This document shows positions 1 to 64,000 of a stretch of 64,000 nucleotides of DNA, piece after piece. The position numbers and the translations under genes were made by a program. Numbering within the stretch: the stretch's first letter is position 1; every line of letters starts with the position of its first letter. Below the pieces are notes generated by a model that made no database searches, was not told the origin of the DNA, and saw nothing but the letters and a program-made list of their open reading frames with translations. The stretch is taken from positions 434,001-498,000 of the forward strand of contig NZ_NCJH01000001.1 in assembly GCF_002278925.1 (NCBI RefSeq), read 5' to 3'. The DNA is from Polaromonas sp. 39-63-25 (GTDB lineage Bacteria; Pseudomonadota; Gammaproteobacteria; Burkholderiales; Burkholderiaceae_C).

Positions 1-450
1 CGCCCGCACGGCGCCAAGACGCACCAGGAGTTCGACCTGGACAAGATGGCGGCCGAGTTGCCTGACTACTACGTCTTCAACGGCGCGGTGGGCTCGCTGA
101 CCAGGGAGCACAAACTCACCGCCCATGTCGGCGAGACCGTGCGCATCTTCTTCGGCGTGGGCGGCCCGAACAAGATCTCGTCCTTCCACGTGATCGGCGA
201 AATCTTCGACAAGGTCTATAGCGAAGGCTCGATCAGCTCGCCCAAACGTGATGTGCAGACCACACTGGTGGCACCCGGCGGCGCCACCATCGTCGAGTTC
301 AAGGTGGACTACCCCGGCAGCTACCTGCTGGTGGACCACGCGCTGTCGCGGGCCGGCAAGGGCCTGGTCGGCATGCTGGAAGTCACGGGTGCGGCAGACG
401 CGGGGATCTACAAGGCACACACCACAGGCAAGACGGTTGCCAAGCACTGA
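1..450 (+). CDS. nirK: copper-containing nitrite reductase, C-terminal part (5' truncated by window)
   Basis: The frame is open from base 1, so the start lies upstream of the window. NirK reduces nitrite to nitric oxide in the periplasm during denitrification. The visible ~149 residues form the second cupredoxin domain: a PDYYVFNGAVGSLT strand, then SSFHVIGEIFDKVY. The His there corresponds by position to the type-2 copper ligand from the neighbouring subunit. Next come VQTTLVAPGGATIVEF and SYLLVDHALSRAGKGLVGML, the usual family ending. The first domain with the type-1 copper ligands is not in the window. An intrinsic terminator follows 25 bases after the stop. The family call is strong; the denitrification role is inferred from the family. 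Confidence 0.9.
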   Translation, partial: RPHGAKTHQEFDLDKMAAELPDYYVFNGAVGSLTREHKLTAHVGETVRIFFGVGGPNKISSFHVIGEIFDKVYSEGSISSPKRDVQTTLVAPGGATIVEFKVDYPGSYLLVDHALSRAGKGLVGMLEVTGAADAGIYKAHTTGKTVAKH

Positions 451-474
451 GTCGCCGGTCAACGGCTTGGGACG

Positions 475-506
475 GGCTGTCCGCTGTCATGGCGGACAGC
501 CTTTTT
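475..506 (+). terminator. intrinsic terminator after nirK
   Basis: A perfect 10-bp stem (GGCTGTCCGC at 475-484 with GCGGACAGCC at 492-501) and a 7-nt loop are followed by five T residues at 502-506. It lies between the stop of nirK and the convergent end of rlmD, so it mainly ends the nirK transcript. Confidence 0.85.
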
Positions 507-516
507 ACGCCCCCTG

Positions 517-2013
517 CTAACCGGCGCTTGCCGGGAGCCGCTCGAACACGGCCATCGATTCCACATGCGCGGTGTGCGGAAACATGTTGACCACACCGGC
601 CGCCGTGCAGCGGTAACCCGCGTCATTCACCAGCACGCCCGCATCACGCGCCAGCGTCGCCGGATTGCAGCTGACATACACGATGCGCTGCGGTGGCATC
701 CAGTCGCCGATCTGCAGGTTTTGTTGCCCGCCGGCGTCATCACAAGGCACGCCCGTGACGATCTGCTGGTGCAGCGCGGCCAGCGCCTTGAACAGCTCGA
801 ACGCACCTTCGCGAGGTGGATCGACCAGCCACTTGTCGGCGGCGCCGTCCTTGACCAGCATGCCGGGGCTGATCTCGAACAGGTTGCGCGCTACAAATTT
901 GGTAGCTGCCAGCGCCCGCCCCTTCTGGGCTGAGGCCTTGTTTGATGCATAGTTTTCGCGCGAGCGGGCGACCAGCACCTCGCTGCCCTCGATGCCCAGC
1001 ACCTCGCGCGCCTGGGTGGCCAGCGGCAAGGTGAAATTGCCGAGCCCGCAAAACCAGTCGATCACGCGCTCGTGCGCCTGCACGCCCAGCAGGCGCAGCG
1101 CGCGCGACACCAGCACCTGGTTGATCTGCGGGTTGACCTGGGTGAAGTCGGTCGGCTTGAAGGGCATGGTGATGCCGTAGTCGGGCAGGCCGTAGGCCAG
1201 CTGCTGCGAAGGATCGCTCACCTCGTCGAGCAGCCTGACCGTCTCCAGCCCGCCGGGCTGCAACCACCACTGCAGGCCGGGATGGGCCAGCGCAAAAGCG
1301 CGCAGCCTGTCCAGGTCGCCGCCGGACAGCGGCTCCATGTGGCGCAGCACCATGGCCGTCACCGTGTCGCCACAGGCCAGCTCGATCTGCGGCAGGGTTT
1401 CCTTGGCGTCCATGCCGGCGATCAGCGCGCGCAGCGGCAGCAGCAGGTCGCTGACATGCCGGGGCAACACGTGGCACTCGCGCATGTCGGCGACATAACC
1501 ACTCTTGCGCTCATGAAAGCCCACCAGCACCTCTCCCTTCTTGCGCACAAAACGCACCGACAGGCGGGCCCGGTAGCGGTAATTCCAGGCCGGGCCTTCA
1601 ATCGGCCTGAGCACCATGTCGGCCTTGAGCTTGCCGATGTGCCAGAGGTTGTCTTCCAGCACACGCTGCTTGACGGCCACCTGCGCGCCCACCTGCAGGT
1701 GCTGCATCTTGCAGCCGCCGCAGGCGCCGGTGTGCAGGCCGAAGTGCGGGCACTGCGGACGCACGCGCTGCGAAGACTCGTGCAGCACCGCCATCAGCGT
1801 GGCTTTCTCGAAGCTCGGTTTCTTGCGGTAAACGCTCGCGCTGACGGTCTCGAAGGGCAAGGCGCCTTCGATGAACACCACCTTGCCGTCGTCCCGGTGC
1901 GCAATGCCCTGGGCTTCGATGTCGAGCGACTCGACGGTGAGCACATCGGGCGGGTAGTCGGTTGGCGCGGGGGCCGGCTGGTGCTGCGGCTGCTGGTGTT
2001 TTCTTCTGGACAT
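517..2013 (-). CDS. rlmD: 23S rRNA (uracil-C5)-methyltransferase RlmD (RumA family)
   Basis: This 498-residue enzyme would methylate U1939 of 23S rRNA using SAM and carries a [4Fe-4S] cluster. Visible are a short TRAM-like beta domain ([26 protein letters not shown]), cluster cysteines in [14 protein letters not shown] with a further Cys in MRECHVLP, the SAM motif [16 protein letters not shown], and the catalytic motif [14 protein letters not shown] chose the start MSRRKHQQ at 2013: the frame stays open 44 codons upstream, but that part runs into a repeat and has no family similarity. Oddity: residues about 354-374, between ENYASNK and [10 protein letters not shown], are encoded by a copy of repeat A (890-950). 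This replaces the short turn seen in the E. coli protein. Confidence 0.93.
890..950 (+). repeat. repeat A copy 1, in frame inside rlmD (antisense to the gene)
   Basis: The 17-nt core at 890-906 (GCTACAAATTTGGTAGC) is followed by AGCGCCCG, a second 17-nt hairpin (GCCC-N9-GGGC), GAGGCC and a TTTGATGCAT end. Copy 2 at 2654-2714 has the same 61-bp length and the same TTTGATGCAT end. It is read in the rlmD frame as [17 protein letters not shown]. Confidence 0.8.
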
Positions 2014-2050
2014 CCCCCATTGTCTCAGGCCTGTACTGCAGCCCGGAAGT

Positions 2051-2178
2051 AGCGAAACATAATGAAAGTGATGACTTCGTGCCCAGGGCAAGGCGCAAGC
2101 CGCAGCGAAGGCTGTACGCCTTCGCAAGGATTGCAACGCCGCCATGGGTGCGAAGGCGCGCTTTCATGTTTCGATATT
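2051..2178. repeat. MITE-like imperfect palindrome, about 125 bp, between rlmD and the VOC gene
   Basis: The left end AGCGAAACATAATGAAAG (2051-2068) matches the reverse complement of the right end CTTTCATGTTTCGATATT (2161-2178), apart from a 3-nt gap. The pairing continues inward (GACTTCGTGCCCAGGGC with the reverse complement of GCCATGGGTGCGAAGGC) to a central hairpin GCGAAGGC/GCCTTCGC near 2105-2125. No protein is encoded. It fills most of the 2014-2240 intergenic region. It resembles a non-autonomous mobile palindrome; only one copy is in the window. Confidence 0.6.
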
Positions 2179-2240
2179 TTCGGGTTCCAGTACCAAGTTA
2201 CCATTTTCGGCTGAGCCAACAGACGGACAAGGAGGACCTC

Positions 2241-2666
2241 ATGGAGATACGCATCTGCATCGACGTGAACGACATGGAACGCGCCGTCGCGTTCTACACC
2301 GAAGGACTCGGCCTGCACTGCGGCCGGCGCTTCCAGAGCGGCTTTGTCGAGTTGCTGGGCGCGGGCAGCCCGATCGACCTGCTGCTGCAAACCGAAGGCA
2401 GCCGCCCGTTGCCCGGCAGCGCCGCCACGCGCAGCTACCAGCGCCACTGGACACCGGTGCACCTGGACTTTGTGGTGGACGACATCGACGCCGCCGTGAG
2501 CCGGCTGCTGCAGCACGGCGTCGTACTCGAGCAGCCGGTGACAGACCGCGTCTGGGGCCGCATCGCCGGGCTGGCCGACCCGTTTGGCCACGGCATTGAC
2601 CTGTTGCAGTTCACCGGCCGCGGTTATGACGAGATCCCCACCGGCCAGGATTCGCTACCAAGCTGA
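2241..2666 (+). CDS. VOC-family (glyoxalase/bleomycin-resistance-like) protein
   Basis: This 141-residue protein has two beta-alpha-beta-beta-beta halves typical of vicinal oxygen chelate proteins: MEIRICIDVNDMERAVAFYT at the N-terminus, VHLDFVVDDIDAAVSRLLQ near residue 74, and LADPFGHGIDLLQF near 115. The substrate cannot be told from sequence. The start at 2241 follows GGAGG at 2231-2235. A longer open frame upstream runs through a repeat and was rejected. The last codons (SLPS then TGA) lie in the core of repeat A copy 2, so the C-terminus is repeat-derived. The gene is convergent with nlpD. Confidence 0.8.
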   Translation: MEIRICIDVNDMERAVAFYTEGLGLHCGRRFQSGFVELLGAGSPIDLLLQTEGSRPLPGSAATRSYQRHWTPVHLDFVVDDIDAAVSRLLQHGVVLEQPVTDRVWGRIAGLADPFGHGIDLLQFTGRGYDEIPTGQDSLPS

Positions 2667-2714
2667 TAGCAGCTTGCGCCCGCCGAACAAGGGCTGGCGG
2701 CCAATTTGATGCAT
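2654..2714 (+). repeat. repeat A copy 2, supplying the stop codon of the VOC gene
   Basis: Core GCTACCAAGCTGATAGC at 2654-2670, then AGCTTGCGCCCG, a second hairpin GCCC-N9-GGGC ending in AAGGGC, TGGCGGCC, and the TTTGATGCAT end at 2714. The TGA stop of the VOC gene (2664-2666) is inside the core. Confidence 0.85.
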
Positions 2715-2737
2715 CAACGGGCTGCCACCGGGTCATG

Positions 2738-2760
2738 AAAAAAGCCCTGCATGCAGGGCT
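2738..2760 (-). terminator. intrinsic terminator of nlpD
   Basis: The 16-bp palindrome GCCCTGCATGCAGGGC (2744-2759), extended by one A-T pair, is followed on the minus strand by a run of T residues (A-tract 2738-2743 on the plus strand). It lies 25 bases after the nlpD stop. Confidence 0.85.
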
Positions 2761-2784
2761 TCTTGGTTCGCGGCGGTGGTCCGC

Positions 2785-3708
2785 TTATTTGGCGGGCAGA
2801 AACTTGGCCGGATCCACCGGCTTGCCCTGCTTGCGGATTTCAAAATGCAGTTTCACGCGGTCGGTGTCGCTGGCGCCCATTTCGGCAATCTTCTGGCCCT
2901 TGCGCACCGACTGGTCTTCCTTGACCAGCAGGGTCTGGTTGTGCGCGTAGGCGGTCAGGAAGGTGTTGTTGTGCTTGAGGATGATCAGGTTGCCGTAACC
3001 CCGCAGGCCGGCGCCGGCGTAGACCACGCGGCCGTCGGCAGACGCCATCACCGGGTCGCCGGTTTTGCCCGCGATGTCCATGCCCTTGTTCTTGGCCTCG
3101 TCAAAGCCGGCCAGCACAGGACCCTGCGCCGGCCAGATCCAGGCCACATCGTCCTCGCCGCCCGACGCGGAGGCAGGTGCCGATGCCGCCGGTTTGGCGG
3201 CGCTGGCGCTCGCGGTCGCCGGAGCGCTGCTGGCAGATGTCGGGGCAGTTGGCGTGACAGAGCCGGACGTCACGGGCCGGGACACGGCCACCGAACTCTC
3301 GACCGGCGGCGTCACCCGCAACACCTGGCCGACTTCGATCAGGTTGGGATTTTCAAGATTGCTCCAGCGCCCGATGTCGCGCCAGTTCTGGCCGGTGTCC
3401 AGCCCGATGCGGATCAGGGTGTCGCCCGGCTTGACCGTGTAGTAGCCAGGCTTGCCGGCATTCTCAAAACCAGGCAGCTGCTTGACGCCCGCGGGATCAA
3501 CCGCGCCCACCGGCGCACGCCCCATGCCGGCGCCGCGGTCCTCGACCGGCGCGCGGCTCAGGCTGCGCGTTCCGCAGGCGGACAGCAGCAGGACTGCGGC
3601 GGCCAGAAAACAGGTCGTCAGCAGACGGCCAGCACGCTGTCCGCCGGGGTGGCTTTCAGGAGCGGTGGAAAAAGACGCTGTCATGGCCGATCCGGCTTGT
3701 TCATTCAT
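2785..3708 (-). CDS. nlpD: NlpD-like lipoprotein: LysM domain plus M23 (LytM) domain
   Basis: This 307-residue envelope protein likely activates septal amidases at division, as NlpD does. Seen: a hydrophobic segment ending in a lipobox (LLLSAC-G, about residue 46), a LysM domain (YYTVKPGDTLIRIGLDTGQNWRDI), an Ala/Ser/Pro-rich linker, and a C-terminal M23 domain (GMDIAGKTGDPVMASADGRV to LHFEIRKQGKPVDPAKFLP). The LytM domain lacks the first metal-binding HxxxD, as in non-catalytic NlpD relatives. The start at 3708 has AGGGTG about 9 nt upstream. A start at 3684 is possible, and the frame is open further upstream. It is the third gene of surE-pcm-nlpD. rpoS, the usual next gene, is not here. Confidence 0.88.
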   Translation of the reverse strand: MNEQAGSAMTASFSTAPESHPGGQRAGRLLTTCFLAAAVLLLSACGTRSLSRAPVEDRGAGMGRAPVGAVDPAGVKQLPGFENAGKPGYYTVKPGDTLIRIGLDTGQNWRDIGRWSNLENPNLIEVGQVLRVTPPVESSVAVSRPVTSGSVTPTAPTSASSAPATASASAAKPAASAPASASGGEDDVAWIWPAQGPVLAGFDEAKNKGMDIAGKTGDPVMASADGRVVYAGAGLRGYGNLIILKHNNTFLTAYAHNQTLLVKEDQSVRKGQKIAEMGASDTDRVKLHFEIRKQGKPVDPAKFLPAK

Positions 3709-3798
3709 TGCTTGATTCACCCTTTTTGCAAAGCTGCTTGTCAATTCTGCGTTCATGACGCGGGGAGACACCATGAACGTACCTGGGTTCATGCCTGC

Positions 3799-4671
3799 TC
3801 AGCTGGTTCCCGATTTTAAAGGTACAAAGTGCACGGCCTCCAGAACAGTCTGTGTAACACCGTTCGCCGTCCTGTCAAGCACCACCAGCGCCTGGGCACC
3901 GCCGGCCACATGCATGGGCGCCACCAGGCGCCCGCCGACCGCGAGCTGTTCGACCCAGGCCGGGGGAATCGCCTCGCCGCCAGCCGCCGCAATGATGGCC
4001 GCGTAAGGCGCGCCCTTGGCATAACCGGCCATGCCGTCACCAAACAGCAGGTGCACATTGGCCAGGCGAAAGGCCCGCAAATTCTCGCGCGCCTTGTCGT
4101 GCAGCCCGCGCAGGCGCTCGATGCTGTAGACCTCGGCGGCGAGCTGTCCCAGCAATGCCGCCTGGTAGCCGCAGCCGGTGCCGATTTCCAGCACGCGGCC
4201 CAGCTTGCCGTCGGTGCCGCCAGCGCCCTGGCGCAGCAGCTCGAGCATGCGGGCCACCACATTGGGCTTGGAAATCGTCTGGCCCAGCCCGATCGGCAGG
4301 CTGGTGTCTTCATAAGCCTGGTTGACCAGCGCCGTGTCGACAAAGCGGTGGCGCTCGACATGGCCCATGGCGGCGAGCACCTGGGCGTCCGAGATGCCCT
4401 GTGCCGCCAACTTGCTGACCATGCGCGTACGCACCGCCCTGGAGTCCAGACCGACACCGCTCGTCAGCACGGTCTTGGCCGGTTTTTTGGAGTCAAAAAT
4501 GCCTGAATCCCTTTCCGGATGGGCGCGGCCAGCTATCTTTTTGGTAGCAGATGGCGTGCCGGCATCGGGCTCGAGACGCACCGGAAAGCCCGGCCGCCGG
4601 GCCGGCGTAACGCCGGCCGCATTGGCCGCCGCAGCGGTCGGCTTGAAGGAAGGCTTCAGCGGGGACTTCAT
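3799..4671 (-). CDS. pcm: protein-L-isoaspartate O-methyltransferase
   Basis: Pcm repairs damaged proteins by SAM-dependent methylation of L-isoaspartyl residues. At 290 residues it is about 80 longer than E. coli Pcm because of a basic, low-complexity N-terminal extension. The core starts near residue 70 (RTRMVSKLAAQGI) with HRFVDTALVNQAYEDTSLPIG, GQTISKPNVVARM and the SAM motif VLEIGTGCGYQAALLGQL. The ATG overlaps the surE stop (ATGA, 4668-4671), which fixes this start and implies translational coupling. Residues about 41-61 of the extension are encoded by a copy of repeat A (4488-4548), so the insertion lies outside the catalytic fold. Confidence 0.93.
   Translation of the reverse strand: MKSPLKPSFKPTAAAANAAGVTPARRPGFPVRLEPDAGTPSATKKIAGRAHPERDSGIFDSKKPAKTVLTSGVGLDSRAVRTRMVSKLAAQGISDAQVLAAMGHVERHRFVDTALVNQAYEDTSLPIGLGQTISKPNVVARMLELLRQGAGGTDGKLGRVLEIGTGCGYQAALLGQLAAEVYSIERLRGLHDKARENLRAFRLANVHLLFGDGMAGYAKGAPYAAIIAAAGGEAIPPAWVEQLAVGGRLVAPMHVAGGAQALVVLDRTANGVTQTVLEAVHFVPLKSGTS
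4488..4548 (-). repeat. repeat A copy 3, in frame inside the pcm N-terminal extension
   Basis: Read on the minus strand: core GCTACCAAAAAGATAGC (4548-4532), then GCGCCC-N8-AAAGGGATTCAGGC and a T-rich end. It is translated in the pcm frame as ATKKIAGRAHPERDSGIFDS. Confidence 0.8.
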
Positions 4672-5492
4672 GCCGCCGCCTGGGCGGGTTCAGCCACCGC
4701 ACCGCTGCGGACGGCCTGGCTCAGCTGGGCGGCCGTCTGCGCCCAGTAGGGCAGCCGCTCATGGTCCGTCAGGTCGACCTGCAGCGGCGTGATCGAAACA
4801 AAGCCGTGCCGGGTGGCAAAAAAGTCCGTGCCCTCGCCCTCTTCCTTGGCCGCGCCGGCACCGCCTATCCAGTACATGGTTTCGCCGCGCGGACTGGTCT
4901 GGGTGATCACGCGCTCGGCCGCGTGGCGCCGGCCCAGGCGGCAGACCTTGTAGCCCTGGAGCTGCGCGTCCGGCAGGTTGGGAATGTTCACATTGAGCAG
5001 CCAGGGCGCCAGCGTCGGCTGCGCGCCTTCGCTGATCTTCTCGAGCGAAGGCATCAGCTGCTGCACCAGATCGCGCGCGCGCCGCCCGGCCACGTCGATA
5101 TGGGCCCAGCCCTTTTCGGTCTGTGAAAACGCAATCGAGGGAATGCCAAAAAGATAACCTTCCATGGCGGCCCCGACAGTGCCCGAATAAATCGTGTCGT
5201 CGCCCATGTTGGCACCGTTGTTGATGCCCGAGACCACCAGGTCGGGCCGGTAACCGAGCAGCCCGGTCAGCGCAATATGCACACAGTCGGCCGGCGTGCC
5301 GTTGATGTAGCGAAACCCGTTGGCTGCCGTCTGCACGTACATCGGCGAATGCAGGGTCAGCGCGTTCGATTTGGCGCTGTTGTTCTGCTCGGGTGCAACG
5401 ACCTCCACGTCGGCAATGTCCTTCAGGGCCTCGTACAGGGCGATGATGCCGGAGGCCTGGTAGCCGTCGTCGTTACAGATCAGGATTTTCAT
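4668..5492 (-). CDS. surE: 5'/3'-nucleotidase SurE
   Basis: A metal-dependent phosphatase acting on nucleoside monophosphates, and first gene of the surE-pcm-nlpD set. The N-terminus MKILICNDDGYQASGI carries the DD metal ligands. SGINNGANMGDDTIYSGTVG holds the conserved Asn and the active-site loop. NIPNLPDAQLQGYKVCRLGR and PLQVDLTDHERL follow the family to the end. At 274 residues it is slightly longer than E. coli SurE (253) through a C-terminal Ala-rich tail. The stop overlaps the pcm start by 4 nt. Confidence 0.95.
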   Translation of the reverse strand: MKILICNDDGYQASGIIALYEALKDIADVEVVAPEQNNSAKSNALTLHSPMYVQTAANGFRYINGTPADCVHIALTGLLGYRPDLVVSGINNGANMGDDTIYSGTVGAAMEGYLFGIPSIAFSQTEKGWAHIDVAGRRARDLVQQLMPSLEKISEGAQPTLAPWLLNVNIPNLPDAQLQGYKVCRLGRRHAAERVITQTSPRGETMYWIGGAGAAKEEGEGTDFFATRHGFVSITPLQVDLTDHERLPYWAQTAAQLSQAVRSGAVAEPAQAAA

Positions 5493-5599
5493 GAGCCGAT
5501 TTTAAGGTCTCAAGGGTGACAAACCGGGACCATGCCGCGTCTATTTGGTCCCGCAACCTGCCTATGATGGGTCCACTTGATCCCCAACGGAGACTCCCC

Positions 5600-6574
5600 A
5601 TGCATGCCTGGCTTTGTGAAGACCCCACCGGCGTTGACGCCCTGACCTGGAAAGAACTGCCCACCCCCGAGCCCAAAGCCGGCGAGGTGCGTATCGCCAT
5701 CAAGGCGGCCAGCCTGAACTTCCCGGACCTGCTGATCGTGCAGAACAAGTACCAGATCAAGCCGCCGCTGCCCTTTGTGCCCGGCTCCGAATACGCCGGT
5801 GTGGTCGAGGCCGTGGGTGAAGGTGTCAAACACCTGAAGGTCGGCCAGAACGTGGCCTGTCTCTCCGGCACCGGCGGTTTCGGCACCCATACCATCGCGC
5901 CGGCAGCCCTGTGCATGCCGCTGCCGGACGGCTTTCCGTATGTTGATGCCGCAGCCTTCATCATGATTTACGCCACCTCGCACCACGCGCTGGTGGACCG
6001 CGCACAGCTCAAGGCCGGTGAAACCGTGCTGGTGCTGGGCGCGGCCGGCGGCGTCGGCACCTCGGCCATCCAGATCGCCAAGGCCATGGGCGCCAAAGTG
6101 ATTGCGGCTGCCTCCACCGACGAAAAATGCGCGCTGTGCAAATCCATAGGCGCCGATGCCACCATCAACTACAGCACGGAGAACCTGCGCGAGGCCATCA
6201 AGACGCTGACCGACGGCAAGGGCCCCGACGTGATTTACGACCCCGTGGGCGGTGATTTTGCAGAGCCGGCCTTTCGCTCCATTGCCTGGCGCGGCCGCTA
6301 CCTGGTGGTGGGTTTTGCGTCCGGCCCCATCCCCTCATTGCCACTGAACCTGACCCTGCTCAAGGGGGCGTCCATCGTCGGCGTGTTCTGGGGCGGCTTT
6401 GCCAAAAACGAGCCGAAGGCCAGTGCGGCCGCCATGGCCGAACTGGCGCAGTGGTATGCGCAAGGCAAGATCAAGCCGGTCATCGACCGCACCATGCCCA
6501 TGGCCGAACTCAAGGCGGCGTACGCCCACATGGGCTCGCGCGGCGTCAAGGGCAAACTGGTGATGGTGAACTGA
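5600..6574 (+). CDS. NADPH:quinone oxidoreductase-like zinc-independent MDR protein
   Basis: A 324-residue medium-chain dehydrogenase/reductase. Visible are the GroES-like N-terminal domain (VRIAIKAASLNFPDLLIVQ, PFVPGSEYAGVVEAVGEG) and a Rossmann domain with GETVLVLGAAGGVGTSAIQIAKAMGAKV near residue 140. The zinc-binding Cys/His set of classical alcohol dehydrogenases is missing, which points to the quinone oxidoreductase branch. The substrate is not predictable. The start at 5600 follows ACGGAGA. An in-frame ATG at 5516 was not used because MHAWLCEDP is the usual N-terminus of this family. The gene is divergent from surE. Confidence 0.85.
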   Translation: MHAWLCEDPTGVDALTWKELPTPEPKAGEVRIAIKAASLNFPDLLIVQNKYQIKPPLPFVPGSEYAGVVEAVGEGVKHLKVGQNVACLSGTGGFGTHTIAPAALCMPLPDGFPYVDAAAFIMIYATSHHALVDRAQLKAGETVLVLGAAGGVGTSAIQIAKAMGAKVIAAASTDEKCALCKSIGADATINYSTENLREAIKTLTDGKGPDVIYDPVGGDFAEPAFRSIAWRGRYLVVGFASGPIPSLPLNLTLLKGASIVGVFWGGFAKNEPKASAAAMAELAQWYAQGKIKPVIDRTMPMAELKAAYAHMGSRGVKGKLVMVN

Positions 6575-6712
6575 GCAGAGACCCACTCGGTCCCCACGGA
6601 GACCCCGGGGGGCCCAAACGTGGAACTTTTGCACAGCAATCGAGGAAATACCTCCCCGGACATCGCGTACTTTGGGGGTATATTGACAGTTCCTTAGCAA
6701 TCGGGGGAGCGA

Positions 6713-7153
6713 ATGGGCATGCCAACCTTGCTGGTGGTGGAAGACAATCCCGATCACCTTGAACTGACCCTGACCATCCTCGAGGAAAACGGGGCATCCC
6801 ACCACATCGTGGTGGCCCGCGACGGTCAGGAAGCCCTGGACTACCTGTTCTGCCAGGGCCCCTACAGCGACCGCAACCCCGACGAACAGCCCGAACTCGT
6901 CCTGCTGGACCTCGGCCTGCCCAAACTGAACGGCCTGCAGGTGCTGCAGAGCATGCGTGAAGATCCCCGTACTTTTTTTGTCCCGGTGGTCATGCTGACC
7001 TCGGCGAGCGAGCAGTCCGAAGCGATTCTGGCCCTGAAAGGCGGACTCAACAGCTACGTCAGCAAGCCGCTCGATTTTCGCGACTTTGAAGCCAGGCTCG
7101 AGGAAGTCAGGGAATACTGGCGCCTGTCTGGTCTGGCCCCCTTGAGCGCCTGA
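6713..7153 (+). CDS. single-domain response regulator (Rcp1-like receiver)
   Basis: This 146-residue protein is a stand-alone receiver domain with no DNA-binding output. Phosphorylation site residues are visible: acidic pair in LLVVEDNPDHLEL, phospho-acceptor Asp in PELVLLDLGLPKLNG, Thr in VVMLTSASE and Lys in YVSKPLDF. The inserted loop FCQGPYSDRNPDEQPE before the Asp strand is typical of phytochrome-linked Rcp1-type receivers. No histidine kinase is adjacent, so it is an orphan here. The start has GGGGGAGCGA just upstream. A bidirectional terminator follows. Confidence 0.85.
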   Translation: MGMPTLLVVEDNPDHLELTLTILEENGASHHIVVARDGQEALDYLFCQGPYSDRNPDEQPELVLLDLGLPKLNGLQVLQSMREDPRTFFVPVVMLTSASEQSEAILALKGGLNSYVSKPLDFRDFEARLEEVREYWRLSGLAPLSA

Positions 7154-7175
7154 ACCACGCTTGCGTTTCGCCCAA

Positions 7176-7206
7176 AGAAAAAAGCCCCTGCAAAGGGGCT
7201 TTTTTC
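7176..7206. terminator. bidirectional intrinsic terminator
   Basis: The stem GCCCC-TGCAAA-GGGGC (7184-7199) is flanked by an A-run on the left and a T-run on the right, so it can end both the receiver gene and transcripts leaving tRNA-His on the other strand. Confidence 0.85.
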
Positions 7207-7215
7207 TTGAAATAC

Positions 7216-7292
7216 TGGGGTGGCTGATGGGGCTCGAACCCACGACAACAGGAATCACAATCCTGGACTCTACCAACTGAGCTACAGCCACC
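7216..7292 (-). tRNA. tRNA-His (GTG)
   Basis: On the minus strand a full cloverleaf can be drawn: acceptor GGTGGCT/AGCCACC, D arm AGCTCAGTTGGTAGAGT, anticodon loop ATTGTGATT (anticodon GTG), T arm CGTGGGTTCGAGCCCCA and an encoded CCA. The extra 5' G typical of tRNA-His is present at 7292. It closely resembles E. coli tRNA-His. Confidence 0.96.
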
Positions 7293-7345
7293 GAAGCCTC
7301 ACATTATAGCGGGAACTGCGCGCCTTATGCGCCGCACGCTCTGCT

Positions 7346-9256
7346 TTATGCGCCCGCTTTCTGTTCGGCCGGCCTGGCCACCTTGATGTCGGCCTTGAAA
7401 CGCTCTTTCAGGATGTTGTAGTACGCCAGGCTTTCCGCGGAAGTCCACCACTGGGTGTACTGGGCCTGGTCCTGCTTGGCGATGTCGGCGGCCTGAGCCG
7501 GGCGCGGCAGTACCTTGGTCACCCGGACAATGGCGTAGCCCTGCGCGCCCAGGTCCACGCCCACCAAGGCGGGCGCAGCACCTGCGTCTGCGCTGAGTGC
7601 GGCGCTGACAACTGCCGCAGGCAACTGCTGCGTCTGGTCGCGCGAGATCACCACCGCTGCAGGGAAAGTGGCGGCTGCAGGGCTGGCTTTCCAGGCCGCA
7701 AGTTTTTCGGCACCGTCCTTGCGGGCCATCTCGGCGCCGCGCTGCTGCTGCAGGCGGGCGCGCACGCGGTCCTTGACCTCTGCAATCGGCAGCGTCCGGG
7801 CCGGGGTGTACTGGGTGATGCGGCCAGACACCAGCTGGCTGGGGCCGGCTTCCAGGGCTTCGGTGTTGCGCTTTTTTTCCACCGAATCGGGCGAGAACAG
7901 GGCCGCCAGGAACTTCGGGTTGGCCAGCACGCCGGTCGCGCCCGCCACCGGGGTACGCGTCAGCTTGGCCGCGGTCTTGACCTCGAGCTTGAGGCGCTCG
8001 GCGATCGGGCGCAGGGTGTCAGACTGCTCGTACACCGCGTTGCTGAAGGTTTCTGCCGTCTCGGCAAATTTCTTCTGCGCCTGCTGCTGCCTGAGTTCCG
8101 CTTCCAGCGCGGGTTTCATCTCTTCGTAGGTCTTCTGTTTGGGGACCTTGACGTCGGTCAGTTTGATGATGTGGTAGCCGAACTCGGTTTCCACCACCTC
8201 GCTGATGTCGCCCTTCTTCATTGCAAACGCGGCATCGGCGAAAGGCTTGACCATGGCATTGCGCGCGAAGAAGTCCAGGTCGCCGCCGGCTGCGGCAGAA
8301 CCGGTGTCCTGCGAGTTTTTGCGGGCCAGCTCGGCGAACGTGTCCGGCGCTTTCCTGGCGGCCGCGAGCAGCTGCTCTGCTTTCGCCTTGGCTTTTTCGC
8401 GGTCAGCCGCGGGTGCGGAGGCTGGCGCCTCGACCAGGATGTGACTGGCGCGGCGCTCTTCAGTGCCAGCGAGTTGCGGCGCGTTCTGTTCGAAATAAGT
8501 CTTCAGGTCGACTTCATTGACCGTGATGCCTTTTTTCACGGCGTCGAGATCCAGCACCACGTATTCGATGTTGGCTTCTTCGGGCGCCTGAAACAAAGCC
8601 TGGTTGTCCTTGTAGAACTGCTCCAGGTCTACATCGCTGGGGTTCACCTTGGCCGCATAGTCGGCCGTGTTGAAACGTGCCACCTGCGCCTCGCGCTTCT
8701 CGAAAAAAGCGTTGAGTGAAACGTCCGCCACGGCCTTCGAGGCAAAGCCCGTGCCGGAGACACCCAGCATGACCTGCCGCGAGGCCAGGTCGGCGCGCAG
8801 GCCCGCTTCGTACTGCTCCGGCGCCATGCCCGTTTGTGCGATGAAGCCCGCGCGGTCAAACTTCCCGTCCGGCAGCCTGAAGGCGGCGATGGCCTTGTCC
8901 TCGGCATACAGCCTCTGCAATTTCTGGTCCGCAACCACCAGGCCGCTCTTCGCCGCCGCGGCCGCCAGCACGCGATCGCGCACCAGGCGTTCCAGCGTGC
9001 CGTAACGCGCTTCGGGCGAGTCCAGCAGCTTGACATCGAGCGTCGGCATCGATGCGCTGAGGCGGCTCACTTCGTTCTGGTGCGCCGCATCCCATTCGGG
9101 CTGCGTGATGTCCTTGCCATCGACGACGGCAACAACGCCGCCAGCGCCAGCGGTGGGACCGTTGTTGTTCATGCCGACCAATATGAAGGACGGAACAATC
9201 AGCAAAAACAGCAATGCCATCGTGACCTTGGTGTGCTTGCGAATGAAATCAAACAT
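7346..9256 (-). CDS. ppiD: periplasmic folding chaperone / peptidyl-prolyl isomerase PpiD
   Basis: A 636-residue inner-membrane-anchored chaperone for proteins leaving the Sec translocon. It has a single N-terminal membrane segment (VTMALLFLLIVPSFILVGM), a SurA-N-like domain (DITQPEWDAAHQNEVSRL, FDRAGFIAQTGMAPEQYEAGL), a parvulin domain near residues 265-370 (RRASHILVEA, GGDLDFFARNAMVKPFADAAF, FGYHIIKLTD), and a long C-terminal part ending in TQWWTSAESLAYYNILKERFKAD. The start at 9256 has AGGAAA upstream. It lies downstream of hupB and tRNA-Val. Confidence 0.94.
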   Translation of the reverse strand: MFDFIRKHTKVTMALLFLLIVPSFILVGMNNNGPTAGAGGVVAVVDGKDITQPEWDAAHQNEVSRLSASMPTLDVKLLDSPEARYGTLERLVRDRVLAAAAAKSGLVVADQKLQRLYAEDKAIAAFRLPDGKFDRAGFIAQTGMAPEQYEAGLRADLASRQVMLGVSGTGFASKAVADVSLNAFFEKREAQVARFNTADYAAKVNPSDVDLEQFYKDNQALFQAPEEANIEYVVLDLDAVKKGITVNEVDLKTYFEQNAPQLAGTEERRASHILVEAPASAPAADREKAKAKAEQLLAAARKAPDTFAELARKNSQDTGSAAAGGDLDFFARNAMVKPFADAAFAMKKGDISEVVETEFGYHIIKLTDVKVPKQKTYEEMKPALEAELRQQQAQKKFAETAETFSNAVYEQSDTLRPIAERLKLEVKTAAKLTRTPVAGATGVLANPKFLAALFSPDSVEKKRNTEALEAGPSQLVSGRITQYTPARTLPIAEVKDRVRARLQQQRGAEMARKDGAEKLAAWKASPAAATFPAAVVISRDQTQQLPAAVVSAALSADAGAAPALVGVDLGAQGYAIVRVTKVLPRPAQAADIAKQDQAQYTQWWTSAESLAYYNILKERFKADIKVARPAEQKAGA

Positions 9257-9313
9257 CTCGAATTTCCTGTGCGGCTGTCAATCGGCCATTTAAAACTTGC
9301 GTCAAGCCATCAA

Positions 9314-9343
9314 TAAAAAAGGCGAACATCTGTTCGCCTTTTT
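9314..9343 (-). terminator. intrinsic terminator after tRNA-Val
   Basis: The stem GGCGAAC/GTTCGCC (9321-9327 with 9332-9338) and a 4-nt loop are followed on the minus strand by six T residues. It separates the tRNA-Val/hupB transcript from ppiD. The plus side also has a T-run. Confidence 0.8.
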
Positions 9344-9353
9344 GTCCAGTCGG

Positions 9354-9429
9354 TGGTGGGTGCTGACGGGCTCGAACCGCCGACCTACGCCGTGTAAGGG
9401 CGCTGCTCTACCAACTGAGCTAAGCACCC
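9354..9429 (-). tRNA. tRNA-Val (TAC)
   Basis: Minus-strand cloverleaf: acceptor GGGTGCT/AGCACCC, D arm AGCTCAGTTGGTAGAGC, anticodon arm GCGCCCTTACACGGCG (anticodon TAC), T arm CGGCGGTTCGAGCCCGT and an encoded CCA. It is 76 nt long. Confidence 0.96.
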
Positions 9430-9454
9430 CACCTCAACTTTTACTTCATGCCCA

Positions 9455-9727
9455 TCAGTTCAGAGCGTCCTTGAGCGCTTTGCCAGGACGGAACTTGGGC
9501 ACCTTGGCTGCCTTGATTTTAATCGCATCCCCGGTACGCGGGTTGCGGCCGGTGCGGGCAGCACGTTTGCCCACTGCGAAAGTGCCAAAACCCACCAGAG
9601 ACACGGAGCCTCCTTTTTTCAGGGTTGATTTGACAGCGCCAATGGTTGACTCCAGCGCGCGCGTGGCGGCAGCTTTGGAAATGTCAGCGTTCTTGGCAAT
9701 GTGCTCGATCAGTTCAGTCTTGTTCAC
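9455..9727 (-). CDS. hupB: nucleoid protein HU
   Basis: This 90-residue protein matches the normal HU length. It bends and wraps DNA as a dimer. The helical part runs from [19 protein letters not shown] to [15 protein letters not shown]; the beta arm is [20 protein letters not shown] with the Asn-Pro intercalation turn. The start is a GTG at 9727 with GAGGGG 6 nt upstream. A longer ATG start at 9787 would add 20 residues without family similarity. A near-consensus sigma-70 promoter lies about 115 bp upstream. Confidence 0.95.
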
Positions 9728-9841
9728 AAGGAGCCCCTCGTTGTTGAAAGTTAATCTGGTTGTCTCTTGGATATCTCCCCTGGACACCTGTCACAAAGAT
9801 GGCAGCGGGAGGCGGCATGTGCAGATCGTCTGCTGATTCCA

Positions 9842-9870
9842 ATTAGAGCCATGGACTCCCATCGTGTCAA
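9842..9870 (-). promoter_or_regulatory. sigma-70 promoter of hupB
   Basis: On the minus strand: -35 TTGACA (9870-9865), 17-bp spacer, -10 TCTAAT (9847-9842). Hexamers and spacing are close to consensus. The predicted leader to the GTG is about 105-110 nt. The rest of the 267-bp gap up to 9994 holds an unassigned dyad GCAGTCT-N5-AGACTGC near 9967-9985 and no gene. Confidence 0.75.
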
Positions 9871-9994
9871 TACAACATCAGATTTTTACAACGTGCGGTG
9901 GCGGATTCTAGCCTTATTTTTCACGCTTTCATGCCCTATTCGTAAGCACACCCTGCATTTGAGGGGCAGTCTGCCGCAGACTGCACCGCGCGCT

Positions 9995-11095
9995 TCAAGC
10001 CAGCGCCGCCGCAATGGCCTTGCCCACATCGGCCGTGCTGGCCGTGCCTCCCAGGTCGGGCGTGCGCGGCGCACCACTGTGGGGAGCCAGGACTTTTTCA
10101 ATCGCGGCAAGCACCGCATCATGCGCATCCTTGTGCCCCAGGAACTCCAGCATCATGGCACCGCACCAGATCTGCCCGATCGGGTTTGCGATGGCACGGC
10201 CCGCAATGTCCGGCGCCGAGCCATGCACCGGTTCGAACAGCGAAGGAAACTTCCGCTCGGGATTGAGGTTGGCGCTGGGGGCGATGCCGATGGTGCCGGT
10301 GCACGCAGGGCCGAGATCGCTCAGGATGTCGCCGAACAGATTGCTGGCAACCACCACATCAAAGAAATCAGGACGCTGGACAAAATGCGCCGTCAGGATG
10401 TCGATGTGGAACTTGTCGAGCTTGATGCCCGGATACCCCTTGGCCATTTCGACGACACGTTCATCCCAGTAAGGCATGGAAATGGAGATGCCGTTGGACT
10501 TGGTCGCGCTGGTCAGGTGTTTCTTCGGACGCGATTGCGCCAGTTCGAAGGCGAACTTGAGCACGCGGTCCACGCCGATGCGCGTGAACACCGACTCCTG
10601 CAGCACAAACTCGCGGTCCGTTCCGGGAAAAGCCTTGCCGCCAATGCTCGAGTACTCGCCTTCGGTGTTTTCACGCACGATGTAAAAATCAATTTCACCG
10701 GGCGCGCGGGCCGAGCCATCGCGCCGCACGACGGGAGCGATGATGCCGGGCATCAGGCGCGCGGGCCGCAGGTTGATGTACTGATCGAACTCGCGGCGAA
10801 ACAGCAGCAGCGATCCCCACAGGGACACGTGGTCGGCAATCTTGTCGGGCCAGCCCACCGCGCCGAAATAAATCGCATCATGTCCGCCGATCTGGTCTTT
10901 CCAGTCGTCGGGCAGCATCTTGCCGTGTTTCTCGAAGTAGTCCCAGCTCGAAAAATCGAAATGATCAAACTGCAGGGCTATGCCGAACTTGACCGCAGCC
11001 GCCTCCATCACGCGAATGCCTTCAGGCATCACTTCCTTGCCAATGCCGTCGCCGGCGATGACTGCAATTCTTTTCTTTCCGGTGGTCTTGCTCAT
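9995..11095 (-). CDS. ttuC: tartrate dehydrogenase / D-malate dehydrogenase (isopropylmalate dehydrogenase family)
   Basis: A 366-residue NAD-dependent decarboxylating beta-hydroxyacid dehydrogenase. Seen: RIAVIAGDGIGKEVMPEG at the N-terminus, substrate-binding Arg residues in NLRPARL and DFYIVRENTEGEYSS, KSNGISISMPYW, and the metal/NAD site NLFGDILSDLGPA with FEPVHGSAPDIAG. The SSWDYFEKHGKMLPDDW segment is characteristic of the tartrate/D-malate branch rather than LeuB. It follows the hydrolase gene by 18 bp on the same strand, so the two are probably co-transcribed, with a divergent LysR regulator upstream. Exact substrate is inference. Confidence 0.85.
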   Translation of the reverse strand: MSKTTGKKRIAVIAGDGIGKEVMPEGIRVMEAAAVKFGIALQFDHFDFSSWDYFEKHGKMLPDDWKDQIGGHDAIYFGAVGWPDKIADHVSLWGSLLLFRREFDQYINLRPARLMPGIIAPVVRRDGSARAPGEIDFYIVRENTEGEYSSIGGKAFPGTDREFVLQESVFTRIGVDRVLKFAFELAQSRPKKHLTSATKSNGISISMPYWDERVVEMAKGYPGIKLDKFHIDILTAHFVQRPDFFDVVVASNLFGDILSDLGPACTGTIGIAPSANLNPERKFPSLFEPVHGSAPDIAGRAIANPIGQIWCGAMMLEFLGHKDAHDAVLAAIEKVLAPHSGAPRTPDLGGTASTADVGKAIAAALA

Positions 11096-11113
11096 GTTTG
11101 TTTTCCTTGGAGT

Positions 11114-11992
11114 TCAGGGTTTGAAAAAATTCTGGGCTTGCGCCAGCAGCAATGCCGGCGCCTCTTCCGCAATGTAATGCCCACAGGGCAGGCTCAGGCC
11201 CGAGACGTCAGCGGCGCGATCGCGCCAGAGGCGCATCACGTCGAAACACTGGCCCACCGCGCCATGCTCGCCCCAGAGGACATGCAGCGGCTGCGTCAGC
11301 CGCTTTGCCGCGGCCACATCGGCACGGTCATGGGCCAGATCCACCGTGGCAGACGCGCGGTAGTCCGCGCAAATGCTCTCGGCCGTGCCGGGAATCTGGA
11401 TGCAGCGCTCGTACTCGGCCAGCGCGGCCGGCGCAAAAGCGGCCAGGCCGGCATGGCGCTTGCCCATCACGCTGCGCAGGTAACGCACCGGGCCGGATTC
11501 AATCAGGGCTTCGGGCAGGGGCGGCGGCTGGATCAGGAAGAACCAGTGCCAGTAGGCGCGCGCAAACGCATCCGAGGTGTTCTCGTACATGGCCAGCGTG
11601 GGCGCGATGTCGAGCAGCATCAGGCGCTGCACGGCCGCGGGGTGGTCGGCGGCCAGCCGGTGCGCCACGCGCGCACCGCGGTCGTGGGCCAGCACCTGGA
11701 AAGTGTCGAACCCGTGGTGCTGCATCACCGCCAGCGCGTCCCGCGCCATTTCGCGCTTCGAATAAGCCAGGTGCCCGGGATCCGCTGCGGGCCGGCCGGA
11801 ATCGCCATAACCGCGCAGGTCCATCATGACCACGGTGAAGTGCCTGGCCAGCGCGGGGGCCACCGCGTGCCACATCACGTGGGTTTGCGGGTGGCCATGC
11901 AGCAGCAACAGCGGCGCGCCCAGCCCGCCCTTGCGGCCATGCAGGGCGACCGCCCCGCGGCTGGTTTCGAAGGTCTCGAATGCTTCAAACAT
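11114..11992 (-). CDS. alpha/beta hydrolase, haloacetate (fluoroacetate) dehalogenase-like
   Basis: A 292-residue alpha/beta-hydrolase. The nucleophile elbow is LAHDRGARVAHRLA, with Asp where esterases have Ser. This is the arrangement of haloacetate dehalogenases and soluble epoxide hydrolases. HGHPQTHVMWHAVAPALA carries the oxyanion part, MLLDIAPTLAMYENT and ARAYWHWFFLIQPPPLPE match the cap region with its Trp, and the catalytic His is in LPCGHYIAEEAP. It is upstream of ttuC in a likely two-gene unit. Whether it defluorinates, dechlorinates or opens epoxides cannot be decided from sequence. Confidence 0.8.
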   Translation of the reverse strand: MFEAFETFETSRGAVALHGRKGGLGAPLLLLHGHPQTHVMWHAVAPALARHFTVVMMDLRGYGDSGRPAADPGHLAYSKREMARDALAVMQHHGFDTFQVLAHDRGARVAHRLAADHPAAVQRLMLLDIAPTLAMYENTSDAFARAYWHWFFLIQPPPLPEALIESGPVRYLRSVMGKRHAGLAAFAPAALAEYERCIQIPGTAESICADYRASATVDLAHDRADVAAAKRLTQPLHVLWGEHGAVGQCFDVMRLWRDRAADVSGLSLPCGHYIAEEAPALLLAQAQNFFKP

Positions 11993-12057
11993 GCAGCGAT
12001 TGTGATTGCCAGACCACCTTGAATCAAGAAATAATCCAAGAATTGATTATTCTCAAA

Positions 12058-13020
12058 ATGGAAATTATGGAACGTGCCGACCTGGCCCTGGTGGTGGCGA
12101 TTCAACAGCACGGCAGCCTCGTGGCCACAGCCGAGGCGCTGCAGATGGCGCCCTCCGCCGTGACCAAACGCCTGGCCCAACTGGAGGCCGAGCTCGGCCT
12201 GCTGCTGTTTCAGCGCACCACTCGCCGGGTGGCCCCCACCCTCGAAGGCGAGTTGCTCTGCGAACGTGCGCGCCTGATGCTGGACCAGTTCGATGCGCTG
12301 GAGCAGTCCCTGCAGGAACGCAAGTCGGAAGCCTCGGGGCTGATCCGCCTGGCGGCGACCTTCGGCTTCGGCCGCATCTGGCTGGGGCCGGTGCTGGCCG
12401 AATTCCAGGCCAGGCACCCGGCCATCCAGATCCAGCTGCAGCTTTATGAACAACTGCCCGACCTGGCCGCCCAAGGTTTTGACGGTGCCGTCTGGCTCTG
12501 GTCACCCCGGCCGCAACGCGCGAGCGAGTGGACGGCACGCAAGCTGGCCAGCAACCAGCGCGTGGTCGTGGCCGCCCCGGCCTATGTCCGCCAGCACGGC
12601 AAACCCGCCACGCCGGCGGAACTGGCGCAGCACAACTGCCTGATCGCGCGCGAGAACGATCGTCAGTTCGACATCTGGCACCTGCAGGCCGTGCGCGGCT
12701 CACGCAAAAAATCCGGTGCTGCAGCGCAGGCCCCCGCCGATCAGCGGGTTCGCGTGCAGGGTACCTTGTCCTCCAACTCGGGCGAGCTGGTGCGCGACTG
12801 GTGTTTGCAGGGGCGCGGCGTGATGCTCCGCAGCCTGTGGGACGTGCAGGCCCAGCTCGACTCGGGCAAGCTGGTACGGCTGTTGCCGCAGTTCGCGATG
12901 CTGGACGCCGACATTCAGTGGCTGGCGCCCTTCCGCCCGCAGACACCGAAGCGGGTGCGTTTGCTGATTGACTTCCTGGCGGAAAAATTCCGGCACGAGC
13001 CCTGGCGCCTGCCCGCCTGA
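12058..13020 (+). CDS. LysR-family transcriptional regulator (DmlR-like)
   Basis: A 320-residue LysR protein with an N-terminal winged helix (ADLALVVAIQQHGSLVATAEALQMAPSA, then VTKRLAQLEAELGLLLFQRTT) and a periplasmic-binding-like effector domain (LIRLAATFGFGRIWLGPVLAEF). It is divergent from the hydrolase and tartrate/malate dehydrogenase genes, so it is likely their regulator, as DmlR is for D-malate dehydrogenase. Start: ATG at 12058 or at 12067; neither has a strong ribosome site. The 65-bp divergent gap contains TTGATTATTCTCAAAAT, an AT-rich imperfect dyad suitable for a LysR site. Confidence 0.82.
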   Translation: MEIMERADLALVVAIQQHGSLVATAEALQMAPSAVTKRLAQLEAELGLLLFQRTTRRVAPTLEGELLCERARLMLDQFDALEQSLQERKSEASGLIRLAATFGFGRIWLGPVLAEFQARHPAIQIQLQLYEQLPDLAAQGFDGAVWLWSPRPQRASEWTARKLASNQRVVVAAPAYVRQHGKPATPAELAQHNCLIARENDRQFDIWHLQAVRGSRKKSGAAAQAPADQRVRVQGTLSSNSGELVRDWCLQGRGVMLRSLWDVQAQLDSGKLVRLLPQFAMLDADIQWLAPFRPQTPKRVRLLIDFLAEKFRHEPWRLPA

Positions 13021-13034
13021 AAACTCTCAGCCTC

Positions 13035-13943
13035 TCAGGCGGCCCGGGTCCCGTTGCGCACCACCAGCCAGACCCCGAGCGCCGTCAGCGCCGTCCCCAG
13101 CACCGTGACCACGGTGATGGACTCGCCGAACAGCAACCAGGCCATCAGCGCGGTGGTGGGCGGCACCAGGTACAGCAGGCTGGTCACGGCCGTGGCCGCG
13201 CCGCGCTGGATCAGCATGTAGAGCAGCGAGCTGCCGCCCAGCGTGAGCGCAAGCACCGACCAGGCCAGCGCCCCCATGAACTCCGAGGTCAAGCGCACAG
13301 GCTCTGCCTCGAACCAGGCGAAAGGCAGTGTCACCAGCAGCGCCGCGCCGAGCTGGATGGCGTTGGCGCTGCGCACATCGGCCGCCTGGACAAAACGCTT
13401 CTGGTACAGCGTGCCGATGGTGATGCTGAGCAGCGCAAAAACAGCGCAAGCCAGGGTGTAGGTGGTGGCCTCGTTGCCCGCGCCAAACTTGCGCGAGACC
13501 ACCAGCAGCAGACCGGCCAGCCCGAGCACCAGGCCCAGCCACTGGCGGGCGCTGACACGGTTGCCGCTCTGGCTGGCATCGCCCATGCGCGAGACCCACA
13601 CCGCCGTCAACACCGGCTGCAGGCCGACGATCAGTGCCGACAGGCCCGAACCCATGCCGCCCTTGACGGCCGACCAGACACCGCCGAGGTAACCTGCATG
13701 AATCAGGATGCCGGTGACACCGAGATGCAGCCACTGCGAGCGGCTGCCGGGCCAGGCCACACGGGCGATGGCGATCCAGACCAGGAAGCAGGCCAGCGAC
13801 AACACGTAACGGATGGCCAGAAAGGTCAGGGGCGGCGCATAAGGCAGGCCGTATTTGGCGACGATGAAGCCGGTGCTCCAGATCAGCACAAACACGGCCG
13901 GCATGGCCCGGATCAAGGCGCTGTTCGAGCCGGGCGAACTCAT
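13035..13943 (-). CDS. EamA-family (DMT superfamily) transporter
   Basis: A 302-residue integral membrane protein with about ten hydrophobic segments in two EamA halves: first from ALIRAMPAVFVLIWSTGFIVAKY, second from ADVRSANAIQLGAALLVTLPF to the end. The conserved GGVWSAVKGGMGSGLSALIVGLQPVLTAV lies between. Family members export amino acids or other metabolites; the substrate is unknown. The ATG overlaps the pgsA stop by 4 nt (ATGA), so the two are translated together. Confidence 0.82.
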   Translation of the reverse strand: MSSPGSNSALIRAMPAVFVLIWSTGFIVAKYGLPYAPPLTFLAIRYVLSLACFLVWIAIARVAWPGSRSQWLHLGVTGILIHAGYLGGVWSAVKGGMGSGLSALIVGLQPVLTAVWVSRMGDASQSGNRVSARQWLGLVLGLAGLLLVVSRKFGAGNEATTYTLACAVFALLSITIGTLYQKRFVQAADVRSANAIQLGAALLVTLPFAWFEAEPVRLTSEFMGALAWSVLALTLGGSSLLYMLIQRGAATAVTSLLYLVPPTTALMAWLLFGESITVVTVLGTALTALGVWLVVRNGTRAA

Positions 13944-14506
13944 TTGGCGCGCGCGCGGATTTCGGGAATGGCTTTTTTCAGGTAGTAGGCCATGGACCAG
14001 ACCGTCAGGATGGCGGACAGCCAGATCAGCCAGGTGCCCCAGACGTTGGTGTTGATGACGCCGAACAGGATGCCGTCAAACAGCAGGAAGGGAATCGCGA
14101 TCATCTGCACCGTGGTCTTGATCTTGCCGAGCATGTGCACCGCCACGCTTTTGGTCGCGCCTATCAGTGCCATCCATTCGCGCAGGGCGGAAATGGCGAT
14201 CTCGCGCCCGATGATGATGAGCGCCACAAACACATCGGCACGCCGCAGATGCACCAGCACCAGCAATGCGGCACACACGAGGAATTTGTCGGCCACCGGA
14301 TCGAGAAAGGCGCCAAAGGACGAGGTCTGGTTGAGTTTGCGTGCCAGAAAACCGTCGAGCCAGTCGGTGGCCGCAAACACCACGAACATGACGGTGGCAA
14401 TCAGGTTCTGGCTGGCCGGCGTCATGTCGAGATAGAAAATGCCCACGATCAGCGGAATCGCCACGATGCGCGTCCAGGTCATCACGGTGGGTATGGTCAG
14501 AAACAT
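13940..14506 (-). CDS. pgsA: CDP-diacylglycerol--glycerol-3-phosphate 3-phosphatidyltransferase
   Basis: PgsA makes phosphatidylglycerol phosphate in the inner membrane. The CDP-alcohol phosphotransferase signature is complete: DWLDGFLARKLNQTSSFGAF followed by LDPVADK. The protein has 188 residues and about four membrane segments, normal for the family. It lies downstream of uvrC on the same strand, the common uvrC-pgsA arrangement, and overlaps the EamA gene by 4 nt. Confidence 0.95.
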   Translation of the reverse strand: MFLTIPTVMTWTRIVAIPLIVGIFYLDMTPASQNLIATVMFVVFAATDWLDGFLARKLNQTSSFGAFLDPVADKFLVCAALLVLVHLRRADVFVALIIIGREIAISALREWMALIGATKSVAVHMLGKIKTTVQMIAIPFLLFDGILFGVINTNVWGTWLIWLSAILTVWSMAYYLKKAIPEIRARAK

Positions 14507-14633
14507 GGCCTGATTTTGACATGCGCGGCGCCGGACCGAACGGGCGGGCCATCAGCACCCGGCAAATACCGCCGCTTTGCCCCACTTTCACACCGCTTCG
14601 TGGCGCAAATACGTCTCAGGCCACGATCCGGGT

Positions 14634-16568
14634 TCAGTGCAGCGCGCGGTAGATTTCTTCGGCGAGCTCGCGGGAAATGCCCTCCACCGTGGCAATGTCC
14701 TCGGCGCTGGCCGAACTCACGCCGCGTATGCCGCCGAAACGCTGCAGCAGGTTGGCGCGCTTTTTGGGGCCAATGCCGGCGATGTCTTCGAGGCGGCTGG
14801 CACCCACGCGCACCTTGGCGCGTCTGGCGCGCATGCCGGTGATGGCAAAACGATGGGCCTCGTCGCGGATCTGGGCAATCAGCATCAGTGCCGCCGAGTC
14901 GCGACCCAGATAGACCTTCTCGCGGCCGTCGGCAAAAACCAGCTCCTCGAGCCCAACCTTGCGCCCCTCGCCTTTCTCGACGCCGGCGATCAGCCCGAGG
15001 TCCAGGCCAAGCTCCTCAAACACCTCGCGCGCCATCGACACCTGGCCCTTGCCGCCGTCGATCAGCACCAGGTCCGGCAGCCGGGCCGTGTTGTTGCGCG
15101 CCGCTTCGGCGAGCTTGCTGTAGCGGCGCATCAGCACCTGGCGCATGGCGGCGTAGTCGTCGCCCGGCGTGATGCCCTCGATGTTGTAGCGGCGGTATTC
15201 GGCACTTTGCATCTTGTGGCCATGGAACACCACACACGATGCCTGGGTCGATTCACCGGCCGTGTGCGAAATGTCGAAACACTCGATGCGCAGCACATCG
15301 AGCTTGTCGAGCGGCAGGTCCAGCGCCTCGGCCAGCGCGCGCGTGCGCGCCTGCTGCGAGCCCTGCTCGGCCAGCAGCCGGGCCAGTTGCAGGTCGGCAT
15401 TGGTCTGCGCCATCTCGAGCCAGATGCGGCGCTGCTCGCGCGGCTGGTGGATGGCCGTGACCTTGTTGCCGGTCTGCATGATCAGCGCGGCGATCAGTTC
15501 CTTGTCCACCGGTTCGCTGCAAACCAGCACCGGCGGCACCGGCACGTCCACATAGTGCTGGGCGATGAAGGCTTCCAGCACCAGGGCTTCGAGTTTTTTG
15601 ACCTTGCCGGGCAAGACGCCCTGAGCGCCCTCACCGCCTGCCGCGCCGCCGTCCACATCGTCCTCCTCGAGCCCGGCCAGGTCGGCCGCGTGTTCGACAT
15701 GGGTGGGGAAATACGGCCGGTCGCCGAGGTGACGGCCGCCGCGCACCATGGCCAGGTTCACACAGGCCTTGCCGCCCAGCACCTTGACCGCCAGGATGTC
15801 CACGTCCTTGTCGCCACCGATTTCCATGGACTGCTGGTGCAGCACCTTGGACAGAGCCGAGATCTGGTTGCGCAGTTCGGCCGCCTGCTCGAACTCCAGC
15901 TTTTCGGCGCGGCTCCGCATCTGCTTTTCCAGCTCGGTCAGGATGTCCCCGGCCTGGCCCTGCAGGAAACGCTCGGCGTTGGCCACGTCCAGCGCGTACT
16001 GCTCGGGCGATACGTGGCCCACGCAGGGTGCGGAGCAGCGCTTGATCTGGTACAGCAGGCAGGGCCGGGTTCGGTTGTTGAACACCGTGTCTTCGCAGGT
16101 GCGCAGCTTGAATACCTTCTGCAGCAGCAAAATGGTTTCCTTGACCGCCCAGGCGCTGGGGTAAGGCCCGAAGTAGCGGTGTTTCTTCTCCACCGCGCCG
16201 CGGTAGTAGGCCACGCGCGGAAAGTCGTGCGACGCGAGCTTGAGGTAGGGGTAACTCTTGTCGTCGCGGAACAGGATGTTGTACTTCGGGTTCAGCGTCT
16301 TGATCAGGTTGTTTTCAAGCAGCAGCGCCTCGGCTTCGGAGCGCACCACGGTGGTTTCCATGCGGACGATCTTGGTCACCATGTGGCCGATACGCGTGCC
16401 GCCGTGGTTTTTCTGGAAGTAGGTGGAGACCCGTTTCTTCAGGTCGCGCGCCTTGCCGACATACAGCACCGCACCCTCCGCATCGAAGTAGCGGTAGACG
16501 CCGGGCATGGCCGGCAGCGCCGCCACTTCACTGAGCAGCTGGGGATCAAATTCGTGCGATGGGGTCAT
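14634..16568 (-). CDS. uvrC: excinuclease ABC subunit C
   Basis: UvrC makes both incisions in nucleotide excision repair. Domains in this 644-residue protein: N-terminal GIY-YIG nuclease ([33 protein letters not shown]), a Cys-containing region ([18 protein letters not shown]), UVR motif near residue 200 ([20 protein letters not shown]), an RNase H-like endonuclease domain ([35 protein letters not shown]), and a C-terminal helix-hairpin-helix pair ([20 protein letters not shown]). I chose MTPSHEFD at 16568; an upstream ATG at 16607 is possible and neither has a clear ribosome site. A Gly/Asp-rich loop ([17 protein letters not shown], about residues 304-320) looks like a lineage-specific insertion. 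Confidence 0.95.
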
Positions 16569-16664
16569 GGTGGTGGGTGCGCGTGTTTGGCCGGCGTGGG
16601 CCGTCATGCGGAAGAAGTATCGGCATTTCTGGCTGGCAGCCCCCGTATTGTGGACAATCCCGAT

Positions 16665-17789
16665 ATGGATCATCGCCCGCAATGGGACATTTTTTGCAAA
16701 GTCATCGACAACCACGGTGACATCGGCGTCTGCTGGCGGCTCTGCGCGCAACTTGCGGCGCGCGGGCAGCGCGTGCGGCTGTGGGTGGACGATGCATCCG
16801 CCCTGCACTGGATGGCACCCGAAGGCTGCGACGGCGTCACCGTCCTGCCCTGGCTGGAACCGCTGGGCATGAACATCCTGCGCCTGGAAGCCGCCCCCTG
16901 CGAGGTGCTGGTGGAGGCCTTCGGCTGCGAAATAGCTCCTGAATTCATAGCTGCCTGCGCAGACAGGGAAAGGGCTACAGGCCTGAAACCTGTATGGATC
17001 AACCTCGAATACCTGTCCGCCGAGCCCTGGGTGGAGCGCTGCCATGCCCTGCCCTCACCGGTGCAGCGCGGCCCGGCCGCCGGCTGGACCAAATGGTTTT
17101 TCTACCCCGGTTTCAGCGCCGCCACCGGTGGGCTGCTGCGCGAGTCCGCGCTGGCGGCGCGCCAGGCGGCCTTTGACCGCAAAGCCTGGCTGGCCGGGCG
17201 CGGCATGGCGTGGAACGGCGAGGTGCTGGTGTCGCTGTTTTGTTATGAGCCCCCTGCCCTGGCGCAGCTGCTGGACCACCTGGTGCAGGCGGGCACGACC
17301 GCCACGCCGGTGCACCTGCTCGTGACCGCGGGCCGCGCCACAGCCGCCGTGCAGGCCGCCGTTCAAGATAAAAAGTGGCCACAGCCCAACAAGGACGGGC
17401 GCGAGCCGCTATCAATTTCATACCTGCCCTGGCTGCGCCAGGACGACTTCGATCACCTGCTCTGGGCCTGTGACCTGAACTTTGTACGCGGCGAAGATTC
17501 GGTGGTGCGCGCGCTCTGGGCCGGCCAGGCCTTTGTCTGGCAGATTTATCCCCAGGCCGACCAGGCCCACCAGGCCAAGCTGCAAGCCTTTCTCGACATG
17601 CTGCAGGCGCCGCCCTCGCTGCGGCGTTTTCATGAAGTGTGGAACGGCCTGCAGGGCCAATTGCCGGAACCCGAGCTGCCGCTGTGGACCGGCTGCGCCC
17701 GCGCGGCCCGGCAGCGCCTGCAGCAGCAACCCGACCTGGTCACCCAGTTGCTGGCCTTTGTCATGCAGAAACAGGGGGCGACGCCATGA
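16665..17789 (+). CDS. earP: EF-P arginine rhamnosyltransferase EarP
   Basis: EarP transfers rhamnose from dTDP-rhamnose to Arg32 of elongation factor P, which relieves ribosome stalling at polyproline. The 374-residue GT-B protein starts with [20 protein letters not shown]; Asp15 and Asp19 here correspond to the catalytic Asp pair. [19 protein letters not shown] and [20 protein letters not shown] (about residue 275, nucleotide-sugar site) complete the signature. Two copies of repeat A are translated inside it, at residues about 90-110 (sense) and 233-253 (antisense). The stop overlaps the next gene by 4 nt. The target gene efp lies 4 kb downstream. Confidence 0.93.
16935..16995 (+). repeat. 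repeat A copy 4, in frame inside earP
   Basis: Core GCTCCTGAATTCATAGC (16935-16951), then TGCCTGCGC, GGGAAAGGGCTACAGGCC and an end GTAT at 16995. Length 61 bp, as in copies 1 and 2. Translated as [19 protein letters not shown]. Confidence 0.8.
17364..17424 (-). repeat. repeat A copy 5, in frame inside earP (opposite orientation)
   Basis: On the minus strand: core GGTATGAAATTGATAGC (17424-17408), CGCGCCCG, a second hairpin GCCC-N9-GGGC, TGTGGCC and a T-run. Read in the earP frame as [19 protein letters not shown]. Confidence 0.8.
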
Positions 17790-18445
17790 GGCTGCTGCTG
17801 GTGGAAGACGACACCATGATTGGCCGGGCCATGCGCCAGGGCCTGGCCGACGCCGGGTTCAGTGTGGACTGGGTCATGGAGGGCCACGCGGCCGAGCGCG
17901 CGCTGGCCAACGGGGTTTACGACCTGGCCGTGCTGGACCTCGGCCTGCCGGGCCAGGACGGCATGGCGGTGCTCAAGGGCCTGCGCACGCGCGGCAACGC
18001 CGTGCCGGTGTTGGTCGTGACGGCGCGCGACGCCGTGTCCGACCGCATCGCCGGGCTCAATGCGGGCGCCGACGACTACGTGCTCAAGCCCTTCGACCTG
18101 GACGAACTGATCGCGCGCATACGTGCGCTGCTGCGCCGCCATGCCGGCGGCGGCTCCCCGCTGCTGCAATGCGGCGAGCTGATACTCGACCCTGTCCGCA
18201 AACAAGTCAGCCTGAAAGGTGAAAACGTGAACCTGTCCGCCCGCGAATTCGCGCTGCTGGAGACCCTGATGCAGCGCCCCGGCGCCGTGTTGTCGCGGGC
18301 CCAGCTGGAAGACTCCATCTACGGCTGGGCCGAGGAAATCGGCAGCAACGCGGTCGAGGTCTACCTGCACAAACTGCGCCGCAAACTCGGCGCCGACACC
18401 ATCCGCAATGTGCGCGGTGTCGGGTACAAGGTGGTGGCGCCATGA
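17786..18445 (+). CDS. OmpR/PhoB-family response regulator (PmrA/QseB-like)
   Basis: A 219-residue regulator: receiver domain ([20 protein letters not shown], phospho-acceptor in LAVLDLGLPGQDGMAVL, Thr in VLVVTARD, Lys in DYVLKPFDL) and a C-terminal winged helix (NLSAREFALLETLMQRPGAV, VEVYLHKLRRKLGADTIRNV, RGVGYKVV). Its ATG overlaps the earP stop (ATGA) and its stop overlaps the kinase start, so earP, regulator and kinase form one tightly coupled unit. The convergent eptA-type gene suggests control of lipid A modification, as in PmrAB; that link is inference. Confidence 0.9.
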   Translation: MRLLLVEDDTMIGRAMRQGLADAGFSVDWVMEGHAAERALANGVYDLAVLDLGLPGQDGMAVLKGLRTRGNAVPVLVVTARDAVSDRIAGLNAGADDYVLKPFDLDELIARIRALLRRHAGGGSPLLQCGELILDPVRKQVSLKGENVNLSAREFALLETLMQRPGAVLSRAQLEDSIYGWAEEIGSNAVEVYLHKLRRKLGADTIRNVRGVGYKVVAP

Positions 18446-19806
18446 TGACCCGACCGGTTCAATCCATCCAGCGCCGCGTCCTGGTCTGGGCCATGGGTGC
18501 GCTGGTGGTAGGCGCGAGCTTGCTGATAGGCAGTGCCTACTGGACGTTGACGCACGAGATGGGAGAAGTTTTTGAGGACAACCTCAAGCAGGTCGCGCTG
18601 GCGGTGGCCAACCACCATGGCACCTACGGCATGGCGCGCAGCCCGAGCCTGGCGGAGCAGTTGCCCCGGGTCTATGAGGAGTACGGCAAATTCGAGTTCG
18701 TCACCGCGGCCTGGACACGCAGCGGCACCTTGCTGCACGCATCCGACCCCTCTGCGGCGCTGCCCTTCCTCTCGCGCAGCGGGTTGAGCGTGGTCAGCAT
18801 CGGCCATGAGAAATGGCATCTTTACACCATCGTGCTCGACGACGGCATTGTCCAGGCCGCCCAGCGCGACAGCGAACGCGAGGCACTGGCCAAGGAAACC
18901 ACCACCAAGCTGATCCTGCCGGCGCTGCTGATGCTGGCTCTGCTGGCGATCCTGCTGACGCTGGCGCTGCGCCGCGGCCTGTCGCCGCTGGCGCTGGCGG
19001 CCAGCGAGGTCACGACGCGCAGCGTCGAAGCCTTGCACCCCATCGCACTGTCGGCCCACCCGCCGGAATTGCACCTGCTGATAGGGGCGATCAACGACCT
19101 GATGGCCCGGCTGGGTGGTGCGCTGTCGCTGCAAAGGCTGTTCCTGGCCGACGCCGCCCACGAACTGCGTACGCCGATCACGGCGCTGCGGCTGCAACTG
19201 CAGTTACTTGAGCGCGCCAGCGACGAGGCCCAGCGCGAGGCGGCACTGGTGCAACTGCGCGCCGGCATCGACCGGGCCCAGCATCTGGTCGAGCAGTTGC
19301 TGCAGTTGTCGCGGCTGGCGCCCGAGACGCCGGCCCTGCGCCGGGAGCCGGTGGATCTGGCAGAACTGGCCCGGGCCACCGTGGGGCGTTTCAGCGCGCG
19401 CGCCGACGACAGGAAAATCGACCTGGGCGCCGTGACCGAGGGTTCGCCAACCGTCCACGCCGATGTGCAGCAGCTGGCCATCCTGCTGAACAACCTGGTC
19501 GACAACGCACTGCGCCACACGCCCGCAGGCGGTCGCATCGACGTGGCTGCGCAGGTCGACAACGGCCGGCCCAGCCTGAGCGTGACCGACAGCGGCCCCG
19601 GCATCAGCGCCGCGGAACGGGAGCGGGTGTTCGACCGCTTCTACCGCGGCAGCAACGTCAGTGCCGACGGCCATGCGACGCATGGCAGCGGCCTCGGACT
19701 GGCCATTGCCAGGGCGGTGGCCGAGCGCCACGGCACCGACATCACGCTGGACGAAGCGCCCGGCGGCACCGGCTTGCGGGTCAGTGTGCGCTTTCCAGCC
19801 CGTTGA
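18442..19806 (+). CDS. sensor histidine kinase (PmrB/QseC-like)
   Basis: A 454-residue membrane kinase: first TM segment near residues 12-32 (VLVWAMGALVVGASLLIGSA), periplasmic sensor region to about 150, second TM (LILPALLMLALLAILLTLAL), HAMP-like linker, HisKA box DAAHELRTPITALRLQLQLL (phospho-His), N box NNLVDNALRHTPAGG and G boxes SVTDSGPGISAAE and SGLGLAIARAVAERHG. It overlaps the response regulator by 4 nt and its last 26 bases overlap the convergent eptA-type gene. The signal sensed is unknown. Confidence 0.9.
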   Translation: MMTRPVQSIQRRVLVWAMGALVVGASLLIGSAYWTLTHEMGEVFEDNLKQVALAVANHHGTYGMARSPSLAEQLPRVYEEYGKFEFVTAAWTRSGTLLHASDPSAALPFLSRSGLSVVSIGHEKWHLYTIVLDDGIVQAAQRDSEREALAKETTTKLILPALLMLALLAILLTLALRRGLSPLALAASEVTTRSVEALHPIALSAHPPELHLLIGAINDLMARLGGALSLQRLFLADAAHELRTPITALRLQLQLLERASDEAQREAALVQLRAGIDRAQHLVEQLLQLSRLAPETPALRREPVDLAELARATVGRFSARADDRKIDLGAVTEGSPTVHADVQQLAILLNNLVDNALRHTPAGGRIDVAAQVDNGRPSLSVTDSGPGISAAERERVFDRFYRGSNVSADGHATHGSGLGLAIARAVAERHGTDITLDEAPGGTGLRVSVRFPAR

Positions 19807-21505
19807 CGGCCACCACCGGTGCCGGCACCGGGCGACACGGCGCAAACAGGTCCAGCGACTTGTCATAGGACAGCGTCTGGACATCGAGCACACCCAGCAG
19901 GGAGTGAAACAGGTTGTCGTGGCCGACCTCGGCGCCCGCATTCTTGCGCAGGCATTCCTGGTCGATGTTGAAGCTTTGACGAAACCCGGGTGACAGCCAC
20001 ATCACCAGCGGCACGCGTTTCTGGACCTCGGGCGCGATCGGGTAAGGCATGCCATGCAGGTACAGGCCGCCGTCCCCCAGCGACTCGCCGTGATCCGACA
20101 CATACACCATGGCCGTGTCGTAATGCTGCTGCGCACCCGCGAGGAAATCAATCACCCTGGAAACAAAGAAGTCGGTGTAGAGCAGCGAGTTGTCATAGGC
20201 ATTGACAATTTCCGCGGCCGTGCAGGCGCTCAGGTCCTCGTTCTGGCAAGCCGGGGCAAACTGCCTGAACACCGCCGGATAACGCTTGAAGTAAGCCGGC
20301 CCGTGACTGCCGAGCTGGTGCATGACGACCAGCAGGTTGCCCTGGGTGTCGCGCGCAATGCCTTCCATGCCCTGCAGCAGCACCTCGTCCAGGCATTGCC
20401 CTTCGGCGCAGAGGGCCTCCACCTTCGCATGGTCCAGTTGCTCGGCGGGCAGTCCCTCGCAAACGCCCTTGCAGCCCGACTGGTTGTCGCGCCAGAGCAC
20501 CTTGAAACCGGCGCGGGCCAGCACATGCAGCACCGACTCATGGGACCGTATCTTCCCCTCGTCGTAATGAATCCGGCCGTAAGGGGAAAACATGCAGGGC
20601 AATGACACTTCGGTCGAGGTGCCGCAGGCGGTCGCATGCGGGAAGCTGATCACGTCCTGCCGGGCCAGCAAGGGGTTGGTCTGGCGCGCATAACCGTTGA
20701 GCGAGAAATTCTGCGCGCGCGCCGTCTCGCCAACGATCAGCACGAACATCACCGGCCGGGGCCGGCCGCTCCAGCTGGCGCCCAGCCGGGCATCCTCGCC
20801 GACCGGCAGTTTGGGCTGCGACGGCCGCTGCACGCCGCCCAGCGCATTGCCGGCCAGGGCGGCCACCACATTGCCCGGGGTCAGCAGATAACGCACCTCC
20901 TTGTGGTTGCGCATCAGCGAGGCAAAGTCGGCAAACACCAGCAGCAGGCTGGCCGCGCCCACCGCCAGCGCGGCCGCAATCCAGCCCAGGCGGACGACCA
21001 GCGCGCGGCCCAGGCTGCGCCGCTTCAACTGCGGCCACCAGACCAGCGCCGCCGGCAGCGCGCCCAGCAGCACAACGCGCGGTACCATGCCCCAGACCAG
21101 CAGTTCCCTGGCTTCGTTGACATTGGTGGCCAGCACATTGCGCAGCATCGCGCGGTCCATGTAGATGGCGTAATGGTCCATGTACCACGCGGCGAAAGCC
21201 GTGCACAGCACCAGCAGACTCAGCAGCGGCCTGACGGTCAGGCGTGTCGCGAGCAGTGCCAGGAAGGCGAAGTAGAACGCCGAAAAGGCAGTAAACAGGG
21301 CAGTTGCAAAACCCCAGGTCGCAAGCAGTTCCCAGCCCCGGCCGGCCAGCGCGGCGCGCCAGAACGGCCCGTTGCCGCTGAGCAGCAGAAAGCCGACGCA
21401 CAGCAACACCAGCGTTTCGACCTGCAGGGACGGTCGCTGCAACCACGATTTGCGGGGCAAGGCGGAGGCCGGCACCAGGGCGCCGGTGGAAGAAACGGTC
21501 ATCAT
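19781..21505 (-). CDS. eptA: lipid A phosphoethanolamine transferase (EptA/PmrC family)
   Basis: A 574-residue inner-membrane enzyme with about five N-terminal TM segments (SLQVETLVLLCVGFLLLS onward) and a periplasmic sulfatase-fold domain. Active-site parts: FVLIVGETARAQNFSLNGY, nucleophile Thr in TACGTSTEVSLPCMFSPY, HQLGSHGPAYFKRYP and metal ligands in YVSDHGESLGDGGLYLHG. Family members add phosphoethanolamine to lipid A and confer resistance to cationic peptides. The start is ATG at 21505 with a second ATG directly after. It is convergent with the adjacent two-component system, which plausibly controls it. Confidence 0.88.
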   Translation of the reverse strand: MMTVSSTGALVPASALPRKSWLQRPSLQVETLVLLCVGFLLLSGNGPFWRAALAGRGWELLATWGFATALFTAFSAFYFAFLALLATRLTVRPLLSLLVLCTAFAAWYMDHYAIYMDRAMLRNVLATNVNEARELLVWGMVPRVVLLGALPAALVWWPQLKRRSLGRALVVRLGWIAAALAVGAASLLLVFADFASLMRNHKEVRYLLTPGNVVAALAGNALGGVQRPSQPKLPVGEDARLGASWSGRPRPVMFVLIVGETARAQNFSLNGYARQTNPLLARQDVISFPHATACGTSTEVSLPCMFSPYGRIHYDEGKIRSHESVLHVLARAGFKVLWRDNQSGCKGVCEGLPAEQLDHAKVEALCAEGQCLDEVLLQGMEGIARDTQGNLLVVMHQLGSHGPAYFKRYPAVFRQFAPACQNEDLSACTAAEIVNAYDNSLLYTDFFVSRVIDFLAGAQQHYDTAMVYVSDHGESLGDGGLYLHGMPYPIAPEVQKRVPLVMWLSPGFRQSFNIDQECLRKNAGAEVGHDNLFHSLLGVLDVQTLSYDKSLDLFAPCRPVPAPVVAVNGLESAH

Positions 21506-21770
21506 CGGGGTTGGTGGGTGACCGGGCGGCGGGCACCCTGGAGTCAGGGAAGCCTGGAGCTTGCAGCCTTGACCCTTAACCCGCCCTTAAACCAGCTGCT
21601 GCACGGCAGGGGCGGCCCGGAACGGCCGCGGCGCTTTTGGGTGGCTGCCGGAAAAAAACGTTAAAATACAGGGCTTTGCATGGCCCGGCATCGGGCCGAT
21701 GCCGCACTCCCGCCGCAGACCCGCATCACCCCAGACGCATTTGGCGGCCAACACTTTACTAGAAACTGTT

Positions 21771-22325
21771 ATGAAAATCGCTCAAGAAATACGCGCTGGC
21801 AATGTCATCATGCACGGCAAGGACCCCATGGTCGTCCTCAAGACCGAATACAGCCGCGGCGGCCGCAACTCGGCCACCGTGCGCATGAAGCTCAAAAGCC
21901 TGATCGCCAACTTCAACACCGAGCAGGTGTTCAAGGCCGACGACAAGATCGACCAGGTCATCCTGGACAAGAAGGACTGCACCTACTCCTACTTCGCCGA
22001 CCCGATGTACATCTGCATGGACGCCGACTACAACCAATACGAAGTCGAAGCCGAAAACATGGGCGACTCGCTGAACTACCTGCAGGACGGCATGGAACTC
22101 GAAGTCGTGTTTTACGACGGCAAGGCCATCTCGGTCGAACTCCCCACCAGCGTCAACCGCGAAATCACCTGGACCGAGCCTGCCGTCAAGGGCGACACGT
22201 CCGGCAAAGTGCTCAAGCCGGCCAAACTGGCCACCGGCTTTGAAATCGGCGTGCCGATTTTTGTGGCGCAAGGCGATGTGGTTGAAATCGACACGCGTAC
22301 CGGCGAATACCGCAAACGCGTCTGA
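21771..22325 (+). CDS. efp: elongation factor P (EarP-type, Arg32)
   Basis: A 184-residue EF-P with three beta domains (KOW-like N-terminus, OB, C-terminal OB ending [17 protein letters not shown]). The tip loop reads [13 protein letters not shown] and counting from Met1 puts Arg at position 32, the residue rhamnosylated by EarP. This agrees with the earP gene at 16665. No Shine-Dalgarno sequence is evident. A possible -10 (TAAAAT, 21662-21667) lies about 100 bp upstream without a good -35. A terminator follows 25 bases after the stop. Confidence 0.96.
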
Positions 22326-22349
22326 CCTGCCCCTTCCCGGCATCCTGGA

Positions 22350-22375
22350 AAAAAGGCTCCTGACGGAGCCTTTTT
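22350..22375 (+). terminator. intrinsic terminator after efp
   Basis: The stem AAAAGGCTCC-TGAC-GGAGCCTTTTT is a strong hairpin with a T-run, just upstream of the LOG-family gene. Confidence 0.88.
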
Positions 22376-22402
22376 GCATCCCGAAAACTTTCAGAGCGAC
22401 GT

Positions 22403-23266
22403 ATGGAACAAACAGACGACTTATCCGGCAGCCGACTTGCAGACGCATGGGCGGAACTGCAGGCCCACTCCGACAGGGGCATCCCGCTGGAGGCCAATGC
22501 CTACCGGCTGGCCTTCGCCGACCCCGAGTTCCTGCTGCGGCGCGAGACCCGCGGCATCCGTTTCCAGCTGGAGATGCTCAAGCCGGACATGGAGCAACAG
22601 GCCCAGGGCATTGAAAACACCATCGTGGTATTTGGCAGTGCGCGTTTCCCGGCGCCGGAACAGGCCGAGCAGGCACTCAAACTCGCCCACGCCTCCGGTG
22701 ACGCGCAGGCCCTGGCACTGGCCGAACGGCAGGTGCGCAACGCCGCCTACTACGACCAGGCCCGCCTGTTCTCGCGCCTGGTCGGCGCCCACAGCAAAAC
22801 CCGGTCACCCGAAGAGCAGCTGTTCATCTGCACCGGGGGCGGTCCCGGCATCATGGAAGCGGCCAACCGGGGCGCGCAGGAAATGGGCGTGCCGACGGTG
22901 GGCCTGAACATCGCGCTGCCGCACGAGCAGAACTCCAACCCCTACGTGACGCCGTCGCTGAGCTTCAAGTTCCACTACTTCGCGCTGCGCAAGATGCACT
23001 TCATGATGCGCGCCAAGGCGCTGGTGGCGTTTCCGGGCGGTTTTGGCACGCTCGACGAGCTGTTCGAGGTCATCACGCTGGTGCAGACGCGCAAGGCCAA
23101 ACCGGTGCCCATCATCCTGTTCGGCTCGGAGTACTGGCAACGCCTGATCAACTTCGACGTGATGATCGATGAAGGCGCGATTTCACCCGACGACCTCAAG
23201 CTCTTCCAGTACGTCGATGACCCGCAGGTGGCTTGGGACGCGATCAGGACTTTTTATCAGCTGTAG
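22403..23266 (+). CDS. LOG-family (TIGR00730-like) nucleotide-binding protein
   Basis: A 287-residue Rossmann protein with both LOG signatures: GGGPGIMEAANRGAQEMGVP near residue 150 and FPGGFGTLDELFEVITL near 210. LOG proteins hydrolyse nucleoside 5'-monophosphates (cytokinin riboside phosphohydrolases in plants; AMP nucleosidase-like in bacteria). The longer N-terminal helical part, about 70 residues, marks the type II group. The gene overlaps the convergent MFS gene by 23 bp at its 3' end. Physiological role unknown. Confidence 0.82.
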   Translation: MEQTDDLSGSRLADAWAELQAHSDRGIPLEANAYRLAFADPEFLLRRETRGIRFQLEMLKPDMEQQAQGIENTIVVFGSARFPAPEQAEQALKLAHASGDAQALALAERQVRNAAYYDQARLFSRLVGAHSKTRSPEEQLFICTGGGPGIMEAANRGAQEMGVPTVGLNIALPHEQNSNPYVTPSLSFKFHYFALRKMHFMMRAKALVAFPGGFGTLDELFEVITLVQTRKAKPVPIILFGSEYWQRLINFDVMIDEGAISPDDLKLFQYVDDPQVAWDAIRTFYQL

Positions 23267-24425
23267 CCGGCCGCAGCAGCCAGGCGGCGCGGCTGCCCGC
23301 GCCCACCACCGCGCCGGTAGCCCAGAACACGCCGGCGATGCCGATCACGGCGCCCAGGGTGCCGAACAGCATGGGCATGACCACACTCGAGGCGTTGATC
23401 GCCATCAGGCGCAGGCCCAATGCCTCGCCGTGCCTGGCCTCGGGTGTGATCTGGTGCAGCATGCTCATGATCATGGGTTGCACCGTGCCGAGCGCCAAAC
23501 CCAGCAGCACTGAACACAGGCCCATGCCCAGCGCCGTCTGCATGAAGGGGTAGACAGCGAACAGCACCGCGGTCACCAGCATGGCGACCGCCAGCACCCG
23601 CCACTCGCACAGGTGCGCCGCCACCAGCGGCATCACCATGCGGATGGCGGCTGCGGCCACGGCAAAGGCACCCAGGATGGAACCGATCACCGAGGCGCTG
23701 ATGCCTCGTTCAAAGCCCAGCACCGGCACGACAAAGGTGTGCACGTCCCAGCAGGAAGACAGAAACCAGTTGACCAGCATCAGGCGGCGAAAGGTGGTGT
23801 CGCGCAGCAGGTCCCAGGCGCTGCCCTGCCTGGCGCCGTGCGCGGCGATCACGGGCGGCAGCTCGCGCGTCTTGCGCACCAGAAACCAGCTGGCCAGCGG
23901 CAGCACCGCCATCAGGAAAAAAGCGGCACGGTAGCCTGAGGTGCTGTTGGGCATGGCACCGGCATGGTCGATCAGCAGACCGGCCGAGAACGGGCCGACA
24001 AAATTGGAAATCGCCGGGCCGATCGACAGCCAGCTGAACACCTGCCGCAACTGCAAACCTCCCGTCGCGGCCCGGCCGACGTGGCGCTGCAGCGAAATCA
24101 CGGCGGCGCCCGTGGCCCCGCCGGTGAGCAGCGCCGCCAGGCAGAGCACCGGAAACACCGGGAATGCCACCGCCACCCCGGCCCCCAGCACGGCCGCCGC
24201 GACGCTGTACCCCATGGGCCGGCGCAGACCGTGCCGGTCGGCAAAACGTCCGGCGGGCAGTGCCAGAAACACCTGGGTCAGGGCAAACAAGGCCAGCAAC
24301 ACGCCGACCGCGGCCGGGCTGTAACCCTCGCGCAGCGCCAGCAAGGGCGCGGCCATGCGGGTGCCGGCCATGCAGGCGTGCAGGCAGATCTGGGCCAGGA
24401 TCAGGCGGGCAAGTTCAGGTGTCAT
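23244..24425 (-). CDS. major facilitator superfamily transporter
   Basis: A 393-residue protein with about twelve hydrophobic segments. The MFS loop 2-3 motif is seen as GRFADRHGLRRPMGYSVAAA. The two halves meet near the polar stretch VRKTRELPPVIAAHGARQGS. No substrate can be assigned. It is the last gene of a minus-strand run after rmuC (18 bp gap). Confidence 0.82.
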   Translation of the reverse strand: MTPELARLILAQICLHACMAGTRMAAPLLALREGYSPAAVGVLLALFALTQVFLALPAGRFADRHGLRRPMGYSVAAAVLGAGVAVAFPVFPVLCLAALLTGGATGAAVISLQRHVGRAATGGLQLRQVFSWLSIGPAISNFVGPFSAGLLIDHAGAMPNSTSGYRAAFFLMAVLPLASWFLVRKTRELPPVIAAHGARQGSAWDLLRDTTFRRLMLVNWFLSSCWDVHTFVVPVLGFERGISASVIGSILGAFAVAAAAIRMVMPLVAAHLCEWRVLAVAMLVTAVLFAVYPFMQTALGMGLCSVLLGLALGTVQPMIMSMLHQITPEARHGEALGLRLMAINASSVVMPMLFGTLGAVIGIAGVFWATGAVVGAGSRAAWLLRPATADKKS

Positions 24426-24443
24426 GCGTCGCCAGGATGGCGC

Positions 24444-25790
24444 TCAACCCTCGTCCGGGTCCTTGTCCATGGGAATCAGCCGCGCCGAGTCAAGCTCTGG
24501 CAAGGCCTCGACGTTGCGCAGGGCCTTGCCCATGACCCGGCTACGCTGCTCCGCACTGCTCAGCGTATTGAGCACGGTTTCAGTCTGCGACTTGACCTTG
24601 GCCAGCACGTCGCCGAACTTGCCGAATTCGGTCTTGACGGCACCCAGGACCTGCCAGACTTCGCTGGAACGCTTTTCGAGTGCCAGGGTCCGAAAGCCCA
24701 TCTGCAGCGAGTTCAGCATCGCCAGCAAGGTGGTCGGGCCGGCCAGCGTGACGCGGTGCTCGCGCTGCAGCACCTCCATCAGGCCGGGCCGGCGCAGGAC
24801 TTCCGCATACAGGCCCTCGGTCGGCAAAAACAGGATGGCAAAGTCCGTCGTGTACGGCGGCTCGATGTATTTTTCCGAGATCGACCTGGCCTCCATGCGG
24901 ATGCGCACTTCCAGCGCCTTGCCCGCCACTTCGGCGCCAAGCACGTCGGCGCGCTGCTGGGCATCGAGCAGGCGCTCGTAGTCTTCGTTGGGAAACTTCG
25001 CGTCGATCGGCAGCCAGACCGGATCGCCATTGTCCGAACGGCCCGGCAGCCGGATCGCAAAGTCCACCGGGTTCTTGCCGCCGCGGCGCGTGATGACTTG
25101 CGCGGCGTACTGGTCGACCGTGAACACCTGCTCGAGCAGCGCCGAGAGCTGGGCCTCGCCAAAAATGCCGCGCGCCTTGACGTTGGTCAGCAGATGCTTG
25201 AGGTCGCCCACGCCCTGGGCCAGCGTCTGCATTTCGCCCAGGCCCTTGTGCACCTGCTCGAGCCGGTCGGCGACCTGTTTGAAACTTTCGCCCAGGCGGG
25301 TTTCCAGCGTGGTCTGGAGCTTTTCATCCACCGTCTGGCGCATCTCGTCAAGCTTGGCCGAGTTGGTCTGCTGCAGTTGCGCGAGCTGTTTCTCCAGCGT
25401 TTCCCGGACTTCGCCCATACGCCGCGCATTCGATTCGCTGACCGACTGGAGCTGCGTGGTCAGCGTGTCGGACAGGGTTTTCTGCAGCAGCGTCAATTGC
25501 TGGGAAAAAGCGTCGATCTGCGCATTCTGCGTGCGGATGGCCTCGGCGCTTTGCTGCACCAGGGTTTGCTGGAAGGTGGCAAAACTCGTCGCCAGTTCCT
25601 GGCGGCTGGCGCGCGAGCTGTCGCCGATTTCCCGCCGCAGCTCACGCTCGAGCTTGTCGTTGCCGGAGGCCAGGCCGGCGAGCAGCTCTTCGCGGCCACT
25701 CTCGGCCGGCTTGCGCAGCAACAGCCAGAGCAGAAGGAGCAGGACAAGCAGCAGCGCTGCGAAGACCAGCCAGGCTTGCAAGGGGTTCAT
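24444..25790 (-). CDS. rmuC: DNA recombination protein RmuC
   Basis: A 448-residue protein: an N-terminal membrane anchor (WLVFAALLLVLLLLLWLLL), a long coiled coil from about residue 35 to 190, then the PD-(D/E)XK-like RmuC domain (ARGIFGEAQLSALLEQVF, VDFAIRLPGR, WLPIDAKFPNEDYERLLDA, EGLYAEVLRRPGLMEVLQRE). RmuC limits inversions at short inverted repeats, which is of interest in a genome rich in small palindromes. It follows the hydroxyacid dehydrogenase gene by 9 bp. Confidence 0.93.
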   Translation of the reverse strand: MNPLQAWLVFAALLLVLLLLLWLLLRKPAESGREELLAGLASGNDKLERELRREIGDSSRASRQELATSFATFQQTLVQQSAEAIRTQNAQIDAFSQQLTLLQKTLSDTLTTQLQSVSESNARRMGEVRETLEKQLAQLQQTNSAKLDEMRQTVDEKLQTTLETRLGESFKQVADRLEQVHKGLGEMQTLAQGVGDLKHLLTNVKARGIFGEAQLSALLEQVFTVDQYAAQVITRRGGKNPVDFAIRLPGRSDNGDPVWLPIDAKFPNEDYERLLDAQQRADVLGAEVAGKALEVRIRMEARSISEKYIEPPYTTDFAILFLPTEGLYAEVLRRPGLMEVLQREHRVTLAGPTTLLAMLNSLQMGFRTLALEKRSSEVWQVLGAVKTEFGKFGDVLAKVKSQTETVLNTLSSAEQRSRVMGKALRNVEALPELDSARLIPMDKDPDEG

Positions 25791-25799
25791 CGGTGCTAT

Positions 25800-26786
25800 T
25801 TATTTCGCAGCAAGGACCGCAGGATTCAAGGGCGTCAGCGGCCTTTTTTCCTTGAAGAACCCGATCAGGTTGTCAGCCGCCAGCATGGCCATGGCCATGC
25901 GGGTGGGCACCGTGGCACTGGCAATGTGAGGCGTCAGCACGACGTTGGGCACCGTCAACAGGTCGGGATGCACCTGGGGTTCGCCTTCAAACACATCGAG
26001 GCCCGCCGCGGCTATACGCCTGTCGCGCAGCGCCGCAGCCAGCGCGGCATCGTCCACAATGCCGCCGCGCGCTATGTTGACCAGGGTCGCCGTCGGTTTC
26101 ATCAGCGCCAGCTCGGCAGCGCCTATCGTGTGGTGCGAGGCGGGCGAATACGGCAACACCAGCACCACATGGTCGGCGGTCCGGAGCAGTTCTTCCTTGC
26201 TGACGTAACTCGCCTTGCACTCGGCTTCCAGCGCAGCGTCCAGGCGCGAGCGGTTGTGGTAAATCACCTTCATGCCGAAGCCGTGCGCACCGCGCCTGGC
26301 AATGCCCTGCCCGATGCGGCCCATGCCCAGTACGCCCAGGGTGCTGCCGTGGATGTCGGAGCCGGCAAACATGTCGTAGCTCCACTTGCTCCACTTGCCG
26401 GCCCGCAGGTAATGTTCGCTCTCGGTGATGCGTCGGGCCGTGGCCATCAGCAGCGCAAAACCGAAATCGGCGGTGGTTTCGGTCAGCACATCGGGTGCGT
26501 TGGTGGCCAGTACACCGGCCGCCGTCATGGCATCGATGTCGAAGTTGTTGTAACCCACGGCCATGTTGGCGCAGATCTTCAGTGTCGGACAGGCCGCCAA
26601 CACCTCGGCGTCGATGCGATCGCCACCGGTGGTGAAGGCACCATCCATGCCCCGCAGTTTTTCGATCAGCTCGGCTTTGGACCAGGTTTCGTCTGCCTGG
26701 TTGGCATGCACCTCGAAGTGCTGCTGCAGATGCGTGATGACTTCAGGAAAGACGGCGCGGGCGACGAGGATGTTGGGTTTGCTCAT
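25800..26786 (-). CDS. D-2-hydroxyacid dehydrogenase (glyoxylate/gluconate reductase-like, GhrB type)
   Basis: A 328-residue NAD(P)-dependent dehydrogenase. Seen: the Rossmann motif TLGVLGMGRIGQGIARRGAH, catalytic Arg in LVNIARGGIVDDAALAAAL, Glu in GLDVFEGEPQVHPDLL and His in VVLTPHIASATVPTRMAM. The NRSRLDAALEAE region after the first strand suggests NADP preference. Likely reduces glyoxylate, hydroxypyruvate or 2-ketogluconate. It lies between the antiporter gene and rmuC. Confidence 0.86.
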   Translation of the reverse strand: MSKPNILVARAVFPEVITHLQQHFEVHANQADETWSKAELIEKLRGMDGAFTTGGDRIDAEVLAACPTLKICANMAVGYNNFDIDAMTAAGVLATNAPDVLTETTADFGFALLMATARRITESEHYLRAGKWSKWSYDMFAGSDIHGSTLGVLGMGRIGQGIARRGAHGFGMKVIYHNRSRLDAALEAECKASYVSKEELLRTADHVVLVLPYSPASHHTIGAAELALMKPTATLVNIARGGIVDDAALAAALRDRRIAAAGLDVFEGEPQVHPDLLTVPNVVLTPHIASATVPTRMAMAMLAADNLIGFFKEKRPLTPLNPAVLAAK

Positions 26787-26814
26787 GGGACTTCTTCAAT
26801 GCGTTGAAAGGAAT

Positions 26815-28224
26815 TTACCGGAACCAGATGAAGGTCATGACGATGAATAGCGGAATCAGCACCGCGCCCGACCAGGCCATGTAGCCGAAGAAACTCGGCA
26901 TCTTCATGCCACGGTCCTCGGCAATGGCCTTGACCATCAGGTTGGGCGCGTTGCCGATATAGGTGTTGGCGCCCATGAACACCGCGCCGGCCGAGATGGC
27001 GGCCAGCGTCGGCGCCAGCGTGGTCATCAGGGTGGCGGGATCCCCACCGGCCGTGTTGAAAAATACCAGGTAGGTCGGCGCGTTGTCGAGGAAGGAACTC
27101 AGCGCGCCGGTGGCCCAGAAATACATGGCCGGGTCCGGCTGGCCGTCGGGCCGGGTGACAGCCGACACTACCGCGCCAAAGGGTCCGGCGGTCCCGGCCT
27201 TGAGCATCGCAATGACCGGGATGATGGTCAGGAAAATGCCCGCAAACAGCTTGGCAACCTCGGCCATGGGGCCCCAGGAAAACTGGTTGTCCTCGTGCAC
27301 CTTGTCGGCCGTCATCTTCAGCGACAGCAAGGTGATGGCGATCAGGCCGGCGTCACGTACCAGGCCGGGCAGGCCGACCTCGGTGCCGAAAACATCGAAC
27401 ACCACCGACGACTTCCAGAAACCGCTGAGCAGCACCAGGCCGGCGACGCCGGCCAGCAGCGCGAAATTGAAGGCGCCGTCGAAACCCAGGCGGCCGGTAT
27501 CCGGCGTCGGGTCCACCGGCTGCACGCCCTCCCGGCGGTAGTACCAGCTGTCCAGCAGGTAAAAAATCACCAGCAGGCTGCCGATCAGGAACAGGGTCTC
27601 CGGGAAAATGTGCTTGACCGTCCAGAAGAAGTCGACGCCTTTGAGGAAGCCCAGAAACAGCGGCGGATCCCCCAGCGGCGTCAGCGAACCGCCGGCATTG
27701 GAGACGATGAAGATGAAGAACACCACGATGTGGGCGGCGTGTTTGCGGTTGTCATTGGCGCGGATCAGCGGACGGATCATCAGCATGGAGGCGCCGGTGG
27801 TTCCCATGAAGCTCGCCAGCACGGCGCCGATCAGCAGCAGGCCGGCATTGAGCCCGGGGCTGCCATGCAGGTTGCCGCGTATGAAGATGCCGCCGGCCAC
27901 CGTGAACAGCGCCGTCAGCAGGATGATGAAGGGAATGTATTCGGCAACCAGCGCGTGCACGAGGCTGGTGCCCGCCAGTGCCGGGCCGAACAGCACGGCA
28001 AACGGCAGGAAAAACGCCAGGGTCCAGGCCGCTGACACCTTGCCGAAATGGTGGTGCCAGAACGAGGGAAGCAGCAGCGGCATCAAGGCGATCGACAACA
28101 GCAGCCCCGCAAACGGAATACCCCAGAGCGGCGAGAGCTGGCTGCCATCAAAGCCGGCCGCCGTGGCCCAGCCAGGCAGAAAGGACAACAAGGCCGCGAG
28201 CGTGATCCAGCGAAATTTTTTCAT
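26815..28224 (-). CDS. NhaD-like sodium:proton antiporter (ArsB/NhaD superfamily)
   Basis: A 469-residue membrane protein with a cleavable-looking N-terminus (MKKFRWITLAALLSFLPGWATAA) and about twelve further hydrophobic segments. The motifs NAGGSLTPLGDPPLFLGFLK and SSFLDNAPTYLVFFNTAGG are the conserved half-repeats of the ion transporter superfamily, and GANTYIGNAPNLMVKAIA also fits. The start at 28224 follows AGGAGACC. A longer open frame upstream has no family similarity. Could transport Na+ or an organic anion; Na+/H+ exchange is the best guess. Confidence 0.8.
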   Translation of the reverse strand: MKKFRWITLAALLSFLPGWATAAGFDGSQLSPLWGIPFAGLLLSIALMPLLLPSFWHHHFGKVSAAWTLAFFLPFAVLFGPALAGTSLVHALVAEYIPFIILLTALFTVAGGIFIRGNLHGSPGLNAGLLLIGAVLASFMGTTGASMLMIRPLIRANDNRKHAAHIVVFFIFIVSNAGGSLTPLGDPPLFLGFLKGVDFFWTVKHIFPETLFLIGSLLVIFYLLDSWYYRREGVQPVDPTPDTGRLGFDGAFNFALLAGVAGLVLLSGFWKSSVVFDVFGTEVGLPGLVRDAGLIAITLLSLKMTADKVHEDNQFSWGPMAEVAKLFAGIFLTIIPVIAMLKAGTAGPFGAVVSAVTRPDGQPDPAMYFWATGALSSFLDNAPTYLVFFNTAGGDPATLMTTLAPTLAAISAGAVFMGANTYIGNAPNLMVKAIAEDRGMKMPSFFGYMAWSGAVLIPLFIVMTFIWFR

Positions 28225-28285
28225 GAGGTCTCCTGTCGTTTTTATGTAAGGCAGGGCAGTTGCCTCCTGCCTCTTATTGTCCGTG

Positions 28286-29473
28286 TCATGCAATGTCAAA
28301 AACCTGACGCAGGTAAGCCAGGTATTTCTCGTCATCACACATGTTTTTTGACGGCGTGTCGGACAGCTTGGCCACCGGCTGACCGTTGCAGCGCACCATC
28401 TTGATGACAATTTGCAGCGGTTCGTAGCCGAGGTCATTGGTCAGGTTGGTGCCTATGCCGAAAGCAAGCTGACAGCGGTCCCTGAACTGCTGGTAGAGCT
28501 CAATGGTGCGCGGCACCGTCAGCGCATCGCTGAAAATCAGCGTTTTGGTCCGGGGGTCCACCCGGTTCTTGCGGTAGTGCTCGATCAGGCGCTCGCCCCA
28601 GGCAAACGGGTCGCCGCTGTCGTGACGCGCGCCGTCGAACAGCTTGCAGAAATAGAGGTCGAAGTCGCGCAGGAAGGCGCTCATGCCATACACATCGCTG
28701 AGCGCAATGCCCAGATCGCCGCGGTACTCCTTGGCCCAGGACTCGAAGCCGAACACCTGGCTGTCGCGCAACCGCGGACCCAGGGCCTGGCAGGCCTGCA
28801 GGTACTCGTGCGCCATGGTGCCCAGCGGCGTCAGGCCCAGCTTCATGGCAAACAGCACGTTGCTGGTACCGGCAAACTGGCCGGCACTGCCGGCGCCCAG
28901 GCGTGCAATCAGGGTGCGCAGCACTTCTTCGTGCCAGGCCTGGCCAAAGCGGCGGCGCGTCCCGTAGTCGGCGATCTTCAGGGTGGCCAGGCCTTCGCCC
29001 TTCAGCAGCCCGATCTTGGCGTCGAGCCGTTTGCGCCCTTCCATCACATCGGCGAGCTTTTGCGTGTTGCGGAAATAGACCTCGTTGATGATGGCCAGCA
29101 CCGGGATCTCGAACAGGATGGTGTGCAGCCACGGCCCCTCAATCACGACTTCGATTTCGCCCGAGGGCAAGGCCTTGACGCTGACGTATTTTTCGTTGAG
29201 GTGAAACAGCCCCAGGAAATCGACAAAATCGCTTTTGATGAAACGCATGCCGCGCAGGTAGGCGAGTTCGGCATCCTGGAAATGCAGGCTGCACAGGGCG
29301 CGGATTTCCTCCCGGATTTCACTGACATAGGGCGCGAGATCGCTCACGCCGGTGGCACCGGCGTTGCGGCACTTGAAGCGGTACTCGACCTGCGCACCGG
29401 GAAACTGGTGCAGCACCACCTGCATCATCGTGAACTTGTAGAGATCGGTGTCCAGCAGGCTGGTGATGATCAT
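28286..29473 (-). CDS. pncB: nicotinate phosphoribosyltransferase
   Basis: A 395-residue enzyme of NAD salvage: nicotinate plus PRPP gives nicotinate mononucleotide. [20 protein letters not shown] at the N-terminus, [18 protein letters not shown], and [20 protein letters not shown] followed by HEYLQ, where that His is the residue autophosphorylated in the family. [20 protein letters not shown] is the PRPP-site region. The start at 29473 follows GGAGGTG; upstream codons belong to an intergenic palindrome. Confidence 0.94.
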
Positions 29474-29489
29474 GGTCGGGCACCTCCAT

Positions 29490-29608
29490 AAATCCATTTT
29501 TTGGGCGAATTGCTTCGTTGCGCGGTGCTCGGAATCCTCATGCACCCAAGTGCATTCCGGTATCCTCCGCGCCGCGCGCCTTGCACTTCATCCCAAAAAA
29601 CTGAATTT
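29490..29608. repeat. MITE-like imperfect palindrome, about 119 bp, upstream of pncB
   Basis: The left end AAATCCATTTTTTGGGCGAA (from 29490) pairs with the right end, whose reverse complement is AGAAATTCAGTTTTTTGGGA (to 29610). At the centre is the dyad ATGCAC-CCAA-GTGCAT (29540-29555) inside GGAAT...ATTCC. No coding capacity. It fills most of the gap between pncB and the FKBP gene and overlaps the pncB promoter area. Confidence 0.6.
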
Positions 29609-29644
29609 CTGGAAGTGCCCAGGACGCGAGGAATCACAGAATAC

Positions 29645-29989
29645 TCAGCCCAGAAAATCGACTTCGAACAGCAGCGTGGCGTTCGGTGGGATCACACCAC
29701 CCGCGCCGCGTGCACCGTAGCCGAGGTCGGCCGGAATGACGAGGCGGCGCGTGCCGCCCACCGACATGCCCTGCACGCCTTCATCCCAGCCCTTGATGAC
29801 CTGGCCGGCGCCGAGCGAAAACTCGAAAGGCTGGCCACGGTCCTTGCTGGAGTCGAACTTGGCGCCCTGCACGCCGTCGTTGTAGAGCCAGCCGGTGTAA
29901 TGCACCTTGACGTTCTGGCCGGCCTTGGCGATCGCGCCTGTGCCCAACACGGTGTCTTCATACTGCAGGCCGGAGGGAGTGGTGTTCAT
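29645..29989 (-). CDS. FKBP-type peptidyl-prolyl cis-trans isomerase
   Basis: A 114-residue single-domain FKBP without signal peptide, so probably cytoplasmic. Motifs: [60 protein letters not shown]; the active-site aromatic and Asp residues are kept. The start at 29989 gives the normal short FKBP length. An upstream-open frame runs through non-coding repeat DNA and was rejected. Confidence 0.93.
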
Positions 29990-30110
29990 AGGGCTCTTTC
30001 TGTAAAAAAAATGGAAACTGCGCTGTTTGGCGCCAACCCCTGACTTTACCCGCAAGTAGCAACCCAGAGGCGGGTTAAGGACGCTGGCGTGGAGCCTTCC
30101 CATACAAGCA

Positions 30111-30200
30111 GGGGCCGCGGATCTGGCTCTGCCAGTCCGCAGGCGCAGCGGCCCCCTCGGGGGGCAGGGAGCTACACGCAGTGAGCGACCGTGGGGGCCA
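30111..30200 (-). repeat. repeat B copy 1, just after the nitroreductase gene
   Basis: About 90 bp, oriented with the minus-strand gene. In that sense it reads GCCCCCACGGTCGCTCACTG, GTAGCTCCCTG, the hairpin CCCCCC-GA-GGGGGC, then TGCGCCTGCGGACTGGCAGA and GCCAGATCCGCGGCCCC, which forms a second hairpin. It starts one or two bases after the stop. The rest of the 29990-30201 gap holds an AACCCGC/GCGGGTT dyad and nothing else recognised. Confidence 0.8.
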
Positions 30201-30201
30201 T

Positions 30202-30903
30202 TCAATCCAGCCAGGTCGTGAAGGCCTGCACACCGACGCGCGGCGTGCGGAAGGTGTTGACCAGCGCGGATTCGTCGGCATAACCCAGTGCCATGCCACA
30301 GACCAGCATTTCGTCGCCCCCAGCGCCGATGTGCGGCAGGATGATTTTGGCAAAACCGTTCCAGGCCGCCTGCGGACAGGTGTGCAGGCCGTGGCCGCGC
30401 GCAGCCACCATGATGTTCTGCATGAACATGCCGTAGTCCACCAGGCTGCCGCGGCCCATGACGCGGTCCAGCGTGAACATCAGGCCCACGGGTGCGTCAA
30501 AAAACCGGTAGTTGCGCTGGTGCTGCGCATGCATCTTGTCCTTGTCACCCTTGCCTATGCCCAGCAGGCCGTAAAGGCCCCAGCCGTTTTCGCGGCGCCG
30601 GTCGATGTAGGGCGAAACCCACTTTTCCGGGTAGTAGTCATATTCCTCCTTGTACTGCGCGGCCAGCTCCGGGTTGGCTCGGATCGCGTCGTGCGCGGCG
30701 CAGACCTTGCCGACCAGACTGTCACGGCTGTCGCCCTGCAGCACATACACCTTCCACGGCTGGGTGTTGGTGCCCGAGGGCGCGCGGCTGGCGATCGCCA
30801 GCAGCTGTTCCAGCGTTTCGCGGGGCACGGCTTTAGGCAGGAAGGCGCGCACGGACATGCGACTGTGGATGGCTGCATCCACAGCATTGAGGGGTTCGGT
30901 CAC
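30202..30903 (-). CDS. nitroreductase family protein
   Basis: A 233-residue FMN-dependent oxidoreductase. N-terminal FMN-binding Arg and Ser in [36 protein letters not shown], then [20 protein letters not shown] and [20 protein letters not shown] near the end. Family members reduce nitroaromatics, quinones or flavins using NAD(P)H. The start is a GTG at 30903 overlapping the TGA of the thioesterase gene (GTGA). The 3' end abuts repeat B copy 1. Confidence 0.85.
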
Positions 30904-31346
30904 TTCAGGGTCTCCAGGGTGGTCAGAAGTTGGGGCGGCAAGGGCACGGGCCGGCGGGTGTGACGGTCCACGTACACATGGATGAAATGGCCCCTGGCGG
31001 CGCTCAGGGCAGCGCCATCCTGGCCAGGGAACAGCCCGACCTCGTAGCGCACGCTGGACGAGCCGACATGCGCCACGCGGATGCCGGCGAGCACCGGCTC
31101 GGGAAAGGACAGCGGCGCAAAATAATTGCACTGTGTCTCGATCACCAAACCGATCACGGCGCCGGCGTGGATGTCGATGGCGCCGCGCTCGATCAGGTAG
31201 CCGTTGACCGCGGTGTCGAACCAGCTGTAGTACACGACATTGTTGACATGGCCGTACACATCGTTGTCGGACCAGCGCGTGCCGATCGGACGAAAAACCT
31301 TGTAAGCGCTGCGGGGTTCGGCCTGGGGGCGTGTCGGGGACGTCAT
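30900..31346 (-). CDS. acyl-CoA thioesterase, 4HBT/YbgC-like hotdog fold
   Basis: A 148-residue hotdog protein. The active-site segment is [20 protein letters not shown], with the Asp replaced in position by the D-N-D-x-x-G-H-V-N pattern typical of 4-hydroxybenzoyl-CoA thioesterase relatives. [19 protein letters not shown] and [20 protein letters not shown] complete the fold. It is upstream of, and overlaps by 4 nt, the nitroreductase gene. The thioester substrate is unknown. Confidence 0.85.
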
Positions 31347-31392
31347 GGAGAGCTATTTTGCCAGCAGGCCAGCGGCATTCTTCCGTCGAGTC

Positions 31393-31482
31393 GGGGCCGC
31401 GGGTCTGGCTTCGCCAGCCCGCAGGCGCAGCGGCCCCCTTGGGGGGAAGGAAGCTACACGCAGTGAGCGACCGTGGGGGCCA
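31393..31482 (-). repeat. repeat B copy 2, encoding the end of the deacetylase gene
   Basis: Nearly the same sequence and orientation relative to the gene as copy 1. Here the stop codon of the gene (31454-31456) lies inside the repeat. Codons for the last nine residues MAPTVAHCV come from the repeat's GCCCCCACGGTCGCTCACTG segment. Confidence 0.85.
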
Positions 31483-32413
31483 TCTTCCAGCGTTTCCAGT
31501 ACTCGATCGCGACGCTGTAGGTATTCATCTGCACCTGCACCGTCTCGTCGATGTTGATGCCGTAACCGCCGGCCATGGCGAAGGCCAGCGGAATGCGGCG
31601 TTGCCAGGCCCAGTCAAACACGCGTCGGTCCCTGGCCTCCAGGCCGTCATAACTGAGCTTGAGCCGCCCCAGCCGGTCCCCTTCGAACGGGTCGGCGCCA
31701 GCCAGATAGATCACCAGGCCTGGCTCGAAGCGCCGTTCCAGCTCGTCGAGCGCGTGTTCCAGCGCCTGCAGGTAGGGCGCATCGGTGCAGCCGTCCGGCA
31801 GGTCCACGTCGAGGTCGCTCGCCTCCTTGCGAAAGGGGAAATTCTTTTGCCCATGCAGCGACAGCGTAAATACACCCGGATCGCTTCTGAAAATGCTGGC
31901 CGTCCCGTTGCCCTGGTGCACGTCCAGGTCGATGATCACCACCCGCAGCGGCGTGTATTGGCTGCGTGCCCACTCCATCTGCATCTGGCGAGCCGCGACG
32001 GCCGCATCGTTGAACACACAAAAGCCCCCACCCTTGCCTGCAGATGCATGGTGGGTGCCGCCGGCCATGTTGGCGGCCACGCCTTCGGCACGACCCTGCA
32101 GCCCCAGGGCAGCACGTGCCGCCGCCACCGTGGCACCCACCGACCGGCGTGAACGCTCGACCATCTCCGTGCTCCAGGGGAAGCCGATCTCGCGCATGGC
32201 CGCGGCATCCAGCGTGCCGTCGGCCACGGCCTGGATGTAGGCCGGTGCGTGCACCAGCGCCAGCTCGCCGTCGCTGGCCCGCGGTGCCACGCCCATGCGC
32301 ACCTGCGGCAACTCGCCGGCCACGCGATCACGCAGGCGCTGGTATTTGGCCATCGGAAAGCGGTGCCCGGCCGGCAAGGGCAGGACAAAGTGATCAGCAT
32401 AGAAAGCTTGCAT
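31454..32413 (-). CDS. histone deacetylase-like (AcuC/class II) zinc amidohydrolase
   Basis: A 319-residue member of the arginase/deacetylase fold. Catalytic His pair in MAGGTHHASAGKGGGFCVFN, zinc ligands Asp and His in VVIIDLDVHQGNGTASIF and the third Asp in VIYLAGADPFEGDRLGRLKL; the GGYG loop is in AFAMAGGYGIN. It could deacetylate acetyl-lysine, acetyl-CoA synthetase or acylpolyamines; the bacterial substrate is not predictable. The C-terminal nine residues are encoded by repeat B and are unlikely to be part of the fold. Confidence 0.86.
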   Translation of the reverse strand: MQAFYADHFVLPLPAGHRFPMAKYQRLRDRVAGELPQVRMGVAPRASDGELALVHAPAYIQAVADGTLDAAAMREIGFPWSTEMVERSRRSVGATVAAARAALGLQGRAEGVAANMAGGTHHASAGKGGGFCVFNDAAVAARQMQMEWARSQYTPLRVVIIDLDVHQGNGTASIFRSDPGVFTLSLHGQKNFPFRKEASDLDVDLPDGCTDAPYLQALEHALDELERRFEPGLVIYLAGADPFEGDRLGRLKLSYDGLEARDRRVFDWAWQRRIPLAFAMAGGYGINIDETVQVQMNTYSVAIEYWKRWKMAPTVAHCV

Positions 32414-32491
32414 GACAGCCAGAAAACAAAGAGAAGTCCCGGAGCGCCAAGGGTAACTCCTAGGAAAAATGGCGTTCCTGGCACTTGAACT

Positions 32492-32508
32492 AGTTATACA
32501 AAATAACT
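32492..32508. promoter_or_regulatory. AT-rich dyad in the deacetylase / 32597 divergent gap
   Basis: AGTTAT-ACAAA-ATAACT is a perfect 6-bp inverted repeat in a locally AT-rich 70-bp stretch that also holds repeated AACTAC words (AATAACTACAGT, AACAACTACATC). It lies between divergent genes and is a candidate operator or promoter. No protein was assigned. Confidence 0.4.
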
Positions 32509-32596
32509 ACAGTCAATAACCATATTTACACAAAACAACTACATCGGCGGTGCTTTTACGGGAGACCCCCCTCTCAACCACATCGAGGAACGAACA

Positions 32597-32992
32597 ATGT
32601 CCTGGCTCGCATCCAGCCTGGCGGTCCGCCTGGAAGGCCTTCGGGCTCGCCGGCTACCAAACCCTGCCCGAGAGGCCAGGATGGAGCAGGTGCGCGAAGC
32701 CATGCTCGCGGCTCTGGATGAAAGCGGTGACGACAGATTCCTGGGGCTGAAAACCCGGATCCGGTTCGCAGGTGACGCGCAGCGCATGTGGGACCTGCGA
32801 AGCGAACTCATGAAAGCCCTGGGAAGCGCCCAGGGGGAGGCCCGCGCGGGCGAGACGCTGCGGCTGGTCACTGGCATGTTCCGCGACCTGTTGCCCGAGG
32901 GCCTGGCATCAGGTCTGGGCCATCAAGCCGGTTCGGGAACGGGATCCAGGCTGGCAAGGGAGCTTCACGAAGGCTTCAACAACTTCAAATAA
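32597..32992 (+). CDS. hypothetical protein
   Basis: A 131-residue protein I do not recognise. It has no signal peptide or membrane segment, is rich in Ala, Arg, Leu and Gly, and is mostly predicted helical by eye (REARMEQVREAMLAALDESG, then AQRMWDLRSELMKALGSAQG), with a Gly-rich turn (GLGHQAGSGTGSR) before a short last helix. The ATG follows GAGGAAC by 6 nt. It lies 22 bp upstream of the binding-protein gene on the same strand, so the two are probably co-transcribed. Codon usage looks like its neighbours. Confidence 0.6.
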   Translation: MSWLASSLAVRLEGLRARRLPNPAREARMEQVREAMLAALDESGDDRFLGLKTRIRFAGDAQRMWDLRSELMKALGSAQGEARAGETLRLVTGMFRDLLPEGLASGLGHQAGSGTGSRLARELHEGFNNFK

Positions 32993-33014
32993 CAAGTTTT
33001 AAAGGGAGAAACAC

Positions 33015-34145
33015 ATGTTTCGTTCAACACTCATGGCATTGATGGTGTTTGCAGGCGCCCAGGCGATTGCAGGCGACAAGGGCGTGACGCCCACAGAAAT
33101 ACGACTTGGCGCGTCGGCCGTGCTCAGCGGTCCATTGGGGGCCCAGACCAAGGAATACGGCGTGGGTTCGCGCCTGTACTTCGACGCGGTGAATGCGGCC
33201 GGCGGTGTGCACGGACGCAAGATCAGCTACACCACGCTGGATGATGGCTTCGACGTCAAGCGCGCGGTGGACAACACCCGCAAGCTGATCGAGGAAGACG
33301 GCGTGTTCTTGATCTACAACAGCACCGGTACCGCGCAGACGGGCGCGATCCTGCCGCTGCTGCAGGAAACCCGGACCATCGCCTTCGGGCCGGTGACGGG
33401 CGCCTCCGCTTTCAGGGACAAGTTCAACCCCTACCTTTTTCATGTGCGCGCCAGCTACGCCAATGAAGCGCGGCGCATCATTTCCCAATTGAAGCAGATG
33501 GGCATTTCGCGCATTGCGGTGTTCTACCAGGACGACGGCCTCGGCAAAACCCTCCTCGCCGAATTGCGCCAGGCCGCAACCCTCGAAAAAATGAGCTTCG
33601 TCGTCGAAACAAAGATCGATCCAGCCCAACCCGACTTCAAGGCAGCCGCTACCGCCACCGAAAAGGCTCAGCCGCAGGCCGTGATACTGGGCACGGCAGG
33701 GACCACGTTCACAAATTACGTCAAGGCCGTCCTGCAGACTTCCGTCAAGCCGAGCTTCTATGGTTTTTCCGTCGCGAGTGTGGACGTGATCAACCGCGAG
33801 CTGAAGCAGGATGCGCGCGGGATCATCCTGACCCAGATCATGCCGTCGCTGCGCAACACGACCATCCCGGCCGTGGCCGAGTACCTGAAGCTCCTGCGCG
33901 AAAAATCGCCGGACGCGCGCCCTTCGGCCTCGCAGTTCGAGGGGTTTGTCCACGCCAAACTGCTGGTCGAGGGTCTGCGCAGGGCCGGCCGGCCACTGAG
34001 CACGGACTCGTTCATCAAGGCCATGGAGGGGGCCGGCGAAATCAGCTTCGGCCGTTTTGTGGCGAAGTACTCGCCGCAGTCACACAACGGGTCCACCTAT
34101 GTGGAGATGGCCATCATCGACAACGAGGGGCAGCTGCGCTACTGA
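33015..34145 (+). CDS. ABC transporter substrate-binding protein (branched-chain amino acid, LivK type)
   Basis: A 376-residue periplasmic binding protein: signal peptide (MFRSTLMALMVFAGAQAIAG), then TPTEIRLGASAVLSGPLGAQ, YFDAVNAAGGVHGRKISYTT, LIYNSTGTAQTGAILPLL and VFYQDDGLGKTLLAELR as in Peripla_BP_6 proteins. AAATATEKAQPQAVILGTAG is the second-lobe strand. No permease or ATPase gene is near, so it is an orphan receptor; the ligand may be an amino acid or an aromatic acid. The ribosome site is AAAGGGAGAA. Confidence 0.87.
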   Translation: MFRSTLMALMVFAGAQAIAGDKGVTPTEIRLGASAVLSGPLGAQTKEYGVGSRLYFDAVNAAGGVHGRKISYTTLDDGFDVKRAVDNTRKLIEEDGVFLIYNSTGTAQTGAILPLLQETRTIAFGPVTGASAFRDKFNPYLFHVRASYANEARRIISQLKQMGISRIAVFYQDDGLGKTLLAELRQAATLEKMSFVVETKIDPAQPDFKAAATATEKAQPQAVILGTAGTTFTNYVKAVLQTSVKPSFYGFSVASVDVINRELKQDARGIILTQIMPSLRNTTIPAVAEYLKLLREKSPDARPSASQFEGFVHAKLLVEGLRRAGRPLSTDSFIKAMEGAGEISFGRFVAKYSPQSHNGSTYVEMAIIDNEGQLRY

Positions 34146-34254
34146 GTCCGGCGGGGTTCCAGGCCCCTCCCCTTGACAGCGCCTGGCCCTCCGGCAGGCG
34201 CCTCTGCGCCTCCCGCCTCTCAACAGGGCGGGCGCTAGAGCTTGATCTCTAAAA

Positions 34255-34327
34255 TGCTGCACTGCAACAAAAATCGCTTGCAATCGTGCGCCTGATCCCT
34301 ATACTTGAGTTATGTTGCAGTGCAGCA
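34255..34327 (+). promoter_or_regulatory. phasin promoter flanked by paired PhaR-like sites
   Basis: TGCTGCACTGCAAC (34255-34268) is the exact reverse complement of GTTGCAGTGCAGCA (34314-34327). Between them lies a promoter: -35 TTGCAA (34278-34283), 16-bp spacer, -10 TATACT (34300-34305). TGCAGC-rich dyads of this kind are bound by the PHB-responsive repressor PhaR in related bacteria. The rest of the 34146-34407 gap holds no gene. Confidence 0.7.
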
Positions 34328-34407
34328 ATCGACAAGACAAGCCCAACAGCAGATTGTCCGGCAGCGCAACTAATTGAATTCTTAACCCACTTATTGGAGA
34401 TTTAAAT

Positions 34408-34950
34408 ATGTTGACCGCTGAACAAATCATGGCTTCCCACAAAGCAACCGTTGAAACCCTGTTTGGTCTGACCAGCAAGGCTTTCGAAGGCGTCGAGAAA
34501 CTGGTTGAACTCAATGTCCAGGCTTCCAAGGCTGCCCTGGCTGAAACCGCCAACCACACCCAGACCCTGCTCGGCGCCAAAGACGCCCAGGAACTGCTGG
34601 CCCTGCAAGCCAGCCTGATGCAGCCCCTGGCTGAAAAAACCGCTGCTTACAGCCGCCACCTGTACGACATCGCCACCGGCACCGGTGCTGAAGTCGGCAA
34701 GGCCTTCGAAGGCCAGGCTGCCGAAGCCCAGGCTAAATTCATGGGCCTGGTTGACAGCGCCGCCAAAAACGCACCGGCCGGTTCCGAGTCCGCTGTGGCC
34801 GTGATGAAAAGCGCCGTGGCTGCCGCCACCAACGCTTTCGAGTCGGTCCAGAAAGCCGTCAAACAAGCCAGCGACATGGCCGAAGCCAACCTCACCGCGG
34901 TGACCAACACCGCCGTGAACGCCACCAAAACCGCTTCCAAAAAGCGTTGA
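34408..34950 (+). CDS. phaP: phasin family protein (PHA granule-associated)
   Basis: A 180-residue, Ala-rich, all-helical protein: [60 protein letters not shown], and a Lys-rich end TKTASKKR. This is the standard betaproteobacterial phasin_2 layout. Phasins coat polyhydroxyalkanoate granules and set their size. The ribosome site is TTGGAGA. The promoter carries paired PhaR-like sites. An intrinsic terminator lies about 175 bp downstream. Confidence 0.92.
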
Positions 34951-35124
34951 TGAACAGGGCTTGAATTAGCGGGCCGAGCCACCAACTGATTCAGGTCGGG
35001 TTTGAGAAACTCAAATCCTGTAGATTCCGGAGCCTGCTGCCGTTAAACAAGTATCGGAGCGCAAGTTCCAGCCGGTTGTCTCCTCGGGTCCTTCCAGAAA
35101 TCAAGTTTCACGGACCCCTTCAAA

Positions 35125-35152
35125 GCCTGATCGCAAGATCGGGCTTTTTTTT
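35125..35152 (+). terminator. intrinsic terminator downstream of phaP
   Basis: The stem GCCTGATC-GCAA-GATCGGGC (35125-35144, with one G-T pair) is followed by eight T residues. It is distant from the phaP stop (175 nt); nothing coding lies between. Its T-run abuts the end of repeat A copy 6. Confidence 0.8.
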
Positions 35153-35211
35153 GGCCAAAAAAGGCCTTGAGCCCTTGCTGGTCGTCCGTACGCAGCTATC
35201 AAAAACAGAGC
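35151..35211 (-). repeat. repeat A copy 6, directly after the patatin gene
   Basis: Minus-strand core GCTCTGTTTTTGATAGC (35211-35195), then a tail with CCAGCAAGGGCTCAAGGCC and a T-rich end. The core begins two bases after the patatin stop codon. Confidence 0.75.
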
Positions 35212-35212
35212 G

Positions 35213-36160
35213 TCAGCGCGCTGCCGTGCGCACGGTGGCCATCTTCGCCCTGAGTGCGGGCAGCGCCGCCCGCATCGCCGCCCGTCCCGCATCGATGGCA
35301 CGTTGCCGGGCCGAGAAGTCGGCGCTTTTCAGGCCTGCCTGCGAGGGCTGCACCACTACATCGGCATCCTTCAACTCGTACTGGTTGATGCTTTTCCCCA
35401 TGATGGCAAAGGTCTGCAGCAGGATCTGCAAGGTGCCGTCGGCCGTGTTGGCTTCGGGCGGATTGGAGATGTCGACGGCAATCACCAGCTCGGCACCCAT
35501 CTGCCGCGCAAATCGCACCGGCACCGGCGAGACCAGGCCGCCGTCCACATACTCGCGGCCGTTGATTTTGACCGGCACAAACACCGCCGGCACGGCGCTG
35601 GATGCGCGCACCGCCATGCCGGTGTCACCGCGCTGGAACAGCACCGGCTGGCCGCTGCCCAGGTCGGTCGCCACGATGCCCAGCGGAATGGCCATGTTTT
35701 CCATCAGACGGCCGGCCACCAGATCGTTCACGTAACGGCCAAGAGCCTCGCCGCGAAACATGCCGCGGCCGAAAATCGGCAGCATCCAGTCGGTGATCGC
35801 GACCTCTTCCATGTTCAGGGCCGTCTGCTGCAGCTGCGCACTGCTTTTGCCGCTGGCATACAGCGCTGCGACCAGGCTGCCGGCCGAGGTACCCACCACC
35901 ACGGAGGGCCGGATGCCGGCTTCTTCCAGCACCGCAATCACGCCCACATGGGCAAAACCGCGCGCCGCCCCGCCGCCCAGCGCCAGGCCGATACGCGGCG
36001 CGCGCTGGGCCGGGGTCTCGACGACCGGACCGACAACGGGCGCCACCGTGCCGGCCGGCAGGCCGGCGCAGCCGGCCAGTATGACCAGCCCGGCCACGGC
36101 GACCGCACGTGCTGCCCCGCGACCCAGCGAGCCGCCCGCCCAACCCAGGGCAGCCGTCAC
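35213..36160 (-). CDS. patatin-like phospholipase lipoprotein (RssA-like)
   Basis: A serine-aspartate lipid hydrolase. Seen: a lipobox (GLVILAGC-AG), the oxyanion loop IGLALGGGAARGFAHVGVIA, the nucleophile Ser in VVVGTSAGSLVAALYAS and catalytic Asp in REYVDGGLVSPVPV. The stretch ELVIAVDISNPPEAN is typical of the RssA/YlbK group. With a GTG start at 36160 the protein has 315 residues and the signal sequence sits at the N-terminus. ATG starts further upstream (e.g. 36211) would run into the futA promoter. The start is uncertain. It is divergent from futA and followed by repeat A copy 6. Confidence 0.8.
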   Translation of the reverse strand: MTAALGWAGGSLGRGAARAVAVAGLVILAGCAGLPAGTVAPVVGPVVETPAQRAPRIGLALGGGAARGFAHVGVIAVLEEAGIRPSVVVGTSAGSLVAALYASGKSSAQLQQTALNMEEVAITDWMLPIFGRGMFRGEALGRYVNDLVAGRLMENMAIPLGIVATDLGSGQPVLFQRGDTGMAVRASSAVPAVFVPVKINGREYVDGGLVSPVPVRFARQMGAELVIAVDISNPPEANTADGTLQILLQTFAIMGKSINQYELKDADVVVQPSQAGLKSADFSARQRAIDAGRAAMRAALPALRAKMATVRTAAR

Positions 36161-36173
36161 GACCGCAAAGCTA

Positions 36174-36202
36174 TTGAGAATAATTCGTGTTTGTATTACA
36201 CT
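36174..36202 (+). promoter_or_regulatory. futA promoter with candidate Fur box
   Basis: -35 TTGAGA (36174-36179), 17-bp spacer, -10 TACACT (36197-36202). The sequence TGAGAATAATTCGTG (36175-36189) matches the left half of the Fur 7-1-7 consensus well and the right half weakly. Placement over the -35 and spacer would fit iron repression of the iron-binding protein gene. Confidence 0.5.
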
Positions 36203-36233
36203 GATTGCCATTCCAACCTTCACAGTTCGCACC

Positions 36234-37289
36234 ATGTTGAAAAAATTCCCGATTCTGGCCACCCTGGCCGTGGCTGCCACCCTGATGGGCGGCGCTGGCG
36301 GCGTCAGCGCGCAGGAACAGGTGGTCAACCTGTATTCTGCCCGCCACTACCAGACCGATGAGGCGCTTTACAGCAATTTCACCAAAACCACGGGCATCCG
36401 GATCAACCGCGTGGACGCGGACGATGCCGGCATTCTCGCGCGCCTGAAAGCCGAAGGCGCAGCCTCCCCCGCCGACGTGATTCTGCTGGTCGATGCAGCG
36501 CGGCTGGCCAAAGGCGACAGCGAAGGCCTGTTCCAGCCCATCAAGTCGCCCCTGCTGGAAAAGGCGATTCCCGCGCAGCTGCGCGCCCAGGCCACGCCCG
36601 AAGGCACGACCTGGTTCGGTTTTTCCACCCGCGCCCGTCTCATCGTTTATGACAAGCTCAAGGTCAAGAAAGCAGACGTCGACACCTACGAAGAACTCGC
36701 CGACCCGAAAAACAAGGGCCTGCTGTGCACCCGCTCGGGCTCGCACCCCTACAATCTGTCGCTGTTCGGCGCGGTGACCGAGCATCTTGGCGCCGCCAGG
36801 GCCGAAGAATGGCTCAAGGGCATGGTGGCCAACATGGCCCGTCCGCCCAAGGGCGGCGACACCGACCAGATCAAGGGCGTGGCCAGCGGCGAATGCGGCA
36901 TCGCGATCACCAACAGCTACTACCTCGCGCGCATCCTGCGGTCATCCGCGCCGGAAGACAAGGCCATCGCCGACAAGGTCGGTGTGGTGTTTCCCAACCA
37001 GCAGTCCTGGGGCACCCATGTGAACATCGCCGGTGCGGCCGTCGCCAAAAACGCCAAGAACATCGGCAACGCGGTGAAATTCATGGAGTACCTAGCCAGC
37101 CCCGATGCGCAGAACTACTTTGCCAACGGCAACAACGAGTGGCCCGCCGTCGCCGGCGTGAAAGTCAGCAATGCGGCCCTGCAGGCCATGTCGGGCGGCA
37201 GCTTCAAGTCCGAGACCATCCCGATCAGCACCGTCGGCGCCAACCAGGTGAAGGTGCAGCAGATGCTGGACCGCGTCGGGTACAAATAA
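36234..37289 (+). CDS. futA: Fe(3+) ABC transporter substrate-binding protein (FutA/FbpA family)
   Basis: A 351-residue periplasmic ferric-binding protein: signal peptide cleaved after GGVSAQ, VVNLYSARHYQTDEALYSNF, KGVASGECGIAITNSYYLAR with the paired Tyr iron ligands, and SWGTHVNIAGAAVAKNAKN. No ATPase or permease follows, so the transporter parts are elsewhere. The ATG at 36234 has no clear ribosome site. The signal peptide begins right there, which supports the start. The stop codon is followed directly by repeat B copy 3. Confidence 0.92.
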   Translation: MLKKFPILATLAVAATLMGGAGGVSAQEQVVNLYSARHYQTDEALYSNFTKTTGIRINRVDADDAGILARLKAEGAASPADVILLVDAARLAKGDSEGLFQPIKSPLLEKAIPAQLRAQATPEGTTWFGFSTRARLIVYDKLKVKKADVDTYEELADPKNKGLLCTRSGSHPYNLSLFGAVTEHLGAARAEEWLKGMVANMARPPKGGDTDQIKGVASGECGIAITNSYYLARILRSSAPEDKAIADKVGVVFPNQQSWGTHVNIAGAAVAKNAKNIGNAVKFMEYLASPDAQNYFANGNNEWPAVAGVKVSNAALQAMSGGSFKSETIPISTVGANQVKVQQMLDRVGYK

Positions 37290-37380
37290 CGCCCCCACGT
37301 TCGCTCGCTTCGCGTAGCTTTCTGCCCCCCGAGGGGGCGCTGCGCCTGCGGGCCGGCAGAGCCGGACCCGCGGCCCCCGC
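37290..37380 (+). repeat. repeat B copy 3, directly after futA
   Basis: GCCCCCACGTTCGCTCGCTT, GTAGCTTTCTG, hairpin CCCCCC-GA-GGGGGC, TGCGCCTGCGGGCCGGCAGA and GCCGGACCCGCGGCCCC. The orientation follows the gene, as for copies 1 and 2, and it begins at the base after the TAA. It is GC-rich with two strong hairpins and no T-run. Confidence 0.85.
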
Positions 37381-37462
37381 TTGAAAAGAGAGCACCCCGT
37401 TCATCGAAAAGCCCGGTTCGCCGGGCTTTTTTATGGGTGATTTTTATGCGTGATAATTGCCA

Positions 37463-37484
37463 TTGACGTTGACGTTAACGTCAA
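37463..37484 (+). promoter_or_regulatory. palindromic operator of the SDR gene (LiuR/MerR-like box)
   Basis: TTGACGTTAACGTCAA (37469-37484) is a perfect 16-bp palindrome preceded by another TTGACG (37463-37468). The ACGTT/AACGT pattern is that of MerR-family regulators of branched-chain amino acid and acyl-CoA catabolism (LiuR). It lies 45 bp upstream of the 3-hydroxyacyl-CoA dehydrogenase start, which fits. A regulator gene is not in the window. Confidence 0.6.
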
Positions 37485-37528
37485 CTCCGCAACACCCTCC
37501 CCCTCATCATTTCCCCAAGGAACATCTC

Positions 37529-38287
37529 ATGGACATCGCAGGCAAAGTATTCATCGTCACCGGCGGCGCATCGGGTCTCGGCGAAGGCACGGCACGCATG
37601 CTGGCGGCCAAGGGCGGCAAGGTCGTGATTGCCGACATGCAGGTCGAAAAAGGCGAAGCCATCGCGAAAGACATCGGCGGCGCCTTCGTCAAGTGCGACG
37701 TGAGCCAGGAAGCCGACGGTCAGGCCGTGGTCGCCAAGGCCGTGTCCATGGGCAAACTGATGGGCCTGGTCAACTGCGCCGGCATTGCACCGGCCGAAAA
37801 AACCGTCGGCAAAAACGGCGCGCACAACCTCGGCGTGTTCAGCAAGACCATCACGGTCAACCTGATCGGCAGCTTCAACATGATCCGCCTGGCCGCTGAC
37901 GCGATGTGCAAGAACGAACCCGAAGCCACCGGCGAACGCGGCGTGATGATCTCCACCGCTTCCGTCGCGGCCTACGACGGCCAGATCGGTCAGGCCGCCT
38001 ACAGCGCGTCCAAGGGCGGCATTGTCGGCATGACCTTGCCGATCGCGCGCGACCTGGCTCGCAACGGCATCCGCAACATGACGATTGCGCCCGGCATCTT
38101 CGGCACACCGATGATGTTCGGCATGCCCCAGGAAGTGCAGGACTCGCTGGCCGCCTCCGTGCCCTTCCCCAGCCGCCTGGGCACGCCGCAGGACTACGCC
38201 AAACTCGCGCAGCACATCTTTGAAAACGACATGCTCAACGGCGAAGTGATCCGCCTGGACGGCGCGATCCGCCTGGCACCGCGCTAA
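37529..38287 (+). CDS. SDR-family 3-hydroxyacyl-CoA dehydrogenase (HSD17B10-like)
   Basis: A 252-residue short-chain dehydrogenase: cofactor motif [25 protein letters not shown], catalytic Ser in [20 protein letters not shown] with the YxxxK pair, and [14 protein letters not shown]. The sequence follows human HSD17B10 and bacterial 3-hydroxy-2-methylbutyryl-CoA dehydrogenases, acting in isoleucine and fatty acid breakdown. The start at 37529 follows AAGGAA; an ATG at 37457 would run through the operator. A LiuR-like palindrome upstream supports the catabolic role. Confidence 0.88.
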
Positions 38288-38300
38288 ACACCTCTCCAAC

Positions 38301-38361
38301 GCTATCGTATTGATAGCTACTTGCGCCCACTCCGCCTGGGCTGAAGGCCGATCTGACTGAA
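38301..38361 (+). repeat. repeat A copy 7, downstream of the SDR gene
   Basis: Core GCTATCGTATTGATAGC (38301-38317), TACTTGCGCCC, second hairpin GCCC-N9-GGGC, TGAAGGCC. It lies 13 bases after the SDR stop in gene orientation. Confidence 0.88.
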
Positions 38362-38386
38362 AACCCAGCCAGCTCGGCCTTTTTTC
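38344..38386 (+). terminator. weak terminator after the SDR gene, partly in repeat A copy 7
   Basis: The stem AAGGCCGA/TCGGCCTT with a 22-nt loop is followed by six T residues. The left arm lies in the tail of repeat A copy 7. The loop is long, so activity is uncertain. Confidence 0.45.
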
Positions 38387-38479
38387 CGCTGCTTACAAAA
38401 TCGCCCGCCCCACCCGGCCTGACCCTGCAGCGCTGCGCCGGGCTTGGGTTTACCATGGCCCATCCCTTCTGGAGAAGCC

Positions 38480-40360
38480 ATGAAAACCATCGCCCCTGCG
38501 TTCATGTTCAAGCGAGCCGCTGTCCTGTCTCCCCTGTCCGGCTTGGCTCTGGCCGCCGCCCTGCTGGTGGCCGGCTGCGCCACGGCCCCGCCCTTCGCCT
38601 ACAGCGTGCCGGCGCAGCCCGAAGGCACGTCGGGCTACACCGAAAAACCCGGCTGGGCGAACGCGAGTTTTGCCGTCGCCGCGGCCAACCCGCTGGCCAC
38701 CGATGCCGGCTACCAGGTGCTCAAGGCCGGCGGCTCGGCGATCGACGCGGCGATTGCCGTGCAGATGGTGCTCGCGCTCGTCGAGCCGCAATCGAGCGGC
38801 ATAGGCGGCGGCGCTTTCCTGCTGCATGCCAGCGGCAGCAAGGTCGAGGCTTTTGACGGCCGCGAAACCGCGCCGGCGGCCGCTGACGAAAAACTCTTTG
38901 TCGGCGCCGACGGCAAGCCCATGGCCTTCATCGACGGTGTGGTCGGCGGCCGGTCGGTTGGCGTGCCGGGCACGGTGCGCATGCTGGAGATGGCGCACAA
39001 GCAGCACGGCAAGCTGCCCTGGGCGCAGCTGTTCGTGCCGGCCATCACGCTGGCCGAGGGCGGCTTCAAGGTCAGCGCCCGCCTGGCCACCCTGCTGAAA
39101 ACCGAGCAACACCTGAAAAAAGACCCGGTCGCCGCCGCCTACTTTTACCAGCCCAATGGCGAGCCGCTGGCCGCCGGCAACCTGCTGCGCAACCAGCCGT
39201 TGGCCGATGTCCTGAAAAAAATCGCTGCGGGCGGCTCCAAAGCACTGCTCGAGGGCGACGTCGCCCAGGCCATCGTGACCAAGGTGCAAGGCCACCCGAC
39301 CAACCCCGGCAAGCTGAGCCTGGCCGACCTGGCCGGCTACCAGGCCAAAAAACGCGAGCCGATCTGCCACGACTACCGCGCGCAGGCACGCGACTACCGC
39401 ATCTGCGGCATGCCGCCGCCCAGTTCGGGCGCGATTGCGGTCGGGCAGATCCTGGGCATCCTGAACCACACGCCTGCGGCAACGCTGGCCCTGGACACCG
39501 GCATGGGCGGCACGCCCGGGACCACAGGCGCGGCACCGTCGGCCGACTGGCTGCACTTGTACACCGAAGCCTCGCGCCTGGCCTTTGCCGACCGCGCGCA
39601 GTACCTGGGCGACCCCGACTTCGTGCAAGCGCCGGGCGGCAACTGGATGAGCCTGCTGGACCCGGCCTACCTGGCCGAACGCGCGAAGCTGATCGCCACG
39701 CAGCCCGGCGGACAAAGCATGAAGGTCGCCAAACCGGGCACACCAGGCGGCACGCGCCTGGCTTATGCCCCCATGCCCGAGCAGCCCGAATACGGCACCT
39801 CGCACATCAGCATCGTCGATGCGTATGGCAACGCGATTGCGATGACCACCACGATCGAGGACGCTTTCGGCGCGCGCCAGATGGTCAGGGGTTTCCTGCT
39901 GAACAACGAGCTGACCGATTTCAGCTTTGCGCCCACCGATGCCGATGGCAAGCCCGTGGCCAACCGCGTGCAGCCGGGCAAACGGCCGCGCTCGTCGATG
40001 GCGCCCACCCTGGTGTTCGACAAGGCCTCCGGCCAGCTCGTGATGAGCGGCGGCAGCCCGGGCGGCGCGCTGATCATCCACTACACCGCCAAGACGATCT
40101 ATGGCGTGCTGAACTGGGGAATGATGCCGCAGCAGGCCATCAACCTGCCCAACTTCGGCTCGCTCAACGGCCCGACCCTGCTGGAAGAAAAACGCTTTGC
40201 ACCGCCCACCGTCGAGGCGCTGAAAGCCCGCGGCCATGAAGTGCGCGAGATGACCATGACCAGCGGCCTGCAGGCGATCACCCGCGGCCAAGCGCACGGC
40301 AAGCCGCTGTGGCTGGCCGGCGCCGACCCGCGCCGCGAAGGCGTGGTCATGGGAGATTGA
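38480..40360 (+). CDS. ggt: gamma-glutamyltransferase (lipoprotein form)
   Basis: A 626-residue Ntn-hydrolase that cleaves glutathione and transfers gamma-glutamyl groups. The signal ends in a lipobox (LLVAGC-AT), so it is likely membrane-anchored rather than free in the periplasm. Domains: GGSAIDAAIAVQMVLALVEP, SSGIGGGAFLLHASGSKVEA, then the autocleavage site with Thr in YGTSHISIVDAYGNAIAMTT, and KRPRSSMAPTLVF, GGSPGGALIIHY. The start at 38480 follows GGAGAAG; an ATG at 38444 lacks the signal. Repeat A copy 8 begins at the stop codon. Confidence 0.94.
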   Translation: MKTIAPAFMFKRAAVLSPLSGLALAAALLVAGCATAPPFAYSVPAQPEGTSGYTEKPGWANASFAVAAANPLATDAGYQVLKAGGSAIDAAIAVQMVLALVEPQSSGIGGGAFLLHASGSKVEAFDGRETAPAAADEKLFVGADGKPMAFIDGVVGGRSVGVPGTVRMLEMAHKQHGKLPWAQLFVPAITLAEGGFKVSARLATLLKTEQHLKKDPVAAAYFYQPNGEPLAAGNLLRNQPLADVLKKIAAGGSKALLEGDVAQAIVTKVQGHPTNPGKLSLADLAGYQAKKREPICHDYRAQARDYRICGMPPPSSGAIAVGQILGILNHTPAATLALDTGMGGTPGTTGAAPSADWLHLYTEASRLAFADRAQYLGDPDFVQAPGGNWMSLLDPAYLAERAKLIATQPGGQSMKVAKPGTPGGTRLAYAPMPEQPEYGTSHISIVDAYGNAIAMTTTIEDAFGARQMVRGFLLNNELTDFSFAPTDADGKPVANRVQPGKRPRSSMAPTLVFDKASGQLVMSGGSPGGALIIHYTAKTIYGVLNWGMMPQQAINLPNFGSLNGPTLLEEKRFAPPTVEALKARGHEVREMTMTSGLQAITRGQAHGKPLWLAGADPRREGVVMGD

Positions 40361-40419
40361 GTATAAAAAGTGGCTGCAGCCCTTCTCTAGCGGGCACAAG
40401 CAGCTATTTTTTTGGTAGC
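40359..40419 (-). repeat. repeat A copy 8, supplying the stop codon of yihY
   Basis: Minus-strand core GCTACCAAAAAAATAGC (40419-40403), TGCTTGTGCCCG, second hairpin GCCC-N9-GGGC, TGCAGCC, T-rich end. The yihY stop TAG (40406-40404) and its last codons ALPKK are in the core. Confidence 0.88.
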
Positions 40420-41315
40420 GCGCTGGTTCGCATCGGCTCGGCCGGCGCGTCCTGCTTGCCGGTGCCTAAACGTTCGTATTCCGAAATCACCTGCGCGCCC
40501 AGCAGCAGCAGCGTCGCGGCCAGCTCCAGGCTCAGCAGGACGATGATGGCCGTGGTCAGCGAGCCGTACACCAGGCCGACCTGCGACAGCGTGTCGAAGT
40601 ACCAGACCAGCAGATGGCGCGTCACTTCCCACAGCAGCGCCGCCGTGATGCCGCCTATCAGCGCGTGGCGCAGCGAGAGCTTGCCGACCGGCATCACCAT
40701 GTAGACCGAGGTCAGCACAAAGATCTCGCCGGCCAGGCCCAGCAGGTAGAGCAACACGCCCGAGAAACCGCTGAGCGACCAGCTGTAGCCCAGAAACTCC
40801 AGGCTCTGGTCGCCCAGGGCCTGGAAGCTGCCGGAGACCAGCGTCACCAGCAGCAGGCCCACGCCCAGGCACAGGATGTAGACGTAAGGCAGCAGCGCGG
40901 ACACCAGGAAGCGGCGGCGCCGGATCGCCACGCGGTGCAGGAAAATCACCGACATCGCGTTTTCCAGCACGGTGAAGGCCAGGGAGCTGAAAAACAGCAT
41001 GGTGGCCAGCAGCACCCAGCCCATGAGCTCGCGATGGGCGAGAAAGTTTTCCAGCTCGCCCACGATGAAGTCGGCCTGGCCCGGCGCCAGCCAGCCGATG
41101 TAGCGGCCCAGCGCCTCCAGCAGCGCCGACTGGTCGATCACATGCGACAGCGCAATCGCCATCAGGATCAGCAGCGGAACAATCGACAGCAAGGCGTAAT
41201 AAGCCACCGCCCCCGCCAGCAGCAGGCCCTGGTTGGCCCGAAAGCCCAGCAACACGCGCAGCGCAAACGCGCCAGGGTGCCGGATCACATAAGCGGCCTG
41301 GGGTCCGGGGGTCAT
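40404..41315 (-). CDS. yihY: YihY/BrkB-family membrane protein
   Basis: A 303-residue inner-membrane protein with about six hydrophobic segments. Features: LLAGAVAYYALLSIVPLLIL, SSLAFTVLENAMSVIFLHR, GGITAALLWEVTRHLLVWYF and VGLVYGSLTTAIIVLLSLEL. The family was once annotated as RNase BN; its function is unknown. The C-terminus ALPKK-stop is encoded by repeat A copy 8, just like the LPS-stop of the VOC gene. Confidence 0.85.
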   Translation of the reverse strand: MTPGPQAAYVIRHPGAFALRVLLGFRANQGLLLAGAVAYYALLSIVPLLILMAIALSHVIDQSALLEALGRYIGWLAPGQADFIVGELENFLAHRELMGWVLLATMLFFSSLAFTVLENAMSVIFLHRVAIRRRRFLVSALLPYVYILCLGVGLLLVTLVSGSFQALGDQSLEFLGYSWSLSGFSGVLLYLLGLAGEIFVLTSVYMVMPVGKLSLRHALIGGITAALLWEVTRHLLVWYFDTLSQVGLVYGSLTTAIIVLLSLELAATLLLLGAQVISEYERLGTGKQDAPAEPMRTSALPKK

Positions 41316-41329
41316 GGCTGCGGCCTGTT

Positions 41330-41390
41330 CAAGATCAAATAAGCCTCAATCCCTTGCCAGACATGCGCAAGCAGCTATCTTCTTGATAGC
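41330..41390 (-). repeat. repeat A copy 9, between yihY and the acyl-CoA ligase gene
   Basis: Minus-strand core GCTATCAAGAAGATAGC (41390-41374), TGCTTGCGC, GGCAAGGGATTGAGGC, then TATTTGATCTT. Wholly intergenic. Confidence 0.88.
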
Positions 41391-41404
41391 AAACCCGCCT
41401 GGCG

Positions 41405-43051
41405 TCATACGTCGATCGCGGCGGCCGAGCCGGCCAGCTTGCGCAGCTCGAACTTCTGGATCTTGCCGGTGCTGGTCTTGGGCAGCTCGCCGAACACCAC
41501 CGCGCGCGGCACCTTGAAGCCGGCCAGGTGTTTCTTGCAGTGCGCCACGATGTCCTCCTTGGTCGCCGTCGCCCCGACCTTGAGCTCGACAAAGGCGCAG
41601 GGGGTTTCACCCCAGCGTTCGTCGGGCTTGGCCACCACGGCGGCGGCCAGCACGTCGGGGTGGCGGTACAGCACGTCTTCGACCTCGATCGAGGAGATGT
41701 TTTCGCCGCCGGAGATGATCACGTCCTTGCTGCGGTCCTTGATCTTGATGTAGCCGTCGGGGTACATCACGGCCAGGTCGCCGCTGTGGAACCAGCCCCC
41801 TAGAAAAGCCTCTTCGGTCGCTTTCGGATTTTTCAGATAGCCCTTCATCGCGATGTTGCCCCGGAACATGATCTCGCCCATGGTCTCGCCGTCTTGCGGC
41901 ACCGGCTGCAGGGTCTGCGAATCGAGCACGCGCACATCACGCTCCAGGTGGTAACGCACGCCCTGGCGCGCATTGAGGCGGGCGCGCTCGCCGATGTCGA
42001 GTTTTTCCCAGCCGTCCTGCGCGGCGCACACGGTCGCCGGGCCGTAGACCTCGGTCAGGCCGTAAACATGGGTCAGGTCAAACCCGAGTGCCTCCATGCC
42101 CTCGATCATGGACGCCGGCGGCGCCGCACCGGCCACCATGGCCTTGACGCCGCGCGGCAGGCCCTGCTTCATGCTGGCCGGCGAGTTGACCAGCAGGCCG
42201 TGCACGATGGGCGCGCCGCAGTAGTGCGTCACGCCATGCTGGCGGATCGCGTCGAAAATCGCCTGTGGCTCGACCCGGCGCAGGCAGACATTGACCCCGG
42301 CGCGTGCCGCCACCGTCCACGGGAAACACCAGCCGTTGCAGTGAAACATCGGCAGCGTCCACAGGTACACCGCGTGTTTGGGCATGTCCCATTCGAGGAT
42401 GTTGGACACCGCGTTGAGCGCCGCGCCGCGGTGGTGGTACACCACGCCCTTGGGGTTGCCGGTGGTGCCGCTGGTGTAGTTCAGCGCAATCGCATCCCAT
42501 TCGTCGTCGGGCTGGCGCCAGGCAAACCCCGCGTCACCGCTGGCCAGGAACTCGTCGTAACGGATGCTGCCGATGCGCTCGACCGGCCCGGTGTACAGCG
42601 CGTCTTCCACGTCGATGACCAGCAGCGGCGCGCTCGACTGGCGCAGGGCCAGCGCCTTTTTCATGACGCCGGCGAACTCGGCATCGACGATGACCACTTT
42701 CGCCTCGCCGTGGTCCAGCATGAAGGCAATGGTTTCGGGGTCGAGCCGGGTGTTCAGCGCATTGAGCACTGCCCCGGTCACCGGAATGCCGAAGTGCGCC
42801 TCCACCATGGGCGGGGTGTTGGGCAGCATCACGGCGACGGTGTCGCCTTTGACTATGCCGCGCTGCTGCAGCGCACTGGCCAGTTGGCGGCAGCGCGTGA
42901 AGACCTCGGCCCAGTTGCGGCGCAGGCCGCCATGCACCACCGCCAGCCGGTCCGGATAAACCTCGGCGGTGCGCTCAATGAACGACAGCGGCGACAGCGC
43001 AGCGTAATTCGCCTCGTTGGGCGCTAAGTCCTGGTCAAAAATGCTGGGCAT
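41405..43051 (-). CDS. AMP-dependent acyl-CoA synthetase (medium/long-chain type)
   Basis: A 548-residue ANL-superfamily ligase that activates a carboxylic acid with ATP and CoA. ATP loop LNYTSGTTGNPKGVVYHHRG, YGLTEVYGP, hinge and adenylate motifs GWFHSGDLAVMYPDGYIKIK, DRSKDVIISGGENISSIEVE, and the catalytic Lys in PKTSTGKIQKFELR. The acid is likely a medium-chain or methyl-branched fatty acid; not decided. The start at 43051 follows GAGGAGA. The gene is divergent from dnaG. Confidence 0.92.
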   Translation of the reverse strand: MPSIFDQDLAPNEANYAALSPLSFIERTAEVYPDRLAVVHGGLRRNWAEVFTRCRQLASALQQRGIVKGDTVAVMLPNTPPMVEAHFGIPVTGAVLNALNTRLDPETIAFMLDHGEAKVVIVDAEFAGVMKKALALRQSSAPLLVIDVEDALYTGPVERIGSIRYDEFLASGDAGFAWRQPDDEWDAIALNYTSGTTGNPKGVVYHHRGAALNAVSNILEWDMPKHAVYLWTLPMFHCNGWCFPWTVAARAGVNVCLRRVEPQAIFDAIRQHGVTHYCGAPIVHGLLVNSPASMKQGLPRGVKAMVAGAAPPASMIEGMEALGFDLTHVYGLTEVYGPATVCAAQDGWEKLDIGERARLNARQGVRYHLERDVRVLDSQTLQPVPQDGETMGEIMFRGNIAMKGYLKNPKATEEAFLGGWFHSGDLAVMYPDGYIKIKDRSKDVIISGGENISSIEVEDVLYRHPDVLAAAVVAKPDERWGETPCAFVELKVGATATKEDIVAHCKKHLAGFKVPRAVVFGELPKTSTGKIQKFELRKLAGSAAAIDV

Positions 43052-43143
43052 CAAAGTCTCCTCGGGGTTGGGCGGTCTGTGCAGCCATGGTAGCCGCACC
43101 GGCTCGGCAGCGGAACGCGATGGCCTCGGGGCACAATACAGCC

Positions 43144-45111
43144 GTGGCCATTCCCCAATCATTCATCCAGGAACTGCTGGCGCGCGCCGACGTGGTGGAC
43201 ATCGTCGGGCGTTACGTCCAGCTCAAAAAAGGCGGCGCCAATTTCATGGGGCTGTGCCCCTTCCACGGCGAAAAATCGCCCTCCTTCAGCGTCAGCCCGT
43301 CCAAGCAGTTCTACCACTGCTTCGGCTGCGGCAAAAACGGCAATGCCATCAGCTTTCTGATGGAGCACGGCGGCATGACCTTCGTTGAGGCCGTGAAGGA
43401 CCTGGCCCAGCAATACGGCCTGCAGGTGCCCGAAGACGACGTCTCGCCGCAGGAGCGCGCCCGTGCCGCCCAGGCGCGCGAGCAGCAGGCCACCCTCACC
43501 AGCGTGCTCGAAAAAGCCGGCATCGCCTACATCAAGCACCTGCGCAACGCGCCGCGCGCCATCGACTACCTCAAGGGTCGCGGCCTGTCGGGCGAAATCG
43601 CCAAAACCTTCGGCCTCGGCTACGCGCCCGAAGGCTGGCGCGCGCTGGCCAGTGTGTTCCCCGACTACAACGACCCGCTGCTGGTGGAAAGCGGCCTGGT
43701 CATCACCGGTGAGCCTGGCGAGGAAAATGCCCAAGGCGAAGCCAAGCGTTACGACCGCTTCCGCGACCGCATCATGTTTCCGATCCGCAACGTCAAGGGC
43801 GAATGCATAGGTTTCGGCGGGCGTGTGCTGGGCGACGAAAAACCCAAGTACCTGAACTCGCCCGAAACCCCGGTGTTCAGCAAGGGCCGCGAGCTCTACG
43901 GCCTGTTCGAGGCGCGCACCGCGCTGCGCGAACACGGCTACGCGCTGGTCACCGAAGGCTACATGGACGTGGTGGCGCTGGCCCAGCTCGGTTTTGCCAA
44001 CGCCGTGGCCACCCTGGGCACGGCCTGCACCGCCGACCATGTGCAAAAGCTGTTCCGCTTCACCGAGTCGGTGGTCTTCAGCTTTGACGGCGACAGCGCC
44101 GGCCGCCGGGCCGCGCGCAAGGCGCTGGACGCCGCCCTGCCCTTTGCCACCGACGTGCGCACCGTCAAGTTCCTGTTCCTGCCGGCCGAACACGACCCCG
44201 ACAGCTACATCCGCGAACACGGCCAGGAAGGCTTTGCGGCCTATGTCGCCAAGGCCGTGCCGCTGAGCAAATTCATGCTCGACGCCGCCGGCGAAGGCTG
44301 CGACCTGGATACCGCCGAAGGCCGCGCCCACATGGCCAGCAATGCGCGTCCGCTGTGGAGCCTGCTGCCCGACGGCACACTCAAGCACCAGTTGCTCGCC
44401 GAGATCGCCGACACCGTGCTGATCGACAGCCGCGAACTGCTGCAGATCTGGCAACCGGCCGCGCCGCACTATAAAAACAGTAGCAACTCGCGAACACAGG
44501 GAAAGGGCCAGCGGCCAAAAGCGCCTGAATATGCCGACGCCGTTCCGCATTTCGAGGAGTTTTCCGGCAACTTTGCCGACTTGCACGATGAAGGCGCTTA
44601 TGCCGCGTCGCTGCCCGCCCCGTCGTCGGCGGGCGGGTCTGCCGGCCGCAGCTTCGGCGCCAAGCCAGGTGCCAGCCGCCCGCCGCGGCGCATCGCGGGG
44701 CGGGTGTTGCCGGCCGGCCGCGAAGACCGGGTGCTGCGGCTGATGCTGACCGACCCGCAAAGCTGGGACAAGCTCAGCGGGGAAGAACACGTGCTGCTGT
44801 CGGAACTGCCGGCGCCGCACGGGCCGCTGTTTGTCTGGCTGGAGAGCCAGCTGCACGAACACGGGCCGCAGCCCTGGGCAGCCCTGCGCGAAGGGCTGCG
44901 CGAACACCCCCAGGAAAAATACGCGGTGGACCAGATCGCCCAGCTTCACGAGGGCATCGAGTGCGACTGGAACGAGGTCCGCGCCATCCTGGACCAGCTC
45001 CTCAAGCTCAAACGCCAGCAGGAAATGGTCGATTTGCTGCCCCGGGTGCTGGCCGACCCGGCGGCCAGGCAGCGTTACGAAGAGTTGTCCGCCCTGCTGA
45101 AAAATAGCTGA
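43144..45111 (+). CDS. dnaG: DNA primase
   Basis: DnaG makes RNA primers for replication. This 655-residue protein has an N-terminal zinc finger (LCPFHGEKSPSF, YHCFGCGKNGNA, about residues 37-62), a catalytic core with PIRNVKGECIGFGGR, and the TOPRIM motifs LVTEGYMDVVALAQLGFANA and FSFDGDSAGRRAARKAL. The C-terminal helicase-binding region starts near residue 520. The start is a GTG at 43144 (VAIPQSFIQ, the common beta-proteobacterial N-terminus); in-frame ATG codons at 43087 and 43120 are less likely. Residues about 441-461, in the linker before the helicase-binding part, are encoded by repeat A copy 10. Confidence 0.94.
   Translation: MAIPQSFIQELLARADVVDIVGRYVQLKKGGANFMGLCPFHGEKSPSFSVSPSKQFYHCFGCGKNGNAISFLMEHGGMTFVEAVKDLAQQYGLQVPEDDVSPQERARAAQAREQQATLTSVLEKAGIAYIKHLRNAPRAIDYLKGRGLSGEIAKTFGLGYAPEGWRALASVFPDYNDPLLVESGLVITGEPGEENAQGEAKRYDRFRDRIMFPIRNVKGECIGFGGRVLGDEKPKYLNSPETPVFSKGRELYGLFEARTALREHGYALVTEGYMDVVALAQLGFANAVATLGTACTADHVQKLFRFTESVVFSFDGDSAGRRAARKALDAALPFATDVRTVKFLFLPAEHDPDSYIREHGQEGFAAYVAKAVPLSKFMLDAAGEGCDLDTAEGRAHMASNARPLWSLLPDGTLKHQLLAEIADTVLIDSRELLQIWQPAAPHYKNSSNSRTQGKGQRPKAPEYADAVPHFEEFSGNFADLHDEGAYAASLPAPSSAGGSAGRSFGAKPGASRPPRRIAGRVLPAGREDRVLRLMLTDPQSWDKLSGEEHVLLSELPAPHGPLFVWLESQLHEHGPQPWAALREGLREHPQEKYAVDQIAQLHEGIECDWNEVRAILDQLLKLKRQQEMVDLLPRVLADPAARQRYEELSALLKNS
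44468..44528 (+). repeat. repeat A copy 10, in frame in the dnaG linker
   Basis: Core ACTATAAAAACAGTAGC (44468-44484), AACTCGCG, GGGAAAGGGCCAGCGGCC, AAAA. More diverged than other copies but with the same spacing; the GGGAAAGGGC block is shared with copy 4 in earP. Translated as YKNSSNSRTQGKGQRPK. Confidence 0.7.
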
Positions 45112-45126
45112 TTTGGCCCTTTTTTG

Positions 45127-45156
45127 TTGCCCAAAAATGAGGCAACAGGGTATAAT
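45127..45156 (+). promoter_or_regulatory. promoter in the dnaG-rpoD gap, overlapped by an inverted repeat
   Basis: -10 TATAAT (45151-45156) with -35 TTGCCC (45127-45132) and an 18-bp spacer. A perfect dyad GTTGCC-N9-GGCAAC (45126-45146) covers the -35 and spacer, so it may be an operator. It is the only good promoter in the 333-bp gap before rpoD. Confidence 0.6.
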
Positions 45157-45162
45157 CCGATT

Positions 45163-45368
45163 TTCCGCTACGGCAAGCGCGACAGCAGCACCTCCGGTAC
45201 CAGCCCCCCGCAAGAACGGGACCTCACAGGTTGAAGGGCCACCTCCCCGCAAGGACTGCACACCAAATGTTCGCCCAAACAACTTGCTGTGGAGCCTGAC
45301 GGGCTTGAGACACCTCTCAAGTCCGACAGACTCCTGAATGCCCAGCCATCCGGCGCGGGCATTTTTTG
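45163..45368 (+). ncRNA. candidate structured rpoD leader / small RNA ending in an intrinsic terminator
   Basis: From the expected start (about 45163) the 5' region of rpoD is about 280 nt with no plausible gene. It contains the 9-bp hairpin GGGCTTGAG-ACACCT-CTCAAGTCC (45301-45324), then AATGCCC/GGGCATT (45337-45343 with 45357-45363) followed by six T residues, which is a full intrinsic terminator 77 nt before the rpoD start. The transcript could end here as an RNA of about 205 nt, or the terminator may attenuate rpoD. No known RNA family was recognised. The remainder to 45444 holds GGGGGAG as ribosome site. Confidence 0.45.
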
Positions 45369-45444
45369 TGCCTGTAGCCCGACCGCTGTCGGGTGTCAGG
45401 AACCCAAGTCTGTTGAGGAAAGTTTCACACCGGGGGAGTTCGCC

Positions 45445-47847
<2,403 letters not shown>

Positions 47848-47886
47848 GCACCCGGCCCCCTTGCCGCGCAAGCGGCACGGCAGCCC

Positions 47887-47928
47887 AACGCCCCGGCCCG
47901 CCCACAGCGGTCCGGGGCGTTGTTTTTT
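47887..47928 (+). terminator. intrinsic terminator of rpoD
   Basis: The stem AACGCCCCGG (47887-47896) with CCGGGGCGTT (47912-47921) and a 15-nt loop is followed by a six-T run. Confidence 0.88.
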
Positions 47929-47988
47929 GTGCATGGAACGAGCTGCAGCCCTCATGGGTTGGACCTGGGGCGCTTCATAAAAGATAGC
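47928..47988 (-). repeat. repeat A copy 11 (diverged), after the rpoD terminator
   Basis: Minus-strand core GCTATCTTTTATGAAGC (47988-47972), a GC-rich stretch, then GAGGGCTGCAGCTC as in the GGGCTGCAGCC of copy 8. The spacing is right but several positions differ and the second hairpin is poor. Confidence 0.5.
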
Positions 47989-48080
47989 AAACTGTGCCGC
48001 GCAAGCGGCCTTCGCCTGCGCCACCCTACACTTGGCGTTCACCGAACTCGTCCACCAAACTGCCATGAGCGCTGCACGAC

Positions 48081-49220
48081 ATGTCTGAATCCACCGACTT
48101 CCTCATCATCGGCGGCGGCATCGCCGCTGCCTCCGTCGGCTACTGGCTGGCACCGCACGGCCGTGTCACCCTGCTCGAGCGCGAGCCGCAGCCGGGCTAC
48201 CATTCCACCGGCCGCTCGGCTGCGCTGTTCATGGAAAGTTATGGCACGCCCCAGGTGCGCGCCCTCACCATGGCCAGCCGGGCCTTCCTGCAGTCGCCGC
48301 CCGAGGGTTTTGCCGAACACCCGCTGCTGGGCCCGCGCGGCGCCATGATGGTGGCGACCCACGGACAGGATGCGCTGCTCGCCGAACACTGGGACATCCT
48401 GCGCGCCATGACGCCGCATGCGCAGCTGCTGGACGGCGCAGGCGCCTGCGCCAGGGTGCCCGCGCTTCGCCCCGGCAAGGTGCTGGGCGCGGTGTACGAA
48501 CCCGAGGCCGCCGACATGGACGTGCATGCCATCCACCAGGGTTATCTGCGCGGGTTGCGCCGCGCAGGCGGCGTGGTGGTGTGCAACGCAGAAGTCACGG
48601 CACTTGAGCGCGCCAGTGGCGTCTGGCGGGCGAAGGCGGGCGGCCAAGTGTACGAAGCGCCCGTGGTCCTCAATGCCGCTGGCGCCTGGGCCGACGTGGT
48701 CGCCGCCCTCGCCGGCCTGCCCGGCATCGGCCTGGAGCCGCGGCGGCGCTCGGCCTTCATCTTTGCGTCCCCGGAAGACGTGAACACGGGCGGCTGGCCG
48801 CTGACCGGCGGCGTAGCCGAAGACTGGTACTTCAAGCCCGACGCCGGCATGCTGCTGGGCTCGCCGGCCAATGCCGACCCGGTGGCGCCGCATGACGTGC
48901 AGCCGGAGGAAATGGACATCGCCCTAGCCATCCACCGCATCGAGGAGATGACCACGCTGTCCATCCGCCGGCCCACGCGCACCTGGGCCGGGCTGCGCTC
49001 CTTCGTTGCCGACGGTGACCTGGTGGGCGGCTTCGATGTCCACGCGCCGGGCTTCTTTTGGGTCGCGGCCCAGGGCGGCTACGGCATCCAGACCTCGGCC
49101 GCGATGGGCGAGACCTGCGCCGCACTCGCGCGCGGCCTGCCCGTTCCCGAACGCATCGCCGCCTTCGGCCTCACGGCCGCCATGCTCAGCCCGTCCCGAC
49201 TGAGCGCTGCGGCGGCCTGA
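48081..49220 (+). CDS. FAD-dependent oxidoreductase (DAO / glycine oxidase family)
   Basis: A 379-residue flavoprotein. The N-terminal FAD motif is TDFLIIGGGIAAASVGYWLA, followed by EREPQPGYHSTGRSAALF, VVLNAAGAWADVVAALAGLP and the C-terminal FWVAAQGGYGIQTSAAMGE. Family members oxidise D-amino acids, glycine, sarcosine or similar amines. It is convergent with the dioxygenase pair (7 bp gap), so shared function is not implied. The start ATG at 48081 has a weak ribosome site. Confidence 0.84.
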   Translation: MSESTDFLIIGGGIAAASVGYWLAPHGRVTLLEREPQPGYHSTGRSAALFMESYGTPQVRALTMASRAFLQSPPEGFAEHPLLGPRGAMMVATHGQDALLAEHWDILRAMTPHAQLLDGAGACARVPALRPGKVLGAVYEPEAADMDVHAIHQGYLRGLRRAGGVVVCNAEVTALERASGVWRAKAGGQVYEAPVVLNAAGAWADVVAALAGLPGIGLEPRRRSAFIFASPEDVNTGGWPLTGGVAEDWYFKPDAGMLLGSPANADPVAPHDVQPEEMDIALAIHRIEEMTTLSIRRPTRTWAGLRSFVADGDLVGGFDVHAPGFFWVAAQGGYGIQTSAAMGETCAALARGLPVPERIAAFGLTAAMLSPSRLSAAAA

Positions 49221-49227
49221 CCCTCGC

Positions 49228-50067
49228 TCAGTCCAGCGCGGCCAGCGCCATCATGCCGGCGGCCGTGTTGGAAATCGGGATGTGGTAGTTGGTGTGCACC
49301 TTGCGCACGCGGCCCGGCACGGCGGCGCGCGTGGCCAGCCACATCAGCAGCTCCACACCCTGGGTGCCGGTTTTTTCGACGAGTTCATGGATGCTGTATT
49401 GCGCGGCCCACTCGGGCTCGCTGATCAGGCTGTCCATGAACTTCAGGTCAAAGGCCTTGTTGATGAAACCGGCGCGTTCGCCGTCGAGCTGGTGGCTCAG
49501 GCCGCCGGTGCCTATCACCACCACCTTCCTGTCGCTGTCCCACGACGCGATCGCCTCGCCCACCGCCTTGCCCAGGGCCAGGCAGCGTTTGGCGCTGGGC
49601 AGCGGAAACTGCACGGTGTTGATGCAGATCGGCACCGTCAGCACCGGGCACGGGCCCTCGGGCCAGAACAGCTTGAGCGGCAGCGTGAAGGCGTGGTCCA
49701 CCAGCATTTCCTGGCAGGTCGTGATGTCGAACTCCTTGTCCACCAGTTCATTGATGATGTGCCAGGAGAGCTCGGGCACACCCCGGAACGGCGGCAGCGT
49801 GGGAATGCCCCAGCCTTCGTCGGCATTGCGGTACTCGGGCGCGGCACCCACGGCAAAGGTCGGCATCTTGTCGAGGAAGAAGTTCAGGCCGTGGTCGTTG
49901 TAGAACACCACCGCAATGTCGGGCTTGACCTCGTCGAGCCAGGCCCGCACCGGCAGAAAGCCGTCAAAGAAGGGTTTCCAGTAGGGCTCCTGCTGGGCGC
50001 CCCGGGCGATCGCACCGCCAATGGCGGGCACGTGGGAAGTGGTCAGGCCACCGATGATTTTTGCCAT
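49228..50067 (-). CDS. class III extradiol dioxygenase beta subunit, LigB-like (divergent)
   Basis: A 279-residue LigB-fold protein. Iron ligands are kept: His12 in [17 protein letters not shown], His59 in VVFYNDHGLNFF, and Glu in GVELLMWLATRA. GTGGLSHQLDGERAGFINKA is the conserved active-site loop. It differs clearly from the second LigB at 54941 (e.g. VDHAFTLPLKLFWPEG in place of [16 protein letters not shown]), so the substrate may not be protocatechuate; gallate or another catecholic acid is possible. It is downstream of an alpha-subunit gene by 11 bp, with a divergent LysR gene. Confidence 0.85.
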   Translation of the reverse strand: MAKIIGGLTTSHVPAIGGAIARGAQQEPYWKPFFDGFLPVRAWLDEVKPDIAVVFYNDHGLNFFLDKMPTFAVGAAPEYRNADEGWGIPTLPPFRGVPELSWHIINELVDKEFDITTCQEMLVDHAFTLPLKLFWPEGPCPVLTVPICINTVQFPLPSAKRCLALGKAVGEAIASWDSDRKVVVIGTGGLSHQLDGERAGFINKAFDLKFMDSLISEPEWAAQYSIHELVEKTGTQGVELLMWLATRAAVPGRVRKVHTNYHIPISNTAAGMMALAALD

Positions 50068-50078
50068 GCTGCTTTTCC

Positions 50079-50450
50079 TCAGGCCAACAGTGTGGCGGGT
50101 TGATCGTTCTGCGCGAGCAGCCGCGCCTTGAAGGCCTCCTTGCTCAGGCCGGTCTGCGCGGCACCCAGGTCCTGCACGTCCAGCCCCAGGATGCCGGCGA
50201 ACTTGGCCAGGTAGTACACGTTGCCGCCCGCCGCCAGCAGGCCCAGCACGTTGCGCGTGCGTATGGCTTGGGCCTGCTGCCCGTTCAGGCCATAACGAAG
50301 CATGTAGCCCACCTCATCGGTCTTGAAGGCAGCACGGTTGTCCGCGTTGTTGAACGAGAAACACATCTTGTTGAGCGCATAGCCTTTTTGGGCCTGCTCG
50401 CCGTCAAACAGCGTGGTGCCGGGAATCGGCTTTGGCGGGGAATGGGACAC
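50079..50450 (-). CDS. class III extradiol dioxygenase alpha subunit, LigA-like (divergent)
   Basis: A 123-residue LigA-type small subunit: PGTTLFDGEQAQKGYALNKM, CFSFNNADNRAAFKTDEVGY, AIRTRNVLGLLAAGGNVYYL. It covers the active site of the beta subunit. It is about 24 residues shorter than the PmdA at 55798, mainly at the C-terminus. The start is a GTG at 50450 with GAGGAGAT upstream. First gene of a two-gene unit with the beta subunit. Confidence 0.85.
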   Translation of the reverse strand: MSHSPPKPIPGTTLFDGEQAQKGYALNKMCFSFNNADNRAAFKTDEVGYMLRYGLNGQQAQAIRTRNVLGLLAAGGNVYYLAKFAGILGLDVQDLGAAQTGLSKEAFKARLLAQNDQPATLLA

Positions 50451-50521
50451 GGAAATCTCCTCGGGTTGACCTGTATCAGTACCCCAGTATTGCCGCCCGA
50501 TTACAAAAGATAAACCGATGA

Positions 50522-51454
50522 ATGCTGATGGAACCCATGAATGAATCCGATGGATCCGGGCTGGACGCCAGGTTGCTGCAGTTGCTGCTGACCGTGCTCG
50601 ACACCGGCAGTGTGACTGCGGCGGCGCAGCGCCTGGGCGTGACGCAGTCCGCCGTGAGCCACGGCCTGGACCGGTTGCGCGCCATCACCGGCGACCCGCT
50701 GTTCGTGAAGGCCGGCCGCGGCATCGTGGCCACCGCACGCGCCGAGGCCCTGGCCCTGCCGGCGCGCGAACTGCTGGGCGCACTGGAGCGTTTTGCGCGG
50801 CTCGGCAGCTTCGACCCCGCGCGCTGGCAAACCACCTTCACGATCGCCGCCAATGACTTCCAGCGCGACCTGCTGCTGCCTGCGCTGGCCGCGCGCCTGC
50901 GCATGCAGGCACCGGGCGTGGTGCTGCGCGTGATCCCTTCCGCAGTGCCGCGGCTGGAAACACTGCGCAGCGACGACTGCCAGCTGGCCATCAGCCCGCG
51001 CCCGCCCGAAGGCAGCGACATCGTGCAAAAACGCCTGTTCGAAGACCAGTACCGGGTCTTTTATGACCCGGCGGAACGCGAGGCGCCGCGTACCGAGGCC
51101 GACTACCTGGCCGCCAGCCACGCCACCGTGGTGTACGAGCCGCGCCGCAGCCTGGAGCTGGACCAGGTGCTGGCGGCGCGCGGCCTGAAGCGGCATTTCA
51201 CGGTGATGGTGCCGTCCTTCAGCGCACTGCCGGCCTTTCTGCGCGGCACGCCGTTGCTGGCCACTGTGCCGGGGCTGCTGGCGCACCACAGCTTCCAGGG
51301 CCTGGCCAGTTGCCAGCCGCCTGTGCCTTGCCCCTCCATGCCCATGTACGCGATCTGGCACCTGCGCTACCAGCAGGATCCGGCGCACCGCTGGCTGCGC
51401 GAACAGCTGGATGCCGTGGTGGGCCCGGCGCTGGCCGACGCCGCACCGGGCTAG
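50522..51454 (+). CDS. LysR-family transcriptional regulator (NodD/PcpR-like)
   Basis: A 310-residue LysR protein: LLQLLLTVLDTGSVTAAAQR, LGVTQSAVSHGLDRLRAITG, DPLFVKAGRGIVATARAEAL, then an effector domain (FTIAANDFQRDLLLPALAAR). The DPLFVK form is typical of the NodD/SyrM branch. It is divergent from the LigAB-like pair across a 71-bp gap, so it is the likely regulator. The gap holds TGTATCAGTACCCCAGTATTG. Start: ATG at 50522, with in-frame ATG at 50528 and 50537 as alternatives. Confidence 0.83.
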   Translation: MLMEPMNESDGSGLDARLLQLLLTVLDTGSVTAAAQRLGVTQSAVSHGLDRLRAITGDPLFVKAGRGIVATARAEALALPARELLGALERFARLGSFDPARWQTTFTIAANDFQRDLLLPALAARLRMQAPGVVLRVIPSAVPRLETLRSDDCQLAISPRPPEGSDIVQKRLFEDQYRVFYDPAEREAPRTEADYLAASHATVVYEPRRSLELDQVLAARGLKRHFTVMVPSFSALPAFLRGTPLLATVPGLLAHHSFQGLASCQPPVPCPSMPMYAIWHLRYQQDPAHRWLREQLDAVVGPALADAAPG

Positions 51455-51457
51455 ATT

Positions 51458-51518
51458 TTCAGTAAAACAGGCCGCTAGCCCTTATGGATAAACCGCAGGG
51501 AGCTATCAATACAATAGC
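51458..51518 (-). repeat. repeat A copy 12, between convergent LysR and aldo/keto reductase genes
   Basis: Minus-strand core GCTATTGTATTGATAGC (51518-51502), a TCCCTGCGG segment, ATAAGGGCTAGCGGCC and a T-rich end. It fills the 81-bp convergent gap. Confidence 0.85.
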
Positions 51519-51535
51519 ATTCCGCCGGAATCCGA

Positions 51536-52543
51536 TCAAGCGGCAAATTCCTCGGTGTCCACTTCGCTGACACTCTGTGCGCTGTAGCGGTGTCCGGTGA
51601 CGGTGTCCTGGTTGACCAGCGCTTCCAGCCTGGCCAGCAGGCCCGCGTCCAGCCGGACGTTCATCGCGCCGAGGTTGTCGTGCAGATGCTCGATGCTGGT
51701 GGTGCCGGGAATCGGCACGATATGCGGTGCCTTGTGCAGCAGCCAGGCCAGCGCGAGCTGGGCCGGCGTGCAGCCCGCCTCCTGCGCCAGCGCCTTGTAG
51801 GGCGGCAGCAGCTGAAGGTTGGCCGCGTAGTTCTCCGGCGAGAAGCGCGGCATGGCCTTGCGGATGTCCTTGGCGTCCAACCTGCTCACGTCGTGCAGCG
51901 CATCGCAGAGGAAGCCTCTGGCAACCGGACTGAAGGCGACAAACGTCGCGCCCAGCTCGCGGCAGGCCTCCAGCACCGCGATCTCGGGGTTGCGCGTCCA
52001 CAGCGAATACTCGGTCTGCACGGCCGCAATCGGGTGCACCGCATGGGCCTTGCGCAGCGTGGCGGCCGACACTTCGGACAGGCCGATGGCCCGCACCTTG
52101 CCCGCGCGCACCAGATCCGCCATGGCACCCACGCTGTCCTCGATCGGCACCTTCTTGTCCCAGCGGTGCAGGTAGTAAAGGTCGATCACGTCGGTCTGCA
52201 GGCGCTGCAGGCTGTCTTCGCAGTTCTTGCGAAGGGTCTCGGGCCGGCCGTCGATCACGCGTTTGACGCCGTCCTCGAACTGCACACCCGCCATGCCGCC
52301 CTTGCTGGCCAGTGTGAAACGGCTGCGGTGCTTTGACAGCACCTTGCCCACCAGCGTCTCGTTGGCACCGAAGCCGTACAGCGCCGCCGTGTCGAAAAGC
52401 GTGACGCCGGCATCGAGAGCGGCCAGCAGCACACGTTCGCCCTGCTCCGCCGATGGCGGCGCACCGTAGGCGTGGCTCAGGTTCATGCAGCCCAGGCCGA
52501 TGGCTGTAACGTGGAAGGGGCCTATGGTTCGTTCTTGCATCAC
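51536..52543 (-). CDS. aldo/keto reductase
   Basis: A 335-residue (beta/alpha)8 NADPH oxidoreductase. GVTLFDTAALYGFGANETLV holds the catalytic Asp and Tyr, LASKGGMAGVQFEDG the Lys, DVIDLYYLHRWDKKVPIEDS the His, and HIVPIPGTTSIEHLHDNLGA the NADP-binding C-terminal loop. The substrate is unknown. Start: GTG at 52543, overlapping the TGA of the upstream gene, or ATG at 52540. Last gene of a four-gene unit with 4-nt overlaps. Confidence 0.9.
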   Translation of the reverse strand: MMQERTIGPFHVTAIGLGCMNLSHAYGAPPSAEQGERVLLAALDAGVTLFDTAALYGFGANETLVGKVLSKHRSRFTLASKGGMAGVQFEDGVKRVIDGRPETLRKNCEDSLQRLQTDVIDLYYLHRWDKKVPIEDSVGAMADLVRAGKVRAIGLSEVSAATLRKAHAVHPIAAVQTEYSLWTRNPEIAVLEACRELGATFVAFSPVARGFLCDALHDVSRLDAKDIRKAMPRFSPENYAANLQLLPPYKALAQEAGCTPAQLALAWLLHKAPHIVPIPGTTSIEHLHDNLGAMNVRLDAGLLARLEALVNQDTVTGHRYSAQSVSEVDTEEFAA

Positions 52544-53031
52544 TCAAGCTTACTGGAAACGAAGCTGGATCGTGGCGCCTTCAGCCGCCGGCCCGCCAAT
52601 GTCAGCCAGGCGCTGCCGCCATAGGCGGCCACCAGGTCATGGGCGGTCTCGGCCCATGCGGGATGGCTGGCGTCCATGCCCAACTCCTCAATGAAATCTG
52701 CCTGAACAACCATGAACTGGCGCCGGTACGGCAACAGGAACGCCCGCGGATCAGCTTTCAGAGCCGTTTGCGCGTCCTCGTACCTGGCCAGCCACAGATT
52801 GAGCAACATGCCGGTCTGCGGCGCGTGCCAGAACGTCCCCATGTCATCCTCCCGCGTCGCCAGGCCTCCCAGCACGACCCGCGCGTGTTCCCAGTGGACA
52901 AAGCCCACCTCGCGCGCCACCTGGTTCAGGCAATGACGCAGGCGTAGCTCGCCAGGCCCCGTCTCTCCCCGCCGGGCGGCGTTGAGACCAAGCCGCGCAC
53001 GTGTCTTCAATTCATCGAGCAGCGCGCTCAC
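52540..53031 (-). CDS. conserved hypothetical protein
   Basis: A 163-residue protein I cannot assign to a named family. No signal peptide or membrane segment. SALLDELKTRARLGLNAARR and LRLRHCLNQVAREVGFVHWE look helical; a Trp-rich middle (THFWHAPQTG-like: GTFWHAPQTGMLLNLWLARY) and FLLPYRRQFMVVQADFIEEL follow. I chose the GTG start at 53031 because it overlaps the marR stop (GTGA), the same coupling seen in its neighbours; ATG at 53058 is possible. The operon with a MarR regulator and a reductase suggests a stress or detoxification role, by context only. Confidence 0.65.
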   Translation of the reverse strand: MSALLDELKTRARLGLNAARRGETGPGELRLRHCLNQVAREVGFVHWEHARVVLGGLATREDDMGTFWHAPQTGMLLNLWLARYEDAQTALKADPRAFLLPYRRQFMVVQADFIEELGMDASHPAWAETAHDLVAAYGGSAWLTLAGRRLKAPRSSFVSSKLE

Positions 53032-53453
53032 GTGAGCTCCAGCACGGTGCTGCGGCAAAGCTGTGACAGCATGGCCCTCAAACGCTCCCGCGCCGCATCA
53101 TCCATGCCCGCCAGCGCTTCCGAGCAAACAGCCTCGGCGGTCACTGCAGCCTCGGTCACGCGCGCCCGTCCGGCCGGCCGCAGTGCCACCATGCGCCCGG
53201 GCTCCCGCTGGAGATAGCCGGTCTTTTCGAGGGGCGCAAGCTGCCGGACCACGGCCGACATGCGTACCCCCAGGGGTCGCACCAGGCCGGCCAGCGGGAG
53301 GCGCCCGCCTTCTGCCTGTGCCAGGAGGCGCAGCAGAATGAACTCGCCCAGGCTCAGGCCATGGAAGAGGCCCAGAACGTCGTCCAGTTTCAGCGTGAGG
53401 CTTGCATGCGCCAGGCTGACCTGCAGGCAATCGTCAAGTGCATTGGCTTTCAT
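53028..53453 (-). CDS. MarR-family transcriptional regulator
   Basis: A 141-residue winged-helix regulator: GLSLGEFILLRLLAQAEGGR, LPLAGLVRPLGVRMSAVVRQ (recognition helix), LAPLEKTGYLQREPGRMVAL (wing), then a C-terminal dimerisation helix. The ATG at 53453 overlaps the stop of the GIY-YIG gene (ATGA). It probably represses its own operon; no operator is obvious. Confidence 0.82.
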   Translation of the reverse strand: MKANALDDCLQVSLAHASLTLKLDDVLGLFHGLSLGEFILLRLLAQAEGGRLPLAGLVRPLGVRMSAVVRQLAPLEKTGYLQREPGRMVALRPAGRARVTEAAVTAEAVCSEALAGMDDAARERLRAMLSQLCRSTVLELT

Positions 53454-53821
53454 ACACCCAGTTCCTCGCGCCACATCGCCAGCAGCCCGGCCAGCTCCGC
53501 CTTGTAGTCGAAGGCCGGGTCGTCTCGTCGCTTGACGAGGTCGATGACTTCGAAGCGGCAGTTGTCCGGCCCGAAGGCCAGCCAGTCCTGTTGCAGGTGT
53601 TTGTCGCGGTAGGACTTGCGGTCCAGTTCGAAGCGGGCGCGGTTCATCGCCGCGTGCACGTTGGTGCTGGCTTCCACAATCACGCGGCCGCTGGACAGGC
53701 TGCGGATGGCGTAGACGCCCATGGGCGGCGGGGTTTCCCGGTACTGCTTTTTCAGCTCGCTGCGCGTGCGGCCGGCAGAAGCCGGCGCGGGAACAGGGGG
53801 AAAAGAAAGGGTTGATGCCAT
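53450..53821 (-). CDS. GIY-YIG nuclease-like protein
   Basis: A 123-residue protein with a single GIY-YIG-like domain: PPPMGVYAIRSLSSGRVIVE in place of the GIY...YIG pair (the second motif is degenerate), ASTNVHAAMNRARFELDRKS, and FGPDNCRFEVIDLVKRRDD. The YIG signature is weak, so nuclease activity is doubtful. The start at 53821 follows AGGAGT. First gene of a four-gene run; a TATAAT (53960-53955, minus strand) about 135 bp upstream may be its promoter. Confidence 0.7.
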   Translation of the reverse strand: MASTLSFPPVPAPASAGRTRSELKKQYRETPPPMGVYAIRSLSSGRVIVEASTNVHAAMNRARFELDRKSYRDKHLQQDWLAFGPDNCRFEVIDLVKRRDDPAFDYKAELAGLLAMWREELGV

Positions 53822-53968
53822 GACAAGACTCCTGGGTGCGCTACATGCCAATCCCGCGCTTGGCCAGCGAACCCGTGATCTGTCAGGTTGATAAAAAATG
53901 AAGGAGGGTGAGAGCCTCTTGTGCGGGCAGGCGCCCCTCAGCGCCTGAGCCGCAATTATAAAGGCCCG

Positions 53969-53988
53969 AGGGCCTGTTAACAGGCCCT
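53969..53988 (-). terminator. 20-bp palindrome at the pmdC stop codon
   Basis: AGGGCCTGTTAACAGGCCCT is a perfect 20-bp palindrome that includes part of the pmdC stop codon. On the minus strand it is followed by CTCGGGCCTTTATAAT. The T-run is poor, so it is a weak intrinsic terminator or a 3'-end protector. A possible promoter for the GIY-YIG operon (TGTTAA, 16 bp, TATAAT) overlaps it. Confidence 0.5.
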
Positions 53989-54940
53989 AGTTCAGTTGCT
54001 GCTCCAGGTCGTGCAGCACCTGGTAACACGGCAGCACTTTGGCGACGCTGGAATTGGGCTCGCGGCCCGCGCGGATGGCGGCGAAAAATTCGCGGTCCTG
54101 CAGCTCGATGCCGTTCATGGACACGTCCACCTTGCTCACGTCGATTTTTTCTTCCTTGCCGTTGAACAGGTCGTCGTAACGCGCAATGTAGGTGGCGCTG
54201 TCGCCGATGTAGCGGAAGAAGGTGCCCAGCGGCCCGTCGTTGTTGAAGGACAGGCTCAAGGTGCAGATCGCGCCGTTGGCGGCCTTGAGCTGGATGCTCA
54301 TGTCCATCGCAATGCCCAGCGCCGGGTGAATCGGCCCCTGGATGGCGTTAGCCTTCACGATGGGGCTGCCGCACTGGTAGGCGAACAGGTCCACCGTGTG
54401 GGCCGCGTGGTGCCACAGCAGGTGGTCGGTCCAGCTGCGCGGCTGGCCCAGCGCGTTCATGTTGCTGCGGCGGAAGAAATAGGTCTGCACGTCCATCTGC
54501 TGGATGTTGAAGCGGCCCGCCGCAATTTCCTTGTGCACGTACTGGTGGCTGGGGTTGAAGCGGCGGGTGTGGCCGCACATGGCGACCAGCCCGGTCTGCT
54601 TCTGCAGGGCCACCACCTCCTGGGCGCCCTTCAGGGTGTCGGCCAGCGGGATCTCCACCTGCACATGTTTGCCCGCCTTCATGCAGGCAATGCTTTGCTC
54701 GGCATGCATCTGCGTCGGCGTGCACAGGATCACGGCGTCCACCTCCTTGAGCGCCAGGCTGTCGGCCAGGTCGGTGGTGACATGGCCGATGCCGTATTTG
54801 GCAGCGACTTCTTTCGTCTTCTCCAGATCGCGGCTGATCAGCGAGATGACTTCCACGCCATCGATGTTCTTGATGCCGTCGAGGTGTTTGATGCCGAAGG
54901 CGCCTGCACCAGCCAATGCGACTTTGATGGTTTTGCTCAT
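53987..54940 (-). CDS. pmdC: 4-carboxy-2-hydroxymuconate-6-semialdehyde dehydrogenase
   Basis: A 317-residue Gfo/Idh/MocA-fold enzyme (LigC type) that oxidises CHMS as its hemiacetal to 2-pyrone-4,6-dicarboxylate with NADP. VALAGAGAFGIKHLDGIKNI is the nucleotide motif, VDAVILCTPTQMHAEQSIAC the second strand, AGKHVQVEIPLADTLKGAQE the E-x-P motif and QPRSWTDHLLWHHAAHTVDL the substrate region. Last gene of the operon; its ATG directly abuts the pmdB stop, with GGAGAAC as ribosome site. Confidence 0.92.
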   Translation of the reverse strand: MSKTIKVALAGAGAFGIKHLDGIKNIDGVEVISLISRDLEKTKEVAAKYGIGHVTTDLADSLALKEVDAVILCTPTQMHAEQSIACMKAGKHVQVEIPLADTLKGAQEVVALQKQTGLVAMCGHTRRFNPSHQYVHKEIAAGRFNIQQMDVQTYFFRRSNMNALGQPRSWTDHLLWHHAAHTVDLFAYQCGSPIVKANAIQGPIHPALGIAMDMSIQLKAANGAICTLSLSFNNDGPLGTFFRYIGDSATYIARYDDLFNGKEEKIDVSKVDVSMNGIELQDREFFAAIRAGREPNSSVAKVLPCYQVLHDLEQQLN

Positions 54941-56241
<1,301 letters not shown>

Positions 56242-56279
56242 GATGGTTTCTCTTTGACCAGTGGTTGAACCTGACGCAG

Positions 56280-57212
56280 TCAGCTCCAGTAAAGCCGGGT
56301 CGGGTTGTCGACGAGCAGCTTGCGCTGCAATTCGGGCGTGGTGGCGATATGGGGAATGTAGTCCACCAGCAGGCCATCGTCGGGCATGTGGTTTTTCAGG
56401 TTGGGGTGCGGCCAGTCGGTGCCCCAGAGCACACGGTCGGGAAAGGTCTCGACCAGGCGCCGGGCAAAAGGCACCACGTCGCGGTAGGCGTTCTGCTCGC
56501 CGTTCAGCGCCGGCGGGCCGCTCACGCTGAGGCGCTCGGGACAGCTGACCTTGCTCCAGATGTTGTCGTGCTCGCGCATCATCTTGACGAACAGCTCGAA
56601 CTCGGGGCCGTCCACCGGCTTGCTCACGTCGGGCCGGCCCATGTGGTCCACCACCACCGTGGTCGGCAGCGCGGTGAAAAAGTCGTACAGCTCGGGCAGG
56701 TCCTGTGCCTCGAAATAAACCACCACATGCCAGCCCAGGGGCGCAATGCGGTTGGCAATCTCCAGCAACACCTCGCGCGGCGTGAAGTCGGCCAGGCGCC
56801 GGACAAAGTTGAAACGCGTGCCGCGCACGCCGGCTTCATGCATCTCCTGGAGCTCGGCATCGGTGACGTTGCGGTTGACGGTAGCGACACCGCGCGCCTT
56901 GTTGTTCGAGTGCCGCAGCGCATCGACCAGCGCACGGTTGTCGCTGCCGTGGCAGGTGGCCTGCACGATCACGTTTTTATCGAAACCCAGGTGGTCGCGC
57001 AGCGCGAACAGCTGGTCTTTGGAGGCGTCGCACGGCGTGTACTTGCGCTCGGGCGCATAGGGGAACTGCGCGCCCGGGCCGAACACATGGCAATGCGCGT
57101 CCACCGCGCCGGCGGGCAGCTTGAAGCGGGGTTTGGCGGGGCCGTCGTACCAGTCGAGCCAGCCTGGCGTTTTGGTGAAATCGCCCGTCGCAGTTTTTTC
57201 CATGGTCAGCAT
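56280..57212 (-). CDS. pmdD: 2-pyrone-4,6-dicarboxylate hydrolase
   Basis: A 310-residue amidohydrolase-superfamily lactonase (LigI type) that opens PDC to 4-oxalomesaconate. AVDAHCHVFGPGAQFPYAPE carries the HxH pair, RDHLGFDKNVIVQATCHGSD, TTVVVDHMGRPDVSKPVDGP and RVLWGTDWPHPNLKNHMPDD hold the remaining His and Asp. Very close to LigI at these motifs. Start: ATG at 57212 or at 57203 (MEKTATGD); no clear ribosome site for either. Confidence 0.93.
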   Translation of the reverse strand: MLTMEKTATGDFTKTPGWLDWYDGPAKPRFKLPAGAVDAHCHVFGPGAQFPYAPERKYTPCDASKDQLFALRDHLGFDKNVIVQATCHGSDNRALVDALRHSNNKARGVATVNRNVTDAELQEMHEAGVRGTRFNFVRRLADFTPREVLLEIANRIAPLGWHVVVYFEAQDLPELYDFFTALPTTVVVDHMGRPDVSKPVDGPEFELFVKMMREHDNIWSKVSCPERLSVSGPPALNGEQNAYRDVVPFARRLVETFPDRVLWGTDWPHPNLKNHMPDDGLLVDYIPHIATTPELQRKLLVDNPTRLYWS

Positions 57213-57236
57213 TCAGTCGGTTTTTCAGTCAGTGTG

Positions 57237-57920
57237 TCAGTCGATGTACTTGAGGCCGGCCTTGGCCAGCGGCTCCCGCATGTTGTACATGTCCAGGCCC
57301 AGAATGCCAGAGGCCAGTTTGGCGCGTTTTTCGCCTTCGTTGGCTTCGCGGGCTTCGGCGGCGTCGGCCACCTTCTTGACCCACTCGGCCGGCACCACCA
57401 CCACGCCGTCGTCGTCGGCCACCACCGCATCGCCCGGGTTGACACTCACGCCCGCGCACACCACCGGGATGTTCACCGAACCCAGCGTGGCCTTGATCGT
57501 GCCCTTGGCGCTGATGCCCTTGCTCCACACCGGGAAGCCGATTTCCTCGAGCGTCTTGACGTCACGCACACCGGCGTCGATCACCAGCGCCCGCGCACCG
57601 CGCGCCATGAAGGACGTGGCCAGCAGGTCGCCGAAGAAGCCGTCACAGTTGTCGGCGGTGAGGGCCGCCACCACGATGTCGCCGGGCTGGATCTGTTCGG
57701 CCACCACATGCATCATCCAGTTGTCGCCGGGGTGCAGCAGCACGGTCACCGCGGTGCCCGACACCTGCGCGCCGCGGTAGATGGGGCGCATGTAGGGCTT
57801 CATCAGCCCGACGCGGCCCATGGCCTCGTGCACGGTGGCGGCGCCCAGGCGGGTCAGCCGGTCGACGGCGGCCTGGTCGGCGCGCACGATGTTGCGTTTG
57901 ACAATGCCCAGAGTGGTCAT
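57237..57920 (-). CDS. pmdF: 4-carboxy-4-hydroxy-2-oxoadipate aldolase
   Basis: A 227-residue RraA-fold class II aldolase (LigK/HMG aldolase type) that cleaves CHA to pyruvate and oxaloacetate. [60 protein letters not shown] with the Arg-Asp pair, and [20 protein letters not shown]. The start at 57920 follows CGGAGAT. It lies between pmdE and pmdD. Confidence 0.92.
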
Positions 57921-57938
57921 GATTCGTATCTCCGTCAA

Positions 57939-58979
57939 TTAAAGGCTTTTGGCCTTGAGGCGCGCATCGAGGCGCGGAAACACACGGCGCACATTGGCCT
58001 CGTAGATCTGGTGGCGGTCATCGGCGCTGAGGATCTTGCTGGCTTCGATGTAGCGCTTGGTGTCGTCGTAGTAGTTGCCGGTTTCGGGGTCGATGCCGCG
58101 CACCGCGCCAATCATCTCGGAGGCAAACAACACGTTTTTCACCGGGATCACCGTGTTCAGCAGGTCAATGCCCGGCTGGTGGTAGACGCAGGTGTCGAAG
58201 TAAATGTTGTTGAGCAGGTGCTCGGACAGCAGCGGCTTTTTCAGCTCCTGCGCCAGGCCGCGGAAGCGCCCCCAGTGGTAGGGCACGGCGCCGCCGCCGT
58301 GTGGAATCAGGAAGCGCAAGGTCGGAAAGTCCTTGAACAGGTCCGAGGTCAGGCACTGCATGAAGGCCGTGGTGTCGGCGTTCAGGTAGTGCGCACCGGT
58401 GGTGTGAAAACACGCGTTGCAGGAGGTCGAGACGTGGATCATCGCGGGGATGTCGTACTCCACCATCTTCTCGTAGATCGGGTACCAGTGTCTGTCGGAC
58501 AGCGGCGGCGAGGTCCAGTGGCCGCCCGAAGGATCGGGATTCAGGTTGATGCCGACGTTGCCGTAGTCCTTCACGCACTTTTCCAGCTCGGGGATGCAGG
58601 TGGCCGGATCGACGCCGGGCGACTGCGGCAGCATCGCCACCGGCACGAAGTTGTCGGGAAACAGCTGGCTGACGCGGTAGCAGAGTTCGTTGCAGATGGC
58701 CGCCCAGGTGGACGAGACATTGAAGTCACCGATGTGATGAGCCATGAAGCTGGCACGCGGCGAAAACAGCGTGATGTCGCTGCCGCGCTCTTTCATCAGG
58801 CGCAGCTGGTTGGTCTCGATCGACTCGCGCAGCTCGTCGTCGCTGATCTTCAGCTCAGCCACCCTGGGCATCATGGCCGGGTCCTTGATGCCGGCGATCT
58901 GCCGGTTGCGCCACTCTTCCAGCGCCTTGGGGGCCGTGGTGTAGTGGCCGTGGCAGTCGATGATCAATGATTTTTTCAT
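57939..58979 (-). CDS. pmdE: 4-oxalomesaconate hydratase (LigJ-type amidohydrolase fold)
   Basis: A 346-residue metal-dependent enzyme that hydrates oxalomesaconate to 4-carboxy-4-hydroxy-2-oxoadipate. SLIIDCHGHYTTAPKALEEW carries the HxH ligands, MIHVSTSCNACFHTTGAHYL, RFLIPHGGGAVPYHWGRFRG and NVLFASEMIGAVRGIDPETG the rest. The start at 58979 follows AGGAGACC. An open frame upstream of the ATG overlaps the preceding gene in another frame and was rejected. Confidence 0.91.
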   Translation of the reverse strand: MKKSLIIDCHGHYTTAPKALEEWRNRQIAGIKDPAMMPRVAELKISDDELRESIETNQLRLMKERGSDITLFSPRASFMAHHIGDFNVSSTWAAICNELCYRVSQLFPDNFVPVAMLPQSPGVDPATCIPELEKCVKDYGNVGINLNPDPSGGHWTSPPLSDRHWYPIYEKMVEYDIPAMIHVSTSCNACFHTTGAHYLNADTTAFMQCLTSDLFKDFPTLRFLIPHGGGAVPYHWGRFRGLAQELKKPLLSEHLLNNIYFDTCVYHQPGIDLLNTVIPVKNVLFASEMIGAVRGIDPETGNYYDDTKRYIEASKILSADDRHQIYEANVRRVFPRLDARLKAKSL

Positions 58980-59011
58980 ACAGGTCTCCTGGAAATGCAA
59001 GGGGGTGTCGG

Positions 59012-59704
59012 TCAGGCGGCGGGGTCCATGCCCTGGCGGCGCTTGGCCTCGGCGGCCTGCGGCGTGTTCATGGATGCGAGCATGGCGCGCACCGCTTCTG
59101 CGTTGCGGGTGCCGGTGCACACGCCGGCAGAAAAAGTGGTGATGATCTGGATGGCCGGCGGCAAGGGGCCCAGCACGGTGATGCCCTGCAGGTGCATCAG
59201 TTCGCTCAGTTGCTGAAAACCCAGCTCGACCTCGCCGCACGCCACCAGCGAACCGACCGGAATGCCCGGCGGCGGAGTCACGATGCGGTTCTGGATCTCG
59301 CCGGCGATGCCCCAGCGCTCGAACAAGCCGGCCAGCGCCACGCCGCTGGGCCCGGTCGAGTAGCTGATGCTGCGCGCGGCGCGCACCGCCTCGCGCAATG
59401 CGTCTTCCGTCGAGATGTCGGGCCTGGGCGCGCCGGCGCGCACGGCAACGGCCACACCCGAGCGGACCAGGTCCACCCTGCTGCCGGCCAGCACATGGCC
59501 GGAAGCGATCAGCCTGTCGATCGCGTCGGATGCCAGGATCACGACATCAAAGGCCTCGCCGGCCTGCACGCGCCTGGCCGCATCGACGCCGCCGACCGAT
59601 TCGATGGCCACGCGGCAGTCCGATTGCTGCTCGAAAGCCGTCACCAGGTCGGCCAGCACCAGGCGGGTGGCCATGGAGGAAATGCCCTTGAGGTCGGTCG
59701 TCAT
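59012..59704 (-). CDS. ModA-like binding-fold protein without signal peptide, first gene of the pmd operon
   Basis: A 230-residue protein of the extracellular solute-binding (SBP_bac_11/ModA) fold: LADLVTAFEQQSDCRVAIES, GEAFDVVILASDAIDRLIAS, SRVDLVRSGVAVAVRAGAPR, SYSTGPSGVALAGLFERWGI. No signal peptide or membrane segment is seen, so it is probably cytoplasmic. It is divergent from the pmd LysR gene and 32 bp upstream of pmdE. In Comamonas this place holds pmdU/pmdK. Role unknown: effector binding, a small-molecule chaperone, or an enzyme step are possible. Start ATG at 59704, alternative at 59674. Confidence 0.7.
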   Translation of the reverse strand: MTTDLKGISSMATRLVLADLVTAFEQQSDCRVAIESVGGVDAARRVQAGEAFDVVILASDAIDRLIASGHVLAGSRVDLVRSGVAVAVRAGAPRPDISTEDALREAVRAARSISYSTGPSGVALAGLFERWGIAGEIQNRIVTPPPGIPVGSLVACGEVELGFQQLSELMHLQGITVLGPLPPAIQIITTFSAGVCTGTRNAEAVRAMLASMNTPQAAEAKRRQGMDPAA

Positions 59705-59785
59705 GGCAGTCGGTCAGCGTGGAGGGTCATGCGATTGATTGTGACGACGGCCCTGCCTCCCGCCAAGGCAGCGCGGTTTCTAGCT

Positions 59786-59823
59786 GATATAACATACCGG
59801 CATTGATCGACGCCTGTTATATC
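59786..59823. promoter_or_regulatory. candidate LysR operator of the pmd operon
   Basis: GATATAACA (59786-59794) and TGTTATATC (59815-59823) form a perfect 9-bp inverted repeat with a 20-bp spacer. It lies between the first operon gene and the LysR gene, centred about 60 bp from the LysR start. Size and AT-rich arms fit a LysR-type binding site. Confidence 0.65.
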
Positions 59824-59865
59824 CATTCAGGACAACTACAGGACAACCCGCCACCCTTCCCCGTC

Positions 59866-60798
59866 ATGGACCTCAAGCAGCTTGAATATTTCGTACGCGT
59901 GGCCGAACTCGGCAGCTTCACGCGCGCTTCCATTGCGCTGGACATTGCCCAGCCGGCGCTGAGCCGCCAGATCCGCCTGCTGGAGGTGGAGCTGCGGCAG
60001 AACCTGCTGACCCGCAACGGGCGCGGCGCCCTCCCGACGGAAGCGGGCAAGCTGCTGCTCAAGCACGGACGGGGCATCCTGCACCAGGTAGAGGTGGCCC
60101 GCGAAGAACTGGGTGCTGCGCGCGGCGCCCTGGCCGGGCGCGTGTCCATCGGCCTGCCGCCCAGCCTGTCCAAACTCATCACGGTGCCGCTCACCCGGGC
60201 TTTCCGCCAGCAGCTGCCGCACGCCCAGCTGACGCTGACCGAAGGCTTTTCCGTGCTGATGCACGAGGGCCTGCGTGTGGGCAACCTCGACATGGCCGTG
60301 CTCTACAACTCCGAGCGTTCACCCGAGCTGGAAATCACCACGCTGCACTCCGAAGAGCTGGTGCTGATTTCCCCCAAGACCAGCGTCAAGGCCGGTGCCG
60401 CGAAAAAAGGCCGGGCCGGCAAGCGGCAGCCCATCAGCCTCGCCGAGGTGGCCGAGCTGCCGCTGATCCTGCCCAGCCGCCCCAATGCCTTCCGCATCCT
60501 GATCGAGAGCGAAATGATCACGATAGGTCGCAAGCCGCAGATCACGCTGGAGGTGGACGGCCTGAACGCCATCCTGAGCCTGGTCAAGGAAGGCATGGGA
60601 CATGCCGTGTTGCCAAGCTACACGCTGAGCAACGTCGATGATCCCGAACCCTTCCTGCTGCGCAGCATCCACTCGCCGCGCATCATGAGCGAGCTGATGC
60701 TCGCGCGCTCCTCACGCCGCGCCAGTACCGACACGCAGAAAATGGCGGTCGAGGTGGTCAAGTCGGTGGTGGTCGAGGCCATCAAGCCTTATGCCTGA
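59866..60798 (+). CDS. pmdR: LysR-family regulator of the protocatechuate operon
   Basis: A 310-residue LysR protein: MDLKQLEYFVRVAELGSFTR, ASIALDIAQPALSRQIRLLE, an effector domain from AGRVSIGLPPSLSKLITVPL, LPLILPSRPNAFRILIESEM and EGMGHAVLPSYTL. The sequence resembles the CbbR/Cbl-like branch and TTDR/NAC-type regulators. It is divergent from the pmd operon with a 9-bp dyad between, so it is the probable PmdR. The start at 59866 gives the family N-terminus; ATG at 59803 would place 21 extra residues over the operator. Confidence 0.85.
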   Translation: MDLKQLEYFVRVAELGSFTRASIALDIAQPALSRQIRLLEVELRQNLLTRNGRGALPTEAGKLLLKHGRGILHQVEVAREELGAARGALAGRVSIGLPPSLSKLITVPLTRAFRQQLPHAQLTLTEGFSVLMHEGLRVGNLDMAVLYNSERSPELEITTLHSEELVLISPKTSVKAGAAKKGRAGKRQPISLAEVAELPLILPSRPNAFRILIESEMITIGRKPQITLEVDGLNAILSLVKEGMGHAVLPSYTLSNVDDPEPFLLRSIHSPRIMSELMLARSSRRASTDTQKMAVEVVKSVVVEAIKPYA

Positions 60799-60803
60799 CC
60801 CGG

Positions 60804-61691
60804 TTACTGCAACAGCCGGTCCGCGTAGTCCTGCCAGCGGGCGTCCTTGCCCAGACCGGCAAACACACCGGCCCGGGCCTGGTCGGCCACCCACTGCTGC
60901 TTGTCGGCAATCGCCGACGCCATGAAAGGCTCGAAGCCGCCGCCGGCCTCGCGCACGGTGTTGGCCGCCTCGCGCATTTCCTCGGCACGGCGCTGGCCGT
61001 GCTGCACCACCCGGCTGAAAAAGTAGGCGCCCTGCTTCTCCCAGTCGATGCTGGGGAAGGTTTCGGCCAGCGTCGGCAACACGTGGTCCTCCACGCCGTA
61101 GGCACGGGCCGTGGTGTAACTCTCGATCACCAGCGCCTCCAGGCCCTTGATCATCACGCTGCGGCACATCTTGATGGCGCTGGCCACGCCCAGCTTTTCG
61201 CTGACCGCCTTCGCATCCATGCCCCAGGCCATGAACACGCCGGCCAGTTCAGCCGCACGCGTGCCGCCCAGCAGCATGGGCACCTGGATGCCATAAGGCG
61301 GCACCGAGGTCATCACACCGGCTTCGACATAGTGCCCACCCGCCGCATCAATCAGGGCCGCGGCCTGCTGCTTGGTACCGGGTGAGGCGGAATTGAGGTC
61401 CAGAAAAACCGTGCCGCGCCGGACATGGGCGGCGGCGGCCTGCGCGACCGCCAGCGTGTTGGACGCCGTGACCGCAGAGATGATCAGGTCAGCCCGCCCG
61501 CACAGCGCCGCCATGGACGCGCACGCCGCCACACCGGCCTGCGCCGCATGGGCACGCTGCGCCTCGCGCAGGGCCGGTGCCTCGAAGGTGAGGTCCCAGG
61601 CGCTGATGCCCGCCACCCTGTCCTTGAGGCCGGCGGTGAAAATTTTTCCGACCTCGCCGTAGCCGATCATGCCGATATGTTCAAACTTCAC
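60804..61691 (-). CDS. NAD(P)-dependent oxidoreductase, 6-phosphogluconate dehydrogenase-like (DUF1932 type)
   Basis: A 295-residue beta-hydroxyacid dehydrogenase-like protein. N-terminal Rossmann motif IGMIGYGEVGKIFTAGL, RGTVFLDLNSASPGTKQQAA (substrate loop), GVASAIKMCRSVMIKGLEAL with the catalytic Lys, and a C-terminal domain as in DUF1932 proteins. The start is a GTG at 61691 with AGGAGAAA upstream. It is convergent with the LysR gene and in a gene set for aromatic acid use; a role in a side pathway is inference. Confidence 0.78.
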   Translation of the reverse strand: MKFEHIGMIGYGEVGKIFTAGLKDRVAGISAWDLTFEAPALREAQRAHAAQAGVAACASMAALCGRADLIISAVTASNTLAVAQAAAAHVRRGTVFLDLNSASPGTKQQAAALIDAAGGHYVEAGVMTSVPPYGIQVPMLLGGTRAAELAGVFMAWGMDAKAVSEKLGVASAIKMCRSVMIKGLEALVIESYTTARAYGVEDHVLPTLAETFPSIDWEKQGAYFFSRVVQHGQRRAEEMREAANTVREAGGGFEPFMASAIADKQQWVADQARAGVFAGLGKDARWQDYADRLLQ

Positions 61692-61751
61692 GGATGTTTC
61701 TCCTGCTTTTTCTGCTTCACCTGCGGCCGACCGGTCGCTTCATGAACGTCA

Positions 61752-62717
61752 TTACTGAGTCGGAATCCTGGCGCGCCGGATCACCTCGCCCCAGCGCCTG
61801 GTTTCACCGGCCAGCAGTTCGGCGGCCTGTTCGGGCGAACTGCCGCGCGCTTCGACGTTGAGCTCGGCCAGCTTCCTGCGGACCTCCGGCGCGTTGACGG
61901 CGGCCACCACTTCGCGGTTCAGCCGGGCGATCACGGCGGGCGGCGTCCTGGCCGGCGCGGCCAGCGCGTTCCAGCTGGAGGCCACAAAGGTGGGCAGGCC
62001 GCTTTCCCTGGCCGTCGGCACCTCGGGCAGCACCGCGGCACGCCTGTCGCCGGTGACAGCCAGCGCACGCAGGGCACCGGCCCGGATCTGCGGCAGGATG
62101 GGGCCGAGGATTTCCACGGCAGCATCGATCTGGCCGCCAAGCAGGGCCGTGACCACCGCCGGCGTGCCGTTGAACGGAACAATCTGCACGTCGGCGCCGG
62201 AGCTGATCTTGAACAATTCGGCCGCGAGGTTCTGCGTGCTGCCGATGTTGATGCTTCCAAGGTTGAGTTTGCCGGGGTTGGCCTTGGCAAAAGCCAGCAG
62301 CTCGCCCAGGGTCCTGAATTTCGAATCGGCGGGGGTGACCACGGCGATGTCAAAAAAGCCCAGCGTGGAGACCGGCGCGAAGTCGCGCACCGCATCAAAC
62401 GGCAGCGACTTGAACAAACCCGCACTGACCGCCGTGCCATTGGACATCAGCAGCAGGGTGTGGCCGTCGGGCTGCGCCCTCGCCACCATCTCGCCGGCCA
62501 CCACGCCGCCGGCACCGGGCTTGTTGTCAACCAGCACCGGCTGGCCCAGCGACTCGCTGAGTTTTTGCGCCACCGTGCGCGCGGTCAGGTCGGCCACGCC
62601 GCCGGCCCCGAAAGGCACCACGATCCGGACGGGTTTGCTCGGGAAGGTTTGTGCCGCGGCCAGCGAAGCCAGCAGCAGGGAGGCCAGAAGACCGGTGGCA
62701 AGGCGTTGAAAAGTCAT
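61752..62717 (-). CDS. Bug-family (tripartite tricarboxylate) periplasmic binding protein
   Basis: A 321-residue extracytoplasmic receptor: signal peptide ending SLAAAQT, FPSKPVRIVVPFGAGGVADL, TARTVAQKLSESLGQPVLVD, NKPGAGGVVAGEMVARAQPD and LNLGSINIGSTQNLAAELFK. Such receptors bind carboxylates, including terephthalate (TphC) in Comamonas. TctA/TctB partners are not nearby. The start at 62717 matches the signal peptide; the frame is open further upstream. Confidence 0.9.
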   Translation of the reverse strand: MTFQRLATGLLASLLLASLAAAQTFPSKPVRIVVPFGAGGVADLTARTVAQKLSESLGQPVLVDNKPGAGGVVAGEMVARAQPDGHTLLLMSNGTAVSAGLFKSLPFDAVRDFAPVSTLGFFDIAVVTPADSKFRTLGELLAFAKANPGKLNLGSINIGSTQNLAAELFKISSGADVQIVPFNGTPAVVTALLGGQIDAAVEILGPILPQIRAGALRALAVTGDRRAAVLPEVPTARESGLPTFVASSWNALAAPARTPPAVIARLNREVVAAVNAPEVRRKLAELNVEARGSSPEQAAELLAGETRRWGEVIRRARIPTQ

Positions 62718-62848
62718 GTGGGTGTCCCGTGTGTCGTATCGCTGGTAACGGGGCATTTTGGCGTATACCGCGCTGCACCGAAAGCGGCCCCGCCTTCTGG
62801 CAGCCATCACAAACAGGCCTGAAGGGTGCAGCCGGCTTTGTAAAAATA

Positions 62849-62909
62849 ATGAGCCCAAAGTGGCCCCGGCCCATCACAGCCGGGCGCAGGCAGCTATTGA
62901 TTCAATAGC
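62849..62909 (-). repeat. repeat A copy 13, between TRAP and Bug genes
   Basis: Minus-strand core GCTATTGAATCAATAGC (62909-62893) with perfect 8-bp arms, TGCCTGCGCCCG, second hairpin GCCC-N9-GGGC, GGGGCC and a T-rich end. The two T-A changes in the arms are compensatory relative to GCTATC/GATAGC. The remaining 62718-62934 gap shows nothing else. Confidence 0.88.
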
Positions 62910-62934
62910 ACCGCGAGGGCCATGCGTGTCGCGC

Positions 62935-64000
62935 TTACAGCCTCAACGCAAACAGCGTGATGGACGGAAAGGCCGCCAGGATCACGATGCGCACCATGTC
63001 GCTGGCCACAAACGGCATGGCCCCCTTGAAGGTCTGGCTCATGGGTATGTCCCGTGCGATCGAGTTGATCACAAACAGGTTCATGCCTACCGGCGGCGTG
63101 ATCATGCCCACCTCCACCGCGATCAGCACCAGAATGCCGAACCAGATCGCAAACTCTTCAGGTTGCAGGCCGTAGTCGAGCGCCGTGACGATGGGAAAGA
63201 AGATCGGGATGGTCAGCAGGATCATGGACAGCGAGTCCATGAAGCAGCCCATCACGAGGTACAACAGAAGAATGGCCGCCATGACCATCCATGGGCTCAT
63301 GCCCGAGGCAGCCACCATCGAGGCGGCCTCCTGCGGCAACTGCGAGAGTGCCAGGAAGGTGTTGTACACGCCGGCGCCCAGCACAATCATGAAGATCATG
63401 CCGGTGGCCATGGCGGTGCCCACCAGCGCTTCGCGCAATTGCTTGCGCCCCAGCGAGCCGTTGACCAATGCCATCAGGCCGGTGCTGGCGGCCCCTATGG
63501 CCGCGCCCTCGGTAGGTGTGAAAAGGCCGCCGTAAATTCCCCCAACCACCACGATGAAGATGGTCAGCACCGGCCAGACCTTGCGCGTGGCACGCCAGCG
63601 CTCGGGCATAGGCATGGGCGCCAGCTTGCCGGCGCTGCCGGGGCTGACGCGCACATAAAGGGCCACCACGATCATGTAGCTGATCATGGCCAGGATGCCC
63701 GGAACAAACGCGGCAAGGAACAGCTTGGCGATGTTTTGCTCCGTCAGGATGGCGTAGATCACCAGCACGATGGAAGGCGGAATCAGGATGCCCAGCGTAC
63801 CGCCCGCAGCCAGGCAGCCGGTCGCCAGTGCGCCCGAGTAGCCGCTCTTGCGCAGTTCGGGCAAGGCCACCTGGCCCATGGTGGCAGCCGTGGCTACCGA
63901 CGAACCGCAGATGGCGCCAAAACCGGCGCAGGCGCCGATGGCGGCCAGCGCCACGCCGCCGCGGCGGTGGCCCAGCCAAGCCTCGGCCGCCTTGAACAGC
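62935..64000 (-). CDS. TRAP transporter large permease (DctM type), 5' end outside the window
   Basis: At least 355 residues are visible and the frame stays open to base 64000, so the first ~75 residues are missing. Motifs: GACAGFGAICGSSVATAATM, GCLAAGGTLGILIPPSIVLV, GGIYGGLFTPTEGAAIGAAS, and VEVGMITPPVGMNLFVINSI near the end. This is a 12-TM importer that pairs with a small permease and a periplasmic receptor (likely further upstream). The substrate is probably a carboxylate. Confidence 0.93.
   Translation of the reverse strand, partial: LFKAAEAWLGHRRGGVALAAIGACAGFGAICGSSVATAATMGQVALPELRKSGYSGALATGCLAAGGTLGILIPPSIVLVIYAILTEQNIAKLFLAAFVPGILAMISYMIVVALYVRVSPGSAGKLAPMPMPERWRATRKVWPVLTIFIVVVGGIYGGLFTPTEGAAIGAASTGLMALVNGSLGRKQLREALVGTAMATGMIFMIVLGAGVYNTFLALSQLPQEAASMVAASGMSPWMVMAAILLLYLVMGCFMDSLSMILLTIPIFFPIVTALDYGLQPEEFAIWFGILVLIAVEVGMITPPVGMNLFVINSIARDIPMSQTFKGAMPFVASDMVRIVILAAFPSITLFALRL

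Follow-up and report, generated by a model that had tools for sequence, protein, structure and literature searches.

Rickettsia palindromic elements (RPE) are palindromic repeats that lie in frame within genes. DNA uptake sequences, according to the accessible text of PMC1939737, have 35-65% of their copies in ORFs with a non-coding excess and no orientation bias, and the known ones are 10-29 bp long and not palindromic. The available part of PMC3733652, on REP/BIME repeats, contains no occurrence of the Burkholderiales genus names searched. The accessible part of PMC5217627 reports the motif pair ATAGCT(N)22CAAAAG in Polaromonas naphthalenivorans CJ2 and GCTTAT(N)5AAGCG in Acidovorax ebreus; the CJ2 pair has 125 copies (101 intergenic, 18 in genes and 6 overlapping), 34 lie between convergent genes, and the treatment there is statistical only, leaving function open. 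The spacing of this pair equals that between columns 13-18 and 41-46 of the element model described here, and the pair occurs in the sequences of relatives at four places (one each in G235, G256, G230 and G247), all in the register of the element and at PWM scores of 30-49. Fragments of the element were reported statistically in 2017, and are unexplained in the accessible text of that report.

The window analysed here is a whole 64-kb stretch of a Polaromonas genome. Its repeat has the layout given in the original prediction, in which a 17-nt core is followed by a TGCTTGCGCCCG-like sequence, GGGC, GGCC and a T-rich end, and the GCTAY-N7-RTAGC core rarely stands alone (44 of 46 sites are part of full copies). 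At 0.775 bits per position, the 64-position motif totals ~50 bits, far above known uptake sequences, which speaks against reading it as a signal. Of the 13 copies originally listed, 12 were recovered at their coordinates, with leave-one-out scores of 21.0-55.8 bits (on the one strand scanned, five Markov-shuffled windows for each copy reach at most 16.7) and cmsearch scores of 42.8-66.5 bits under a model built from the same 12. The remaining one, 47928-47988, is indistinguishable from background, with 1.6 bits in leave-one-out (rank 17), 7.2 bits in cmsearch and 6.0 under a PWM of intergenic copies (3 of 50 intergenic copies left out). Four window copies (890, 16935, 17364 and 44468) lie inside genes, a point absent from the original prediction. 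An Rfam scan of the window at the gathering threshold returned two tRNAs only and no RNA family for the element. The copies are as follows.

890..950, + strand: element copy inside an rlmD-like gene (- strand, ~517-2145); leave-one-out 48.4, cmsearch 61.7 bits
2654..2714, + strand: element copy overlapping the end of a glyoxalase-like gene (2241-2666); leave-one-out, cmsearch
4488..4548, - strand: intergenic element copy, also in three close relatives; leave-one-out, cmsearch
16935..16995, + strand: element copy within the earP-like part of gene 14577-17789, in the gene's own orientation; leave-one-out, cmsearch
17364..17424, - strand: second element copy in gene 14577-17789, in opposite orientation; ungapped against EarP 5nv8
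35151..35211, - strand: intergenic element copy; leave-one-out, cmsearch
38301..38361, + strand: intergenic element copy, a gene ending 14 nt before it; leave-one-out, cmsearch
40359..40419, - strand: element copy between convergent genes, slightly overlapping both gene ends; leave-one-out, cmsearch
41330..41390, - strand: intergenic element copy flanked by two - strand genes; leave-one-out, cmsearch
44468..44528, + strand: element copy inside dnaG (43144-45111), past the DnaB_bind Pfam match (residues 376-424); leave-one-out 21.0, cmsearch 42.8 bits
47928..47988, - strand: claimed 13th copy, rejected; background score
51458..51518, - strand: element copy between convergent genes; leave-one-out, cmsearch
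62849..62909, - strand: intergenic element copy; leave-one-out, cmsearch

Counts of 76 copies over 464 kb and 53 over a further 400 kb put the 4.83-Mb genome at ~640-790 copies in total. The expected excess over shuffled sequence is present: 78 positions reach a PWM score of 25 in the 464 kb, whereas a single Markov-2 shuffle and the reversed sequence each have 0. Intermediate copies are few, with 83 positions at PWM 10 and the same 78 at PWM 25; gradual accumulation should leave more, an observation that weighs against a signal. Copy density per 10 kb is 9.3 in non-coding and 0.63 in coding DNA, as delimited by a simple purpose-made gene finder, so that gene starts are approximate. A dispersed, palindrome-bearing repeat, as in the original prediction, is supported, and it is widespread in the host's family, whose named relatives are Comamonadaceae, occurring in 45 of 126 genera (200 sampled genomes). 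Copies are conserved in position between relatives, and genera show their own dialects in columns 26-29; in a dialect test that left out 5 of 62 hits for length, the PWM of the own genus scored the rlmD copy highest in only three of five genera, one of them a near tie.

Along the chromosome, copies lie ~6 kb apart and are evenly spaced (CV 0.71 and 0.73, P 0.0035 and 0.016, from the stricter of two placement nulls). In-gene copies tend to act as gap fillers between intergenic ones by CV (P 0.076 and 0.025), the distance measure being non-significant. Even spacing, occurrence in either orientation and positional conservation, together with the genus dialects and the loss of single copies along with the genome-wide set (see below), are consistent with a site bound by a nucleoid protein or one that organises the chromosome, which is one form of the explanation preferred below. 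This version is possible but well short of likely, as so many bits are a lot for a single candidate protein to recognise. A ~90-kb block with a Tn3 transposase at its start and catabolic genes, acquired-looking, contains no copies; such a gap is compatible with chromosome organisation without requiring it.

Placement at gene ends raises the alternative of a transcription terminator or mRNA-stabilising hairpin. Many copies lie within 30 nt of a stop codon, and C31 together with the window has 20 copies between convergent genes versus 8.5 expected by bp. However, this excess was not reproduced in the independent C52 stretch (8 versus 6.8; pooled 28 versus 15.3), copies occur in either orientation in housekeeping genes, and the stems lack covariation, making this alternative very unlikely. 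On the last point, the original prediction had read selection on pairing from joint changes in the arms of one copy. This was not borne out, since the 12 copies pair no better than shuffles and 70 aligned copies (6 of the 76 hits, lacking 64 nt, were left out) show no general covariation. Among 18 pairs tested, none goes beyond independence except, weakly, pair 21-46 (P 0.024 for any pair, 0.002 for Watson-Crick), and several tested stem pairs are invariant across the 70 copies and hence uninformative in either direction. The covarying two-hairpin reading was rejected on these shuffles and pair tests.

The original prediction also held that the repeat is REP-like and possibly moved by a RAYT transposase lying outside the window. 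The genome's sole Y1 transposase match at E 0.01 is indeed elsewhere, on contig C32, and the genome has one RAYT-like gene (NF047646, 87.8 bits). An old, non-autonomous element mobilised by this RAYT (Y1/HUH), now mostly inherited vertically, would accord with the palindromes and the location at gene ends, and RAYT genes occur in 42 of 42 family genomes with at least 10 scored copies versus 105 of 158 others in the 200-genome sample, a co-occurrence that shared ancestry could cause. This apparent support was followed by none in 50 genomes reached via rlmD loci, where 27 of 30 element-rich and 18 of 20 element-poor genomes have a RAYT, so that its presence does not separate the two groups in that set. 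Movement by RAYT is further unsupported at the loci themselves, as no copy lies in the 3.3-kb locus of the genome's own RAYT, and 31 loci from 30 genomes (L034 and L191 being the same gene) contain no element copy at E below 0.17; only 10 of the 30 genomes are element-rich, and the real test is therefore confined to those 10. Three element-rich genomes have no RAYT, although these are MAGs and may be incomplete. With in-gene copies that were not inserted and core columns that are maintained (both below), RAYT mobilisation is distinctly unlikely.

A lagging-strand orientation bias is expected for HUH elements. Copy strands are 45 + and 19 - in C31 and 31 and 22 in C52, and a strand walk of G119 over its 149 best copies gave P 0.08, so that such a bias is weak, though C31 alone stands at 45 to 19.

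Between a third and half of the copies lie inside predicted genes (26 of 76 and 26 of 53 in two stretches); in the first stretch 14 have the orientation of the gene and 12 are opposite to it, and the opposite-strand copies cluster in one reading frame (11 of 12, then 12 of 15). Such gene content and recurring open frames would suit an element that inserts in frame like an RPE, its copies diverging later, and this view was at first favoured; it was abandoned after length comparisons with solved homologues, in which a whole insertion would show as 20-21 additional residues, a step seen at 0 of 11 in-gene sites. Several sites, trpF and pdxJ among them, align with no gap. The net length of the footprint is 0 in trpF, earP-2, pdxJ and a HAD-like gene (a 42-nt partial hit), and likewise in aroE, where a 9-residue gap stands directly before the copy and takes in its first residue; the remaining sites give -1, -2, +2, +4, +8 and +13, so that six sites, aroE aside, have no extra residues or fewer. 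Insertion of the element is not the origin of those in-gene copies whose alignment with distant homologues shows no added length. Moreover, 10 of the 11 relatives that could be anchored at aroE have the same spacing there, seven with and three without the element. On the other side stand the aroE gap and the extra residues at earP-1 (+4), the aconitase-like gene (+13) and rlmD (+8 versus E. coli, 7-8 versus other Burkholderiales). As some empty intergenic sites are also shorter (e.g. -101 and -167 nt), insertion may contribute. No clean empty site with target duplication was found among the sites compared between relatives. The four in-gene sites compared later support, at the level of sequence alignment, a probable origin in place, and the retention of the element's DNA sequence at synonymous sites is unexpected for a neutral relic; in-frame insertion is accordingly rather unlikely as the general explanation.

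Constraint acts copy by copy. The 15 core columns were picked for how well they are conserved within the own genome's set of copies; in 29 copy-genome pairs of orthologous intergenic copies they differ at 17 of 434 positions (3.9%), compared with 139 of 547 (25.4%) in variable columns and 431 of 3469 (12.4%) in the flanks. The 14 in-gene pairs give 4 of 210 in core versus 38 of 266 in variable columns (42 of 85 possible copy-genome pairs, having no anchor, were left out of the comparison). Within genes, the element is retained at the DNA level beyond what the protein demands: among rlmD orthologues, selected by protein, 59 of 80 score z > 2 relative to synonymous recodings (the mean is 3.63, and -0.13 for control footprints), as do 22 of 28 tested orthologues of earP (two sites), dnaG and aroE (5 of 33 were left out for gaps in the footprint). 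The earP copy at 16935..16995 is retained in G014 and has z 1.7 in G253, and G242 and G018, both element-poor, have lost the aroE copy. At dnaG, G230 and G247 have lost the site although G230 carries copies elsewhere, an observation that goes against a signal.

Genomes are nearly all-or-none for the element, and retention at rlmD tracks the genome-wide count. In the 50 of 80 genomes counted genome-wide (the full set of 21 at z ≤ 2, plus 29 more), 28 of the 29 versus 2 of the 21 are element-rich (Fisher 1.3e-10, kinship uncorrected). Exceptions are L065 (103 copies), L117 (44) and L068 (15), without retention, and L069 (6), with it. Within Polaromonas, P. naphthalenivorans CJ2 is element-rich and JS666 element-poor.

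Collectively, the element looks like a recognition signal and not a jumping repeat. Our preferred reading, with a probability of roughly 0.55, is that of a double-stranded DNA signal, long and loosely conserved, maintained in place for a putative trans factor. We infer that this putative trans-acting cell factor would recognise the element in either orientation, and that copies would be kept, and at least some built, in place not by insertion but through substitutions favoured by selection or biased recombination. An active factor would sustain hundreds of copies ~6 kb apart, mostly intergenic and also in permissive frames of housekeeping genes; once it was lost or changed, the copies would fade together. 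Among candidate roles, we rank highest a signal of DNA-uptake type that transformation would spread, with a chromosome-organising binding site close behind.

A more tentative proposal, to which we give somewhat less than even odds, is that Comamonadaceae carry a ~61-bp genome-wide signal with a lineage-specific putative factor and genus dialects, gained or lost by whole genomes; selection, or recombination driven by transformation, would preserve it at hundreds of sites, among them synonymous positions in genes such as rlmD, aroE, trpF, earP and dnaG. If true, this would be an unusually long signal; we know of no uptake-type or chromosome-addressing signal of that length. What looks like a REP could then be a DNA signal whose maintenance shapes housekeeping-gene codons across a bacterial family. 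Uptake and chromosome organisation are testable candidates, with sister species that have lost the signal as natural controls, and palindromic repeats need a position-by-position test before being called RAYT products.

Among the matches listed from open-licence literature, no description of the element beyond PMC5217627 was found. Like REP/BIME with RAYT, as presented in the available part of PMC3733652, the element is a dispersed palindromic repeat between genes; unlike them, it shows no association with RAYT across the 50 genomes and no covariation, is 61 bp long and has maintained genic copies. It resembles RPE in being palindromic and read in frame in genes, but several of its in-gene copies are not insertions. 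The BRE of Betaproteobacteria (PMC3110155, available part) also occur in Polaromonas and relatives and are partly genic; at ~90 bp, with 69% GC in Bordetella and tandem arrays, they are set apart from the element by description alone. With the DUS/USS of Neisseriaceae and Pasteurellaceae, as far as the accessible text of PMC1939737 goes, the element shares many copies over-represented genome-wide, a share in ORFs with a non-coding excess, permissive coding sites and a core with weaker flanks, whereas it differs in its ~61 bp, ~50 bits, palindromic first half and density of one per 6 kb. Relative to the accessible part of PMC5217627, the full element, its in-place evolution, codon retention, spacing and family-wide distribution are particular to the present analysis.

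Twelve of the 13 copies originally listed for the window are real, and the one at 47928 scores as background. A covariance model built from these 12 copies detects at least 150 copies genome-wide, and 76 copies in 464 kb (the window plus contig C31:1-400000), a density of one every 6.1 kb. A weight matrix derived from 47 intergenic copies yields 78 positions scoring at least 25 in these 464 kb and none in shuffled or reversed controls; in a separate 400-kb stretch (contig C52), it yields 53 copies at a score of at least 20, with none in the reversed control. Extrapolation to the 4.83-Mb genome gives approximately 790 (464-kb stretch) and 640 (C52) copies. No Rfam family matches the element. 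The neighbours of rlmD place the host in the genus Polaromonas, with 97% identity to a Polaromonas MAG, and 14 of the 18 other Polaromonas genomes searched carry copies at E 1e-4; the 12 genomes chosen to represent 12 further families of the order carry none. With only 26 candidates scored per genome, 65 of the 200 family genomes sampled match at E 1e-5, as do 45 of the 126 genera.

Copies are far denser between genes (9.3 per 10 kb) than within them (0.63). Convergent gaps hold 20 copies against 8.5 expected in C31 plus the window, and 8 against 6.8 in C52, where there is no enrichment (pooled P 3e-4). In both stretches the copies are spaced more evenly than expected by chance (CV 0.71 and 0.73; P 0.0035 and 0.016 under the more stringent placement null). 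On C31, 45 copies lie on the plus and 19 on the minus strand; strand clustering along genome G119 is not significant (P 0.08). The first approximately 90 kb of C52 (C52:1-90000, loci L278-L282) contain no copies, and start with a Tn3 family transposase, and catabolic functions are represented among the ten of their proteins that were named; this copy-free stretch is likely an acquired island.

The window also harbors a second, GC-rich repeat family of approximately 90 nt (30105-30201, 31386-31483 and 37291-37384; two direct copies 92% alike, one inverted), which is possibly the Betaproteobacterial repeat element BRE (PMC3110155). An inverted repeat at 34240-34342, with 36-nt arms separated by 31 nt and containing TGCAGTGCAGCA, lies a short way upstream of a phasin gene (Phasin_2, 34408-34950) and looks like a regulatory site.

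Predicted genes contain 26 of the 76 copies, 14 along the gene direction and 12 against it. Opposite-direction copies share one frame in 11 of 12 cases (one shifted by a 1-nt shorter hit). Same-direction copies take offsets 0, 1 and 2 in eight, five and one cases, and all five at offset 1 read GAG where the consensus stem has an in-frame TAG stop. Frame choice is not explained by stop codons alone, because intergenic copies are equally often open in opposite offsets 1 (20/50) and 2 (18/50). C52 exhibits the same pattern: genes hold 26 of its 53 copies, one frame accounts for 12 of the 15 that run against the gene, and 8 of the 11 that run with it sit at offset 0. Host genes include rlmD-like, earP-like (two copies), dnaG, aroE, trpF, murJ, murG, pdxJ, RNase E/G, hemD and dapF-like genes. 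The predicted 1070-aa gene at 14577-17789 matches solved structures only of EarP, at residues 696-1062, and the ORF may have been called too long at its N-terminal end.

Eleven in-gene sites in 10 genes were each compared with the best solved homologue over the footprint, the stretch covered by the copy.

Footprint length at in-gene sites relative to the best solved homologue
trpF: equal
earP copy 2 (17364-17424): equal
pdxJ: equal
HAD-like gene: equal (42-nt partial hit)
hydroxyisobutyrate dehydrogenase-like gene: 1 residue shorter
murG: 2 residues shorter
aroE: equal, but a 9-residue gap directly before the footprint includes its first residue
metallo-beta-lactamase-fold gene: approximately 2 residues longer
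earP copy 1 (16935-16995): 4 residues longer
rlmD: 8 residues longer
aconitase-like gene: 13 residues longer

The 20-21 extra residues expected of whole-element insertion are seen at none of the 11 sites. Spacing in aroE is unchanged in 10 of 11 anchored relatives (seven with the element, three without); the exception, G268, has 24 additional nt and lacks the element. The rlmD region spans 56 and 54 residues in two same-family genomes; of 28 genomes outside the family, 27 have 48-49 residues there and one has 53. RlmD of Comamonadaceae carries an extension of approximately 7-8 residues relative to other Burkholderiales families and E. coli, which overlaps the element (window ~890-950). Some empty intergenic sites are shorter than occupied ones.

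Among 80 rlmD orthologues, chosen by protein and not by the element model, footprint DNA is nearer the element than random synonymous recodings using the gene's own codon usage (z >2 in 59/80; mean z 3.63), and neighbouring footprints serving as control give z -0.13. Four further in-gene sites reach z >2 in 22 of 28 orthologues, the six others being earP copy 1 (G253), dnaG (G230, G247) and aroE (G239, G242, G018). G018 has no element match genome-wide at E 1e-4, G242 has none in 25.5 kb of sequence, and G230 carries copies elsewhere despite losing the dnaG site. In 50 of the 80 genomes, rlmD state predicts genome-wide copy number: at least 35 scored copies are present in 28 of 29 genomes retaining the site and 2 of 21 that lost it, kinship uncorrected. 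Across 29 orthologous intergenic copy-genome pairs, mismatch is 3.9% in core columns, 25.4% in variable columns and 12.4% in flanks.

The original suggestion of selection on stem pairing is not supported, as pair statistics on 12 copies or 70 ungapped copies reveal no covariation. Positions 5 (T or C) and 13 (A or G) vary independently of each other, and pair 21-46 is the only one of 18 tested to exceed shuffles (P 0.002 to 0.024). The conserved columns (2, 3, 15-17, 24, 25, 38-41, 46, 48, 52 and 53) look like sequence recognition.

A REP-associated tyrosine transposase (RAYT) had been proposed as a possible mover. The single RAYT-like gene of this genome (C32:171163-171489; L034:1168-1866, minus strand; 232 aa, NF047646 87.8 bits) has no copy in its 3.3-kb locus. 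Nor does any appear at E <0.17 in 31 RAYT loci, which represent 30 genomes (10 of them element-rich) and include one gene twice. Of the 200 family genomes, 147 have a RAYT match, mostly a single one, with or without the element; RAYT is associated with abundance in this set (42/42 element-rich vs 105/158 others) and not in the 50-genome set (27/30 element-rich vs 18/20 element-poor). A passive insertion relic should not hold core columns copy by copy or at synonymous sites across genera, nor should it fade jointly in some species. Trans-acting recognition with lineage-specific loss would explain the upkeep of core columns, also at synonymous sites, and the joint fading.

In ORF pattern and non-coding excess the copies resemble DNA uptake sequences as described in PMC1939737, but they differ from them in information content, in length and in having few intermediates. 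A chromosome-organising site would account equally well for the spacing and orientation. The consulted part of PMC5217627 reports, and leaves without explanation, 125 copies (18 in genes) of a P. naphthalenivorans motif pair whose spacing equals that seen in the element, and all four of its matches in the fetched relatives lie in the element register.
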